In this document: positions 1-33,884 of the stretch, piece after piece
Position numbering within the stretch: position 1 is the first letter of the stretch
How the letters are laid out: the number at the start of each line of letters is the position of its first letter
Origin: a virus
IMG/VR virus record: IMGVR_UViG_3300044982_000101
Coordinates: 1 to 33,884 of that record
DNA: 33,884 nucleotides
Direction: 5' to 3' (one strand)
Program-made: the position numbers and the translations under genes
The notes under the pieces: model-generated
What the model was told of the DNA's origin: nothing
What the model saw: only the letters and a program-made list of their open reading frames with translations
The model's database searches: none

Positions 1-266
1 CCGCCTAGCCCCATGTTGAATGCCATGTTGAGGAGCGCCCCTTTTCTCACGTCGTCCAGCGCCGCGGTCCAGGGCAACTTCGCTTGCAAGTCTGCGGTGG
101 CGTCGGCGATGTCGTTGGCGAGCAGCAGTTGCGCTTCCTGGAAGCTGATCCCTTTGTCCGAGAGATTGCGTCCCACCCCGATCGTGAGTTTCCCCACCGA
201 GTCGGGGTAGGGCTTCAGGCGCAGCTCCTCGTCGCGCACGAGCTGGTCTTTTAAATTGGAGATCAT
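1..266 (-). CDS. Phage endolysin, T4-lysozyme type (GH24), 3' end outside window
   Basis: Muramidase that would cut peptidoglycan at lysis. Only the first 88 residues are inside the window; the rest lies beyond the left edge. The N-terminus fits the T4 lysozyme catalytic triad: Glu13 in RDEELRLKPY, Asp22 in PYPDSVG and Thr28 in LTIGVGRNL, matching Glu11, Asp20 and Thr26 of T4 lysozyme in spacing and context. The stretch AFNMGLGG at the edge is the conserved NxxFNxG region of the family. The ATG at 264-266 is the only sensible start. There is no signal peptide, so a separate holin would be needed. It is the last gene of the minus-strand tail/fibre cluster, the usual place for lysis genes. Family assignment is sure; activity cannot be judged from a partial sequence. 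Confidence 0.9.
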   Translation of the reverse strand, partial: MISNLKDQLVRDEELRLKPYPDSVGKLTIGVGRNLSDKGISFQEAQLLLANDIADATADLQAKLPWTAALDDVRKGALLNMAFNMGLG

Positions 267-324
267 GTTCTAAGAAACTCGGAAGCGGGCGTTCATAGCT
301 TTGAGTTAAGGCGGGGAAGGGAAC

Positions 325-963
325 TCAGTTCGGGTTGCCCTGGCACTTCCAGTCGACCACCGCGGTGTCGGAATTCACGCTCGACTTCGGCCGCAATCCG
401 GAGCTGCTGCGCTGGCTCGAAAGAAATCCCGTCAGGTTGCCCGTGCCCGTCCAGGTCACCACGCAGCTCGGCGTCGTCGCATACGCGGTCGCGAAGGTGA
501 TCGCCGGGCACTGGCCTGAGGTCATCGTGCAAGTCCCGCTGGTGTCGCCGATCGCAAGCGTCTTCGTGTACGGGCCGAAGCAGCTGGTCGTGTTCTGGAT
601 GCAGACCGTGTAGGAGTATTTCCCCGGCGCGGCCCAGAATCCTAAATTTCCTTGCGCATCTCCGGTCGCCTGGCAGGCGGAGGGCTGCGGGTCGGGAGTA
701 TCTTGGCTGCCGTTCGGGCAAGCGGCTCCGCTCGACGTGTAGGTGGTCGCGTAGTTGGTGCAGGGCAGATTGTTCGCCGGATAGTTGCAGACCGCGAGCA
801 CGGGCAGGTTGGGCGCGGTGTTGGCGACCAGAAAGGGGGTGGTGTACTGCGAGGTGATGGAAGGGAAGGCGACGGTCGCGCGCACGTTCTGGGCTTCGCT
901 CGGGACGAGCCAACACAGAATCAGCGCTGCTGCGAAGAGAAAAAGAGAAGAATGGCGTTTCAT
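325..963 (-). CDS. Secreted-looking Cys-rich virion or fibre protein
   Basis: Unrecognised by name, 212 residues. Start chosen at the ATG at 961-963, just after the stop of the upstream fibre gene at 969. It begins with a clear Sec-type signal peptide: MKRH, then a hydrophobic run FLFAAALILCWLV ending in a PSEAQ cleavage-like site. The mature part is beta-rich, Thr/Ser-rich and holds many paired cysteines, such as CNYPANNLPCTN and CTMTSGQC. The last 60 residues (TGTGNLTGFL to DWKCQGNPN) look like the Cys-containing tip domains at the ends of phage tail fibres. It lies between a long fibre gene and the endolysin, so a receptor-binding or fibre-associated role is inferred. A signal peptide on such a protein is unusual. 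An exported host-surface protein is the main alternative. Confidence 0.6.
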   Translation of the reverse strand: MKRHSSLFLFAAALILCWLVPSEAQNVRATVAFPSITSQYTTPFLVANTAPNLPVLAVCNYPANNLPCTNYATTYTSSGAACPNGSQDTPDPQPSACQATGDAQGNLGFWAAPGKYSYTVCIQNTTSCFGPYTKTLAIGDTSGTCTMTSGQCPAITFATAYATTPSCVVTWTGTGNLTGFLSSQRSSSGLRPKSSVNSDTAVVDWKCQGNPN

Positions 964-968
964 AAAAT

Positions 969-2912
969 TCAGTAGGTGACCCAGTTGGTCCCGTTGCACA
1001 TCACCGGCGATTCCACCGCGCCGCCGCTCGTATAGGTTCCCAGAAAAGTGGGAGTCGTTGCATCGCTGACTACGGTACGGCCGCCATTGCGGGCGGCATT
1101 GCAGGCGGGAATTGCGGTTCCCGCGGCGCTGTAAATTACGCTCGGGATGAGAACTCCCTTCATGGTCACATCGCCGGAATAGTCGACATTGACCACCGAG
1201 GTTCCGGGCGCACTCTGAAAATCGGCGATTAGATTTGTTCCGGTCAGGTTGGTTGCGGTGAGAGTCGGGGCCACCGTAAACGCAGTGGTCGCGCCGGTTG
1301 AAGTACCTTTGATGGTAGGGGCAACGTAAAGGCCGAAAAAAGAGGAGCTGCCCGAGCCGGGAATGAACTCTCCTCCGATGGAGACCGAGTAATTGGCGGA
1401 CGAACCGGAAGCGGGAGAAAAGATTTCGTGCCCGAGTCCCGTGGCTCCGATTCCGCTGATCACCGTGCCGTAATTCGGTCCGGTCACGTTGGTGCGCGCG
1501 TTGCCGTTGGCCCCGATATCCACATCGGCTCCCGCGACACTGCCCTCATTGCCCACCAGTCCCGCCGCGGTGTTGGTGATCACGGTGAAGAATTCAAACA
1601 CTTGGTTGTAGGTCACTCCGTCGCTCGGCTGGAAACCGATTTGCCCGTCATCGCTCAACAGCCCCAAATTATCGTGATCGAACGTCACCTGCGGATCGGA
1701 CTGCGCTGTAGTGCCGCTTCCGCCCAGGATGATCCCCCCGCCGCCGCCCGTAAATCCCGTGATCGAACCCACGCGGTCGATGATCAACGTCGGGAGAACA
1801 TCGCCCGTTCCCGCCTTGCTGTAAATCCTCCACGGGATGTTCACCGAAGCCGAACCATTCCAGTTGTTGGTGACGAAGTCGATTTCTGGCGAAGTGAAGA
1901 CCGAGCTTGCGGTCGCCACTCCGGGGTTGACGAGTTGGAATTGCCCGACCGGTGCCGAGCCCGCCATCTGTTCGAGCGTGAGTGCGCTGATCGCCGCCGA
2001 AGCCGTGACCGTCGTTTCCGCCGCGCTGCCTTGGTTCGCATGGTTGGTCGGATCGTCGAAGGTGATCGAAGTCGAAGAGTTAGTGATCAGGGAAACCGGG
2101 AGCCCGTTGAGCCAGGTGCACGTCGTAAATCCCTGGAAGGTGACGATCGCCCCGACTCCGATGAAGCCCGATTGATTGTTCGGAAACACCGTCATCCCCG
2201 TGCCGGTAAGAGTGACCACTCCGGAAGTTTCCGCGCAATGGGAAACGAGGCCTGCCGCCATCGTGGTCGAAGTGCCGGGCACATCCTGCAGCGTCCAGCC
2301 GTCTGTCGCCGAAGCGAGCGAAGGTCCCCACCAGGTGCCCTGGAGTTCCGGAATCGGCGAGGATTGCGGCGTCGAGGACGTCGCCGCGGTGGTGTTCGCC
2401 CACTGCCAGATCGCAGCCGCCGTCTGATCGAAGGTGGTCGTGTGCGTCCCGTTCTGGATGGACATATTCGCGGTGGCGTTCGAGAGCAGGTTCCAGGCCA
2501 AGCCGCTGCTCCCCCCGCCGCCAATCACGGAAGCATTGACCGCCCCGCTCGGATTGAGATAGACGTTCGCCGTGCCCGAGGCATACGAACTCACGCACAG
2601 CAGGAAAGTGTCGAAGCCCGCGACCGCCGCCACATAATTTCCCGTGCTGGTGATGGTCGCCTGTGCCGTGTTCGATGTGGTTGGTGTGACCTGGGTATTG
2701 CCGGGGGCTTGACCGGCGATCGAAACTTCGGGCTGCAGCGTCGCCGAAAATGTTCCGGTGACCGTGATGCCGACCGTCGCCAGATCCGTGACGCCGATGG
2801 TGGCGCACTGGTTGGCCCCGTTGAGCGTGAAGTTTTTCGCCAGGCTTTGCCCGAAGCCGGGCGGGGCCAGCGCGAGAGCGAACAGAGTGAACAGAAAACG
2901 GCGAAGGTACAT
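969..2912 (-). CDS. Putative tail fibre with N-terminal signal peptide
   Basis: 647 residues, low in charge and rich in Gly, Ser, Thr, Ala and Val, as in long beta-structured phage fibres. The N-terminus MYLRRFLFTLFALALAPPGFGQ is a typical Sec signal peptide (RR, hydrophobic core, G-x-Q/S cleavage region). The middle has poly-Gly turns (GFTGGGGGIILGG) followed by DPQVTFDHDNLGLLSDDG, like repeat regions of fibre shafts. The C-terminus, NGGRTVVSDATTPTFLG then GGAVESPVMCNGTNWVTY, is the common fibre ending in which a short VxCNGTxW strand closes the protein. An AAAGGA Shine-Dalgarno sequence lies about 9 bases before the ATG. It is second in a row of three fibre-like genes. Function as a fibre is inferred from composition, C-terminus and position. 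Confidence 0.7.
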   Translation of the reverse strand: MYLRRFLFTLFALALAPPGFGQSLAKNFTLNGANQCATIGVTDLATVGITVTGTFSATLQPEVSIAGQAPGNTQVTPTTSNTAQATITSTGNYVAAVAGFDTFLLCVSSYASGTANVYLNPSGAVNASVIGGGGSSGLAWNLLSNATANMSIQNGTHTTTFDQTAAAIWQWANTTAATSSTPQSSPIPELQGTWWGPSLASATDGWTLQDVPGTSTTMAAGLVSHCAETSGVVTLTGTGMTVFPNNQSGFIGVGAIVTFQGFTTCTWLNGLPVSLITNSSTSITFDDPTNHANQGSAAETTVTASAAISALTLEQMAGSAPVGQFQLVNPGVATASSVFTSPEIDFVTNNWNGSASVNIPWRIYSKAGTGDVLPTLIIDRVGSITGFTGGGGGIILGGSGTTAQSDPQVTFDHDNLGLLSDDGQIGFQPSDGVTYNQVFEFFTVITNTAAGLVGNEGSVAGADVDIGANGNARTNVTGPNYGTVISGIGATGLGHEIFSPASGSSANYSVSIGGEFIPGSGSSSFFGLYVAPTIKGTSTGATTAFTVAPTLTATNLTGTNLIADFQSAPGTSVVNVDYSGDVTMKGVLIPSVIYSAAGTAIPACNAARNGGRTVVSDATTPTFLGTYTSGGAVESPVMCNGTNWVTY

Positions 2913-2949
2913 AGAGAGAATCCTTTCGTGAGCAGAATGGGAAGTGGTT

Positions 2950-4539
2950 TTACGGCGCGCCCATCACGGTGATATAAACCCCCACCGCGCTGTCGCCCAC
3001 ATTCACCGTGCATTGCGTGGTCGAGGGCGCGCTCGCCAGGTTGCAGCTTCCGGTGTCGCCCGATCCGCCGGAGAGCGGCGTGCACATGCAAATGGGCGCG
3101 CTCGAGTACGCGATCGGATAGGTGAAGGTGAACGTTCCGCCGCCGCTTGAGGGCATGGCGCTCGATTGAATCAGGGGCGGATCGGCGCCGTTGGCAATCT
3201 GGCACCAGCTGTTGGTTCCATCGCCATGACAGGTCGCCACCGTATAGGGCGCGAGCGTGATCGAGGCTTGGCCGTTGACGTTGCCGGAATCGCCCGCGAG
3301 AGTGAGCGTGTGCGCGGTCGCGTCGGTGCGCGTGATCTCCCAGTAGTTGCCCACGATGGCATGCGGAATCGAAACCGTGAAACTGCCGCCGCTGGCCGAG
3401 ACATGGATCTTGCAGTCGGATGCGAGCAGAGTGTACGTCGAGGTTTTCGAGGTGACGGCGCAATTCCAGCCCGCGAACGTGGGATCTCCGTTGAGCGCGG
3501 CGGTCGCTCCGGTGCCGGTGGTCGCGCTCACTGGGGTCGAGTTGATCTCGAGCACGTTGCCATTGACCGCGGCGTTCAAGGTTTTGTTCTGGAAGACGTC
3601 GGTGGTGAGCGCGCCGACCACCTGGTCCTGGCCGGCGTCATTGTTGTCGAAGTTGAAGCGATGCGTCACCGCATCGCACCACATCAAATCTTCGCCGAGA
3701 ACCCCGGCCACCACTCCGTCCTCGACGCATCCAAATCCCCCATTCAACAGGGAAAGCCCGCTGACCGTGAGCGGCCCGAGATCGACGATCGAGGTTGCGA
3801 TGATGGAGCCCACGAAAATGCTGCCGCCCGAAACGCAAGGACCGACCGCGGTGGCGTTGGTCCCGTTGTAGATGAACATCTGCTGGGTGACGGAATTCGC
3901 CGCCGAGTTGATGTTGCAGCCGCCCACCGAGTTCGCCGGCCAGGAGAAGGTGTGTCCTCCGCTTCCATCCTGGGTGATCTGAAACACTACATAGCTCGGC
4001 GGGGTGACGCCGACGAAAGTTAAAGGCTGCGCGGATGCATTGCCGGTAAGGGTGATTTCAAAGAGCTGATTCTGGGCCGCGACCATGAAGGCCGGCGTCG
4101 CGGAGTAGGGAACGATGGTGGTGAGCGTCGTCGATCCGCCGCCCACGCCGTTCAGGAATCCGATGGTCGAGCCGGTGCTGCAGTTCGATCCGCCGGCCGA
4201 TTTCACCACCAGCGAATAGGAGACGCCCGCCTGCAGCCACATCGAATAGGTTCCCGATGCGGACAGGATCAGCGGATTCGCGTTGAGCGTGGTCCCGGTG
4301 TAATCGGTGTAGGTCGCAAGCGGCGTGGAAGTCGCAACTTCGTAGCTGAAAATGCAGCCGAAGGCCAGCGGCTGACCGTTCCCGTTGAAAAGCTGCTGGA
4401 TGGGGAGCGGGGAGAGCACGACCGGCGTCTGGGCCTGGCCGCGGCAGCAAAGTACCCAGCACGACAGTAACAGCCAGGTAATCAGCCAGGCGTGCCATGG
4501 AAAGCGGGGCCGCGGTGAGCGAGAATTACAAGTGAGCAT
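2950..4539 (-). CDS. Putative tail fibre, with an oligomeric neck domain near the N-terminus
   Basis: 529 residues from the ATG at 4537-4539, chosen over the ATG at 4549-4551 because GGAG lies 6 bases before it. It begins with a basic segment and a hydrophobic run (WLITWLLLSCWVLCCRGQAQ), so it carries a signal peptide or anchor. Residues of about 45-125 form a domain I recognise from many phage fibres: LFNGNGQPLAFGCIF, ATYTDYTG, NPLILSASGTYSMWLQAGVSYSLVV. In relatives this reads as NGxPLxGGKIYTY...ATYTDxTG...NPxVLDxxG...W and sits near the virion-binding end. The end (GTFTFTYPIAYSSAPICMC to VYITVMGAP) is a Cys-rich tip. The 5' end overlaps the divergent plus-strand gene at 4538 by two bases. 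Sure that it is virion or fibre related; its target is unknown. Confidence 0.75.
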   Translation of the reverse strand: MLTCNSRSPRPRFPWHAWLITWLLLSCWVLCCRGQAQTPVVLSPLPIQQLFNGNGQPLAFGCIFSYEVATSTPLATYTDYTGTTLNANPLILSASGTYSMWLQAGVSYSLVVKSAGGSNCSTGSTIGFLNGVGGGSTTLTTIVPYSATPAFMVAAQNQLFEITLTGNASAQPLTFVGVTPPSYVVFQITQDGSGGHTFSWPANSVGGCNINSAANSVTQQMFIYNGTNATAVGPCVSGGSIFVGSIIATSIVDLGPLTVSGLSLLNGGFGCVEDGVVAGVLGEDLMWCDAVTHRFNFDNNDAGQDQVVGALTTDVFQNKTLNAAVNGNVLEINSTPVSATTGTGATAALNGDPTFAGWNCAVTSKTSTYTLLASDCKIHVSASGGSFTVSIPHAIVGNYWEITRTDATAHTLTLAGDSGNVNGQASITLAPYTVATCHGDGTNSWCQIANGADPPLIQSSAMPSSGGGTFTFTYPIAYSSAPICMCTPLSGGSGDTGSCNLASAPSTTQCTVNVGDSAVGVYITVMGAP

Positions 4540-4765
4540 GAACGACTCCATCGAATACGAACTCGTGAACTGGCAGCCGCGCGAGGTCTGGAAATGCCAG
4601 GGCGGCTGCGGGAAATATCGTCATCGCAACGTGGTGAAAGGAATTCTGCCGGCCGTCTGTTGTGGAGTGCCTGCCAAGCTGATCGATCGCTACAGCCAGC
4701 CGATCGCCTTCACGGTGTCGGAACCACTTCTGGGCTCGGCGCCGGCATCCGGCGAACCACGATAG
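4538..4765 (+). CDS. Small Cys-rich counter-strand protein (75 aa)
   Basis: Unknown function. The ATG at 4538 shares two bases with the divergent start of the fibre gene (4539), and the 3' end runs 56 bases antisense into the end of the ejection-protein gene (stop at 4710). So it exactly fills the gap between two minus-strand genes, as do six other plus-strand genes in this region. The protein has CQGGC near residue 20 followed by VCCG near residue 40, which could bind a metal, and a Tyr/Trp-rich N-terminus (IEYELVNWQPREVWK). Unlike most of its counterparts it lacks a clear TANNNT box 6 bases before the start, and no Shine-Dalgarno sequence is clear. It is real by position and composition rather than by homology. 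Confidence 0.55.
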   Translation: MNDSIEYELVNWQPREVWKCQGGCGKYRHRNVVKGILPAVCCGVPAKLIDRYSQPIAFTVSEPLLGSAPASGEPR

Positions 4766-6695
4766 GAATCCGTTCAATCCCCGCCTGATGCGCTGCCAGG
4801 GCACGGCCGCGGCCATCTACGTCGATGATGTTGTTTCCCGCGTCTCTGGTTTCCATGACCGGTTCGACTGCCTGGCCGTTCTTGAATCGTTTCGTCATGT
4901 CGGCGATGGCCGCCGCGCTCTCTTCTGGCTTCATGCCCCGCGTCTGTTCGCGACCTTCGGCGAAACTTTCCGGATCCACGCCCCAGCGGTCGAGCAGGTC
5001 TTTCGGGGCGGCTGTGGTCATTACGCCCGCGCCAGGCTCTGGGGCGGCTTCTATTGCGCCGGGCTGGGCATTGCCGGCAGCGACCGCCTTCCTGGCCCGT
5101 ACGAAGTCGAGACTGTCCTGCAGCTGTTGGGTGAGATCGGGCTCAGCCGTCCCTGGCGCGGCCGTCTCCTGTTTCGCGATCCGACCGGCGATGCCTTTCA
5201 GCCGCTCGAGCAGCTCGTCGCCGCTCGGGCCTGGTTCAGCAGCTGGCGTCTCGGCCGCGGCTGGTTTCGGGGCAGGTTGGGCGGCTGTCGTCTCGGTTGG
5301 GGCGGGTTTCGTCTCGACCGGCGCCGCGGCTTGCTGCTTCGCGGCGACCACATCGGAGAATTCCGGGCGGCCGGTGGCGGGGTCGGTGACGATCGACCGC
5401 GGCTGGCTGAGACCTTGCGCCTGCGTCTGCACTCGGTCGTTGGGACCGAGAGCGGTCGATTGCTTGACTGTCTTTGCTTTCGGTTTAGGGAGCGGTGCGG
5501 CTGGCTCTTCCGCGGGGGCTGCACCTTCCGCTGGCGCTTCGTATTGTGGCGCGACTTCTGGGCCACCGGTCACCCGATTCGGCAAGCCGAAGCCTTCGCC
5601 GGGGATGCGCACTTGGGGCAGAATTTCCCGCCCTGCCATCGCGCCTGCAGCGCCTCCGACTTCCGCACCTACATGTCCGCCGAGATATCCGCCAACGGCC
5701 GCGCCCGCGGTGCCGCCAATTGTTCCCGGAGCTTTTGCGAGTCCTTTGTTGATTCCGCGGACGGTCGCCCGAACCGCTGGCGCTGCTCCCTCCACAACTG
5801 CGGGAACAGCCCTCGCGACTCCCTCCGTTCCGATTGCAGTGAGCGCTTGTCCCGCGCCTTCCGCCGCGGTTTTCTCCGCCGCATTCGCATAAGTTCCCGC
5901 CGGATCGGCCGATTGATTGATGTCATGAATCGCCGCGGCTACGTGCGTGGCATCGGAGGCGGTGTGCCCGAGGCCGCGCAACATCCGGTAGGTCTGCAGC
6001 GCCGGAGGGCCGCCGATAACGAAAACACCTTTCTCGGTTGCGTCCTGGGGCAGCGTGCCGACAGAATCGTAAACGCCCTTGATCGCGTCCTTCGTGCCCT
6101 GGGCTACATCGTTCAAGCCGTGGATGGTCGCGCCGACCACTCCCGCGGGCCCGGTATAGCCCATATATTCTTTGTCGGTTTTCTCCGTGGGCTGGGTGAG
6201 AACCTGCATCACCGAGGGCTGGGCGGTTTTCGTCGTCGTCGTCCCCGCCGCGGGTTCGTACTTCGAGAAATCGATCGAAGTGCCAGCCGGTGCTGCGCTC
6301 TCGTACTTGGAGAAATCAATCGGCTGTGCGCTCATCTTGTTTCCGAACTTCGCCCCGACTTCGCGCCCCATCTCCGGCTGAACATCCGCGGCCGCGGGAT
6401 TCGACACATCCATCTGCGGCGTGCCCGACCAGTTGCCGCGCTGAAACGAAACTCCTTCGGGCAAGCGCGTGGGATCGATCGGAGCGTCGGTGTCCGCCCG
6501 CGGTTGAATGTGGGTTGGGTTGGGGAAAACCGGACCATTGAAATTCGCGGGTGCGCCCTGGTCGTCGTCTTCGAGGCCTGCCGCGATGCGCTGTTGTTTG
6601 GTGAGCGCCGCATATTCGGCATCGGTGAGCGGCCGCCGGCGTTGGCTTGGTGGGAGAGTTTGATATTTCTCCCAGCTGATCGTCGCGGTGCTCAC
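4710..6695 (-). CDS. Large ejection-type virion protein with C-terminal ParB-like domain
   Basis: 661 residues, GTG start at 6693-6695, overlapping the previous stop by GTGA. N-terminal 160 residues are low-complexity and hold two copies of IDFSKYExAA (about residues 122-145), a short repeat I associate with internal virion proteins. Residues about 320-360 are a glycine zipper (GGTAGAAVGGYLGGHVGAE), suggesting membrane insertion. A Pro/Ala/Glu-rich linker follows. Residues about 565-655 resemble a ParB/sulfiredoxin-like fold: LLDRWGVDPESF, then NNIIDVDGRGRALAAHQAG and IPIVVRR, with VDGRxRALAA in place of the GxHRxxA box. Position after two other ejection-type genes fits P22 gp16/gp20 or T7-like internal core proteins, which enter the cell with DNA. 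Whether the ParB-like part is active is unknown. Confidence 0.7.
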   Translation of the reverse strand: MSTATISWEKYQTLPPSQRRRPLTDAEYAALTKQQRIAAGLEDDDQGAPANFNGPVFPNPTHIQPRADTDAPIDPTRLPEGVSFQRGNWSGTPQMDVSNPAAADVQPEMGREVGAKFGNKMSAQPIDFSKYESAAPAGTSIDFSKYEPAAGTTTTKTAQPSVMQVLTQPTEKTDKEYMGYTGPAGVVGATIHGLNDVAQGTKDAIKGVYDSVGTLPQDATEKGVFVIGGPPALQTYRMLRGLGHTASDATHVAAAIHDINQSADPAGTYANAAEKTAAEGAGQALTAIGTEGVARAVPAVVEGAAPAVRATVRGINKGLAKAPGTIGGTAGAAVGGYLGGHVGAEVGGAAGAMAGREILPQVRIPGEGFGLPNRVTGGPEVAPQYEAPAEGAAPAEEPAAPLPKPKAKTVKQSTALGPNDRVQTQAQGLSQPRSIVTDPATGRPEFSDVVAAKQQAAAPVETKPAPTETTAAQPAPKPAAAETPAAEPGPSGDELLERLKGIAGRIAKQETAAPGTAEPDLTQQLQDSLDFVRARKAVAAGNAQPGAIEAAPEPGAGVMTTAAPKDLLDRWGVDPESFAEGREQTRGMKPEESAAAIADMTKRFKNGQAVEPVMETRDAGNNIIDVDGRGRALAAHQAGIERIPIVVRRMPAPSPEVVPTP

Positions 6696-8335
6696 TGGAT
6701 CGTGTAGCCGGCTGCCTTGGCCTGGCGCGTCGCTTCCTGAATCGAGACGCCGTGATCTTTCGCCGCCTGTGCGATGGCAGCCTGGCTGAGAGTCTTCTGC
6801 GCGCCCTGATTCGAATTACCGCCGCCAAAGTTCGGCTTGCCCTGCATGCCCAGATCGACTTGCTGTTTCAGCGCGTCGCGTTTCGAGTTCATCAGGTGGA
6901 TCGCGTTGTCGATTGCGCCCTTGAGCTGCGCCGGTGAATTCGCCGCGGAGAACGGTTCCTGCACCGCTTTGATTTCCGCATCCGTCGCCTCTCCGCCTTT
7001 GAACACTTTCGAAATTTCGCCGGAGAGTGCGTTTTTGATGACGTTGAAGTTGGTCGTCTTGTCCGAGCCGAACTGATAGCCGAGCGCATTGCCCAACTTG
7101 TTCAGCGTCGGCATGTCGCCATTGTTGAGCGCGTCCGCAGCTTGCGAGAGTTGCTGCGCGTGCGAGATCGCGGTGTTGTAAGCGGTGATGTTTTTTCCGA
7201 TGTCGCCCGAGGTCGCGCTCTTTATAAGGGCCTGGCGCGTCGCATAAATCTGCTGCTGGTACTCGGGGTAAGCTGCGCCCAGGTTCTTCAGGAATTTCTC
7301 TTTCGCCGCCGGGGGAACGCGCTGCAGTGCGGTCGCGAGATCGATGCGGTTCTGTCCCACCATGTCGATCATGGGATCGCCTGCTTCGCCGTAGTTGCCC
7401 AACTGCGCCTGTTGCCGCGCTTGCGCCGTCGCCTTGGCGACATCGACCTTGCCCTGTTGAATCTGCGGGTTGGTGGCGACCGCGATGTCTTTGTTGACTC
7501 CGAGTTGGCTCTGGTAGGCCTGCTCCACGAATTTCTTCGCGGAGTCAATATCGCCGCGCGAGAGGGCCGCATTCACCTGGCCTTTGACGAACTGATTCTG
7601 GGCTTGCCCTTGCGCGCCGGTCGGCGGGATCAGAGCATCGACCTGTTTGTCGAAGTCGCCGGGCTTTGAATTCGCGGTGAGCGAGTTGACGAATTCCTGG
7701 TGCGCGGCCTGCGCGTTGTCGAGGCGAGCTTTCGCGTTCTCCTGCGCGGCCTGGCGATCCTTCGAGGCCTGCTCGACGAAGGCGGAATGCAACTGAATCG
7801 GGGCCAGATGCTGGGCGAACACATCGTCGCCGGGATATTCGATCGGTTCCTTCGAAACGTCAATGCCCGCGGAGGACAGGCGGTGCAGCCCTTGCTGGTA
7901 GATGGCGTTTTTATCTTGCGGTGCGGCCTGGGTGATGGCGTCGTGCACGCCCTGGAACAGGTCGGCCTTCTTCTGCTCCTGGGCGAACTGGTCGTCGGAC
8001 ATTTTTAAATAGTTTTGCCGCTGCGCGATCAGGCTCTGCTGCATCTTCAGCGCGCCCTCACCCGAGCCGCCGTTCTGCACGAACATTTTGGGAATGTCCG
8101 TGATCGTGTTTTTGTTGGGATCGAATTGGGTGATGAGTTTGGTCTGCGCGTCCTGGTCATTCAGTTGCCGCTGCTGGGCCTGCATTTCGAGCGCGCGCTG
8201 CTGCATTTCCTGCTTTGACGCTGCGGTCTGCTGCTGCAGGGCGGCGGCGCGGGCGTACTCCGCCGCGGCGTTTTGCGGCATCTGGGCGATCTGAATCGCG
8301 TCGCCTGCGATGTTTGGAGCGGGGATCGTTCCCAT
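6692..8335 (-). CDS. Internal virion / DNA ejection protein, helical
   Basis: 547 residues, almost wholly helical and Gln/Ala-rich. Residues 20-70 are strong coiled coil (QQQTAASKQEMQQRALEMQAQQRQ). The body has long amphipathic helices rich in Q, K and D, for example LAPIQLHSAFVEQASKDRQ, and no signal peptide or clear membrane segment. This profile, size and position between a DNA-transfer-type protein and a large Gly-zipper protein match the middle ejection protein of short-tailed phages. An AGGAGG Shine-Dalgarno sequence lies inside the end of the preceding gene, 10 bases before the ATG at 8333-8335. The 3' end overlaps the next gene by GTGA, so the two are probably made in fixed ratio. The call rests on composition and synteny; no catalytic motif is visible. 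Confidence 0.65.
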   Translation of the reverse strand: MGTIPAPNIAGDAIQIAQMPQNAAAEYARAAALQQQTAASKQEMQQRALEMQAQQRQLNDQDAQTKLITQFDPNKNTITDIPKMFVQNGGSGEGALKMQQSLIAQRQNYLKMSDDQFAQEQKKADLFQGVHDAITQAAPQDKNAIYQQGLHRLSSAGIDVSKEPIEYPGDDVFAQHLAPIQLHSAFVEQASKDRQAAQENAKARLDNAQAAHQEFVNSLTANSKPGDFDKQVDALIPPTGAQGQAQNQFVKGQVNAALSRGDIDSAKKFVEQAYQSQLGVNKDIAVATNPQIQQGKVDVAKATAQARQQAQLGNYGEAGDPMIDMVGQNRIDLATALQRVPPAAKEKFLKNLGAAYPEYQQQIYATRQALIKSATSGDIGKNITAYNTAISHAQQLSQAADALNNGDMPTLNKLGNALGYQFGSDKTTNFNVIKNALSGEISKVFKGGEATDAEIKAVQEPFSAANSPAQLKGAIDNAIHLMNSKRDALKQQVDLGMQGKPNFGGGNSNQGAQKTLSQAAIAQAAKDHGVSIQEATRQAKAAGYTIQ

Positions 8336-8338
8336 AAC

Positions 8339-9028
8339 CTAGAGTCCTCCTGCAAACATCTGCGCGCCCTGGGCTGCTCCCGAGATCGCGCTCGAATAGC
8401 CCGCGGCCTGGCCGAGAATTCCTCCCGCGCGCGCGGCTGCTGCGTTGTTCTCCTGCTGCGCGATTTCCTGCCCGCTGGTCAGATCGATGTTCGCGGTGTT
8501 CCCGGCGGTGGTGAGATTGGCCTGGCCCAGTTGTCCGGTCGAGCTGAGGCCGAGATTCGTTCCCGCGGTCAGGGTGCTGGCATTCGCCTGGTAGGCGTTG
8601 AGGGCGTTGTTATAGGTCTGCTGGTAAGCGTTCTGCGCGAGGTTCTGGCCGTACTGCTGCAGCGCGACGCCGGTGTTGCCCGACATCAGCGTGCCATTCG
8701 CGGCCGCGTTTTCATCGAGCGCCTGGGTGCCTTGCTGCAACTGGAACTGGTAGCCGGGCGTCTGCTCGGCTTGCTGCAGGGTCGGAGCCTGGAAGCCGTT
8801 CGCGAGCAGCGTGTTCAGACCGTTGGCGCTGGTCGCGCCCAGCGTCTGGTAGGGTTGATTGGCGGCGGTGACGTTGGCGAGCGCGGTCTGCTGCGCCGTG
8901 TTCGCGTTCGTCTGGTTGGTGCCGATGGTGTTTTCGGCTTGCTGCGCGCCCTGCTCTTCGGCTTGCGCGGCGTTACCGGCTGCGTTGGCCGAGAGAAGTC
9001 CGCCTGCGATTCCTGCGACGAATGACAT
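8339..9028 (-). CDS. DNA transfer / ejection protein (P22 gp7-like role)
   Basis: 229 residues with a composition I recognise from podovirus DNA-transfer proteins. It has an Ala/Gly-rich hydrophobic start (FVAGIAGGLLSANAAGNAAQAEE), a Gln-rich helical part, then a motif block widespread in this group: PGYQFQLQQGTQALDENAA, NGTLMSGNTGVALQQYGQ and NAYQQTYNNALNAYQANAS. In relatives the block reads GYxFxLxxGxxAL...SGxxxxALxxYGQxxA...YxxxxNrY. Ends with a Gly/Ala tail. First of three ejection-type genes in series. The start at 9026-9028 is back-to-back with the plus-strand DUF4177-like gene at 9058. Confident about the class; the exact role in DNA entry is inferred. Confidence 0.75.
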   Translation of the reverse strand: MSFVAGIAGGLLSANAAGNAAQAEEQGAQQAENTIGTNQTNANTAQQTALANVTAANQPYQTLGATSANGLNTLLANGFQAPTLQQAEQTPGYQFQLQQGTQALDENAAANGTLMSGNTGVALQQYGQNLAQNAYQQTYNNALNAYQANASTLTAGTNLGLSSTGQLGQANLTTAGNTANIDLTSGQEIAQQENNAAAARAGGILGQAAGYSSAISGAAQGAQMFAGGL

Positions 9029-9045
9029 AGGTTATTCCGGGGTGT

Positions 9046-9051
9046 TAAGGT
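9046..9051 (+). promoter_or_regulatory. -10-like box of the DUF4177-like gene
   Basis: TAAGGT with exactly 6 bases to the ATG at 9058. ATGACA at 9022-9027 could be a -35 at 18-base spacing. Confidence 0.5.
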
Positions 9052-9057
9052 GTCGAG

Positions 9058-9228
9058 ATGAAAAAGTTCGAGTACCGCTACGTGCAGCCCTCGGCTTATT
9101 CCGAACAATGGCTCAACGAAATCGGAGCCGAAGGCTGGGAATTCGCGTGGGCCAACAATCAGGGCGGCTTATGGTTTAAGCGCGAGATTCCACAGATTCA
9201 TCCTGACGCGATAAGAGATCGGGTTTAG
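9058..9228 (+). CDS. DUF4177-like small protein on the counter-strand (56 aa)
   Basis: The sequence MKKFEYRYVQ, then WLNEIGAEGWEFAW and GGLWFKRE, fits the DUF4177 pattern (KKWEYKVV...LNELGxEGWELV...FKR), a small domain of unknown function common in bacteria and phages. It begins 30 bases from the divergent ejection gene and overlaps the last 53 bases of the convergent acetyltransferase gene. A TAAGGT box lies exactly 6 bases before the ATG, and ATGACA lies 18 bases before that box, so it looks like a leaderless gene with its own promoter. Likely cytoplasmic. It probably acts in the host or lysogen rather than in the virion (inference). Confidence 0.75.
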   Translation: MKKFEYRYVQPSAYSEQWLNEIGAEGWEFAWANNQGGLWFKREIPQIHPDAIRDRV

Positions 9229-9769
9229 AAATTCCGAGGCACACCTGATCGAGCAGGCGGCCGCCGCGTAAGGTCGAGCGCTTGTTGATCCCGTAGAACT
9301 CAAATCCGGCGCGGCGCGCGAAGCGAATCCCGAGATGATTGTCGCGGGGCACTTCGCCGACCAACCGCCGGGCTTTGGTTTCGCGCCACATCCACGCCAG
9401 CATTTCCTTAAACGCCGTCAAAGCCAAATTTCCGTAACTGCGCGGCAGGAAGGCCATGTGCGCGCCGTATTGCACGTGGGTTTGCGGGATGAAGGCGGCG
9501 AAGCCGAAAATTCCCTGATCGTCTTTCGCCAGCAAATAAATCAGCAACTCGCTCTCGGTGGGCTTCCAGCTCTCGCGGTCGTTCGTGTAATCGTCGGAGA
9601 TGCTGGGGAAGATGCGCGGGTGCAGCGCCAGCTTGCGGATCGCCGCGTAATCGCGGGAGCGAAACACGATGAAGCTGGGCGCAGGTAAGGAAATAATCTC
9701 CCGCGGCTCGCCATGCTGCTCTTCGAGAACGTGCATGTCGCGATCCGTCATCTGCCCGTCTTCGGTCAT
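9176..9769 (-). CDS. GNAT-type acetyltransferase
   Basis: 197 residues from the ATG at 9767-9769, chosen because it overlaps the upstream stop by ATGA; upstream residues in the same frame are out-of-frame shadow. The fold signs are those of the GNAT family: a beta segment LLIYLLAKDDQGIFGFAAFI (motif D-like), then HMAFLPRSYGNLALTAFKEMLAWMW in the acetyl-CoA region, then RRLVGEVPRDNHLGIRFARRAGFEFYG, a clear motif B with N-x-x-G-I-R-F-A-x-x-x-G-F. The usual R/Q-x-x-G-x-G/A loop is degenerate (PRSYGNLAL), so activity is not certain. Similar GNAT-like proteins occur beside tail genes in P22-like phages. Substrate unknown; modification of a host or virion protein is possible. Confidence 0.75.
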   Translation of the reverse strand: MTEDGQMTDRDMHVLEEQHGEPREIISLPAPSFIVFRSRDYAAIRKLALHPRIFPSISDDYTNDRESWKPTESELLIYLLAKDDQGIFGFAAFIPQTHVQYGAHMAFLPRSYGNLALTAFKEMLAWMWRETKARRLVGEVPRDNHLGIRFARRAGFEFYGINKRSTLRGGRLLDQVCLGISKPDLLSRQDESVESRA

Positions 9770-10098
9770 CCGACCTTCCACCAGTTGGTCCCGTCGCTCT
9801 TGATCTTCAAAAAGGAAAACTGCGCGGTCAGCGTGTAGGGGCCGCCTTGAACGCCGTTCAGCGTGTACACGTTGGCATCGTTCGAAGTCTTGACGTAGGT
9901 GATCTCTTTGCATTGCCCGCTCTGCCCCGAGGTTTGAATGCCTGCGGTCGGGGGATCTTCGGCATAGCTGCCCGCAGAGCTGTCGACTTCGTAGAGCGGT
10001 TGCAGATTCTGGGTGATCAGCAGCCACTGGTGATCCGCCGGGGACAGGTTCGAGTTCTGCGTGGTCGGCGGCGGCGGAAGATAGGGAGTGGTGGGCAT
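9766..10098 (-). CDS. Small virion-associated protein, unknown
   Basis: 110 residues, unknown family. Pro-rich start (MPTTPYLPPPP), then LSPADHQWLLITQNLQPLYEV and a beta-rich second half: CKEITYVKTSNDANVYTLNG, TLTAQFSFLKIKSDGTNWWKV. The last strand resembles the beta ending of fibre or decoration proteins. It lies 6 bases downstream of the tail-hub gene and overlaps the acetyltransferase start by ATGA, so it is co-translated with both. A tail or head-completion accessory is the simplest reading; I see no motif that proves it. Confidence 0.6.
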   Translation of the reverse strand: MPTTPYLPPPPTTQNSNLSPADHQWLLITQNLQPLYEVDSSAGSYAEDPPTAGIQTSGQSGQCKEITYVKTSNDANVYTLNGVQGGPYTLTAQFSFLKIKSDGTNWWKVG

Positions 10099-10104
10099 CA
10101 GGTC

Positions 10105-11562
10105 TCAGTTCTTCTGCACCGTCGCCTCAAAAAACGCATTCGTGAAATACCACGGATAGGGATCGGACCAGGTGACTTCCCACACTCGCTTGCGGGCGCG
10201 GCCAAGCATGCGTTTGATCACGCGCTTTCCGTACTGGCCCTGCATCCCCACGCTCAAGAAATATGTCTTCGACCAGGTCTGCCCGCTGTCGTTCGACCAG
10301 CGCAGCATGAGCTGAGGCGGGCGCGGGTTGCCGTCGCCATCAAGGAGTGGCACGCCGGGCGCGAGTCCGGTTCCCAGCACGAACTCAATCTGCTCGTAGT
10401 AAATCCACTTGTTGGCTTTGCCCGTCGTCGGGGTTCGCCGCCAGCCGCGGATCGTGTTGCCGAAGTCGGTCAGATATTTCGAGCTCAAGTCGTAAATATT
10501 TCCCGAGGCCCAGTCGCCGACGAGATGCTTGCCGAAGTTGTAGGTGTGGCAGATGGCCCGATCCATGATGTAGGTTCCGTTGGCCTCGACCCAGAAGCCG
10601 CGCTGGTGCCAGAGTTGCGCCGTGATGTCGTACACCCAGCTCTGATTCGCGGTGGGGAAGTCGATCACCCAGAAGGTGTGCCCGTTTTCCTGATAGGTCC
10701 AACCCACGGCATCGTCGTAGACCGCGAAGCGCTGCCAGGCCAGCTCGATCGCGTGCGTCGAAACCCGCTGCCCGTTGTAGCCGTTGGCAAACATGGCGAC
10801 CAGGGCGCCGCGCTCGTCCTGCGAGAGCCAGAACACCACTTCGTCGGCCTGCACCATGGCGAAGGTCGCGCCCGAGCCCACTTCGGCGAACGCGCCCTGA
10901 ATCGGAATGAAGACCGGGAAGCCCGCGCCGCCGTTGTAGTACCACACGCTCTTTTTTGCCGAGGCGAACTGAATCTGGCGGTGGTCCGAGATCATGGAGA
11001 CGATGTTGTCGGGGAAATAGCTCAGGGTGGCGATGTTCAACCCGTTCCATGTGGTTGCGTCCTCTAAATTCGATTGCTGGAAGGTGTGCGAGCCCTGCAA
11101 GGTCGCGATAATATAGCCGTCGCAGAAGTCGATGGTGAGCACCGGGCCGTTGAACTGCGCCATGTTCACGGCGACGAAGACGTTGGTCGAGAGCGTGAGC
11201 ACGAACAGGTTGCCGTTGTTCGAGACCACGAGCTGTGTTTCGTTGGCGGTGATCTTGGTGATCAGGCTCGGCGGCGCACCGAGAGAGCCGCGATTGATCA
11301 TCGCTCCGGATGCGTCGAGTTCCCATAAAAACGAAGCCGCGAAAAAGGTCCGGCCGTTGACCGTGAATCCGCCGGGCACCGCGCCTTCCGGAAGCTGCGC
11401 GAAAATCTTGCGGCCGGGCGTTTGCAGCAGCGCTTTCGGCGTGGCGGCGTTTTCGCTTCCCGACACTTCGACGTAGCAGTTCATCGCCAGCTCGTCGTCG
11501 ATCACCGGCGAGATCGCGGTGTAGCTGGGGCCAACAAAACCGAAGGGAGCGGCTTGCGGCAT
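10105..11562 (-). CDS. P22 gp10-like tail hub / packaged-DNA stabilization protein
   Basis: 485 residues from the ATG at 11560-11562; an earlier in-frame start at 11610 would run into the counter-strand gene. The pattern is that of the P22 gp10 beta-propeller: an N-terminal block (SYTAISPVIDDELAMNCYVE, then ALLQTPGRKIF) matching the P..vn.y.E...gk..L...pG opening, repeated blades with VWYYNGGAGF, VVFWLSQDERG and THAIELAWQR, and a strongly conserved end: MLRWSNDSGQTWS, GQYGKRVIKRMLGRARKRVWEV, TWSDPYPW. In P22 the protein closes the tail channel after packaging and joins gp4 to the tailspike or needle. It sits two minus-strand genes from the gp4-like gene, as expected. Confidence 0.88.
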   Translation of the reverse strand: MPQAAPFGFVGPSYTAISPVIDDELAMNCYVEVSGSENAATPKALLQTPGRKIFAQLPEGAVPGGFTVNGRTFFAASFLWELDASGAMINRGSLGAPPSLITKITANETQLVVSNNGNLFVLTLSTNVFVAVNMAQFNGPVLTIDFCDGYIIATLQGSHTFQQSNLEDATTWNGLNIATLSYFPDNIVSMISDHRQIQFASAKKSVWYYNGGAGFPVFIPIQGAFAEVGSGATFAMVQADEVVFWLSQDERGALVAMFANGYNGQRVSTHAIELAWQRFAVYDDAVGWTYQENGHTFWVIDFPTANQSWVYDITAQLWHQRGFWVEANGTYIMDRAICHTYNFGKHLVGDWASGNIYDLSSKYLTDFGNTIRGWRRTPTTGKANKWIYYEQIEFVLGTGLAPGVPLLDGDGNPRPPQLMLRWSNDSGQTWSKTYFLSVGMQGQYGKRVIKRMLGRARKRVWEVTWSDPYPWYFTNAFFEATVQKN

Positions 11563-11567
11563 GGGAT

Positions 11568-11573
11568 TAGAAT
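11568..11573 (+). promoter_or_regulatory. -10-like box of the two-segment membrane peptide
   Basis: TAGAAT with 6 bases to the GTG at 11580. No good -35 at 17 bases. The divergent tail-hub ATG is 5 bases from the box on the other side. Confidence 0.5.
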
Positions 11574-11579
11574 TGCGGG

Positions 11580-11726
11580 GTGAAAATCTTCGTTCTGATC
11601 TCGACGGCAATCGGCTCGTTGGTTGCGATTGCAGCGCGGCACGACATCACCGAGTTCGGGGGATGGGTGCGTTTGGGAATCACGCTCGGATTCGCGGCGA
11701 TGCTGATCGGATTGGTCATGCGTTAG
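11580..11726 (+). CDS. Tiny two-segment membrane protein on the counter-strand (48 aa)
   Basis: Too short for most gene callers. GTG start at 11580 with a TAGAAT box exactly 6 bases upstream (11568-11573), like a leaderless gene. The protein has two hydrophobic segments, IFVLISTAIGSLVAIAA and WVRLGITLGFAAMLIGLVM, joined by a polar turn RHDITEFGG: a helical hairpin as in small holins. It starts 17 bases from the divergent tail-hub gene and its stop TAG overlaps the opposite TAA at 11723 (shared TTAG), filling the gap exactly. A holin-like or inner-membrane moron role is inferred. It could be a superinfection-exclusion peptide instead. Confidence 0.7.
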   Translation: MKIFVLISTAIGSLVAIAARHDITEFGGWVRLGITLGFAAMLIGLVMR

Positions 11727-12010
11727 CTTTTGTGCGGCCCGAGGATCACGGGCACTGCCTCAGTCAGGTGCTTCGCCAGAAAATCCGCTTCACTCAAACT
11801 CAGATCGGCCCGCGGAACTTTCACGGTGTGCCACACCGCCGCCTTTTTCGGATCGCGATGTTCTTTGGGATCGTGCAGGCGCACCGTCAGCGTCAGCAGG
11901 TCCGGACCGGGCGGCTCATCGACGAAGATGATCTTTTTCGCGTCCGGATCCCAGACGCGCATCTTGCCGGGGGGGACTTCGAGCGGGGGAGCGGGGACGA
12001 GATCAGGCAT
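11723..12010 (-). CDS. Small unknown protein in head-tail region (95 aa)
   Basis: The ATG at 12008-12010 (MPDLVPAPPLEVPPG) is taken as the start; the in-frame extension up to 12142 has out-of-frame composition. Pro-rich N-terminus, then VWDPDAKKIIFVDEPP, LTLTVRLHDPKEH and a charged end LSLSEADFLAKHLTEAVPVI. Unknown family, cytoplasmic and soluble-looking. It lies between the gp4-like adaptor and the gp10-like hub and ends overlapping the convergent membrane peptide by four bases. A TAGAATTC box lies 4 bases before its ATG on the plus strand, the same arrangement seen at the starts at 11562 and 13267. A virion assembly role is possible but unsupported. Confidence 0.6.
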   Translation of the reverse strand: MPDLVPAPPLEVPPGKMRVWDPDAKKIIFVDEPPGPDLLTLTVRLHDPKEHRDPKKAAVWHTVKVPRADLSLSEADFLAKHLTEAVPVILGPHKS

Positions 12011-12147
12011 GGAGTAGAATTCGCTTTTGGGGTAGTAGCGCTTGGTCACCGACCGCAAAGGGGAGCGATCCCCAGACTGCTGAGAGTCGCAAATGCGGAA
12101 GCACTTCAGCGCGAGGCGGTCAGCAGCCGTCAGCCCCGTCAAATTTT

Positions 12148-12468
12148 ATGAACCGCCGCAACTTCCTCTCCCTGTTTTCCGCTGGTGTCGCTGGCCTCGC
12201 GCTGGAGCAGGCGATCCCGCTGGGGCGGGTGTGGAGTTTCCCGAAAAAGATCGTGATCGCGCGACCAGTTGAAGTCGGAGCATTTTCAGACGGTGAAGCC
12301 TTCGCGGTTCTGAACTCGGCGAACGAAATATGGTTCTACGATCAAACCGGAAAACTCTGGAGATGGGGCAACACGCCGAAACCTGTCTGTGTCGGCCATC
12401 CGATTGATGTATCAAAAATCAACTTCACTGCGGCCTTCCCCCCGGATAATTCCCATACGCCCAGTTGA
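12148..12468 (+). CDS. Twin-arginine signal small protein, copy 1 (106 aa)
   Basis: Begins MNRRNFLSLFSAGVAGLAL: an RR-x-F-L Tat motif, a weakly hydrophobic core and a likely cleavage zone at EQAIPL. It shares a block with the protein encoded at 13284, ALEQAIPLxRVWSFPKxIV, so the two are paralogs, then diverges. The mature part is small and beta-like: EAFAVLNSANEIWFYDQTGKLWRWG, ending PPDNSHTPS. It is exported folded in most Tat systems, so it would act in the envelope. The 3' end overlaps the adaptor gene by 44 bases. It lacks a TANNNT box 6 bases before the ATG, but a TAGAAT lies at 12014, giving a possible 120-base leader. Function unknown; a lysogenic-conversion or exclusion role is a guess. 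Confidence 0.75.
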   Translation: MNRRNFLSLFSAGVAGLALEQAIPLGRVWSFPKKIVIARPVEVGAFSDGEAFAVLNSANEIWFYDQTGKLWRWGNTPKPVCVGHPIDVSKINFTAAFPPDNSHTPS

Positions 12469-13267
12469 AATCCTGTTTCTGTCCGCTCGGTTTTGCTCTT
12501 GGCATCCCTGCATCCTGGGTCACAATGCGCGGCGACTTCGCGTTGTTCCCGAACACCGCCGCCCTCGCCTGCAAGGCTGAGTTCGCAAGCTCCGGAGAGC
12601 CTTCGCGCTGCGCTCCGGGCAATAGCAACTCGGCCAGCGTGAGCATGAGCGCCGCGCGGTAGGCCGGAGGCAGCGTGCCCGGTCCTCCCGGTCCGCCGAT
12701 GGGGTCTTGAATCGAGACGAACTGCGCGATCATTTGCCAGATTTCGAGGCGCACCTGCCGCGAGATGTTGCACACCGGCCAGAAGTAAATCGAGCCATCG
12801 GGCGAAGTCGGATCGTAGTAGAGATCGGTCGGGACATTGGTTTGGATGTTTTTGACCTGCTGCGCCGCCCACCATTGCCGGTCGCGAATGTTGATCGGCA
12901 GATCGACCAGTCCGGGATCGGAAAGCGAAACCACGTTTTGCAGCAGCAGATTCGCCGATTCGATGCGCACCGGGCGGGGCTGGCCTTTGGTCGAGAAAAT
13001 TGCCGTCGCGCTCGGCCCGAAGCTCACCGGATTCGTGTTGGCGGGCAGGCTGTACACGTTGAAGGCGTAGGAATAGACGTAGAACTGCTTCGCCTGCCAC
13101 ACATCGATCAGATAGTTCAGCTTGCGGAAGGCCCATTGCGCTTCGTCGTTGCCGGGGGTTTCGCCGGGCGGGACCGCGCCGATCTCGATCAGCGAGTCGG
13201 TGATCAGGTCCAGCACCGTGTACGACAACGGGGCCGGGGGATTGACGGGAGGGCCGATGGGAGACAT
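12425..13267 (-). CDS. P22 gp4-like head-to-tail adaptor
   Basis: 280 residues. The N-terminus is the signature of the gp4 tail accessory family: TVLDLITDSLIEIGAVPPGE, then AFRKLNYLIDVWQAKQFYVY, matching the LDLIxxALxxIGVxxxGExxxxxxxxxALxxLNxLLDxW opening. The middle (VRIESANLLLQN, RQWWAAQQVKNIQTNVPTDLYYDP, GSIYFWPV) fits the central beta domain, and LPPAYRAALMLTLAELLLPGAQRE is the conserved helix near the end. P22 gp4 binds under the portal as the first head-completion protein and has a lysozyme-like fold. Longer than P22 gp4 (166 aa), as in many environmental relatives. The start at 13265-13267 is back-to-back with Tat copy 2. Confidence 0.85.
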   Translation of the reverse strand: MSPIGPPVNPPAPLSYTVLDLITDSLIEIGAVPPGETPGNDEAQWAFRKLNYLIDVWQAKQFYVYSYAFNVYSLPANTNPVSFGPSATAIFSTKGQPRPVRIESANLLLQNVVSLSDPGLVDLPINIRDRQWWAAQQVKNIQTNVPTDLYYDPTSPDGSIYFWPVCNISRQVRLEIWQMIAQFVSIQDPIGGPGGPGTLPPAYRAALMLTLAELLLPGAQREGSPELANSALQARAAVFGNNAKSPRIVTQDAGMPRAKPSGQKQDFNWAYGNYPGGRPQ

Positions 13268-13271
13268 GGGT

Positions 13272-13277
13272 TAGAAT
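13272..13277 (+). promoter_or_regulatory. -10-like box of Tat protein copy 2
   Basis: TAGAAT with 6 bases to the ATG at 13284; the divergent adaptor ATG is 4 bases from the box. TTGACG at 13242-13247 is too far upstream (24 bases) to be a normal -35. Confidence 0.55.
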
Positions 13278-13283
13278 TCGGAA

Positions 13284-13691
13284 ATGGATCGGCGACGATT
13301 TCTTCAGTGGCTCGGTTTGGGAGCTGGAGCGGTTGCGTTAGAGCAGGCGATCCCGCTGAATCGTGTCTGGTCGTTCCCGAAAAATATCGTTGTAATGTCG
13401 CCGGGCGCTATTCGGTTGGAGCCCGGAGAGGCGGTGCAGTTCATCAAGGCGTGGGATCCAGAGCGAGCACGAATGTTATGCCGACTCGACGTTCTATTTG
13501 GCTTCAATCCTTATCCCGATTCGCTGGCGATCACAAACCAGAGCGGAAGAGCGATCACAGTGCCGCTGCCTGAACACTTTCCCCACGTTCCACCACTAGC
13601 GGTCGAAATGCTCTGCGCCGAACTGAAGGAGCGCGGCGAACTCTATCGGCCGACTGGAATGTTCGGCGTACACTATTCTCCCGAGGGTTAG
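13284..13691 (+). CDS. Twin-arginine signal small protein, copy 2 (135 aa)
   Basis: Starts MDRRRFLQWLGLGAGAVAL: Tat motif RRRFLQ, hydrophobic core, then EQAIPLNRVWSFPKNIVV, nearly the same as copy 1 at 12148. The rest (ERARMLCRLDVLFGFNPY, LAITNQSGRAITVPLPEHFP, YRPTGMFGVHYSPEG) is unrelated to anything I know and differs from copy 1, so a shared export and anchor segment carries different cargo. A TAGAAT box at 13272-13277 sits exactly 6 bases before the ATG, implying a leaderless mRNA. It is 16 bases from the divergent adaptor start, and its TAG overlaps the opposite TAA at 13688 in a shared TTAG. Confidence 0.8.
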   Translation: MDRRRFLQWLGLGAGAVALEQAIPLNRVWSFPKNIVVMSPGAIRLEPGEAVQFIKAWDPERARMLCRLDVLFGFNPYPDSLAITNQSGRAITVPLPEHFPHVPPLAVEMLCAELKERGELYRPTGMFGVHYSPEG

Positions 13692-14074
13692 GCCTTCGCG
13701 TCGTCCCCTTCATCGAGCGCCGCCAACTCTTCCGCCGACATATTCTCTTCCCGCGGCGCGAGAATCGCTTTGGCCGCGATGCCGGAGTTCCGGTTGATCT
13801 TGGAATAATCGTGATCCGGCGAAGGCGTCAGCTTGAATCCGCGTTTCAAGGCAGCGGCTTCCTGTTTTTTCGCATCCGGCCCGGCTTCGATTTTGAGCAC
13901 GCGGCCATTTCCGTGGTGATACACCAGTTTCGGAAATTCGTTTTGCGGGTCGCGCGGGTTGTAGGCCTTTTTCGGCGGATTGTTGATGTCGGTGATGAAG
14001 ATGTCGTTCGAAGGCTGATCGACGGTGAAGTGATTTTCGGTGATGGTGCGAACGCTTTGGGCTGCGGGTGCCAT
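13688..14074 (-). CDS. Small unknown head-region protein (128 aa)
   Basis: The start at the ATG 14072-14074 is supported by AGAGGA five bases upstream; an in-frame ATG at 14203 directly follows the U6 of the tRNA-like element and has no ribosome site, but cannot be excluded. Sequence: MAPAAQSVRTITENHFTVDQ, then FITDINNPPKKAYNPRDPQNEFPKLVYHH, then KLTPSPDHDYSKINRNSG and an acidic tail EENMSAEELAALDEGDD. Unknown family. The second half (KLVYHHGNGRVLKIE..AAALKRGFKLTPS) recalls short proteins encoded next to coat genes in metagenomic podoviruses, but I cannot name it. Probably virion-associated by position. Confidence 0.6.
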   Translation of the reverse strand: MAPAAQSVRTITENHFTVDQPSNDIFITDINNPPKKAYNPRDPQNEFPKLVYHHGNGRVLKIEAGPDAKKQEAAALKRGFKLTPSPDHDYSKINRNSGIAAKAILAPREENMSAEELAALDEGDDAKA

Positions 14075-14206
14075 AGATTCCTCTTGGTGTTTTTGTGCGA
14101 GCAGATTTTTACGGGTGCGGGTGTCGCGCGGGACTCCGGTCAGATCGAATTCGAGCGGCCAGCGTTCCCGCGGCGCTTTCCGGCTGGCTTCGTTCAGGGG
14201 CATGGG

Positions 14207-14293
14207 AAAAAAGACTGACGGCGGCTGCCCTGTTTCATGGCAAGACCTCCGCTCAATTGCGGCGCTCTATATCTGAGCTACGCGCCGTCAGTC
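14207..14293 (-). ncRNA. tRNA-like cloverleaf closed by an 11-bp stem and followed by U6
   Basis: Read on the minus strand: an 11-bp perfect closing stem (GACTGACGGCG with CGCCGTCAGTC, 14283-14293 and 14213-14223) encloses three hairpins and is followed by six Ts (14207-14212). Arm 1 GCTC/GAGC with a 7-base loop is preceded by TA, as in positions 8-13 of tRNAs. Arm 2 CCGC/GCGG has a 6-base loop AATTGA. Arm 3 TGCC/GGCA has a 9-base loop. The linkers are 1 base and AGGTCT, as in a tRNA variable region. It is not a normal tRNA: the D-loop lacks GG, the T-loop lacks TTC, the anticodon loop is one base short and the closing stem is too long. It may be a degenerate tRNA, a structured regulatory RNA or an elaborate terminator between two virion genes. 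Confidence 0.6.
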
Positions 14294-14306
14294 AGTTCAC
14301 AGCAAC

Positions 14307-15254
14307 TTAGTAAAACGCGAAGTACGGTCCCTGCAACGTCGTATACGTCGTCGAGGGAGTGATCGTCGCCGGGATGGTGGCGTAGGTCTGCCCGGTATAG
14401 ATCTGGGTCAGAGTGCCGGCGTTGCCGTCGGCGGTGGCGATCAGGTTCAGGGTGTCGGACGAGGACTGCGATTGCGAGCAGCCCCAGAACCAGGCCGGCC
14501 CCACCGCGAAATATTGCGCGGTGAAGGCAAACTGCTGGTACTGGCTGGCAGTGCCGGTCGTGGTGGTCGAGCCGGAGTTCGCGAGCAGGTTTCCCGCCGC
14601 ATCGTAGAGAATCACGTTGCGGTGCCCGTTGGCCGTGGTCGCCCCGTTCAAAATCCACAACCCCGTCAACAGTTTGTCCTGGGGCAGATAGATTTGCGAA
14701 CAGTACATGCTGGTGTTGGTGGTCGCGGTCGAAGTTCCGACCCCGGTCAGCACCGCCCCGCCCGGCGAAGGCGAGAACAGAATCGCCGGCGACTGGCCTT
14801 CGACGCCGCGCACCCATTTGCCGTTATAGCAATCGGAGTACACGTTGTTGGTGACGTCGATGTAGGGCAGGATCAGCGACGAGCGGGTGCAACTGCCGAA
14901 GGGATAACCAATCGGCGTCTGCGACTGGAAATAGTACGGAGGTCCGTACCAGACCACCGCGCCCGAAGGATGCGTCGAAACCCAAGTGCTCGGTCCGGCG
15001 CCGCGCGTCACGGAAACAGTTTTCGCCACGGTGTTGACCGCGTTCACAAAATCGGCTTCGCCTTCGATGTAGAGCATGGTCGCGTTGGCCGTGATGCCGG
15101 TCACCGACGCCAGCACGAAGGTGTTCGACTGCGAGCTGGAGCTGGTGACGGCGGACGACAGCGTGGTGAAAGAGACGTAGGTTTGCGCGAACGACAGCGA
15201 GGCCGCCAGGAGCAAACCACAGAGAAGCAGCGAATTGCGTAGTGTGTTTTTCAT
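14307..15254 (-). CDS. Signal-peptide-bearing virion protein next to the coat gene
   Basis: 315 residues from the ATG at 15252-15254; the longer frame to 15284 lacks a ribosome site. The N-terminus MKNTLRNSLLLCGLLLAASLSFAQ is a textbook Sec signal peptide with an S-F-A cleavage box. A domain follows in which FVLASVTGITANATMLYIEGE then VAKTVSVTRGAGPSTWVSTHPSGAVVWYGPP recalls small phage virion domains with the pattern vxsxxGxxvxVxRG...aHxsGAxV. The rest is beta-rich with paired Cys (CTRSS, YSDCYNGKW, MYCSQIYLP) and ends TTYTTLQGPYFAFY. Immediate position after the major capsid protein suggests a head decoration or fibre protein. The signal peptide makes this odd. Function unknown. Confidence 0.65.
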   Translation of the reverse strand: MKNTLRNSLLLCGLLLAASLSFAQTYVSFTTLSSAVTSSSSQSNTFVLASVTGITANATMLYIEGEADFVNAVNTVAKTVSVTRGAGPSTWVSTHPSGAVVWYGPPYYFQSQTPIGYPFGSCTRSSLILPYIDVTNNVYSDCYNGKWVRGVEGQSPAILFSPSPGGAVLTGVGTSTATTNTSMYCSQIYLPQDKLLTGLWILNGATTANGHRNVILYDAAGNLLANSGSTTTTGTASQYQQFAFTAQYFAVGPAWFWGCSQSQSSSDTLNLIATADGNAGTLTQIYTGQTYATIPATITPSTTYTTLQGPYFAFY

Positions 15255-15320
15255 GGTTGTATGTGCCCGGAGGAAAATCACCAAATCATGTTGATGTGAT
15301 ATTCGCCCGAAGCTCTCCTT

Positions 15321-16580
15321 TTAGGCTCCCAGCAATCCAACGCAAGCGTTGTCCTGGTAGAGGTTGCCGAAGCCGCCCACGGTGTCGAAGCGGTTGATCT
15401 GCAACGAGTGGTAAGCGTCCCAGGCTTTCACGAAACGCACCGGAATGCCGGTGGCCTTGTCTTCGGCCTGCGAACGGGCTTCGACCGCTTTCGGCAGATA
15501 GAAGCGCATGCCGACGATAGCGAAGGCGAACGGGGTCAGCGCCAGGCCCACGGTGCCGGTGGCTCCGTTGGGGTTGGGCGTGCCAGGGAAGAGCGTGAGC
15601 GCCGCGCCGTTGACCGGCAGGTTGTCCACGTTCTGATACTGGCTGGGGTTCTGATCCGCTCCCGGCCCATAGATGGCGGGCAGGAAGTTCAGGACATCCA
15701 CTCCACCACCCACAGCGGTGAGAGCCACGGTGACGGTGAAGGTCTGCACTTGCACCGGTCCCGGAGTGCGGCGCGAGCGCGGGTTGACCAGGTTCACGTT
15801 GGCGATGCCGAACTTATCGCCCACGTTGAAGGTGTCGCCCGCGGTGGCGGTGATGGTCAGCGAAGTTCCCGACTGGCCCGCGCCGTTGACGGTGACGGCC
15901 GCGGCCCAGGTGCCGGCGGTGTGCGAGTACAGGTTCTGCTCTTCAAAGACATCGAAGGTTTTCAACTTACCCATCGAGCCTTCCTTGAAAGCCTCGGTGA
16001 TGGCATCGGTCGGCTGGAAAAGAGAAGTGACCGGCGTATTGATGGAGTTGGTCTGCATCGAAGACGAAATCAATGCAGCGCGTTTCTTCGACAGGTACGA
16101 TCCGGCCTTTTGCAGCAGGCGAGCGCGGGCCTGGTCGAGAAACACGATGGAGGTCGGATCGGTGCCGAGCGAGCCCACGATTTGCGAAGTGTTGTTCTTG
16201 GCAAACAGCGCGGCGCGGGAATCCCACTCGTTGGCGAGCTGCACGCCGGCCGGAGCCAGGTATTGCTCGCGAATTTCTTCCTCGGAGCGCTCGGCCTTGA
16301 CCGCGGCTTCGTAATCGTCCCACTGGAAATCGATGCCGAAGGGCTCGTCCAGCGAAATCGTGGTCGAAATGCGGTTGATGCCTTGCGGGTTGTATCCGAG
16401 GCCGTTGCGGATGGTGAACTGTTGCGGGAACTTGACCTGAATCGTGGTGCCGACGGCCCACGCCTTCTCATAGTCTTTTTCCCAGTCGTGGTTGAAGTAT
16501 TCGGCAACCTTCAGAGCGTTCTTGAGGTTGCGCAACACCTCCATCGAAATCCAGGAGGTGTTCAGGAATAGGTTGGGCAT
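15321..16580 (-). CDS. Major capsid protein, P22 coat family
   Basis: 419 residues, close to the 430 of P22 gp5. The N-terminus NLFLNTSWISMEVLRNLKNA, then VAEYFNHDWEKDYEKAWAVG and VKFPQQFTIRNGLGY is the hallmark of the P22 coat family (xxLTxxWIxxExLRxLxNxLxxaxxVNrDYxxxF...GdTVxirxP). Then an SEEEIREQYLAPAGVQLANEWDSRAALFA helix and an HK97-type core with an inserted beta domain around residues 225-330 (AVTVNGAGQSGTSLTITATAG, TFTVTVALTAVGGGVDVL). The end (VRFVKAWDAYHSLQINRFDTVGGFG) matches the family's terminal strand. GAGGAAA from the end of the scaffold gene lies about 10 bases before the ATG. Very secure call. Confidence 0.93.
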   Translation of the reverse strand: MPNLFLNTSWISMEVLRNLKNALKVAEYFNHDWEKDYEKAWAVGTTIQVKFPQQFTIRNGLGYNPQGINRISTTISLDEPFGIDFQWDDYEAAVKAERSEEEIREQYLAPAGVQLANEWDSRAALFAKNNTSQIVGSLGTDPTSIVFLDQARARLLQKAGSYLSKKRAALISSSMQTNSINTPVTSLFQPTDAITEAFKEGSMGKLKTFDVFEEQNLYSHTAGTWAAAVTVNGAGQSGTSLTITATAGDTFNVGDKFGIANVNLVNPRSRRTPGPVQVQTFTVTVALTAVGGGVDVLNFLPAIYGPGADQNPSQYQNVDNLPVNGAALTLFPGTPNPNGATGTVGLALTPFAFAIVGMRFYLPKAVEARSQAEDKATGIPVRFVKAWDAYHSLQINRFDTVGGFGNLYQDNACVGLLGA

Positions 16581-16586
16581 GGAAGT

Positions 16587-17741
16587 TTATTTCCTCTTGA
16601 GGCGCGCGAGTTCCTTGGCGTTTTGGGTGCGCTGGTAGGTCTCGAAATCGCCATCGTCTAGGGCTTGCTCCACCGCGTCTTTGGCGACGGTTCCCTGGCC
16701 GGAAACCTGGTGCGGTGGGCGCGAAGCGCGGGTGACGGGTCGGACAGAGGAAGAATCGTCTGTTGGGGATTCAGCCTGGGAACTGCGCGAAGTGCGGGAA
16801 GCGGTCGAAGCGGCCAGCGTGTGCGCGAGCACGGCCAGCCGCGAAATCTGCTCGACGTTCGTGAGCTGATAGCGCGTGCCGTCCGGGATGCGCGCGAAAA
16901 TTGCTTTGACCGCCGGATCACTGACGTTTTTCATCAGGTGATACAGCAATCCCGCGCCCCGGTCCGGCTGCGCCAGCAGGAAGTTGTCGATATGCGAGCC
17001 CGTAGTGTAAAAGATCGGGCTTCGTCCATCGGCTTCCTTGGCTTCGATGACCGACTTGACGGTCTGGTCGTAATCGGGGTGAGCGGCGCGCACTTTCTCG
17101 ACGTGTTCCGCCCGGCTCTTGTCGATGGCCGCGAATTCCTGCTGCTGTGCCGTCTTCGTCGACTCTTCCCGAAAGCCCTTGATGGCCTCTTCGCGATTCC
17201 ACTTGGCATGCGCCGAGAGGAAATCGTTGAGAGTCTTAAATTTCGGCTTTCCGGTTGCGTCCAGGTCGTCGATCTTTGGTTCCGCAACAGCTTTTCCGGC
17301 TTCGGCCTGCGTCTCAGTGGCAGCGGGCGAAGGCTGCGCGGTTTCACTGCGTCGTTCGGGCTGAGACGATTGCGATTTCAGGCGGGCGATTTCGGCGCGG
17401 GCTTCCTTGAGTTCACGTTCGCGTTTTTCCCAGCGCGTTTCCCTGCGTGGTTCTGTCCTCTGCGTTTGTGCGGTTGCCGAGGCCGCGGCTTTGCTGGCGT
17501 CGTCCTGGTCCTGATCTTGCTGCTCGGACGCTGCCGAAGCGTCCTGTTTCGCTGGCGGAGTTTTCTCTTTCCCGGTGGACGATGCCGCGTCGTCCGGTTT
17601 CTCTGACTTGAATTGCCCTGTGAGGCGATAGTGTTCATCGTCCGGCAGGAAGCCGGTTTCGATCGCTTCATCGAGCGATTGCGGGGTACTGAGGACTTCT
17701 TCGGCTGCCGAGGCCGAATCGTTGCTGACGGTTGTGCTCAT
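16587..17741 (-). CDS. Scaffolding protein
   Basis: 384 residues, acidic and highly charged, rich in Ala, Glu, Lys, Gln and Ser, with long helices (REKRERELKEARAEIARLKSQ coiled coil around residues 105-130) and few aromatics, as in P22 gp8 and its relatives. The C-terminus is basic and helical (YQRTQNAKELARLKRK), matching the helix-turn-helix by which gp8 binds coat protein. A central folded part (LNDFLSAHAKWNREEAIKGF, HPDYDQTVKSVIE, GAGLLYHLMKNVSDPAVKAIFARIPD) resembles scaffolds of environmental podoviruses. It stands directly between portal and coat, the expected order. AAGGAA is 9-10 bases before the ATG. It should guide procapsid assembly and leave before packaging. Confidence 0.85.
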   Translation of the reverse strand: MSTTVSNDSASAAEEVLSTPQSLDEAIETGFLPDDEHYRLTGQFKSEKPDDAASSTGKEKTPPAKQDASAASEQQDQDQDDASKAAASATAQTQRTEPRRETRWEKRERELKEARAEIARLKSQSSQPERRSETAQPSPAATETQAEAGKAVAEPKIDDLDATGKPKFKTLNDFLSAHAKWNREEAIKGFREESTKTAQQQEFAAIDKSRAEHVEKVRAAHPDYDQTVKSVIEAKEADGRSPIFYTTGSHIDNFLLAQPDRGAGLLYHLMKNVSDPAVKAIFARIPDGTRYQLTNVEQISRLAVLAHTLAASTASRTSRSSQAESPTDDSSSVRPVTRASRPPHQVSGQGTVAKDAVEQALDDGDFETYQRTQNAKELARLKRK

Positions 17742-17790
17742 GGGATTGTGTTCCTTGGTGCGCTCTGACGCGGCGCGGGCGAGGTGGAGC

Positions 17791-17796
17791 TAAACT
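17791..17796 (+). promoter_or_regulatory. -10-like box of the counter-strand gene before the portal
   Basis: TAAACT with 6 bases to the GTG at 17803. No clear -35. Confidence 0.45.
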
Positions 17797-17802
17797 TGGG
17801 GT

Positions 17803-18045
17803 GTGGCCGACGAGAAGAATTGGCAGTCAGGCAATCAACAGCCGGCTGCCTACCTCGAATTTCCGATGAAGTTCACACGCGCAGGCCTGGAACCGCTTTC
17901 CGATCAGGCGCTGGCAGAACTGCTTCGCAGCGAAGACGCAGCTGATGTCGCGGATTTTCATCTGGTGATTACTGAGGTCCTGGCGCGGCTGTTGGTGCGC
18001 CCGGTTGCCCCGGCTGCAGGCTCGGGCTCTGCGCCGCCAAAGTAG
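17803..18045 (+). CDS. Small unknown counter-strand protein between scaffold and portal (80 aa)
   Basis: GTG start at 17803 with a TAAACT box exactly 6 bases upstream (17791-17796). It is the only gene in the gap between the scaffold start (17741) and the portal stop (17969), and its last 77 bases run antisense to the portal's 3' end. The protein is soluble: MADEKNWQSGNQQPAAYLEF, then a helical core LEPLSDQALAELLRSEDAADVADFHLVITEVLARLL and a low-complexity tail APAAGSGSAPPK. The tail is encoded opposite the Pro/Gln-rich portal end, which would produce such composition by chance, so the real product may be effectively the first 65 residues. Unknown function. Confidence 0.6.
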   Translation: MADEKNWQSGNQQPAAYLEFPMKFTRAGLEPLSDQALAELLRSEDAADVADFHLVITEVLARLLVRPVAPAAGSGSAPPK

Positions 18046-20191
18046 CCAGCTGCTGTTGCTGCTGCGCGTCGTGCTGGTGCTCCATCGCCTGCAAACCAGC
18101 TTCGTGCGCCGCGGTGTGGTTCTCTTTCCAGTAGGTTTCGTACATTTGCGCACGTTCACTCTGGCTCTGCGATTTCGCGCTGATCTCGGCAATCAGAATC
18201 TTGATGTCATTCGCCAGCTGCGCCCGCTGGTTGTCGCCGTCTTCCTTCATCTGCTGCATGATCAGCTTGGTTTGCTGTTCGAGAACTTTTCCGGCGCGTT
18301 CGAGGTGCAGTGCGGAGTTCTCCTGGATGGCCTGCTGGAGTTGCTGCTGCAGCTGTTGGATCGCGGCCTGCGCTTGCGGGGGCATATTGGGATCGGGCGG
18401 CGGCGGATCGAAGACATCGGCGATCTGCTGGCCCACGGGGCCGAGCGTCGGGCGCATGCGGATTCCGAGCGCGAACACTTTTGCGGCGGGCGTTCCCGGT
18501 TGTGGCAGGTTGGCGATGTTCTGAATCAGCGTGTCAACGAAATCGTCCTGCTCTTCGCGTTCCGACTGGTAGCTGGGTCCGGTGTCGATGGTCACATCGA
18601 ATTCACCCTTGCCGGTGTGCAGATGCCCTTCGTCGAGGCCCTGTACTTCATAAGCTCCCGTGGTATCGTCGATCGGGTGTGAGGTATTGCCAACCAGTTG
18701 CATCGTGGATCGCTTGCCGTCGGGCGAGGAGATCGGCATCTCGCGCTGGGTGTCGAGCACGGGTGTGATGAGTTCGTTGATCTGCCAGCCCATGTTGTGC
18801 AGGAAGCCGTTTTCGTAGCGATCGACAAACTGAAAACTCCCCAACGACTCCATGTCGTCGATCTTTTCAAGAGCTACACCGGATTTCTGGTTGCGGCGTT
18901 GCGCGGCATCCGGAAGGGGAGTGATCCCCATGGCGGCCTGCACAGCGCGCCCAGCTGCATCTTTCGCGACTTCCCACACCTGAAAATTCGGCGCCCATTG
19001 CGGTCGTGCCGGAACCGGCAGTACGGTTTGCGTGGGCTGATCAATGACGATATCGGTCTGCAAATAGGCGTGCGGCACTTTCGTGACTTCGCCCCAGGCT
19101 TCTTTGTCGGTTTCAAATTGTCCGACGTAGCCGACGAAGGGTGATTTCGGAATCTGTCCCGCTTCCTCGCACTCCCCCGACGCCAGGTAGTCGAGCAGCA
19201 TCTGCGGATCGCGGGCGAAACGCACCATCGAAAGCAACTGACGCTTGGGCTTGCCGCCTTCGGTGGTCCAGCGCTCGAGCCCGAAACACGGGATGATCGG
19301 AATACGCGTGCCGTCCCAGGGAACCTTGTCGAGAATTTCTAACCCGTTGGTCATGTACTGAAACACTTCCGGGGTTTCCACATCGCGCTCACGGATGATC
19401 TCGACCGTATCGCGCGGGGACAGGAATCGCCCGCCTTGCCCGCGCGCGCCTTTTTGCAGCTCGTCTTCCCAGATTTCAGTCGGCCCGGCTTTGCCGCGGA
19501 TCAGCAGCTTCGTGCGGAGTTGCGTGTGCACCTTCCAGTACTCGGCGACCTGCAAATATTTGTCTTTGATCCAGTCCGTGATCGTCGAATCATTCAAATC
19601 CTGATCGCCGAAGTCGGTAAGTCGTGCGCCTTTGTATTTTTTCTTGTACTTGTCCTTCGGCATCAGATCGAGAAAGAAGCCGTCGAGAACATCGCTCCCG
19701 CTCGGTTGTTTGTAATAAGGCGAGAGCAGCACCGTGTCCGGGTTCATCACCGGCTTGATCAGGATTTCCAGGTCGAAGCCGTCACCCACATACTCCGTGC
19801 GGATCACCGCGAAGCCGTAGCTGCGCTCGATCATCGACTGGAAAGCATTCAAATAAATTGGCTGGGCCTGCGAACGCTCTTCGATGCCCATAATGGCGGC
19901 GCTGCGTTTCTGGGCATCCTGGTCGTTCGCGCCGTTGCCCTTGGGGATCGCTTTGATGGAGCGTTTCGATTTGCGGACGTTGCCATTGACCTGGGCGAGA
20001 AACTGATTCAGCTGGTCGAGGTGAATGCAGGGGCGCCCGGAACCTTTGCGGGCGTCGCGGTCCTCGTCCGACCAGGGGCCTTCGGGGGAGATGGCGCGCA
20101 TGTCCTCCGCCGCTTCATCGCGGATTTCGCGCCAGGCGTCACGATAGTCCTGGTAGGCGTCGCGAATTTCTTTGGGGGTAGGGTCGGCCAC
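17969..20191 (-). CDS. Portal protein, P22 type
   Basis: 740 residues (P22 gp1 is 725). GTG start at 20189-20191; no strong Shine-Dalgarno. N-terminal helices (KEIRDAYQDYRDAWREIRDEAAEDM, GRPCIHLDQLNQFLAQVNGNVRKSKRSIKAIP) are the P22-like portal opening, with the WSxExxxxRxxxGRPxxxxNxxxxxV pattern. Then ERSYGFAVIRTEYVGDGFDLEILIKPVMNPDTVLLSP and ERDVETPEVFQYMTNGLEIL fit the wing, and KIDDMESLGSFQFVDRYENGFLHNMGWQINELI the stem/crown helices. The last 150 residues are a long Gln-rich coiled coil (QAAIQQLQQQLQQAIQENSAL), like the P22 barrel, ending in a Pro/Gly/Ala tail. The portal forms the dodecameric DNA gate and binds terminase and gp4. Confidence 0.92.
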   Translation of the reverse strand: MADPTPKEIRDAYQDYRDAWREIRDEAAEDMRAISPEGPWSDEDRDARKGSGRPCIHLDQLNQFLAQVNGNVRKSKRSIKAIPKGNGANDQDAQKRSAAIMGIEERSQAQPIYLNAFQSMIERSYGFAVIRTEYVGDGFDLEILIKPVMNPDTVLLSPYYKQPSGSDVLDGFFLDLMPKDKYKKKYKGARLTDFGDQDLNDSTITDWIKDKYLQVAEYWKVHTQLRTKLLIRGKAGPTEIWEDELQKGARGQGGRFLSPRDTVEIIRERDVETPEVFQYMTNGLEILDKVPWDGTRIPIIPCFGLERWTTEGGKPKRQLLSMVRFARDPQMLLDYLASGECEEAGQIPKSPFVGYVGQFETDKEAWGEVTKVPHAYLQTDIVIDQPTQTVLPVPARPQWAPNFQVWEVAKDAAGRAVQAAMGITPLPDAAQRRNQKSGVALEKIDDMESLGSFQFVDRYENGFLHNMGWQINELITPVLDTQREMPISSPDGKRSTMQLVGNTSHPIDDTTGAYEVQGLDEGHLHTGKGEFDVTIDTGPSYQSEREEQDDFVDTLIQNIANLPQPGTPAAKVFALGIRMRPTLGPVGQQIADVFDPPPPDPNMPPQAQAAIQQLQQQLQQAIQENSALHLERAGKVLEQQTKLIMQQMKEDGDNQRAQLANDIKILIAEISAKSQSQSERAQMYETYWKENHTAAHEAGLQAMEHQHDAQQQQQLATLAAQSPSLQPGQPGAPTAAPGPQ

Positions 20192-20194
20192 GGC

Positions 20195-20200
20195 TAAGAT
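20195..20200 (+). promoter_or_regulatory. -10-like box of the 28-residue membrane peptide
   Basis: TAAGAT with 6 bases to the ATG at 20207; TTGGGG at 20172-20177, 17 bases upstream, is a possible -35. Confidence 0.5.
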
Positions 20201-20206
20201 TCAGAA

Positions 20207-20293
20207 ATGAGAGATGGATTGTTGGGACTCGCGCTCGGCGCGGTGCTCGTGATTGCGATTGAAGTTGCGCGGCATCTCTACAACCGTTACTGA
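20207..20293 (+). CDS. 28-residue single-pass membrane peptide on the counter-strand
   Basis: MRDGLLGLALGAVLVIAIEV then ARHLYNRY: one hydrophobic helix of about 17 residues with a basic/aromatic end, the shape of a tiny inner-membrane peptide. TAAGAT at 20195-20200 sits exactly 6 bases before the ATG, and TTGGGG lies 17 bases before that, a plausible -35. It begins 15 bases from the divergent portal start, and its TGA overlaps the opposite gene's stop (20287). A 28-codon frame alone would be weak evidence. The box, the exact fit of the gap and the likeness to the six other counter-strand genes make it credible. Confidence 0.6.
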   Translation: MRDGLLGLALGAVLVIAIEVARHLYNRY

Positions 20294-21000
20294 AGCAAAA
20301 CCTTCGGAGCCGCGCATCGCGGGCAGTGACACTTCTCGTCGTTGAATTCCCAGCCCAGCCGCCGCGCGTCGCGGTAGCCGTCCTGCTCGTCCCACACGCG
20401 AATCTTTTTCGTCAGGTCGCAAAGCGAGCAGGTGAGCCTCATGGTGGCCCGTCCGGGCACGTGTGGCGGACAATAGGTTTTCGTGACACCGTTTCTTTCT
20501 TCCCAGCGCCAGCCCGCATCGTGCGCTGCTTTCACCGCTTCCTTCCGGTGTTGCGCGGGAAAGGCCGCGGCGAGCGTGCATTTGGTGCAGACCAGTTCAA
20601 GCAGGCCCTTGGCTTTCTCCCACTCGGTGGCTTCGATGGCTTCCTGCGCGATCTTCTGCAGCTTGTATTCGTCGGTCTCGATTTCTGAGACCTTGAAGGG
20701 TTGCGGCCAGTGCGGGTTGTCTTTGTGGATCACGTCCCACTGCTCGCGCTCCGCTTTCTCGTGGATCTCGCGCTCGTACACGTCGAGCGGCTTCGCGACA
20801 AAACACAGATGTGGACGGATGGCTTCGTAGGCGATGCGCCGCTCCTGTGGCTTCGTCGACATCAGCAACCCGCGAAAGGAATCGTGGGTTTTATAGAGCG
20901 TGGCAATTTGCGCGAACAGATTGACGTCGTCAATGCCACCGAAGCCGAGCTTTTTGAGCTCGTGGTTGATCTTCTGGCGCTGGTCGAGGGAGACGGGCAT
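20287..21000 (-). CDS. Unknown protein with C-terminal zinc-ribbon-like cysteines (237 aa)
   Basis: Not recognised by function. Helical N-terminal half (SLDQRQKINHELKKLGFGGIDDVNLFAQIATLYKTHDSF, then PQERRIAYEAIRPHLCFVAKPLDVYEREIHEKAEREQW), which I associate with proteins encoded between portal and terminase in environmental podoviruses. The C-terminal 90 residues carry VCTKCTLAA, then TMRLTCSLCDLTKKIRVWDEQDGY and NDEKCHCPRCAAP: CxxC/CxxC pairs spaced like one or two zinc ribbons. Starts directly after the preceding stop (TAAATG). A DNA-binding packaging accessory is possible, but only the metal-site pattern is seen. Confidence 0.65.
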   Translation of the reverse strand: MPVSLDQRQKINHELKKLGFGGIDDVNLFAQIATLYKTHDSFRGLLMSTKPQERRIAYEAIRPHLCFVAKPLDVYEREIHEKAEREQWDVIHKDNPHWPQPFKVSEIETDEYKLQKIAQEAIEATEWEKAKGLLELVCTKCTLAAAFPAQHRKEAVKAAHDAGWRWEERNGVTKTYCPPHVPGRATMRLTCSLCDLTKKIRVWDEQDGYRDARRLGWEFNDEKCHCPRCAAPKVLLQ

Positions 21001-21480
21001 TTATTCGCCTTCGCCTGCTTCTTCTTCCATCGCGCTCGCCCCGCCGGGCGCTTGCTTCGGCGCGGGTGCGCCGGCGTCGGTCTGTTTACCCAGATGTTCC
21101 GCGACGTGATCCATCATCTCTTCGTGCTCGTCGGCCGAGAAGGGATGCGAGTGTTCGGTGTTCTCCATGAAGGCCGCGGATTTCGTCGCCTTCGGCATCA
21201 TGTGGTGATGCACGGTGAAGCCGGTCAGTTTGCCACCCGCGCCGCGGTGGATTTGAATGCGCATCTCGCGCATCGGTTCGGTGTGCCCCATGTTGCCCAT
21301 CTTGCCCATGTTTCCCATCTTCGCCATGTGAGTGTCCTCGTTGTGTTTGCGTTCCATCTCCCGGCCTTTGGCCGTTTCCTGGTTGCCGTGCATCGCCCCG
21401 ATCTTGTTCATCACTTTGAAGGGCACGGCGGAGTTCTCGCCGTACTCGCGCTTCAGTTTGTCTTCCAGAAATTTAGGCAT
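21001..21480 (-). CDS. Conserved phage protein, unknown, with Met/Gly repeats (159 aa)
   Basis: N-terminus MPKFLEDKLKREYGENSAVPFKVMNKIGAMHGNQETAKGREMERKH is a pattern I recall from many podovirus genomes (PKFLExxLKxEYpxxxxaxYxxMNkxGaMxGnkxTxKGxxME). A tandem repeat KMGNMGKMGNMGHTEPM follows, then a beta segment REMRIQIHRGAGGKLTGFTVHHHMM with four His, NTEHSHPFSADEHEEMMDHVAEHLG and an acidic tail. It is His/Met-rich and may bind metal. Start overlaps the upstream stop by one base (TGATG). Role unknown; position next to portal suggests morphogenesis. Confidence 0.7.
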   Translation of the reverse strand: MPKFLEDKLKREYGENSAVPFKVMNKIGAMHGNQETAKGREMERKHNEDTHMAKMGNMGKMGNMGHTEPMREMRIQIHRGAGGKLTGFTVHHHMMPKATKSAAFMENTEHSHPFSADEHEEMMDHVAEHLGKQTDAGAPAPKQAPGGASAMEEEAGEGE

Positions 21481-21650
21481 CAGACCGCTCCGATGTGGGG
21501 AATCCTGCCGAACTGCGCGTAAAATTCCGCATCGCTCAACAGTTGCACTTTGTCACACTTGCCACAGGTCTTTGCCGCGTGCTCGACTCGTCCGACCAAG
21601 CACGGGCGCCAACGATGAGCACAAAAGAACTGGCGAAGACGTTGGATCAC
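21480..21650 (-). CDS. Small CxxC zinc-binding-type protein (56 aa)
   Basis: Start taken at the GTG at 21648-21650 because GGGAG lies 5 bases upstream and it overlaps the previous TGA as GTGA; a GTG four codons earlier has no such support. Sequence MIQRLRQFFCAHRWRPCLVG, then AAKTCGKCDKVQLLSDAEFYAQFG. Cys-x-His-x-Trp followed by CGKC resembles the short zinc-ribbon peptides (fxCxHxW...CxxCGxxr) common in phage genomes. No function is known to me. Sits in a run of four coupled small genes upstream of the portal. Confidence 0.65.
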   Translation of the reverse strand: MIQRLRQFFCAHRWRPCLVGRVEHAAKTCGKCDKVQLLSDAEFYAQFGRIPHIGAV

Positions 21651-21835
21651 TTTTTCTCCCACCGCTTACACCATCCGGTCAGATAGATCGGCGGCTTCAC
21701 CGCTTCGCAGCGTGTCCCGCTCATGGCTTCGATCACGTGCCGGCAGTTGTCGCAGGTTTGGCCGGTGTAGGTCGAAACCCGCTGATACTTCACTGCCGAG
21801 TGCGACAGCTTTTCGGATTCAGGGCGTTCGGCCAT
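21647..21835 (-). CDS. HiPIP-like four-cysteine small protein (62 aa)
   Basis: The sequence has the cysteine layout of high-potential iron-sulfur proteins: YTGQTCDNCRHV (C28, C31), TRCEAV (C43) and YLTGWCKRWEKK (C56), with the typical G-W-C near the end. In HiPIPs these four Cys hold a [4Fe-4S] cluster. Similar short proteins are often found in phages and annotated as HiPIP-like; their role is unknown. No signal peptide is present, unlike bacterial HiPIPs, so a periplasmic electron carrier is unlikely. It could simply be a zinc-binding protein. Start two bases after the previous gene's stop; end overlaps the next by GTGA. Confidence 0.65.
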   Translation of the reverse strand: MAERPESEKLSHSAVKYQRVSTYTGQTCDNCRHVIEAMSGTRCEAVKPPIYLTGWCKRWEKK

Positions 21836-21836
21836 T

Positions 21837-22349
21837 TCAGCGGCTCAAATCTTTTAGCGCGGCGTCGATCCTCATCACATAACCCGATAATGAAACATCC
21901 CAAGCACGAATGATGCGAAAGGCGATTCGGAGATCGTTGTAGCCGGCGCACGCTTCAGCACTTTTCGGCAGGTAAAGATTCATGAAAGCGATCTGTTTGC
22001 TGATCCCCGCCACTTTATGAGCCCACAATCTGGCGATCTCAGCAAGTTCCGAATCGGTGAGAGTCGTAATCGACGGCATCAGCAATTGGCCGGAGCCGTC
22101 GATATAGGAAAGCCCCTCACGGATTAGACAATTCAGTTTGCCGGTGACATTCCAAATCAGGCACATCTGCAAGGGTTGATAGCCGTTCCCAAGTGCGAAC
22201 AGCCCTTCGTTGACCGCGTGAAAATCAACCCCAGCGGATTCCAGTGCATGGGTGAAGGCAGATGCGAGGCGGCGGCTCGTGGCCACCAGCGCCTCTTGGG
22301 TGTGAGTTAGGTTGTGAATTGAATCTTGCAGTTCTGGGGAGCTGATCAT
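21837..22349 (-). CDS. Unknown helical protein (170 aa)
   Basis: No family recognised. GGAG five bases before the ATG supports the start at 22347-22349. Helical throughout: MISSPELQDSIHNLTHTQEALVATSRRLASAFTHALESAG, LIREGLSYIDG, LTDSELAEIARLWAHKVAGISKQIAFMNLYLPKSAEACAG. AT content is visibly higher than in neighbouring genes, and codon use is less GC-biased, which may mark a later acquisition. Follows a strong hairpin (22374-22407) and precedes the Cys-rich small genes. Not obviously structural; a moron or anti-host protein is possible. Confidence 0.6.
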   Translation of the reverse strand: MISSPELQDSIHNLTHTQEALVATSRRLASAFTHALESAGVDFHAVNEGLFALGNGYQPLQMCLIWNVTGKLNCLIREGLSYIDGSGQLLMPSITTLTDSELAEIARLWAHKVAGISKQIAFMNLYLPKSAEACAGYNDLRIAFRIIRAWDVSLSGYVMRIDAALKDLSR

Positions 22350-22373
22350 TTACTCTCCGTGATTTCGAAAATT

Positions 22374-22407
22374 CCCAGCCCGCCGGTGTGTGCGTCGACG
22401 GGCCGGG
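22374..22407 (-). terminator. Strong hairpin downstream of the beta-helix virion gene
   Basis: On the minus strand a 12-bp stem (CCCGGCCCGTCG with CGGCGGGCTGGG, two G-U pairs, 10-base loop) is followed by AATTTTC, a weak U-tract. A separate 14-bp perfect palindrome AACCAGCGCTGGTT lies just upstream at 22411-22424. It stands in the only sizeable gap (22350-22456) between two minus-strand genes here, so it may end or attenuate the transcript, or act as an RNA processing site. Confidence 0.5.
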
Positions 22408-22456
22408 ATGAACCAGCGCTGGTTGATTGAGGGGAGGTCGGTGCGCTGGGAACTCT

Positions 22457-23488
22457 TTACGACGGGTTATCGGCCAGATACGCCCCTTGCGCGGCGGTCG
22501 GGCCGTAGATGTAGATCTGGCCTTTCGATGTGGCGTCGGCGCCGAGTGACGTCGAGCCCACCGAGAGGCAATCCATCAGCACGATCATTCCGCCGGCTGC
22601 TGCGACCATCTTGATTGCGCCGGTGAGGGCGGTCGATCCCGACTGAATCGCGTTCAGGAAGGCGCAGCGCTTGAACAGGTTGTAGCGATCGACCGAGGAG
22701 GCTGCATTGGCCAGCAGAAAGAATTGGTTACCGTCACTGGAATCGATGGGGAAGGTGCAGTCTTCGAAAACGTTGCGCGTCGAGCCGTTCTGAAATTCGA
22801 CCGAGGCGTTGGCGTTGGTACGCTGCACCGTATCAAGGCCGATGTTGCAGTGATAGAAGGCATTTTCCTGCCCACCGCCCGAGATCAGCAGGTTCCGCGA
22901 GGTCGCGGAAGCCGATGCCGTGGTGTCGCCCATGCCTTCGAAATCGCAGTTCGCGAAGACGTTGCGCACGCCGGTGATCGTCATCAGGATGGCAGCCGCG
23001 ATGCCGATCTGGTTCGCCGCCGCGCCCTGAAACCAGCTGAGGTTCGAGAACAGGCAGCCGTTGCCGCTGACCGTGAAAAAGTTCGCGGTGATCACCAGGC
23101 CCGCGGTGAGCGGCGTCGCGATGCGCGCGCGCTGGGAAACTGCCGATGGCGCGCAGATGCCGAACAGGTGGGCCGCATTCTTCGACCAGGTAAAAGTCGT
23201 GATGCGCGCGGATCCGGTGGATTGCCCGTTGCCGATGAGCACCAGGGCGTCATTGAAGCCCGAGCGCAGCAGGGCATAGCCAGCCGCCAGGGATTGCACG
23301 GGACCGTGGCCGCCAGGCGTGACCGCCGCGGTGAGGCCGTCGTTGGTGTCGAGTCCGTTGACTGGATCGCAGTAGAAAATGTTTCCTGTGGTGCCGAAGC
23401 CGGCTTTGGCAATGGCCGCCTGGATCAGCTGCGCGGCCTGCAGGGTGAAGGCTCCGAAATTGACGATGCCCATCGGGGAAGTGTTCAT
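22457..23488 (-). CDS. Right-handed beta-helix virion protein (343 aa)
   Basis: Opens with NFGAFTLQAAQLIQAAIAKAG, then GNIFYCDPVNGLDTNDGLTAA and GPVQSLAAGYALLRSGFNDALVLIG: the pattern (yyVdpxnGsDxNdGlsxxxaxxtlaaA...ndvixl) that opens pectate-lyase-like beta-helices. The following repeats (FFTVSGNGCLFSNLSWFQ, RNVFANCDFEGMG, ENAFYHCNIGL, RNVFEDCTFPID, YNLFKRCAFL) are rungs with an N-x-F-x-x-C-x-F pattern. This is a trimeric-spike or head-fibre fold. No catalytic residues for a lyase are evident. Encoded between terminase and portal rather than with the tail fibres, so a head-surface protein is likely. AAGGAA precedes the ATG. Confidence 0.75.
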   Translation of the reverse strand: MNTSPMGIVNFGAFTLQAAQLIQAAIAKAGFGTTGNIFYCDPVNGLDTNDGLTAAVTPGGHGPVQSLAAGYALLRSGFNDALVLIGNGQSTGSARITTFTWSKNAAHLFGICAPSAVSQRARIATPLTAGLVITANFFTVSGNGCLFSNLSWFQGAAANQIGIAAAILMTITGVRNVFANCDFEGMGDTTASASATSRNLLISGGGQENAFYHCNIGLDTVQRTNANASVEFQNGSTRNVFEDCTFPIDSSDGNQFFLLANAASSVDRYNLFKRCAFLNAIQSGSTALTGAIKMVAAAGGMIVLMDCLSVGSTSLGADATSKGQIYIYGPTAAQGAYLADNPS

Positions 23489-23569
23489 GGTGTGTTTCCT
23501 TGTGCTGCGCGAGCCCTGGGCGGCGAGTCGGTAGATTCCGCTGCGCCGGGATCCATTAGGCTCGTAAAG

Positions 23570-23779
23570 CTATTTCGTGTGGTTCTGCGGAAAGATCGCC
23601 AGGCGCTCGGCGAGCACCGCGGCATATTGCTTCATCAACTCCAGTTCGCGGCGCAGCAGGTCCTGGTGCTCCGCCGGCAGCGTGAGAAAAATCTTCTCTT
23701 CGACGAACTGCGCCGCGGCGGCGAGCTTGGCTTCAAGTTGCTGCTTTTCGCGGAACACTTTTTCGACGTGCGGTTCCAT
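23570..23779 (-). CDS. Acb2/Tad1-hairpin-like protein, candidate cyclic-nucleotide sponge
   Basis: 69 residues: HVEKVFREKQQLEAKLAAAA, QFVEEKIFLTLPAEHQDLL, RRELELMKQYAAVLAERLAIF. This matches the pattern I remember for the Acb2/Tad1 hairpin family (RVxxEKxxLxxKxxxLxxFixxxxFxxLxxxEQxLLxxQLxxMxxYxxvLxxRI): two antiparallel helices of the same length and spacing. Phage Acb2 forms hexamers that bind CBASS cyclic di- and trinucleotides and so block host defence; Tad1-type proteins bind Thoeris signals. It is encoded among packaging genes and overlaps the previous gene by one base (TGATG), so it would be made late. In T4 and Pseudomonas phages acb2 likewise sits among ordinary genes. Family call fairly sure, ligand unknown. 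Confidence 0.7.
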   Translation of the reverse strand: MEPHVEKVFREKQQLEAKLAAAAQFVEEKIFLTLPAEHQDLLRRELELMKQYAAVLAERLAIFPQNHTK

Positions 23780-24033
23780 CAGTAAAAACCTCGGGCTCGT
23801 TGCATCAGCGCGTTCTGGGGCTGCTGTGGCGGCATGGGCGTCATCGGTGGCGCTCCCGCCATCGCTGGCCGTTGTGGCATGCGTGCGCCCTGCATCGGCA
23901 TTCCCATTCCCACTCGGGGCTGGGCCGGCATCGCGGTTCCCACGGGCGCGGCACCTGGTTGCATCGGTTGGCCTGGCATCGGTTGCGGAGCGCCGGCACG
24001 TTGCGCGAGAACGTTTTGCAGGGGTGCGATCAT
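23779..24033 (-). CDS. Pro/Met/Gln-rich low-complexity protein (84 aa)
   Basis: MIAPLQNVLAQRAGAPQPMP followed by a Pro-Met-Gln-Ala tract (MGMPMQGARMPQRPAM, PMTPMPPQQPQNALMQRARGFY). Only the first 12 and last 12 residues look ordered; both contain a Q-R-A/AR motif (NVLAQRAG and ALMQRARG), like two short linear motifs joined by a flexible linker. Lies 3 bases after the terminase stop. Similar disordered proteins are seen at this place in environmental podoviruses; function unknown. Confidence 0.6.
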   Translation of the reverse strand: MIAPLQNVLAQRAGAPQPMPGQPMQPGAAPVGTAMPAQPRVGMGMPMQGARMPQRPAMAGAPPMTPMPPQQPQNALMQRARGFY

Positions 24034-24036
24034 CGG

Positions 24037-25560
24037 TCAGTTCCAGGGAGAGTGCTTCGGTTTTGAACTGGAGGGCGTCGATGGTTTGCGCGGGGCAACC
24101 GGCATGGCAAACGTTAGAGCCAGGGCGTCGCCATCGTCGGGCGAACTGGAGTCTGCGCCCATTTTCGCCAGGCGCTTTTTCATCACATCCTTGGGCTCAA
24201 GCTTCACGCGCTGCAGGCGGTCGGAAACCAGTATCGGTTTCGAGAGATCCGCTTCGAGGCCGGGATCTTTGTCGATGGCGCCGCCCGATTCGAGCCAGGC
24301 TTTCATCTTTCCCCACATCTCATCGCGGCGATAAGCAAACTTGGGATCGGTCGAGTCCTGGCCGAAGTTCACTTCCATGACATTGGTGTGGCCGAGGGCG
24401 CGCAGCCGTGCGGCCACCGGGCCGGCAATGCCAGCGGAGTCGCAAAACAACATCGCAATCTTTTCCTGGTTGGGACCGTAGCTCCGCGAGAGTACGTCGG
24501 CGAGCTTGCCGATCATCACCGCGGGCTGGCGAGTGAATTCTCCTTTGACTTTGATCGAGGGGATCGAGCGCGCGTCGTGTCCTTTGCGAAATCTAACGAC
24601 GTTATCGTCAGCACCGCCCCACGCAAAGTCGACACCGGCCACCAGGGGATCATCAGGGAGAGACCGAGCAGCCCTGCGCTGAGCTTCCTGAATTGTCGCG
24701 AGGTCAATGTATTGCCCGGAGGCGGCGCGAGGTGGCAACCCACGGACACGGACTCTAAAGAAGTCAGAGTCCTCGCCATAATCCGCTTCCCATTCGGCAA
24801 TTTCATCTTTGTTCGTGCCTTCGACTGTGCGGGAGTCGATGACATAAGTTTTCCAGCGATGGCGCTGGTTGCCGTGGGTGCAATCGTAGAAGTCTCCCGA
24901 GTTGAGCGTGGGGTTGCCGAACTTGAACCAGAGGATTTCCGTGTCTGCATCGGTGAGTGCTCCTCGTCCGACTTCGGCGGAGATGATCGAGGCAATTTCC
25001 GAAGCCTCGTCCATGATAATCACGATGCGCTTGCCCTGATTGTGGGCGCCGGCGAAGGCCTGGGCATTTTCTTCGGACCAGGGATTGAAATCACAGCGCC
25101 AGGTGCGATCGTGCGCGTCATCGCGGCTCTTGATCGATGCGACGTTCACTTCCCATTGCCCGGCGGTGAGCGCCATACGGAACCACTTGTCGCATTCCGG
25201 CTGCGTCTTGGTGTCGAGCTGGCCTTTGGTGTTGGCAGTGACGATCACCCGCGAATCGCCGAAGGTGTCGAGCGCCCAGCCGATGATCCAAGCGACGATG
25301 GTCGATTTGCCGATACCGTGCCCGGAGCTCACCGCGGCCTTGAATGGGGTGAAGCGCGTGTCCGGATTCTGCAGGTGGTCGCCCACATCTTTCAGGAGTT
25401 GGGCCTGCCAGGTGCGCGGGCCGGCATGTTTTTCGAGCGGCTTGTCGGCTTCGAGCCAGGGGTAAACGTAATTCACATACCCCAGCGGATCGTGGGCGAA
25501 GGCACCGATGTCTTCGGCGATCATTTCCAGTTCCTGCGGGCTGAGGGCTGTGGTGCTCAT
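24037..25560 (-). CDS. terL: Terminase large subunit
   Basis: 507 residues, full length. ATPase: Walker A SSGHGIGKST at residues 78-87, Walker B IVIIMDE at 179-185 with the catalytic Glu. Nuclease: VAGVDFAWGGADD with Asp about 311, then MLFCDSAGIAGPVAARL and a terminal SSPDDGDALALTF, giving the three Asp positions of the RNase H-like fold. The N-terminus (FAHDPLGYVNYVYPWLEADKPLEKHAGPRTWQAQLL) is that of the group of TerLs with a GPRxWQ adenine-binding region. Binds portal and pumps and cuts DNA. The ATG overlaps the small-subunit stop as ATGA, so the pair is co-translated. Whether it packages by headful or at defined ends cannot be told from this sequence. Confidence 0.95.
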   Translation of the reverse strand: MSTTALSPQELEMIAEDIGAFAHDPLGYVNYVYPWLEADKPLEKHAGPRTWQAQLLKDVGDHLQNPDTRFTPFKAAVSSGHGIGKSTIVAWIIGWALDTFGDSRVIVTANTKGQLDTKTQPECDKWFRMALTAGQWEVNVASIKSRDDAHDRTWRCDFNPWSEENAQAFAGAHNQGKRIVIIMDEASEIASIISAEVGRGALTDADTEILWFKFGNPTLNSGDFYDCTHGNQRHRWKTYVIDSRTVEGTNKDEIAEWEADYGEDSDFFRVRVRGLPPRAASGQYIDLATIQEAQRRAARSLPDDPLVAGVDFAWGGADDNVVRFRKGHDARSIPSIKVKGEFTRQPAVMIGKLADVLSRSYGPNQEKIAMLFCDSAGIAGPVAARLRALGHTNVMEVNFGQDSTDPKFAYRRDEMWGKMKAWLESGGAIDKDPGLEADLSKPILVSDRLQRVKLEPKDVMKKRLAKMGADSSSPDDGDALALTFAMPVAPRKPSTPSSSKPKHSPWN

Positions 25561-25976
25561 TTTTTCTCAGTCGCGCGTTTGCGGGCGCGCTCGATCACTT
25601 CGATGTAGCTAACTTTCACGTTCATTTCGATCGGCTTGTCGTGCAGGTGGTTCACGGTGTCGACCGGCCGGCCATAGGCTCGGTCTTCCAGATAGCGGAG
25701 CAGGTTGGTCAGCGGGATGATCGAGAATTTGCCCTGATAATCCGGTCCCTCGATTGCCCCTTTTTCTTTCTCACTCAGTGAGCCGTCTTTGTTGATCCCG
25801 AGCCGCCGACGTTCAAGTTCGATCAGCGATCCCCACAGCTGTTCTGATTTGGCTTGCGCTAAAACTTTACTGGCGACATTCGCGTTCGTGGGTCGCTGCA
25901 ACTTGGGGCGCCCCATCTTCGGGCAGTTCCCGCATTTGCAATCCTTGGGGTGAGCGCGATTTCCTCCGGGCGGCAT
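25557..25976 (-). CDS. Putative terminase small subunit
   Basis: 139 residues directly upstream of terL and overlapping it by ATGA. Basic, Cys-containing N-terminus (GNRAHPKDCKCGNCPKMGRPKL) suited to DNA binding. Helical middle NVASKVLAQAKSEQLWGSLIELERRRLG, then IIPLTNLLRYLEDRAYGRPVDTVNHLHDKPIEM, a block (xxPLxxxLRYLEDRxYGKPxxxV) frequent in small-terminase-like proteins of podoviruses, and a basic helical tail VIERARKRATEKK. No classical HTH was identified. The role in recognising the packaging site is inferred from position and composition. Three AAAGCAG repeats lie just upstream of its start. Confidence 0.7.
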   Translation of the reverse strand: MPPGGNRAHPKDCKCGNCPKMGRPKLQRPTNANVASKVLAQAKSEQLWGSLIELERRRLGINKDGSLSEKEKGAIEGPDYQGKFSIIPLTNLLRYLEDRAYGRPVDTVNHLHDKPIEMNVKVSYIEVIERARKRATEKK

Positions 25977-25984
25977 CTGGTACT

Positions 25985-26008
25985 AAAGCAGAAAGCAGGT
26001 GAAAGCAG
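25985..26008. repeat. Three AAAGCAG direct repeats before the terminase genes
   Basis: AAAGCAG occurs at 25985-25991, 25992-25998 and 26002-26008 (CTGCTTT on the coding strand), filling the 35-base gap between the recombinase stop and the small-terminase start. The first two are contiguous and the third follows three bases later. They could be binding sites for the small terminase (pac/cos region) or arm-type sites for the recombinase. Short repeats like this can arise by chance slippage. Confidence 0.5.
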
Positions 26009-26011
26009 AAC

Positions 26012-26557
26012 TTATTTGGGGCTGATTTTCCTCAGCGCGCGGCGATATTTTTCCCGCGACACTGTCGGATTGCTGTGCAGGTAGTGCTCCAGCGAGCGCA
26101 GGCTTTTGTGTCCGGAAATATCCATGATCTCCCGCGTGCTCAATCCGTTAGCGTCCAGGTGAGTGAGAAGTGAAGCTTTCAAGGTGTGCGGATGCGACAG
26201 AATTTCCGACAAACCCGCCAGCTCGCCGTAGTGGTGAACCCGGCGCTGGAAGGTCCGCGTGGAGATCGGGAACAGACGATGCTTTCGGGGTGTGGAACGG
26301 CACAAAGCAAGCAGCGCCGGCCGCTCATTTAGAAGTGGATCGTCGTTCACTTCAAGCTGCGCTCGCTCCGGCTTGGAATGCTTCCCGCGCTGCACCACGA
26401 GGTAGTCTCCGACGATGTTATCTGCCGTCAATCCAACAGCTTCGTGCGCCCGAAGGGCATGCTGAAAAGTCACACACAGCAGAAGCCAATCTCGCCGGTT
26501 GCGGTCCCAGGCGCACTGCAAAAGCTGCCGAACTTCGGAAAATGAAAAGCAGTCCAT
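26012..26557 (-). CDS. Short tyrosine recombinase, FimB/FimE-like size, catalytic domain only
   Basis: 181 residues with no N-terminal core-binding domain. Catalytic set: Arg36 in FQHALRAHEAVGL (box I), Lys59 in QRGKHSKP, His124 and Lys127 in SHPHTLKASLLTHL where the usual box II is H-x-x-R, His150 in ISGHKSL and the nucleophile Tyr159 in LEHYLH. So box II Arg is replaced by Lys, a variant I have seen in FimB-like and phage-borne short recombinases with HPHxLKH. It would bring about integration, inversion or resolution at short sites. Adjacent to the terminase pair and next to a 7-bp inverted repeat (26569-26594). The start at 26555-26557 has no Shine-Dalgarno. Temperate life is likely but not proven. 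Confidence 0.85.
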   Translation of the reverse strand: MDCFSFSEVRQLLQCAWDRNRRDWLLLCVTFQHALRAHEAVGLTADNIVGDYLVVQRGKHSKPERAQLEVNDDPLLNERPALLALCRSTPRKHRLFPISTRTFQRRVHHYGELAGLSEILSHPHTLKASLLTHLDANGLSTREIMDISGHKSLRSLEHYLHSNPTVSREKYRRALRKISPK

Positions 26558-26568
26558 AAGCTAGATTT

Positions 26569-26594
26569 GTCCGACTTTAGCCAGACTCGGACAG
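26569..26594. repeat. Inverted repeat TGTCCGA/TCGGACA upstream of the recombinase
   Basis: Perfect 7-bp arms (26569-26575 and 26588-26594) with a 12-base spacer, in the 47-base gap before the recombinase start, 12 bases from its ATG. The layout is that of a tyrosine-recombinase core site (two inverted arms around a spacer) or of an operator for the recombinase gene. There is no U-tract, so a terminator is unlikely. Confidence 0.5.
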
Positions 26595-26604
26595 GGCGCG
26601 CAGC

Positions 26605-26922
26605 CTAGCTCACACCCAGCCAGCGCAGCGCGATCGGCAGCAGGAACTTCAACCCTTCCCAGGCCAGGCCGCTCACGATCGAGGTCAGCAGGATGGTGGA
26701 TCCCCGGTAGCGCCGGACGCGGGCGTGCAGCATTCCCAGTTCGACGTCTTTCCGGATGCCCTCGCCTTCGAGCCGGCGGATTTTGGCCCAGGCTTCATTC
26801 AGGGAACGTAAGAGTTCCGGCCCATCGGCCCGGGTGTACTGGCGGGAGCGGTCAATCAGGTTCACCGTCCCGAGCTTCTGGGCTAGCGGGGGAGGCGGAG
26901 TTTCCAGACGCGAGTCGTTCAC
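26605..26922 (-). CDS. Coiled-coil protein with C-terminal membrane segment (105 aa)
   Basis: GTG start at 26920-26922, weak ribosome site. Pro-rich beginning (LETPPPPLAQKLG), then a charged helix ELLRSLNEAWAKIRRLEGEGIRKDVELGMLHARVRRY and a hydrophobic end GSTILLTSIVSGLAWEGLKFLLPIALRWLGVS with one long membrane helix or a re-entrant pair. Helix plus C-terminal anchor recalls tail-anchored or spanin/holin-like small proteins of phages, but orientation and place (next to the recombinase) do not fit a lysis cassette well. Unknown function. Confidence 0.6.
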   Translation of the reverse strand: MNDSRLETPPPPLAQKLGTVNLIDRSRQYTRADGPELLRSLNEAWAKIRRLEGEGIRKDVELGMLHARVRRYRGSTILLTSIVSGLAWEGLKFLLPIALRWLGVS

Positions 26923-27109
26923 GATGTTTCCCGGGAAACAGCACGTAGCCGTCGAAAATCACCAACGCCAACAGGATCTCCATCTCCGGTTTCATCGTCA
27001 GACCAGGCGGGCAGGAATCCCGGATCGACTGGAGATTGCGCCGCGCCCGTGGGCTGTCCGGGTTGGGTGCGCCCGTGAGTTCGTCGAGGAGTGCGCGGAT
27101 CAGGCTCAC
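26852..27109 (-). CDS. Possible small protein, start and frame uncertain
   Basis: The frame opens with SLIRALLDELTGAPNPDSPRARRN and has a hydrophobic patch MEILLALVIFDGYVLF, the best protein-like composition in the gap 26923-27117. Start given as the GTG at 27107-27109; a TTG at 27133 is an alternative. It overlaps the next gene by 71 bases, which is more than elsewhere in this phage. A second frame from the ATG at 27111-27113 to 26919 would end in a GTGA overlap with that gene, the local style, but its composition looks out of frame. One of the two is probably real. Confidence 0.35.
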   Translation of the reverse strand: MSLIRALLDELTGAPNPDSPRARRNLQSIRDSCPPGLTMKPEMEILLALVIFDGYVLFPGKHRERLASGNSASPASPEARDGEPD

Positions 27110-27117
27110 GCATGGCT

Positions 27118-27708
27118 TCAGGCTGTCGCACAAAATTCTGCGGCGGTATTCACTTTTTCAACCTGCTGGATCAACACGAGGACGGTTTCGACGGCCTCTT
27201 GATTGCGCTGAAGCTCTGCCGCCCGCGCCCCCAGCATCGTTTTCAAATTCACCAGCACTTCGGTCAGGGACAAGTTCTTCATGGGGCGGCGACGCGGGGC
27301 CGTAGACAGTACGACCTTGCGCGACTCGATTGCCGTTGTGATCTTTGTGGGGTTCGCTCGTTCCGGTTTGTGCCCGGCGATGAACTTAGAGCGCGGTCCG
27401 GTTTTGATGAATTCGGTTCCGCATCCGCACGCGCAAATCGCCTTGCCGCAGTTCAATTTCTTGGGCACGGTTTCGGGCTGCCGTTGGGCGATCTCTCGGT
27501 GAGCATCATCCACCAGTTTTTCCAGCGAATTATTCTTCGACTCCGTGATGAAGCGCGGGGTCTTGCCGTGCTTGTGGTCCCAGCAGAGAGCGGGCGTTGC
27601 TTTGCCGTCGTGCGACATTCCCTTCGGGATCGCCTTGTAGTGGGCGAGTACATTGGGGAAGCCCGCCGAAGCGCACTCCGCACAACGTTCATCCACCATG
27701 ACGCTCAT
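27118..27708 (-). CDS. Zinc-binding-type protein of unknown function (196 aa)
   Basis: Start at the ATG 27706-27708, which overlaps the upstream stop as ATGA; the longer in-frame extension to 27936 is antisense-like. N-terminal domain with DERCAECASAGFPNVLAHY, then ATPALCWDHKHGKTPRF, a C-x-x-C and C-x-x-H pair like a zinc knuckle. Then KLNCGKAICACGCGTEFIKTGPRSKFIAGHKP, a block (CxCGCGxxF...rxxFixGH) I know from HNH-linked and other phage DNA-binding proteins. The C-terminal helix (LVNLKTMLGARAAELQRNQEAVETVLVLIQQVEKV) is coiled coil. A DNA-binding role is inferred from these metal sites. Confidence 0.6.
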   Translation of the reverse strand: MSVMVDERCAECASAGFPNVLAHYKAIPKGMSHDGKATPALCWDHKHGKTPRFITESKNNSLEKLVDDAHREIAQRQPETVPKKLNCGKAICACGCGTEFIKTGPRSKFIAGHKPERANPTKITTAIESRKVVLSTAPRRRPMKNLSLTEVLVNLKTMLGARAAELQRNQEAVETVLVLIQQVEKVNTAAEFCATA

Positions 27709-28031
27709 GCGTGCCCCATCACCGGCAGTAATCCGGACTGATAGTGCCGCAGAATGTCGTAGGGCAGGGGGTACGTGTAGGGGAGGGGATGGTCGCCGGG
27801 TTGCGGACCAGCTCCGGGGCCGGGATAGTCGTGGTCGAAGAAAAATTGGGGTTCGAAACGGACTCGGATGCAGTTCTGGACCGGGGAAACTGAGGCGGCG
27901 GCTTTCTTCTCCCGGATCGTGCGCGCCCCTTGCCATTCATGCGAGCCGCCTTCGACCAGACGTTCCGCTCGGGCGCGCGTGAGTTTGCGCGCTTTGCCGT
28001 CAAGACCGATGGCTGTGAATTTGACCGACAA
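27705..28031 (-). CDS. Unknown protein (108 aa), probable TTG start
   Basis: FTAIGLDGKARKLTRARAERLVEGG, then EWQGARTIREKKAAASVSPV, then NCIRVRFEPQFFFDHDYPGPG and a Pro/Tyr-rich end LPYTYPLPYDILRHY. The ATGA overlap with the next gene supports the 3' end. The start at TTG 28029-28031 is the only one that keeps the Lys/Arg-rich N-terminus; there is no clear ribosome site. First gene of the leftward series, so the transcript probably begins in 28032-28240. Function unknown. Confidence 0.5.
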   Translation of the reverse strand: MSVKFTAIGLDGKARKLTRARAERLVEGGSHEWQGARTIREKKAAASVSPVQNCIRVRFEPQFFFDHDYPGPGAGPQPGDHPLPYTYPLPYDILRHYQSGLLPVMGHA

Positions 28032-28254
28032 GTGGGCGAGGGACTGAGAAACCCGCTATGGGAAGCGGGAAATGGACCCCAAGGCGCGCGGCACAACTTG
28101 CTTCCGGGAGGAAGCCTAACAGACGCAGCCACTCTAATCGAGGGGGAGCCGAAGGTCGAAGTTACCAAAGTACAGTGACCCTTCGCTACGTGATCCTCGG
28201 GTCCAAACCTGATATGCCGAAATCAGCCGCCATGCGAACGTCATCGAAATGGTT

Positions 28255-28452
28255 ATGCGAGTCGTCCTCTCACCCTACGCGCACGAGCTCAACGGTCCCG
28301 GCACCGCGTGCGCCGAAGACTGTCCCGCCTGTAGGTGGGTAGAGGAAAATCTGCCCAAAAAGCGCGCAAGGATTGGCAGGAAATTGCCGAAATCCAGCCG
28401 GGTGTTGGTTACTTCGGTGACTCAGGAAGTGGGAGTGGGGCAATCGGCGTAG
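28255..28452 (+). CDS. Possible small Cys-motif protein (65 aa), weak
   Basis: MRVVLSPYAHELNGPGTACA, then EDCPACRWVEENLPKKRARIG: a C-x3-C-x2-C cluster followed by a basic stretch. Ends shortly before the bidirectional hairpin at 28512-28568, which could terminate it. An alternative ATG lies two codons upstream. There is no ribosome site and no TANNNT box 6 bases before the start, so this may be chance. Confidence 0.3.
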   Translation: MRVVLSPYAHELNGPGTACAEDCPACRWVEENLPKKRARIGRKLPKSSRVLVTSVTQEVGVGQSA

Positions 28453-28511
28453 AATGAATTGAACCGACCAGCGAAGGATTCTCTAACCAGCCTTGAGCGG
28501 GTGGGGAGGAG

Positions 28512-28568
28512 AAAAAGCAGGGACTTTCCGGAGAGCGATCTCAAGGCTCTCAGGGGTCCCTGTTTCCC
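28512..28568. terminator. Bidirectional hairpin terminator
   Basis: CAGGGAC (28518-28524) pairs with GTCCCTG (28556-28562), with an inner GAGAGC/GCTCTC stem (28531-28536 and 28546-28551). Plus strand: followed by TTTCCCTT. Minus strand: the same stem is followed by TTTTT (28512-28516). It would stop leftward transcripts from the 28916 gene and rightward ones from upstream. A related GCAGGG...CCCTGC hairpin lies next to it at 28578-28613. Confidence 0.6.
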
Positions 28569-28635
28569 TTCTACGGAGCAGGGGCTCTGAGCGAGAGATC
28601 GCCGGGTCCCTGCCCACGGTCAGCGGGATGCGTTT

Positions 28636-28752
28636 CTAGTGCTTTTTCCAGCGCAACCGCCGCGAGTTGCGGAAGTCCTTCGCCATGAGATAGACCTGGT
28701 AGGCCACGAATGCGCCCATGGGCAGGGCGGAGAGTTTCAGGAAGAGGGTCAC
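28636..28752 (-). CDS. Small membrane protein (38 aa), coupled to the KGG-type gene
   Basis: GTG start at 28750-28752 overlaps the TGA of the upstream gene as GTGA. MTLFLKLSALPMGAFVAYQVYLM then AKDFRNSRRLRWKKH: one hydrophobic segment of about 19 residues and a strongly basic C-terminal tail (positive-inside, so N-out/C-in). Ends before the terminator hairpins. Together with the upstream gene it makes a two-gene leftward operon under the divergent control region. Function unknown; an early or lysogeny-linked membrane peptide is possible. Confidence 0.6.
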   Translation of the reverse strand: MTLFLKLSALPMGAFVAYQVYLMAKDFRNSRRLRWKKH

Positions 28753-28916
28753 CGGGAGGCCTTGGCTTTCTTCTTAGGTCGATCAGCCCAGCGTGCGGCG
28801 GCGGCATTCCGAGCCCGTTCCTTGCGCTCTTCGGGGCTCATCGTCTTCAAACGAGCTTTTCCGCCTTTCCTGCCCACCTTGGCGAAGTATTCTCGAATTT
28901 CTGCCGAAGTTGCCAT
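28749..28916 (-). CDS. Small basic KGG-motif protein, candidate regulator (55 aa)
   Basis: The start at the ATG 28914-28916 follows AAGGTG; the longer frame to 28955 would begin inside the palindromic operator. MATSAEIREYFAKVGRKGGK, then ARLKTMSPEERKERARNAAAARW and a Lys-rich tail. The pattern G-R/A-K-G-G-x-A...S-x-E-x-R-x-x-x-A-x-x-A-A-x-x-R-W is common in short phage and bacterial proteins thought to bind DNA. It is transcribed away from the early operon from a promoter that shares its spacer with the early one, so it is a good candidate for the protein that binds the TGCTAAG sites. That link is inference. Confidence 0.65.
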   Translation of the reverse strand: MATSAEIREYFAKVGRKGGKARLKTMSPEERKERARNAAAARWADRPKKKAKASR

Positions 28917-28925
28917 ACCCAGCAC

Positions 28926-28989
28926 CTTAGCAGATGCTAAGCGGGCAGGCAACAATTATCTTGACATGCTAAGCGGCCTTGAATAGAAT
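28926..28989. promoter_or_regulatory. Divergent promoters sharing one 17-bp spacer, with TGCTAAG operators
   Basis: Plus: TTGACA (28961-28966), 17 bp, TAGAAT (28984-28989). Minus: TTCAAG (on 28978-28983), the same 17 bp, GATAAT (on 28955-28960). Each -10 abuts the other's -35. The shared spacer contains TGCTAAG (28967-28973). A palindrome CTTAGCA-GA-TGCTAAG (28926-28941) lies where the leftward RNA would begin. CTAAGC occurs again at 29019-29024, inside a small GGATG/CATCC hairpin of the early leader. A protein bound at these sites could choose between the two directions. Confidence 0.75.
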
Positions 28990-29067
28990 TGTTCTTGTAG
29001 ACGGCCCGACCGGATGTTCTAAGCATCCAGCCGAGCCTAACCACACGAACCTATATCGGAGGCTCAC

Positions 29068-29301
29068 ATGGCTGCCCAGCATCTTACCGCTCTCGCTTCC
29101 CCGGAATTTCCACAGGTCCTCGACGTCTGCTTTTCCCGGCTACAAGATCAGGTCGCGCGGGTGATGGCCCAGAGCTATCTCTCGGAGTGCGACTTCGAAG
29201 ATCAGTACGGAGACTGCCGCCAGCGGGCCACCGTGCATCACCTGGAATCGGAAAAAGAGTATTGTGCGGATCACTTCCGGAAGGTGGTGCAACGTGGCTG
29301 A
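29068..29301 (+). CDS. First early-operon protein, unknown (77 aa)
   Basis: GGAGG six bases before the ATG and a near-perfect promoter 80 bases upstream. MAAQHLTALASPEFPQVLDV, then ARVMAQSYLSECDFEDQYGDCRQRATVHHLESEKEYCADHFRKV. The C/H arrangement (C-x8-C-x5-HH...C-x2-H) could hold a zinc ion. Its TGA overlaps the GTG of the next gene. Early expression and small size suggest host takeover or regulation; not recognised. Confidence 0.65.
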   Translation: MAAQHLTALASPEFPQVLDVCFSRLQDQVARVMAQSYLSECDFEDQYGDCRQRATVHHLESEKEYCADHFRKVVQRG

Positions 29302-29599
29302 TTTCACTCGCGGTCCGTGGAAGGTCGCCCACTCTGGTTACGCCAATTCTCCCTTCGTCATCTTCGCCGGGGATCGAGCGCCGAATTTCCGCACGCGTTT
29401 TCCGCTCTCCGGTGTCAACGCCATCGCTGAGATTTTTCACGATGAGAGCCCTGCCCATGAAGAGCAGGCCGCCAACGCTTCTCTAATCGCCGCCGCGCCG
29501 GAACTCTTCGACGCACTTGAACGTTTGCTTGAGAACGACGGGATCAGCAACCGCGAATTCGCCCGCAACGCCCTTGCGAAAGCGAAGGTGACCCGATGA
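29294..29599 (+). CDS. Conserved small phage protein with AANAxLIAAAPEL motif (101 aa)
   Basis: GTG start at 29294-29296, eight bases after GGAAGGTGG, overlapping the previous gene. MADFTRGPWKVAHSGYANSP, then AIAEIFHDESPAHEEQAANA, then SLIAAAPELFDALERLLEND. The opening FTxGPWxV and the block xANAxLIAAAPELLxALExLL are extremely common in small early proteins of many phages, whose function is not known to me. Ends ATGA-overlapped with the next gene. Confidence 0.75.
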   Translation: MADFTRGPWKVAHSGYANSPFVIFAGDRAPNFRTRFPLSGVNAIAEIFHDESPAHEEQAANASLIAAAPELFDALERLLENDGISNREFARNALAKAKVTR

Positions 29600-29826
29600 C
29601 CCACGCCGATCTCGCCGAATTCGAAACCCTCTTGCAGCGCCGCGAGCTGGCCGCCGTCACCTGTGTGACCGCCATCCAGTTCGTTTTGCTGATGTTTGAA
29701 GCGCAGGACTTTGAGCCCGCGCGAAAGTATTTGCAGGACGCGCTCGATCAGCACAAGGCGGCCGACGCCGCCATCGCGGCATTTCATCAACGACATTTCA
29801 AAAAGGAGAAATCGCATGCAGCCTAG
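29596..29826 (+). CDS. Small helical early protein (76 aa)
   Basis: The ATG overlaps the previous stop as ATGA. MTHADLAEFETLLQRRELAA, then FVLLMFEAQDFEPARKYLQDALDQHKAADAAIAAFHQRHF. Helical, TPR-like spacing (FxxARKYLxxAL), no motif for activity. The last ten bases hold the AAGGAG ribosome site and the start of the annealing-protein gene. Unknown. Confidence 0.6.
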   Translation: MTHADLAEFETLLQRRELAAVTCVTAIQFVLLMFEAQDFEPARKYLQDALDQHKAADAAIAAFHQRHFKKEKSHAA

Positions 29827-30625
29827 CAACGGACAGTTCCACGAAGAGACACCGGCCGTCCTTTCCGCTCTGGTTCCGACCGAGCACGCGCTCTCGATTC
29901 AACGTGCGCCCGAAGTGGTACTCGAAGAGGCGCGGAAAGCGGCGAAGGCTCTGGCCGACGTCCTCGCCAACAAGCCAAAAAAAGTCATCATCAGCGGCGA
30001 GCAATATCTCCAGTTCGAGGACTGGCAAACGCTGGGGCGCTTCTACGGAGTCACGGCGGCCGCCAGGACAACGGAGTACGTCGAATTCGGCGACACCGAG
30101 GGCTTCGCGGCGACGGCCGACGCGCTGCTCGTCGTCAACGGTCAGTCGATCAAGATCAGCTCGGCCGAAGCGATGTGCCTGAACGATGAGTGGAAATGGC
30201 AGGACAAGCCGTTCTACCAGTTGAAGTCGATGGCGCAAACGCGGGCCTGTGCGAAGGCTCTGCGCAACGTTCTCGCCTGGGTTGTCGTGCTCGCGGGCTA
30301 TCAGCCCACGCCCGCCGAAGAGATGGACAACGAAGAGAAGCCGCAGACCGTGGTTCCGCCGCGCCGCAAGTCGGTGCAGTCGGTGTCGCGCTCCGCCGCG
30401 GCCGCGGAATGCAGAGCGGTCGGCGAAAACCGCCAGGAACCGGACACGCGCAAAATCTCCGACGCCCAGCACAATCGGCTCTGGGCCATTGCCCGCGAAT
30501 CGACCGTGCTCAAGACCGAGGTCCGCGAGCTGGTGCAGCACTTCGGCTTCGAGGACACCAAGGACATCACGCGCGACAAGTACCAGATGATCTGCGCTCG
30601 CCTGTTCGAGCTGGGGAAGGAGTAG
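29816..30625 (+). CDS. Putative single-strand annealing / recombination protein (269 aa)
   Basis: The start at 29816 is preceded by AAGGAG at 7 bases. Core block: KKVIISGEQYLQFEDWQTLGRFYGVTA, then KISSAEAMCLNDEWKWQDKPFYQLKSMAQTRACAKALRNVLAWVVVLAGYQPTPAEEM. The signatures GWQTLGxxxGVT, AEAMCxxxExxW and SMAQTRAxxKALR...AGYxxTPAEEM mark a phage family next to exonucleases that I take to be RecT/Erf-type annealing proteins. A linker and then a small C-terminal helical domain ISDAQHNRLWAIARESTVLKTEVRELVQHFG...RDKYQMICARLFEL follow, as in other phage recombination proteins. Pairs with the next gene. Family membership fairly sure, biochemical role inferred. Confidence 0.65.
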   Translation: MQPSNGQFHEETPAVLSALVPTEHALSIQRAPEVVLEEARKAAKALADVLANKPKKVIISGEQYLQFEDWQTLGRFYGVTAAARTTEYVEFGDTEGFAATADALLVVNGQSIKISSAEAMCLNDEWKWQDKPFYQLKSMAQTRACAKALRNVLAWVVVLAGYQPTPAEEMDNEEKPQTVVPPRRKSVQSVSRSAAAAECRAVGENRQEPDTRKISDAQHNRLWAIARESTVLKTEVRELVQHFGFEDTKDITRDKYQMICARLFELGKE

Positions 30626-30628
30626 GCG

Positions 30629-31225
30629 ATGGCGAGCGCCCTGTTCAATCCCATCGGCCACGTCTACACCCACGAAGGCCGCGTCGTGCCCTCGGTCACG
30701 CAAGTGTTGACGCTGGCCGGACTCGACGAGCTGGCCGGAGTGCCGCGCCGCTGCCTGGCGCGCGCCGCCGCCCTCGGAACCGCGGTGCATTCTGCTTGCG
30801 AGTTTCTAGATCAGGACGATCTCGATCTCGACTCGCTGGATGCGGAAATCGTCGGCTATGTGCTGGGCTGGCAGAAGTTCAAACAGGAGCACGAATTCTC
30901 CCCCGTGGTGATCGAGCGCCGCGGCATCTCGGCTGGCGAGGAACAGTTGACCTACGGCTTCTGCCTCGACCGCATCGGCATCCTCGGCGACCGGGAAGTG
31001 CTCGTCGATATCAAGACGGGATCGAAAGCGGCCGCGAGCTGGGCGATCCAGACGGCCGCCTACGCCGAAGCGGAGAACTTCGACGGGGAACGGATGAGCG
31101 TGCACGTCGCCAAAGATGGCAGCTACACCCTGATCCCGCACCCGGACGAAAACGACTTCGCAGTCTGGCACCACGCGCTCGAAATCGCCCACTGGCGGCT
31201 CGGGCATGGGGCTAGGATTCGGTAA
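30629..31225 (+). CDS. PD-(D/E)XK exonuclease, Cas4/RecB-like
   Basis: 198 residues, AAGGAG six bases before the ATG. Motifs in order: GTAVHSACE (residues 50-58, the H...E motif I), YGFCLDRIGI (Asp114, motif II), VLVDIKTGS (Asp127-x-Lys129, motif III) and AIQTAAYAEA (Gln141...Tyr145, the QxxxY motif typical of RecB-like exonucleases). The N-terminus FNPIGHVYTHEGRVVPSVTQVL is that of phage members. No Cys cluster for Fe-S, unlike Cas4. Coupled to the annealing protein in the manner of lambda Exo/Beta, so a DNA-end processing and strand annealing pair is likely. Confidence 0.8.
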   Translation: MASALFNPIGHVYTHEGRVVPSVTQVLTLAGLDELAGVPRRCLARAAALGTAVHSACEFLDQDDLDLDSLDAEIVGYVLGWQKFKQEHEFSPVVIERRGISAGEEQLTYGFCLDRIGILGDREVLVDIKTGSKAAASWAIQTAAYAEAENFDGERMSVHVAKDGSYTLIPHPDENDFAVWHHALEIAHWRLGHGARIR

Positions 31226-31325
31226 CCACCTTCTCGGCCCACCAGCCAGGGCTTGCGACGCCGAGAATACCAACCGGGAGGTCTGACGGGTGGGACGGAC
31301 CTCTCAAAGATTTGGAGGAGGAATT

Positions 31326-31811
31326 GTGTTTCGATCCGAAGCTCAGCAGTGCCAGGCAATTCGCGTTCTTCTCTCGTCTCTCAACCTTCAACATCTCTGG
31401 ACCGAAAAAGGTCCGACGCGCCAAGCCTGCGATTATCTCGAAGGTTCTCCGCTCTCTCACGGCGAACAGGTGATGCTGCGATGCGCCTTTGATTTCTGGA
31501 ATGGCGAGGGCAAGGTCACGCTGTATCGCGATCTCCTCGGTGTGCTGGATACAGCTCGGCTCGAAAGCGTGCTGACTCTCGCCTCAGCCGCGAATGCTGG
31601 CCTAGAAGCGGTGGACAACTGGATCGCAGGCCAGCGCGTGCGCGAACGTCAAACTGCCGCCAGAGAGGAATTGCTCTTCGCCCTCGTCGAACTTGTGTCC
31701 GCAGTACAGGACGGCCAGCGCCGACATGCGGCAGGCGATCCGAACGCAATTGCCTCCAACTTGATCTCGGCCACACTCAACCAAGCCCTGAAAGCGATTA
31801 TCAAACATTGA
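31326..31811 (+). CDS. Unknown helical early protein (161 aa)
   Basis: The GTG at 31326 is chosen because GGAGGAGG lies just upstream; the longer frame from 31290 ignores it. SEAQQCQAIRVLLSSLNLQHLWTEKGPTRQACDYLEGSPLSHGEQVMLRCAFDFWNGEGKVTLYRDLLGVLD, then EAVDNWIAGQRVR and a helical end LISATLNQALKAIIKH. The middle pattern (PLSHGEQVMLRcAFDFWNGxGxVxLxDLLxxLD) recalls small proteins in phages and mobile elements, but I cannot name it. Separated from the exonuclease by a 100-base gap with a GAGGTC/GACCTC hairpin (31281-31306). Confidence 0.6.
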   Translation: MFRSEAQQCQAIRVLLSSLNLQHLWTEKGPTRQACDYLEGSPLSHGEQVMLRCAFDFWNGEGKVTLYRDLLGVLDTARLESVLTLASAANAGLEAVDNWIAGQRVRERQTAAREELLFALVELVSAVQDGQRRHAAGDPNAIASNLISATLNQALKAIIKH

Positions 31812-32147
31812 TCCGCCGAAGACCCATCCCCAAGTTCAAGCTGCACCCGCCCGTCTCCCAGCACTACGAACTCATCCTGGATGGAGCGGTGAGGCGATAC
31901 CGGGGATGGAAGGGAAGTCTGCACCGAAACTCCAGCCGGACGCCGGGAATATCTGCGCCGACTCGACCGCATGGTGCAGCGCCAGGTCTTCCGCTGTGGA
32001 AAATGCCGACGCCGCATGACGCGATCCGCCGCGACTTTCGATCACTGGCCGATCAAGCGAGGGATGGGAGCCGCGTTCCGGGATGATCGCGTGGAATTGC
32101 CCGACGGGAGCGAAATCAACCGGGCGGTACATTGGACCTGCCAGTGA
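31808..32147 (+). pseudogene. HNH-like protein gene split by a +1 shift at a G4 run
   Basis: From TTG 31808 (TTGA overlap with the previous stop) the first frame reads IRRRPIPKFKLHPPVSQHYELILDG as far as RYRGWKG, then turns to nonsense and stops at 32086. One base less in the GGGG at 31902-31905 would join it to a second frame: RYRDGREVCTETPAGRREYLRR, RQVFRCGKCRRRMTRSAATFDH, RGMGAAFRDDR, INRAVHWTCQ, stop 32145-32147. The joined product has the features of phage HNH-type proteins: C-x2-C, ATFDHxxxRGMGxxxRDDR and AVHxxC, although the usual following Asn-Lys is missing. So the gene is frameshifted by mutation or sequencing error, or read by programmed shift. Confidence 0.65.
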
Positions 32148-32197
32148 GGGGAGATCGGGGCTGTGGCGGCGTCCTAGCGCAAGGATTGGGGCGAATT

Positions 32198-32488
32198 TCA
32201 GAGCAGGGAGAGTTGCTGGTAGTCCGGCGGCAGGATCGCGCCAGGTCGTCGCCGCTTCCAGTCTTCATAGGCTTTCTGGTGCAGCGGGCAAAGGTGCTTG
32301 TCGGGGCCGACTTGCTGGGCGTGCTTGGCGCAGATCGGGGCGTCGCAGGTGCCACTTTTCCGCTCGCGAACTTTCCAGTCGCACTCAAAGTCACAAACGC
32401 GCCCACAGGCACAAAACTTTCGTCGGCGGCCGCGCATGCCGCAGATGATCGCAACACCGCCGTCGGGAAGTTTAATGTGCTCGCACAT
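32198..32488 (-). CDS. Cys-rich protein of unknown function, phage-conserved (96 aa)
   Basis: The ATG at 32486-32488, MCEHIKLPDGGVAIICGMRGRRRKF, then CACGRVCDFECDWKV, RKSGTCDAPICAKHA, DKHLCPLHQKAYEDW. The pattern (MCxxixLPdGxxxIxCxxxxxxxxCxCGxxxxxxCDWKvxxxxsgtCDxPiCxxHaxxxxxxxhlCpxHxxxxxxW) is one I recognise from many phage genomes, probably binding two zinc ions. No function known. It overlaps the previous gene by 17 bases and is the last gene of the right-hand leftward operon. Confidence 0.75.
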   Translation of the reverse strand: MCEHIKLPDGGVAIICGMRGRRRKFCACGRVCDFECDWKVRERKSGTCDAPICAKHAQQVGPDKHLCPLHQKAYEDWKRRRPGAILPPDYQQLSLL

Positions 32489-32708
32489 TCGGATCGACAC
32501 CGGGAGAGGGGTTGGGAGCGAGGCCCAGGTGCTTGAGAATTGCGTTCGACAATTCCCGCAGAACATCGGCCAAGGGGCATTCGCAATTCGACCAGCCGCG
32601 ATGCTCGTGCAGATCGGAGTGGGCCGAACCGAGCCGCGAAATGAGTTCACGAACCTGAGAGAGCCGCATTTCGAGGATCACGGGATCGGGTCGAGGCTTG
32701 CGCTTCAC
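32472..32708 (-). CDS. Small unknown protein (78 aa)
   Basis: The GTG at 32706-32708 overlaps the previous TGA as GTGA; the long in-frame extension to 33053 is out-of-frame noise over the neighbouring gene. KRKPRPDPVILEMRLSQVRELISRLGSAHSDLH, then GWSNCECPLADVLRELSNAILKHLG. Helical with two close Cys. Unknown. Confidence 0.55.
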   Translation of the reverse strand: MKRKPRPDPVILEMRLSQVRELISRLGSAHSDLHEHRGWSNCECPLADVLRELSNAILKHLGLAPNPSPGVDPNVRAH

Positions 32709-32938
32709 TTCTTTTCTCCCGACAACGTGCAAATGCAAACCGTCTCGGGCGGCACCTGGTACGGCGTGTAGTGCGGGTTCCCCTCGTTGATGCGGTTCAT
32801 TAGCTCCAGACACGCTTTCAGATCCCCGTGTCGAATGTCCAGGACTCCGGACGCGATTCCGAGCATGATCAGGACTCGTTCGTAATCTTCCCGGCTCATG
32901 GTGAGCACCACCTGGCCGTCCTTCTCGGAGTAGCCCAT
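32705..32938 (-). CDS. Small unknown protein (77 aa)
   Basis: MGYSEKDGQVVLTMSREDYERV, then LIMLGIASGVLDIRHGDLKACLELMNRINEGNPHYTPY, ending in PPETVCICTLSGEKK. The beta-then-helix opening GQVVLTMSREDYERVLIMLG is like a widespread small phage domain, (mixL(T/S)xeDYexlLxxLgxAtG), whose function I do not know. The start lacks a good ribosome site. Coupled by GTGA to the next gene. Confidence 0.65.
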   Translation of the reverse strand: MGYSEKDGQVVLTMSREDYERVLIMLGIASGVLDIRHGDLKACLELMNRINEGNPHYTPYQVPPETVCICTLSGEKK

Positions 32939-32986
32939 TGTTTCTACGCCTTTCGTCTGCGAACTTTGTCCCGGTGGGATGGGGCC

Positions 32987-33118
32987 CTAGCGCGACAAGT
33001 GAAACCAGTGCATTCTCCGGCTCATTGCAGCCTTGAATCCGGGCCGCTGCCAAACACGCTTTCTCGACTTCGACATCTTGCGCAGAGAAGCAGCGGAATG
33101 TCGTGCGCCCAATTTCAT
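32987..33118 (-). CDS. NUMOD3-like DNA-binding peptide (43 aa)
   Basis: The ATG at 33116-33118 overlaps the previous TGA as ATGA. LGARHSAASLRKMSKSRKRV, WQRPGFKAAMSRRMHWFHLSR. The two-part pattern HSxxSLRKMSxSRKRxW and PxFKAAMSRRMH matches the NUMOD3 motif (GxxHSxETrxKmSxarK...Pexr.kmSea), the minor-groove DNA-binding helix that usually accompanies GIY-YIG or HNH homing nucleases. No nuclease is fused or adjacent here, so it may be a stand-alone DNA-binding fragment or a remnant. Strongly basic. Confidence 0.55.
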   Translation of the reverse strand: MKLGARHSAASLRKMSKSRKRVWQRPGFKAAMSRRMHWFHLSR

Positions 33119-33219
33119 CGCAGCAGCCTCCACACGTGATACCAAGCGTAAATCAGCGCGGCCAGCAGGAGCACCGCACCCGAGCCGAACAATCCCCAGA
33201 ATATTTTCAGCTCGCTCAC
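33115..33219 (-). CDS. 34-residue membrane peptide
   Basis: The GTG at 33217-33219 overlaps the previous stop as GTGA. MSELKIFWGLFGSGAVLLLA then ALIYAWYHVWRLLR: one long hydrophobic helix with an aromatic belt (WYHVW) and a basic end. Overlaps the next gene as ATGA. With the membrane protein upstream it forms a pair of nested small membrane genes. Holin, antiholin or exclusion roles are possible; nothing decides between them. Confidence 0.6.
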   Translation of the reverse strand: MSELKIFWGLFGSGAVLLLAALIYAWYHVWRLLR

Positions 33220-33404
33220 CCGCGCCTCCCCATCTCTTTGACCGCCTCGTCCGCTTCGTTGGCGCACTTCACCCAGGATTCGGCTTCCGCTCTCCGCCCA
33301 CAATCGTAACCCTGCTTCCAGACGATGAGGAAGATGTCGCGCAGCAGGGTGCAGAGCAGGATACCGGCAGCGATGCCCAAGATGATCAGCAGGGAAGTGG
33401 TCAT
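33216..33404 (-). CDS. Small membrane protein with N-terminal helix and charged tail (62 aa)
   Basis: MTTSLLIILGIAAGILLCTLL is one membrane segment; RDIFLIVWKQGYDCGRRAEAESWVKCANEADEAVKEMG is a cytoplasmic or periplasmic charged helix with two Cys. This layout (N-terminal anchor, helical tail) is that of i-spanin-like or small anchored phage proteins. No lipobox. Overlaps the upstream gene as ATGA and the next as GTGA. Function unknown. Confidence 0.6.
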   Translation of the reverse strand: MTTSLLIILGIAAGILLCTLLRDIFLIVWKQGYDCGRRAEAESWVKCANEADEAVKEMGRRG

Positions 33405-33673
33405 TGCTTGATCCGATCCGCTGAACGTTTGAATAGGTCCGCAACATCATCGAGCATCTCGGCTTGGTGCGGATTCGTCGAGGCGTTTGGCGAAAGCATC
33501 GTGCAGAGCGCGTGGTGTCCGGCCTTCGAGTGTTCGATGTTAAAACCGACAGCGCAAATCAGATCAAAGCCGTGTTCGTGAGCCAAAAGGCAAAGTCGAA
33601 TGAAGGCCTCCCCCACCGGCCTCGGCCACTCGCTGTTTTCTACCCCACGCTGCAAAACCACTTTACCGCTCAT
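33401..33673 (-). CDS. Unknown soluble protein (90 aa)
   Basis: The ATG at 33671-33673 overlaps the upstream TGA as ATGA; GGAGGG is 7-8 bases before. MSGKVVLQRGVENSEWPRPV, GEAFIRLCLLAHEHGFDLICAVGFNIEHSK, LSPNASTNPHQAEMLDDVADLFKRSAD. Mixed alpha/beta, three Cys, two His. Not recognised. Confidence 0.6.
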   Translation of the reverse strand: MSGKVVLQRGVENSEWPRPVGEAFIRLCLLAHEHGFDLICAVGFNIEHSKAGHHALCTMLSPNASTNPHQAEMLDDVADLFKRSADRIKQ

Positions 33674-33884
33674 GCCGCCCTCCGTATCGAATCCGCCTTC
33701 ATCTCGGTCAGACAGCGCAGCAACACGTTCGCCGCCTGCACATCATCGGAGGAGCGATGCCGCGAGCGCAAATACCAGATGGCGTGCCGCACCAGCCGCA
33801 ATGCGACCAGGCGCGTCGGCGGGGAAGTCTGGCTCACTTCGTGAAACCAGCTCTCTTCCCAGCGTAAAAGGCTTTCCAGTTCTT
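33670..33884 (-). CDS. Unknown protein, 5' end outside the window
   Basis: Only the last 70 residues are present: LESLLRWEESWFHEVSQTSP, then PTRLVALRLVRHAIWYLRSRHRSSDDVQAANVLLRCLTEMKADSIRRAA. Helical, rich in Arg, Leu and Trp. Ends with an ATGA overlap. The gene continues past the right edge, so the leftward operon starts outside the window. Not recognised. Confidence 0.6.
   Translation of the reverse strand, partial: ELESLLRWEESWFHEVSQTSPPTRLVALRLVRHAIWYLRSRHRSSDDVQAANVLLRCLTEMKADSIRRAA

Follow-up and report, generated by a model that had tools for sequence, protein, structure and literature searches.

Promoter-anchored antisense slots with exchanged cargo, some of it resembling coat-protein pieces, in the late operon of a P22-like phage

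On sequence evidence, the gaps between the virion genes of the phage described here are leaderless, promoter-anchored antisense moron slots, a design that combines a fixed promoter and location with exchanged cargo. Many of the cargos read as chimeras in which a short leader (a Tat-like signal or a Zn ribbon) is joined to pieces of the P22-type coat protein. The explanation we favour, with somewhat better than even confidence, is that the slots are expressed from the prophage and that some of their cargos interfere with coat assembly of related phages. The boxes, slots, swaps and coat pieces described below are sequence-level results.

The window (the whole stretch of DNA analysed, 33,884 nucleotides) is a single 33.9-kb IMG/VR virus contig of a temperate P22-like podovirus. 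Its minus-strand series encodes the terminase large subunit, portal, scaffold, P22-type coat, Hc3-type head closure, ejection proteins and tail genes, and its gene content marks the phage as temperate, with a tyrosine integrase encoded at 26012-26557 (Pfam E 2e-17). Relatives were collected as 44 loci through a coat search and 52 through a search with the Tat-like leader described below, the overlapping sets being deduplicated; the gene order is common to about 70 contigs once duplicates are dropped. These relatives are uncultured contigs and the E-values come from small sets, with shuffled sequences as control. An annotated phage collection (50,697 records) held no match to the region, and a search with the s5 protein (see below) was likewise without a match. 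GTDB yielded one matching contig only, L098, within a Betaproteobacteria MAG, and the host is therefore still unsure.

The first-pass annotation had described seven small plus-strand frames in gaps of the minus-strand series, their stops running into the upstream minus genes. All seven are present where it placed them, the 3' overlaps of 56, 53, 4, 44, 4, 77 and 7 bases are as it gave them, and the regular interleaved series of counter-strand accessory genes that it proposed recurs in relatives, as seen in a slot table across contigs. The frames are:

s1, 4532-4765, plus strand: Cys-rich small protein in the tmp/tail gap, with its start at GTG 4532 or ATG 4538
s2, 9058-9228, plus strand: 56-aa protein in the gap between the acetyltransferase-like and ejection-protein genes, identical in the closest relative
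s3, 11580-11726, plus strand: 48-aa membrane peptide, identical in L002
s4, 12148-12468, plus strand: Tat-like leader protein, a member of the Tat-like family without a leaderless box
s5, 13284-13691, plus strand: Tat-like leader with a piece like the C-terminus of P22-type coat (coat HMM)
s6, 17803-18045, plus strand: 80-aa cargo of the portal/scaffold slot, replaced in L046
s7, 20207-20293, plus strand: 28-aa membrane peptide of the g237/portal slot, with a box upstream

PHROG and Pfam scans of s1 to s7 gave no firm match. There is little behind the label "DUF4177-like" once attached to s2 (Pfam E 0.59); its better match is a PHROG whose function is unknown (E 8e-4). Relatives of s2 and s3 were found solely in the closest relative.

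A feature that the annotation had not foreseen is that each slot tends to carry a predicted leaderless promoter of its own. A weight matrix was built from 45 Tat-like genes of other contigs, excluding the window, and scored on 1152 candidate starts in the window. The motif is an extended -10 box, TAnnnT, typically caTGtTAgAaT, which ends 6 nt 5' of the start codon. The starts of s5, s6, s2, s3 and s7 rank 1, 2, 3, 5 and 7, and the first T of the box is at -12 in all five:

9046-9051, plus strand: -10 box TAAGGT before s2, score 8.0, rank 3 of 1152
11568-11573, plus strand: -10 box TAGAAT before s3, score 7.5, rank 5 of 1152
13272-13277, plus strand: -10 box TAGAAT of s5, at 17 bp from the start of the divergent gene g280, score 9.9, rank 1
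17791-17796, plus strand: -10 box TAAACT before s6, shared with L046, which has other cargo, score 8.4, rank 2
20195-20200, plus strand: -10 box TAAGAT before s7, score 7.3, rank 7 of 1152

Transcription from a box ending 6 nt 5' of the start codon should yield an mRNA that has this codon at its very 5' end, and s2, s3, s5, s6 and s7 should thus be leaderless genes with their own promoter. The prediction is weaker for s1, which may start at GTG 4532 instead of ATG 4538 (motif score 6.4 vs 2.0), and which ranks 8 of 1152 provided that GTG is its start. The s4 gene has neither a leaderless box (score -8.1) nor a boxed cistron upstream, and its want of a box counts against the favoured explanation. 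The layout of the box equals that of bacterial leaderless genes, in which TANNNT lies about 12 bp before the start codon and which occur in all three Acidobacteria genomes examined, at a mean of 13% of genes (PMC3160421); phage antisense accessory genes are not part of that account.

The signal recurs among the relatives. Across all contigs, 69 of 2299 antisense gap starts score at least 7, 49 of the 69 being non-Tat, compared with 0.20-0.32% of sense or in-gene starts, so that antisense gap starts are 10-15 times richer. Shine-Dalgarno sites at Tat starts exceed the background only slightly, with no true excess (at least four matching bases in 12/51, vs 16% at random). The boxes sit between divergent starts, and 28 of the 69 boxed starts lie 13-19 nt from the divergent structural start, as opposed to 5.3% of controls, a spacing at which the sense start codon provides the TG of the extended -10. 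The Hc3 gene probably starts at ATG 11562 in preference to TTG 11610, and ATG 11562 is 17 bp from s3. At least seven Tat genes that lack a box follow a boxed first cistron and are coupled to it through ATGA or TGATG, and a nearly identical box precedes three different first genes in L003, L007 and L040. Tandem pairs of Tat-like genes with an ATGA overlap were noticed in L014 (13400-14304) and L041 (10166-10932). That the frames are shadow ORFs without function is highly improbable: s6 and s7 have no protein relatives, and among the related contigs their frames are confined to the window, but their starts rank second and seventh with a motif learned elsewhere, and swapped, boxed frames are found in other slots.

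The exchange of cargo behind a kept box is most directly seen in the closest relative, L046, which aligns with the window at 96% over 10105-17799. The alignment breaks between the s6 box and the s6 start and resumes at 17996; L046 retains the box and encodes a Zn-ribbon protein instead (L046 13593-13790), and it has an additional cassette in the Hc3/acetyltransferase gap. The portal/scaffold slot holds a leaderless-type antisense frame in 19 of the 35 contigs with a gap of at least 60 bp, most with a GCTAAA-type box and with differing proteins. In the g171/g280 slot the box is constant, the start lies 15-18 bp from that of the divergent gene, the stop overlaps by exactly 4 bp in 6/7, and the cargo is of four kinds. 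A leaderless antisense ORF occupies the acet/ej1 slot in all seven contigs with a gap of at least 60 bp, and in L020 a different 25-aa membrane peptide stands behind the box of the g237/portal slot. Across relatives, position, box and promoter (L046 and the slot table) thus recur more than cargo does, s6 and s7 being found in the window only. A further mobile antisense family, KARDIVxGWP..YYHEGQQRM, was observed in two different gaps of L008, L011, L014, L028 and L068.

Morons of lambdoid and Mu-like phages lie between late genes, have their own promoter and are variable, and usually there are one or few per phage. The genes described here are likewise extra genes between conserved phage genes of the late region, they vary among close relatives (window versus L046), and predicted promoters stand at five starts, with a weaker one at s1 and none at s4. 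They differ in comprising at least five slots with one start-codon promoter design, a kept box and swapped cargo.

It could be argued that the antisense transcripts, and not the proteins, are functional and tune structural-gene mRNA, as the 3' overlaps with neighbouring genes (55 of 80 slots in the relatives' table) and the position of the boxes between divergent starts would allow. We consider this quite unlikely, as promoter-sparing cargo swaps retain little antisense beyond short tails, and constraint at the protein level in s1, the Tat leader and the coat pieces indicates that the products matter. The s1 family (9 contigs, pattern DSIEYEL..REVWKC..RHR..CCG) has a pN/pS of 0.37; the dN/dS-type comparison envisaged in the first-pass annotation accordingly points to protein-level constraint for s1, and such constraint is also present in the Tat leader.

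The commonest cargo is the Tat-like family, of which there are 55 distinct members, s4 and s5 being paralogues over their first 40 residues. About 37 N-terminal residues are kept and the C-termini are variable. The designation of s4 and s5 as Tat proteins agrees with the twin-arginine consensus, since an alignment of 14 leaders shows RR and F to be invariant and a hydrophobic stretch to follow; Pfam TAT_signal scores s5 at 16.7 bits, below its cut-off of 22.7. Every one of the 47 placed Tat-like genes runs antisense, and the g280/Hc3 gap holds 30 of them.

The source of the variable C-termini was sought by building HMMs for 91 clusters of ORFs in these contigs and running them against the 55 distinct Tat C-termini. 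The coat HMM matches 25 of the 55 at E<0.1 and 20 at <0.001 (shuffles 0.1), and HMMs of other head genes match 0-4 each; about half of the C-termini have no recognised source among the ORF-cluster HMMs. Two sense genes of the window belong to this comparison:

15321-16580, minus strand: major head protein (P22-type coat), the source family of the pieces, PHROG 283 E 6e-47
21837-22349, minus strand: g170, a sense gene near the terminase whose C-terminus is like coat 349-394, coat HMM E 0.0016 in the scan of 14,203 small ORFs described below

An AF2 model of the coat made with 34 relatives (pLDDT 81; a model from 16 sequences, with pLDDT 35, was discarded) matches the P22 coat 8i1v with Z 31.9 and rmsd 3.1 over 373 residues, and the coat profile matches 5l35 (E 6e-13), consistent with the P22/Sf6 coat fold with its I-domain. 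Residues about 46-83 of s5 correspond to coat 372-408 (coat HMM domE 1.7e-7); further coat matches are 83-120 in L067 (7e-10), 3-57 in L039 (4e-10), 32-60 in L003 (2e-8) and 246-274 in L040 (1.5e-5), and in L022 and L052 two coat pieces are joined out of order. The C-terminus of s4 weakly resembles an Hc3 piece (domE 0.03), and pieces of g280, portal, ejection protein and Hc3, weaker than those of coat, are suggested as well. Terminase pieces seen by eye in the Tat C-termini of L054, L057, L066, L069 and L094 found no support in PHROG or Pfam, and C-terminal tails such as TAAFPPDSSHTPS and YSGAPPG..QLKS, which arise simply from reading the 3' end of g280 in antisense, were left uncounted.

Among 14,203 small ORFs, coat pieces are confined to the cassettes, to sense genes of the g170 type and to truncated real coats; shuffled small ORFs contained none. 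The g170 family is found elsewhere at L030 4508-5029, L035 4354-4881 and L026 4735-5277, its members ending in a segment like coat 349-395, and non-Tat antisense cassettes with coat pieces carry Zn-ribbon leaders in L031, L035 and L036. The same codon is used at 179 of 381 identical residues (0.470), where codon usage predicts 0.468 and coat-coat pairs give 0.508; this fraction, at the level of codon usage, indicates that the coat copies are old and have been kept as protein. The 27 best pieces map to coat 3-60, 83-135, 240-274 and 349-408. None of these 27 falls in 61-82, 136-239 or 275-348, and simulated pieces are detected equally everywhere.

These properties bear on the notion that the genes are ordinary host- or envelope-directed morons, their coat likeness being phage sequence reused at gene birth without a role. 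We hold this to be credible though distinctly the less probable view. The high diversity of the cargo (Zn ribbons, membrane peptides, the s1 family), the shortness of the pieces and the lack of coat likeness in some C-termini would all fit; yet 40-70% of residues are mostly kept while synonymous sites are saturated, the pieces come from four coat segments and never from three others, and coat pieces are joined to unrelated leaders, both Tat-like and Zn-ribbon. Envelope- or host-directed products, as the small genes had been taken to encode, are consequently not the best reading for the s4 and s5 family with its coat pieces; the membrane-peptide and Zn-ribbon cargos probably have other host or exclusion roles.

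Two further roles for the coat pieces were weighed. Host sensors of phage structural proteins besides Tha exist. The pieces might act as decoys that occupy host defence sensors for coat or other head proteins and so shield the phage, an idea with which coat as the main source, the faint traces of pieces from portal, Hc3 and g280, and known sensors such as Tha (PMC11087260) would agree. It is unlikely, as full-length coat is produced in far greater amount and expression early or in the prophage would be more apt to trigger a sensor than to block it. Very unlikely is a use of the pieces as tags that bring small proteins into the head for delivery to the next cell: coat-derived segments could insert into the lattice and a Tat-like leader could act after delivery, but expression opposite the late operon has the wrong timing for packaging, and the tags vary among close relatives.

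In the favoured explanation, that of prophage-expressed slots with some coat-directed cargos, host RNA polymerase would transcribe the slots while the late genes are silent, either in the prophage or early on, and in the lytic phase the convergent transcription of the late genes would damp them. Coat pieces would enter or cap coat-subunit contacts, and the head assembly of related superinfecting phages would be spoiled; this last proposal, by analogy with Tab (see below), is tentative and we give it less than even weight. Somewhat more doubtful is the broader possibility that exchangeable capsid-fragment chimeras amount to virus-derived resistance, silenced during assembly of the carrier by their antisense placement. 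A Tat signal would export the protein and coat assembly is cytosolic, which counts against coat interference, and the share of Tat C-termini with no recognised source, about half, also speaks against the favoured explanation. If the target were foreign coats only, own coats should match worse, and the mixed ranks of own versus other coats (mean 0.34) count against this; the own coat is the best match in L051, L081 and L093 and a poor one in the window, L003 and L030. No direct precedent for capsid-fragment interference in phages was found in the open-licence literature. Natural proteins bearing conserved pieces of the major coat would make such interference between phages directly testable.

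There are precedents for the arrangement. Tab of Pseudomonas prophages lies opposite the late operon, between packaging genes, has its own promoter and blocks virion assembly; it is a single gene with an anti-Tab partner, and its target is the tape measure protein (PMC10884400). The slot genes resemble Tab in arrangement, being likewise small, set among the late genes on the other strand and furnished with predicted promoters of their own. They differ in occupying many slots, in having leaderless boxes and in the exchange of their cargo, some of it with pieces derived from coat. Tha/Ith of Staphylococcus prophages forms a noncontiguous antisense operon whose promoter is constitutive and points towards a phage operon (PMC11087260). 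Overlapping antisense genes facing a phage operon are common to both, whereas Tha/Ith sets immunity against inhibitor in the lysogeny module and the slots set virion genes against accessory genes. Tab shows that a prophage gene set against the late operon under its own promoter is able to block virion assembly, and Tha/Ith is an instance of antisense exclusion between phage operons. Cluster K mycobacteriophages have a start-associated 13-bp sequence (GGGATAGGAGCCC), mostly in one orientation and in part with inverted repeats (PMC3203893), which resembles the present case as a common start-codon signal before many different small genes; what is different here is that the signal is a -10 box at the spacing of leaderless genes and that it runs antisense to virion genes. 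A start-codon -10 box, antisense orientation and a gap between virion genes together provide a rule for spotting many overlooked small phage genes.

Two minor observations were made by eye. The tmp/tail2 gap of L098 holds a leaderless-type cassette whose product looks like a receiver-type domain. In the window, the minus-strand genes at 969-2912, 2950-4551 and 14307-15284, two tail genes and the gene adjoining coat, have apparent secretion signal peptides at their N-termini, which is odd within a virion operon.

Follow-up and report, generated by a model that had tools for sequence, protein, structure and literature searches.

A divergent member of the phage helical-hairpin family crAss001_48 (PF21825) behind a terminase gene, with a possible family-level link to immune-signal sponges

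Directly behind its terminase large subunit gene and a short partner ORF, the viral record IMGVR_UViG_3300044982_000101 (33,884 nucleotides, analysed in full and here called the window) encodes a 69-aa protein on the minus strand (23570..23779), and the locus raises the question of what this small protein is and what role it may have in such a position. A preliminary description had placed it in the Acb2/Tad1 hairpin family (PF24729), whose members bind cyclic di- or trinucleotides and, for Tad1, gcADPR. The ORF comprises 69 codons beginning with ATG, and in the sequence TGATG this start is overlapped by the TGA stop of an 84-aa ORF rich in proline, methionine, and glutamine (23779..24033, minus strand), which begins in the same run after a gap of 3 bp behind the terminase large subunit gene (24037..25560, minus strand). 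The terminase was assigned by matches to phrog_2 (E 1e-34) and phrog_5902 (E 4e-59) and by tblastn, with 42-46% identity to phage terminases, and the 84-aa ORF had no match in Pfam or PHROGs. The next gene downstream, 81 bp past the 69-aa ORF, is a 343-aa ORF (22457..23488, minus strand) with a best Pfam or PHROGs family match of only E 0.6.

The order of terminase, Pro/Met-rich ORF (96 aa in that contig), 69-aa ORF, and 343-aa ORF (96.5% DNA identity) is conserved in a second viral contig, L001, where the counterpart of the 69-aa protein is 96% identical. Between the two copies of the 69-aa gene, five of the eight changed codons are synonymous and six of the nine base changes fall in third positions. 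As read from the sequence, the ORF is a genuine gene, coupled to the 84-aa ORF by overlap. On this sequence-level reading, the preliminary description was right to treat it as coupled to the packaging run, given the TGATG overlap behind the terminase. Two other ORFs of the window are recorded here as observations. A 181-aa integrase-like ORF (26012-26557, minus strand; phrog_1, E 8e-12) adjoins the terminase run, is shorter than usual integrases, and has a related ORF at that place in L001, and a 62-aa ORF (21647-21835, minus strand) contains four cysteines and has a weak similarity to the high-potential iron-sulfur protein family PF01355 (19.5 bits, below the cut-off of 22).

The 69-aa protein is a clear but divergent member of PF21825 (crAss001_48), an uncharacterised phage family and the one significant Pfam family for this protein (E 2e-11; 44 bits against a curated cut-off of 24.8; profile positions 1-60 of 61), and it also matches phrog_774 in PHROGs (E 1e-12). 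An alignment of 62 PF21825 relatives from viral contigs has the pattern PHQQRVV.E...L..K...L..F........L......L..Q...M..Y...L..RI..F, with 16 near-invariant columns (P3, H4, R7, V8, E11, L15, L22, F25, L42, Q45, M49, Y52, L56, R59, I60, and F63). The window protein retains 12 of these (P3, H4, V8, E11, L15, F25, L42, M49, Y52, L56, R59, and F63) and differs at the other four (R7K, L22A, Q45E, and I60L). The family namesake, Gp48 of Bacteroides phage crAss001 (annotated 'shock protein C'), belongs to phrog_774 and was among the top named fold matches in a library of predicted viral structures. The hairpin and the stand-alone length are common to this group and the window protein, and most PF21825 members, including that of the window, are stand-alone proteins of ~64-70 aa. 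The window protein differs from the phrog_774 type in that it is without the typical N-terminal module (see below), and it is set apart from other PF21825 members by the place of its gene, just past the terminase large subunit gene and next to the Pro/Met/Gln-rich ORF. Neither the protein nor a profile of its family had a significant match among PDB sequences, PADLOC gave no match, and the literature searched contained no mention of the family under its name or accessions. A FliG_C match (E 0.043) lay under its cut-off and was taken as chance coiled-coil similarity.

The preliminary description had based its assignment on a two-helix pattern, and the shape itself is borne out by structure prediction. 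An AlphaFold2 model built with the 62-sequence alignment (mean pLDDT 91.6; pTM 0.76) has helices at residues 3-27, 29-33, and 36-66, that is, a predicted hairpin of two long helices joined by a short one. Acb2 consists of two long antiparallel helices and one short N-terminal helix (PMC12043709), whereas the short helix of the window model is between the two long helices and not N-terminal. As modelled, the hairpin is a generic fold: a search against the PDB brought up designed helical bundles and coiled-coil hairpins of unrelated proteins, and no match reached E < 0.001. Acb2 (PDB 8H2J) was not among the fold matches listed, though for a two-helix hairpin this excludes nothing.

The sequence pattern on this shape is that of PF21825 and not that of Acb2/Tad1. 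PF24729 did not match the 69-aa protein at E values up to 1, nor anything in the whole record at E values up to 10. For the comparison of profiles, two PF24729 alignments were used, one of T4 Vs.4 relatives found from phage EcS1, the first member of which matches the Vs.4 structure 7uq2 (E 1e-17), and one assembled independently from relatives of the copy in LASTA. These two sub-families recognised one another in hhalign with 99.2% probability, a positive control against which the crAss001_48 alignment reached only 0.2% and 0.7%, with only 10 to 13 columns aligned. The conserved columns of one sub-family (GYR.L...EI..MN..K ... RW...G.TDLQ.GIM..VRA.A.P) and of the other (GYKPHT...I..VN.IK ... 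LKEASMWACRAVFQP) are absent from the window protein, and no conserved column of PF24729 is common to PF21825. Because there is no PF24729 profile match and the hhalign probability is near zero, the Acb2/Tad1 label is wrong; a profile search had been proposed with the label as its own check, and the outcome speaks against it. The Acb2/Tad1 hairpins (PF24729; T4 Vs.4, PDB 7uq2) are likewise small and phage-encoded, with two long antiparallel helices as also predicted for the window protein, but have no detectable sequence relation to PF21825 and differ from it in their conserved columns.

Relatives of the window protein offer a different route to a function. In proteins of the phrog_774 type, the hairpin is preceded by an N-terminal module of ~75 aa (YIGTK...GYLVEY...SWSP..VFE.AY) for which there is no Pfam model. 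Among 41 proteins with this module, 32 continue into Tad2 (Tad2-like, PF11195, Thoeris anti-defense 2) and seven into crAss001_48, a ratio that is no estimate of frequency, as the set was gathered with a crAss001_48-bearing query. Tad2 thus occupies the same slot as crAss001_48 behind the same module, despite being a different domain that contains beta strands and assembles as a tetramer (PMC12043709). The two domains are also fused, in two architectures and with both domains over their Pfam cut-offs: a single 228-aa protein consists of the N-terminal module, Tad2, and crAss001_48 (L249:9500-10183; near-identical in L250 and counted as one event), and a 259-aa protein has another N-terminus, followed by Tad2 and crAss001_48 (L254:1254-2030). 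Fusions with Phage_gp49_66 (PF13876) are also frequent, and this domain, absent from the window, is the commonest fusion partner and neighbour of crAss001_48. A model of the N-terminal module with its hairpin (from L006; pLDDT 94.3) predicts a beta-beta-alpha-beta-beta-alpha fold for the module, and its PDB matches span the hairpin part only, with none for the fold of the module. The module is found before Tad2 or crAss001_48 in P0001 (L003:5767-6189) and in L004-L055, and in two further proteins (L005:4001-4522 and L029:3947-4456) the C-terminal part after it belongs to neither Tad2 nor crAss001_48.

Known sponge genes also occur as neighbours of crAss001_48 genes. Tad2 genes adjoin them in L006/L007/L008, L131, L311, L320, and L330, and PF24729 genes do so in L149, L193, and L199/L200 (= L302/L303), the genes of the two families overlapping in the last of these. 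Across 119 distinct loci that were not selected for Tad2, four Tad2 genes and 15 Phage_gp49_66 genes were found; with a distance limit of 600 bp, crAss001_48 was near three of the former (p 0.004) and 14 of the latter (p 1.6e-13). A test of nearness over whole contigs gave a combined p of 0.001 but leans partly on short contigs, and the stricter 600-bp test is preferred. The link of crAss001_48 is not specific to sponges, since its strongest partner is Phage_gp49_66, itself without known function, and most members have no sponge partner (Tad2 in one and PF24729 in four of 49 records). A scan of genome contigs yielded only four loci, too few for prophage statistics. Phage_gp49_66 is fused to crAss001_48 or located within 600 bp of it in L108, L144, L269, L081, L320, and L330, and could be part of one accessory cassette with it. 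Two further arrangements were observed among the loci: two different crAss001_48 genes in tandem (L092:3947-4569), and a small operon encoding two sponges, in which an Acb2/Tad1-hairpin gene comes immediately after a Tad2 gene (L203 and L205, 1221-1695).

In many relatives, the crAss001_48 domain would thus be an exchangeable part of a shuffling set that includes the N-terminal module, Tad2, the Acb2/Tad1 hairpin, and Phage_gp49_66. The parts of this set with known function are sponges, and it is on this basis, together with the two architectures of Tad2 fusion, the shared slot behind the N-terminal module, and the Tad2 and PF24729 neighbours, that an anti-defence role is proposed. Sponges sequester signals and do not degrade them, with Tad1 and Acb2 acting as hexamers and Tad2 as a tetramer (PMC12043709), and, as Acb4 illustrates, a protein of unrelated fold can also be a sponge (PMC11722364). 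A sponge-like role is possible at the level of the family, on indirect grounds other than those of the preliminary description. For the window protein, we tentatively favour, at somewhat less than even odds, the reading of a small, oligomeric accessory anti-defence protein that would act on nucleotide second messengers by which host immunity signals (Thoeris- or CBASS-type). The protein would either be the sponge or supply a helical module that cooperates with one, Tad2 for instance. In the strict sense of a sponge or sponge module, the proposal is rather unlikely to hold for this protein. A wider conjecture, similarly doubtful, is that PF21825 as a family consists of immune-signal sponges not yet recognised as such, or of a module that such sponges require, in which case the Tad2-crAss001_48 fusions would be two-part sponges taking more than one signal. 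A candidate working surface would be formed by the conserved polar residues P3-H4-(R/K)7-E11 at the N-terminal end of helix 1 and R59 close to the end of helix 2; as deduced from the helix limits and not from coordinates, these residues would come together where the hairpin is open.

The strongest competing explanation is that the hairpin is a generic oligomerisation or adaptor element that only multimerises small phage accessory proteins, without binding a ligand itself. The folds it matches are indeed those of designed helical bundles and of coiled-coil hairpins of a generic kind, and the domain is fused to such unrelated modules as Tad2, Phage_gp49_66, and the N-terminal module; yet most members, that of the window included, stand alone at ~64-70 aa, and P3, H4, E11, and R59 are conserved past the needs of a plain coiled coil. 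Such a role is possible, if on the unlikely side.

A second explanation, that the 69-aa protein is a packaging or virion accessory acting with the coupled terminase, draws on the position of the gene. Besides the overlap with the run behind the terminase in the window, the PF21825 gene of FBKp27 precedes the terminase by ~1.3 kb, that of CSP3 separates portal from capsid, and that of Motura follows the head-tail connector. Elsewhere, however, the placements are early or metabolic: the neighbour is rIIB in EcS1 and the NTP reductase gene in vB_SdyM_006, and MW202655, distantly related by its portal, has the gene in its replication region near repA, parB, and DNA polymerase. PF21825 was found in none of seven terminase or portal relatives of the window phage, which, with the early placements, makes a packaging role improbable. 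The window record contains no Tad2 (PF11195), no PF24729, and no Phage_gp49_66, and no Tad2 is present in the 69-aa protein itself. Given the seven relatives without the gene, the window without these partners, and the varied placement elsewhere, the gene looks like an acquired, mobile accessory gene in a late operon rather than a packaging component.

A nucleic-acid-binding or regulatory hairpin is a still weaker candidate and quite improbable: the second Foldseek match was the C-terminal DNA-binding coiled coil of Uup (TM 0.77 on the query), but at E 0.87 this match is not significant, it is among unrelated hairpins of equal score, and the PDB search gave no sequence relation. That the protein is after all a true, highly diverged Acb2/Tad1 hairpin, as its small size and overall two-helix shape and the PF24729 neighbours of the family might suggest, is extremely unlikely in view of the profile and profile-profile tests with their working control, the lack of any shared conserved column, and the presence of PF21825 and PF24729 as distinct genes in the same phage or contig (EcS1, LASTA, L149, and L302).

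The tempting but false label of Acb2 is thereby corrected for this gene. What is newly recognised is a divergent member of PF21825, the family being already known. As one member of an uncharacterised family, the gene is in itself unremarkable; its relatives give a first testable hint of what that family does. PF21825 is spread across crAss-like, T4-like, N4-like, jumbo, and temperate phages, in which its domain is variously fused to, swapped with, or adjoining known sponges. If the sponge reading of the family is true, a widespread class of sponges, or a widespread sponge module, would be added to those already recognised.
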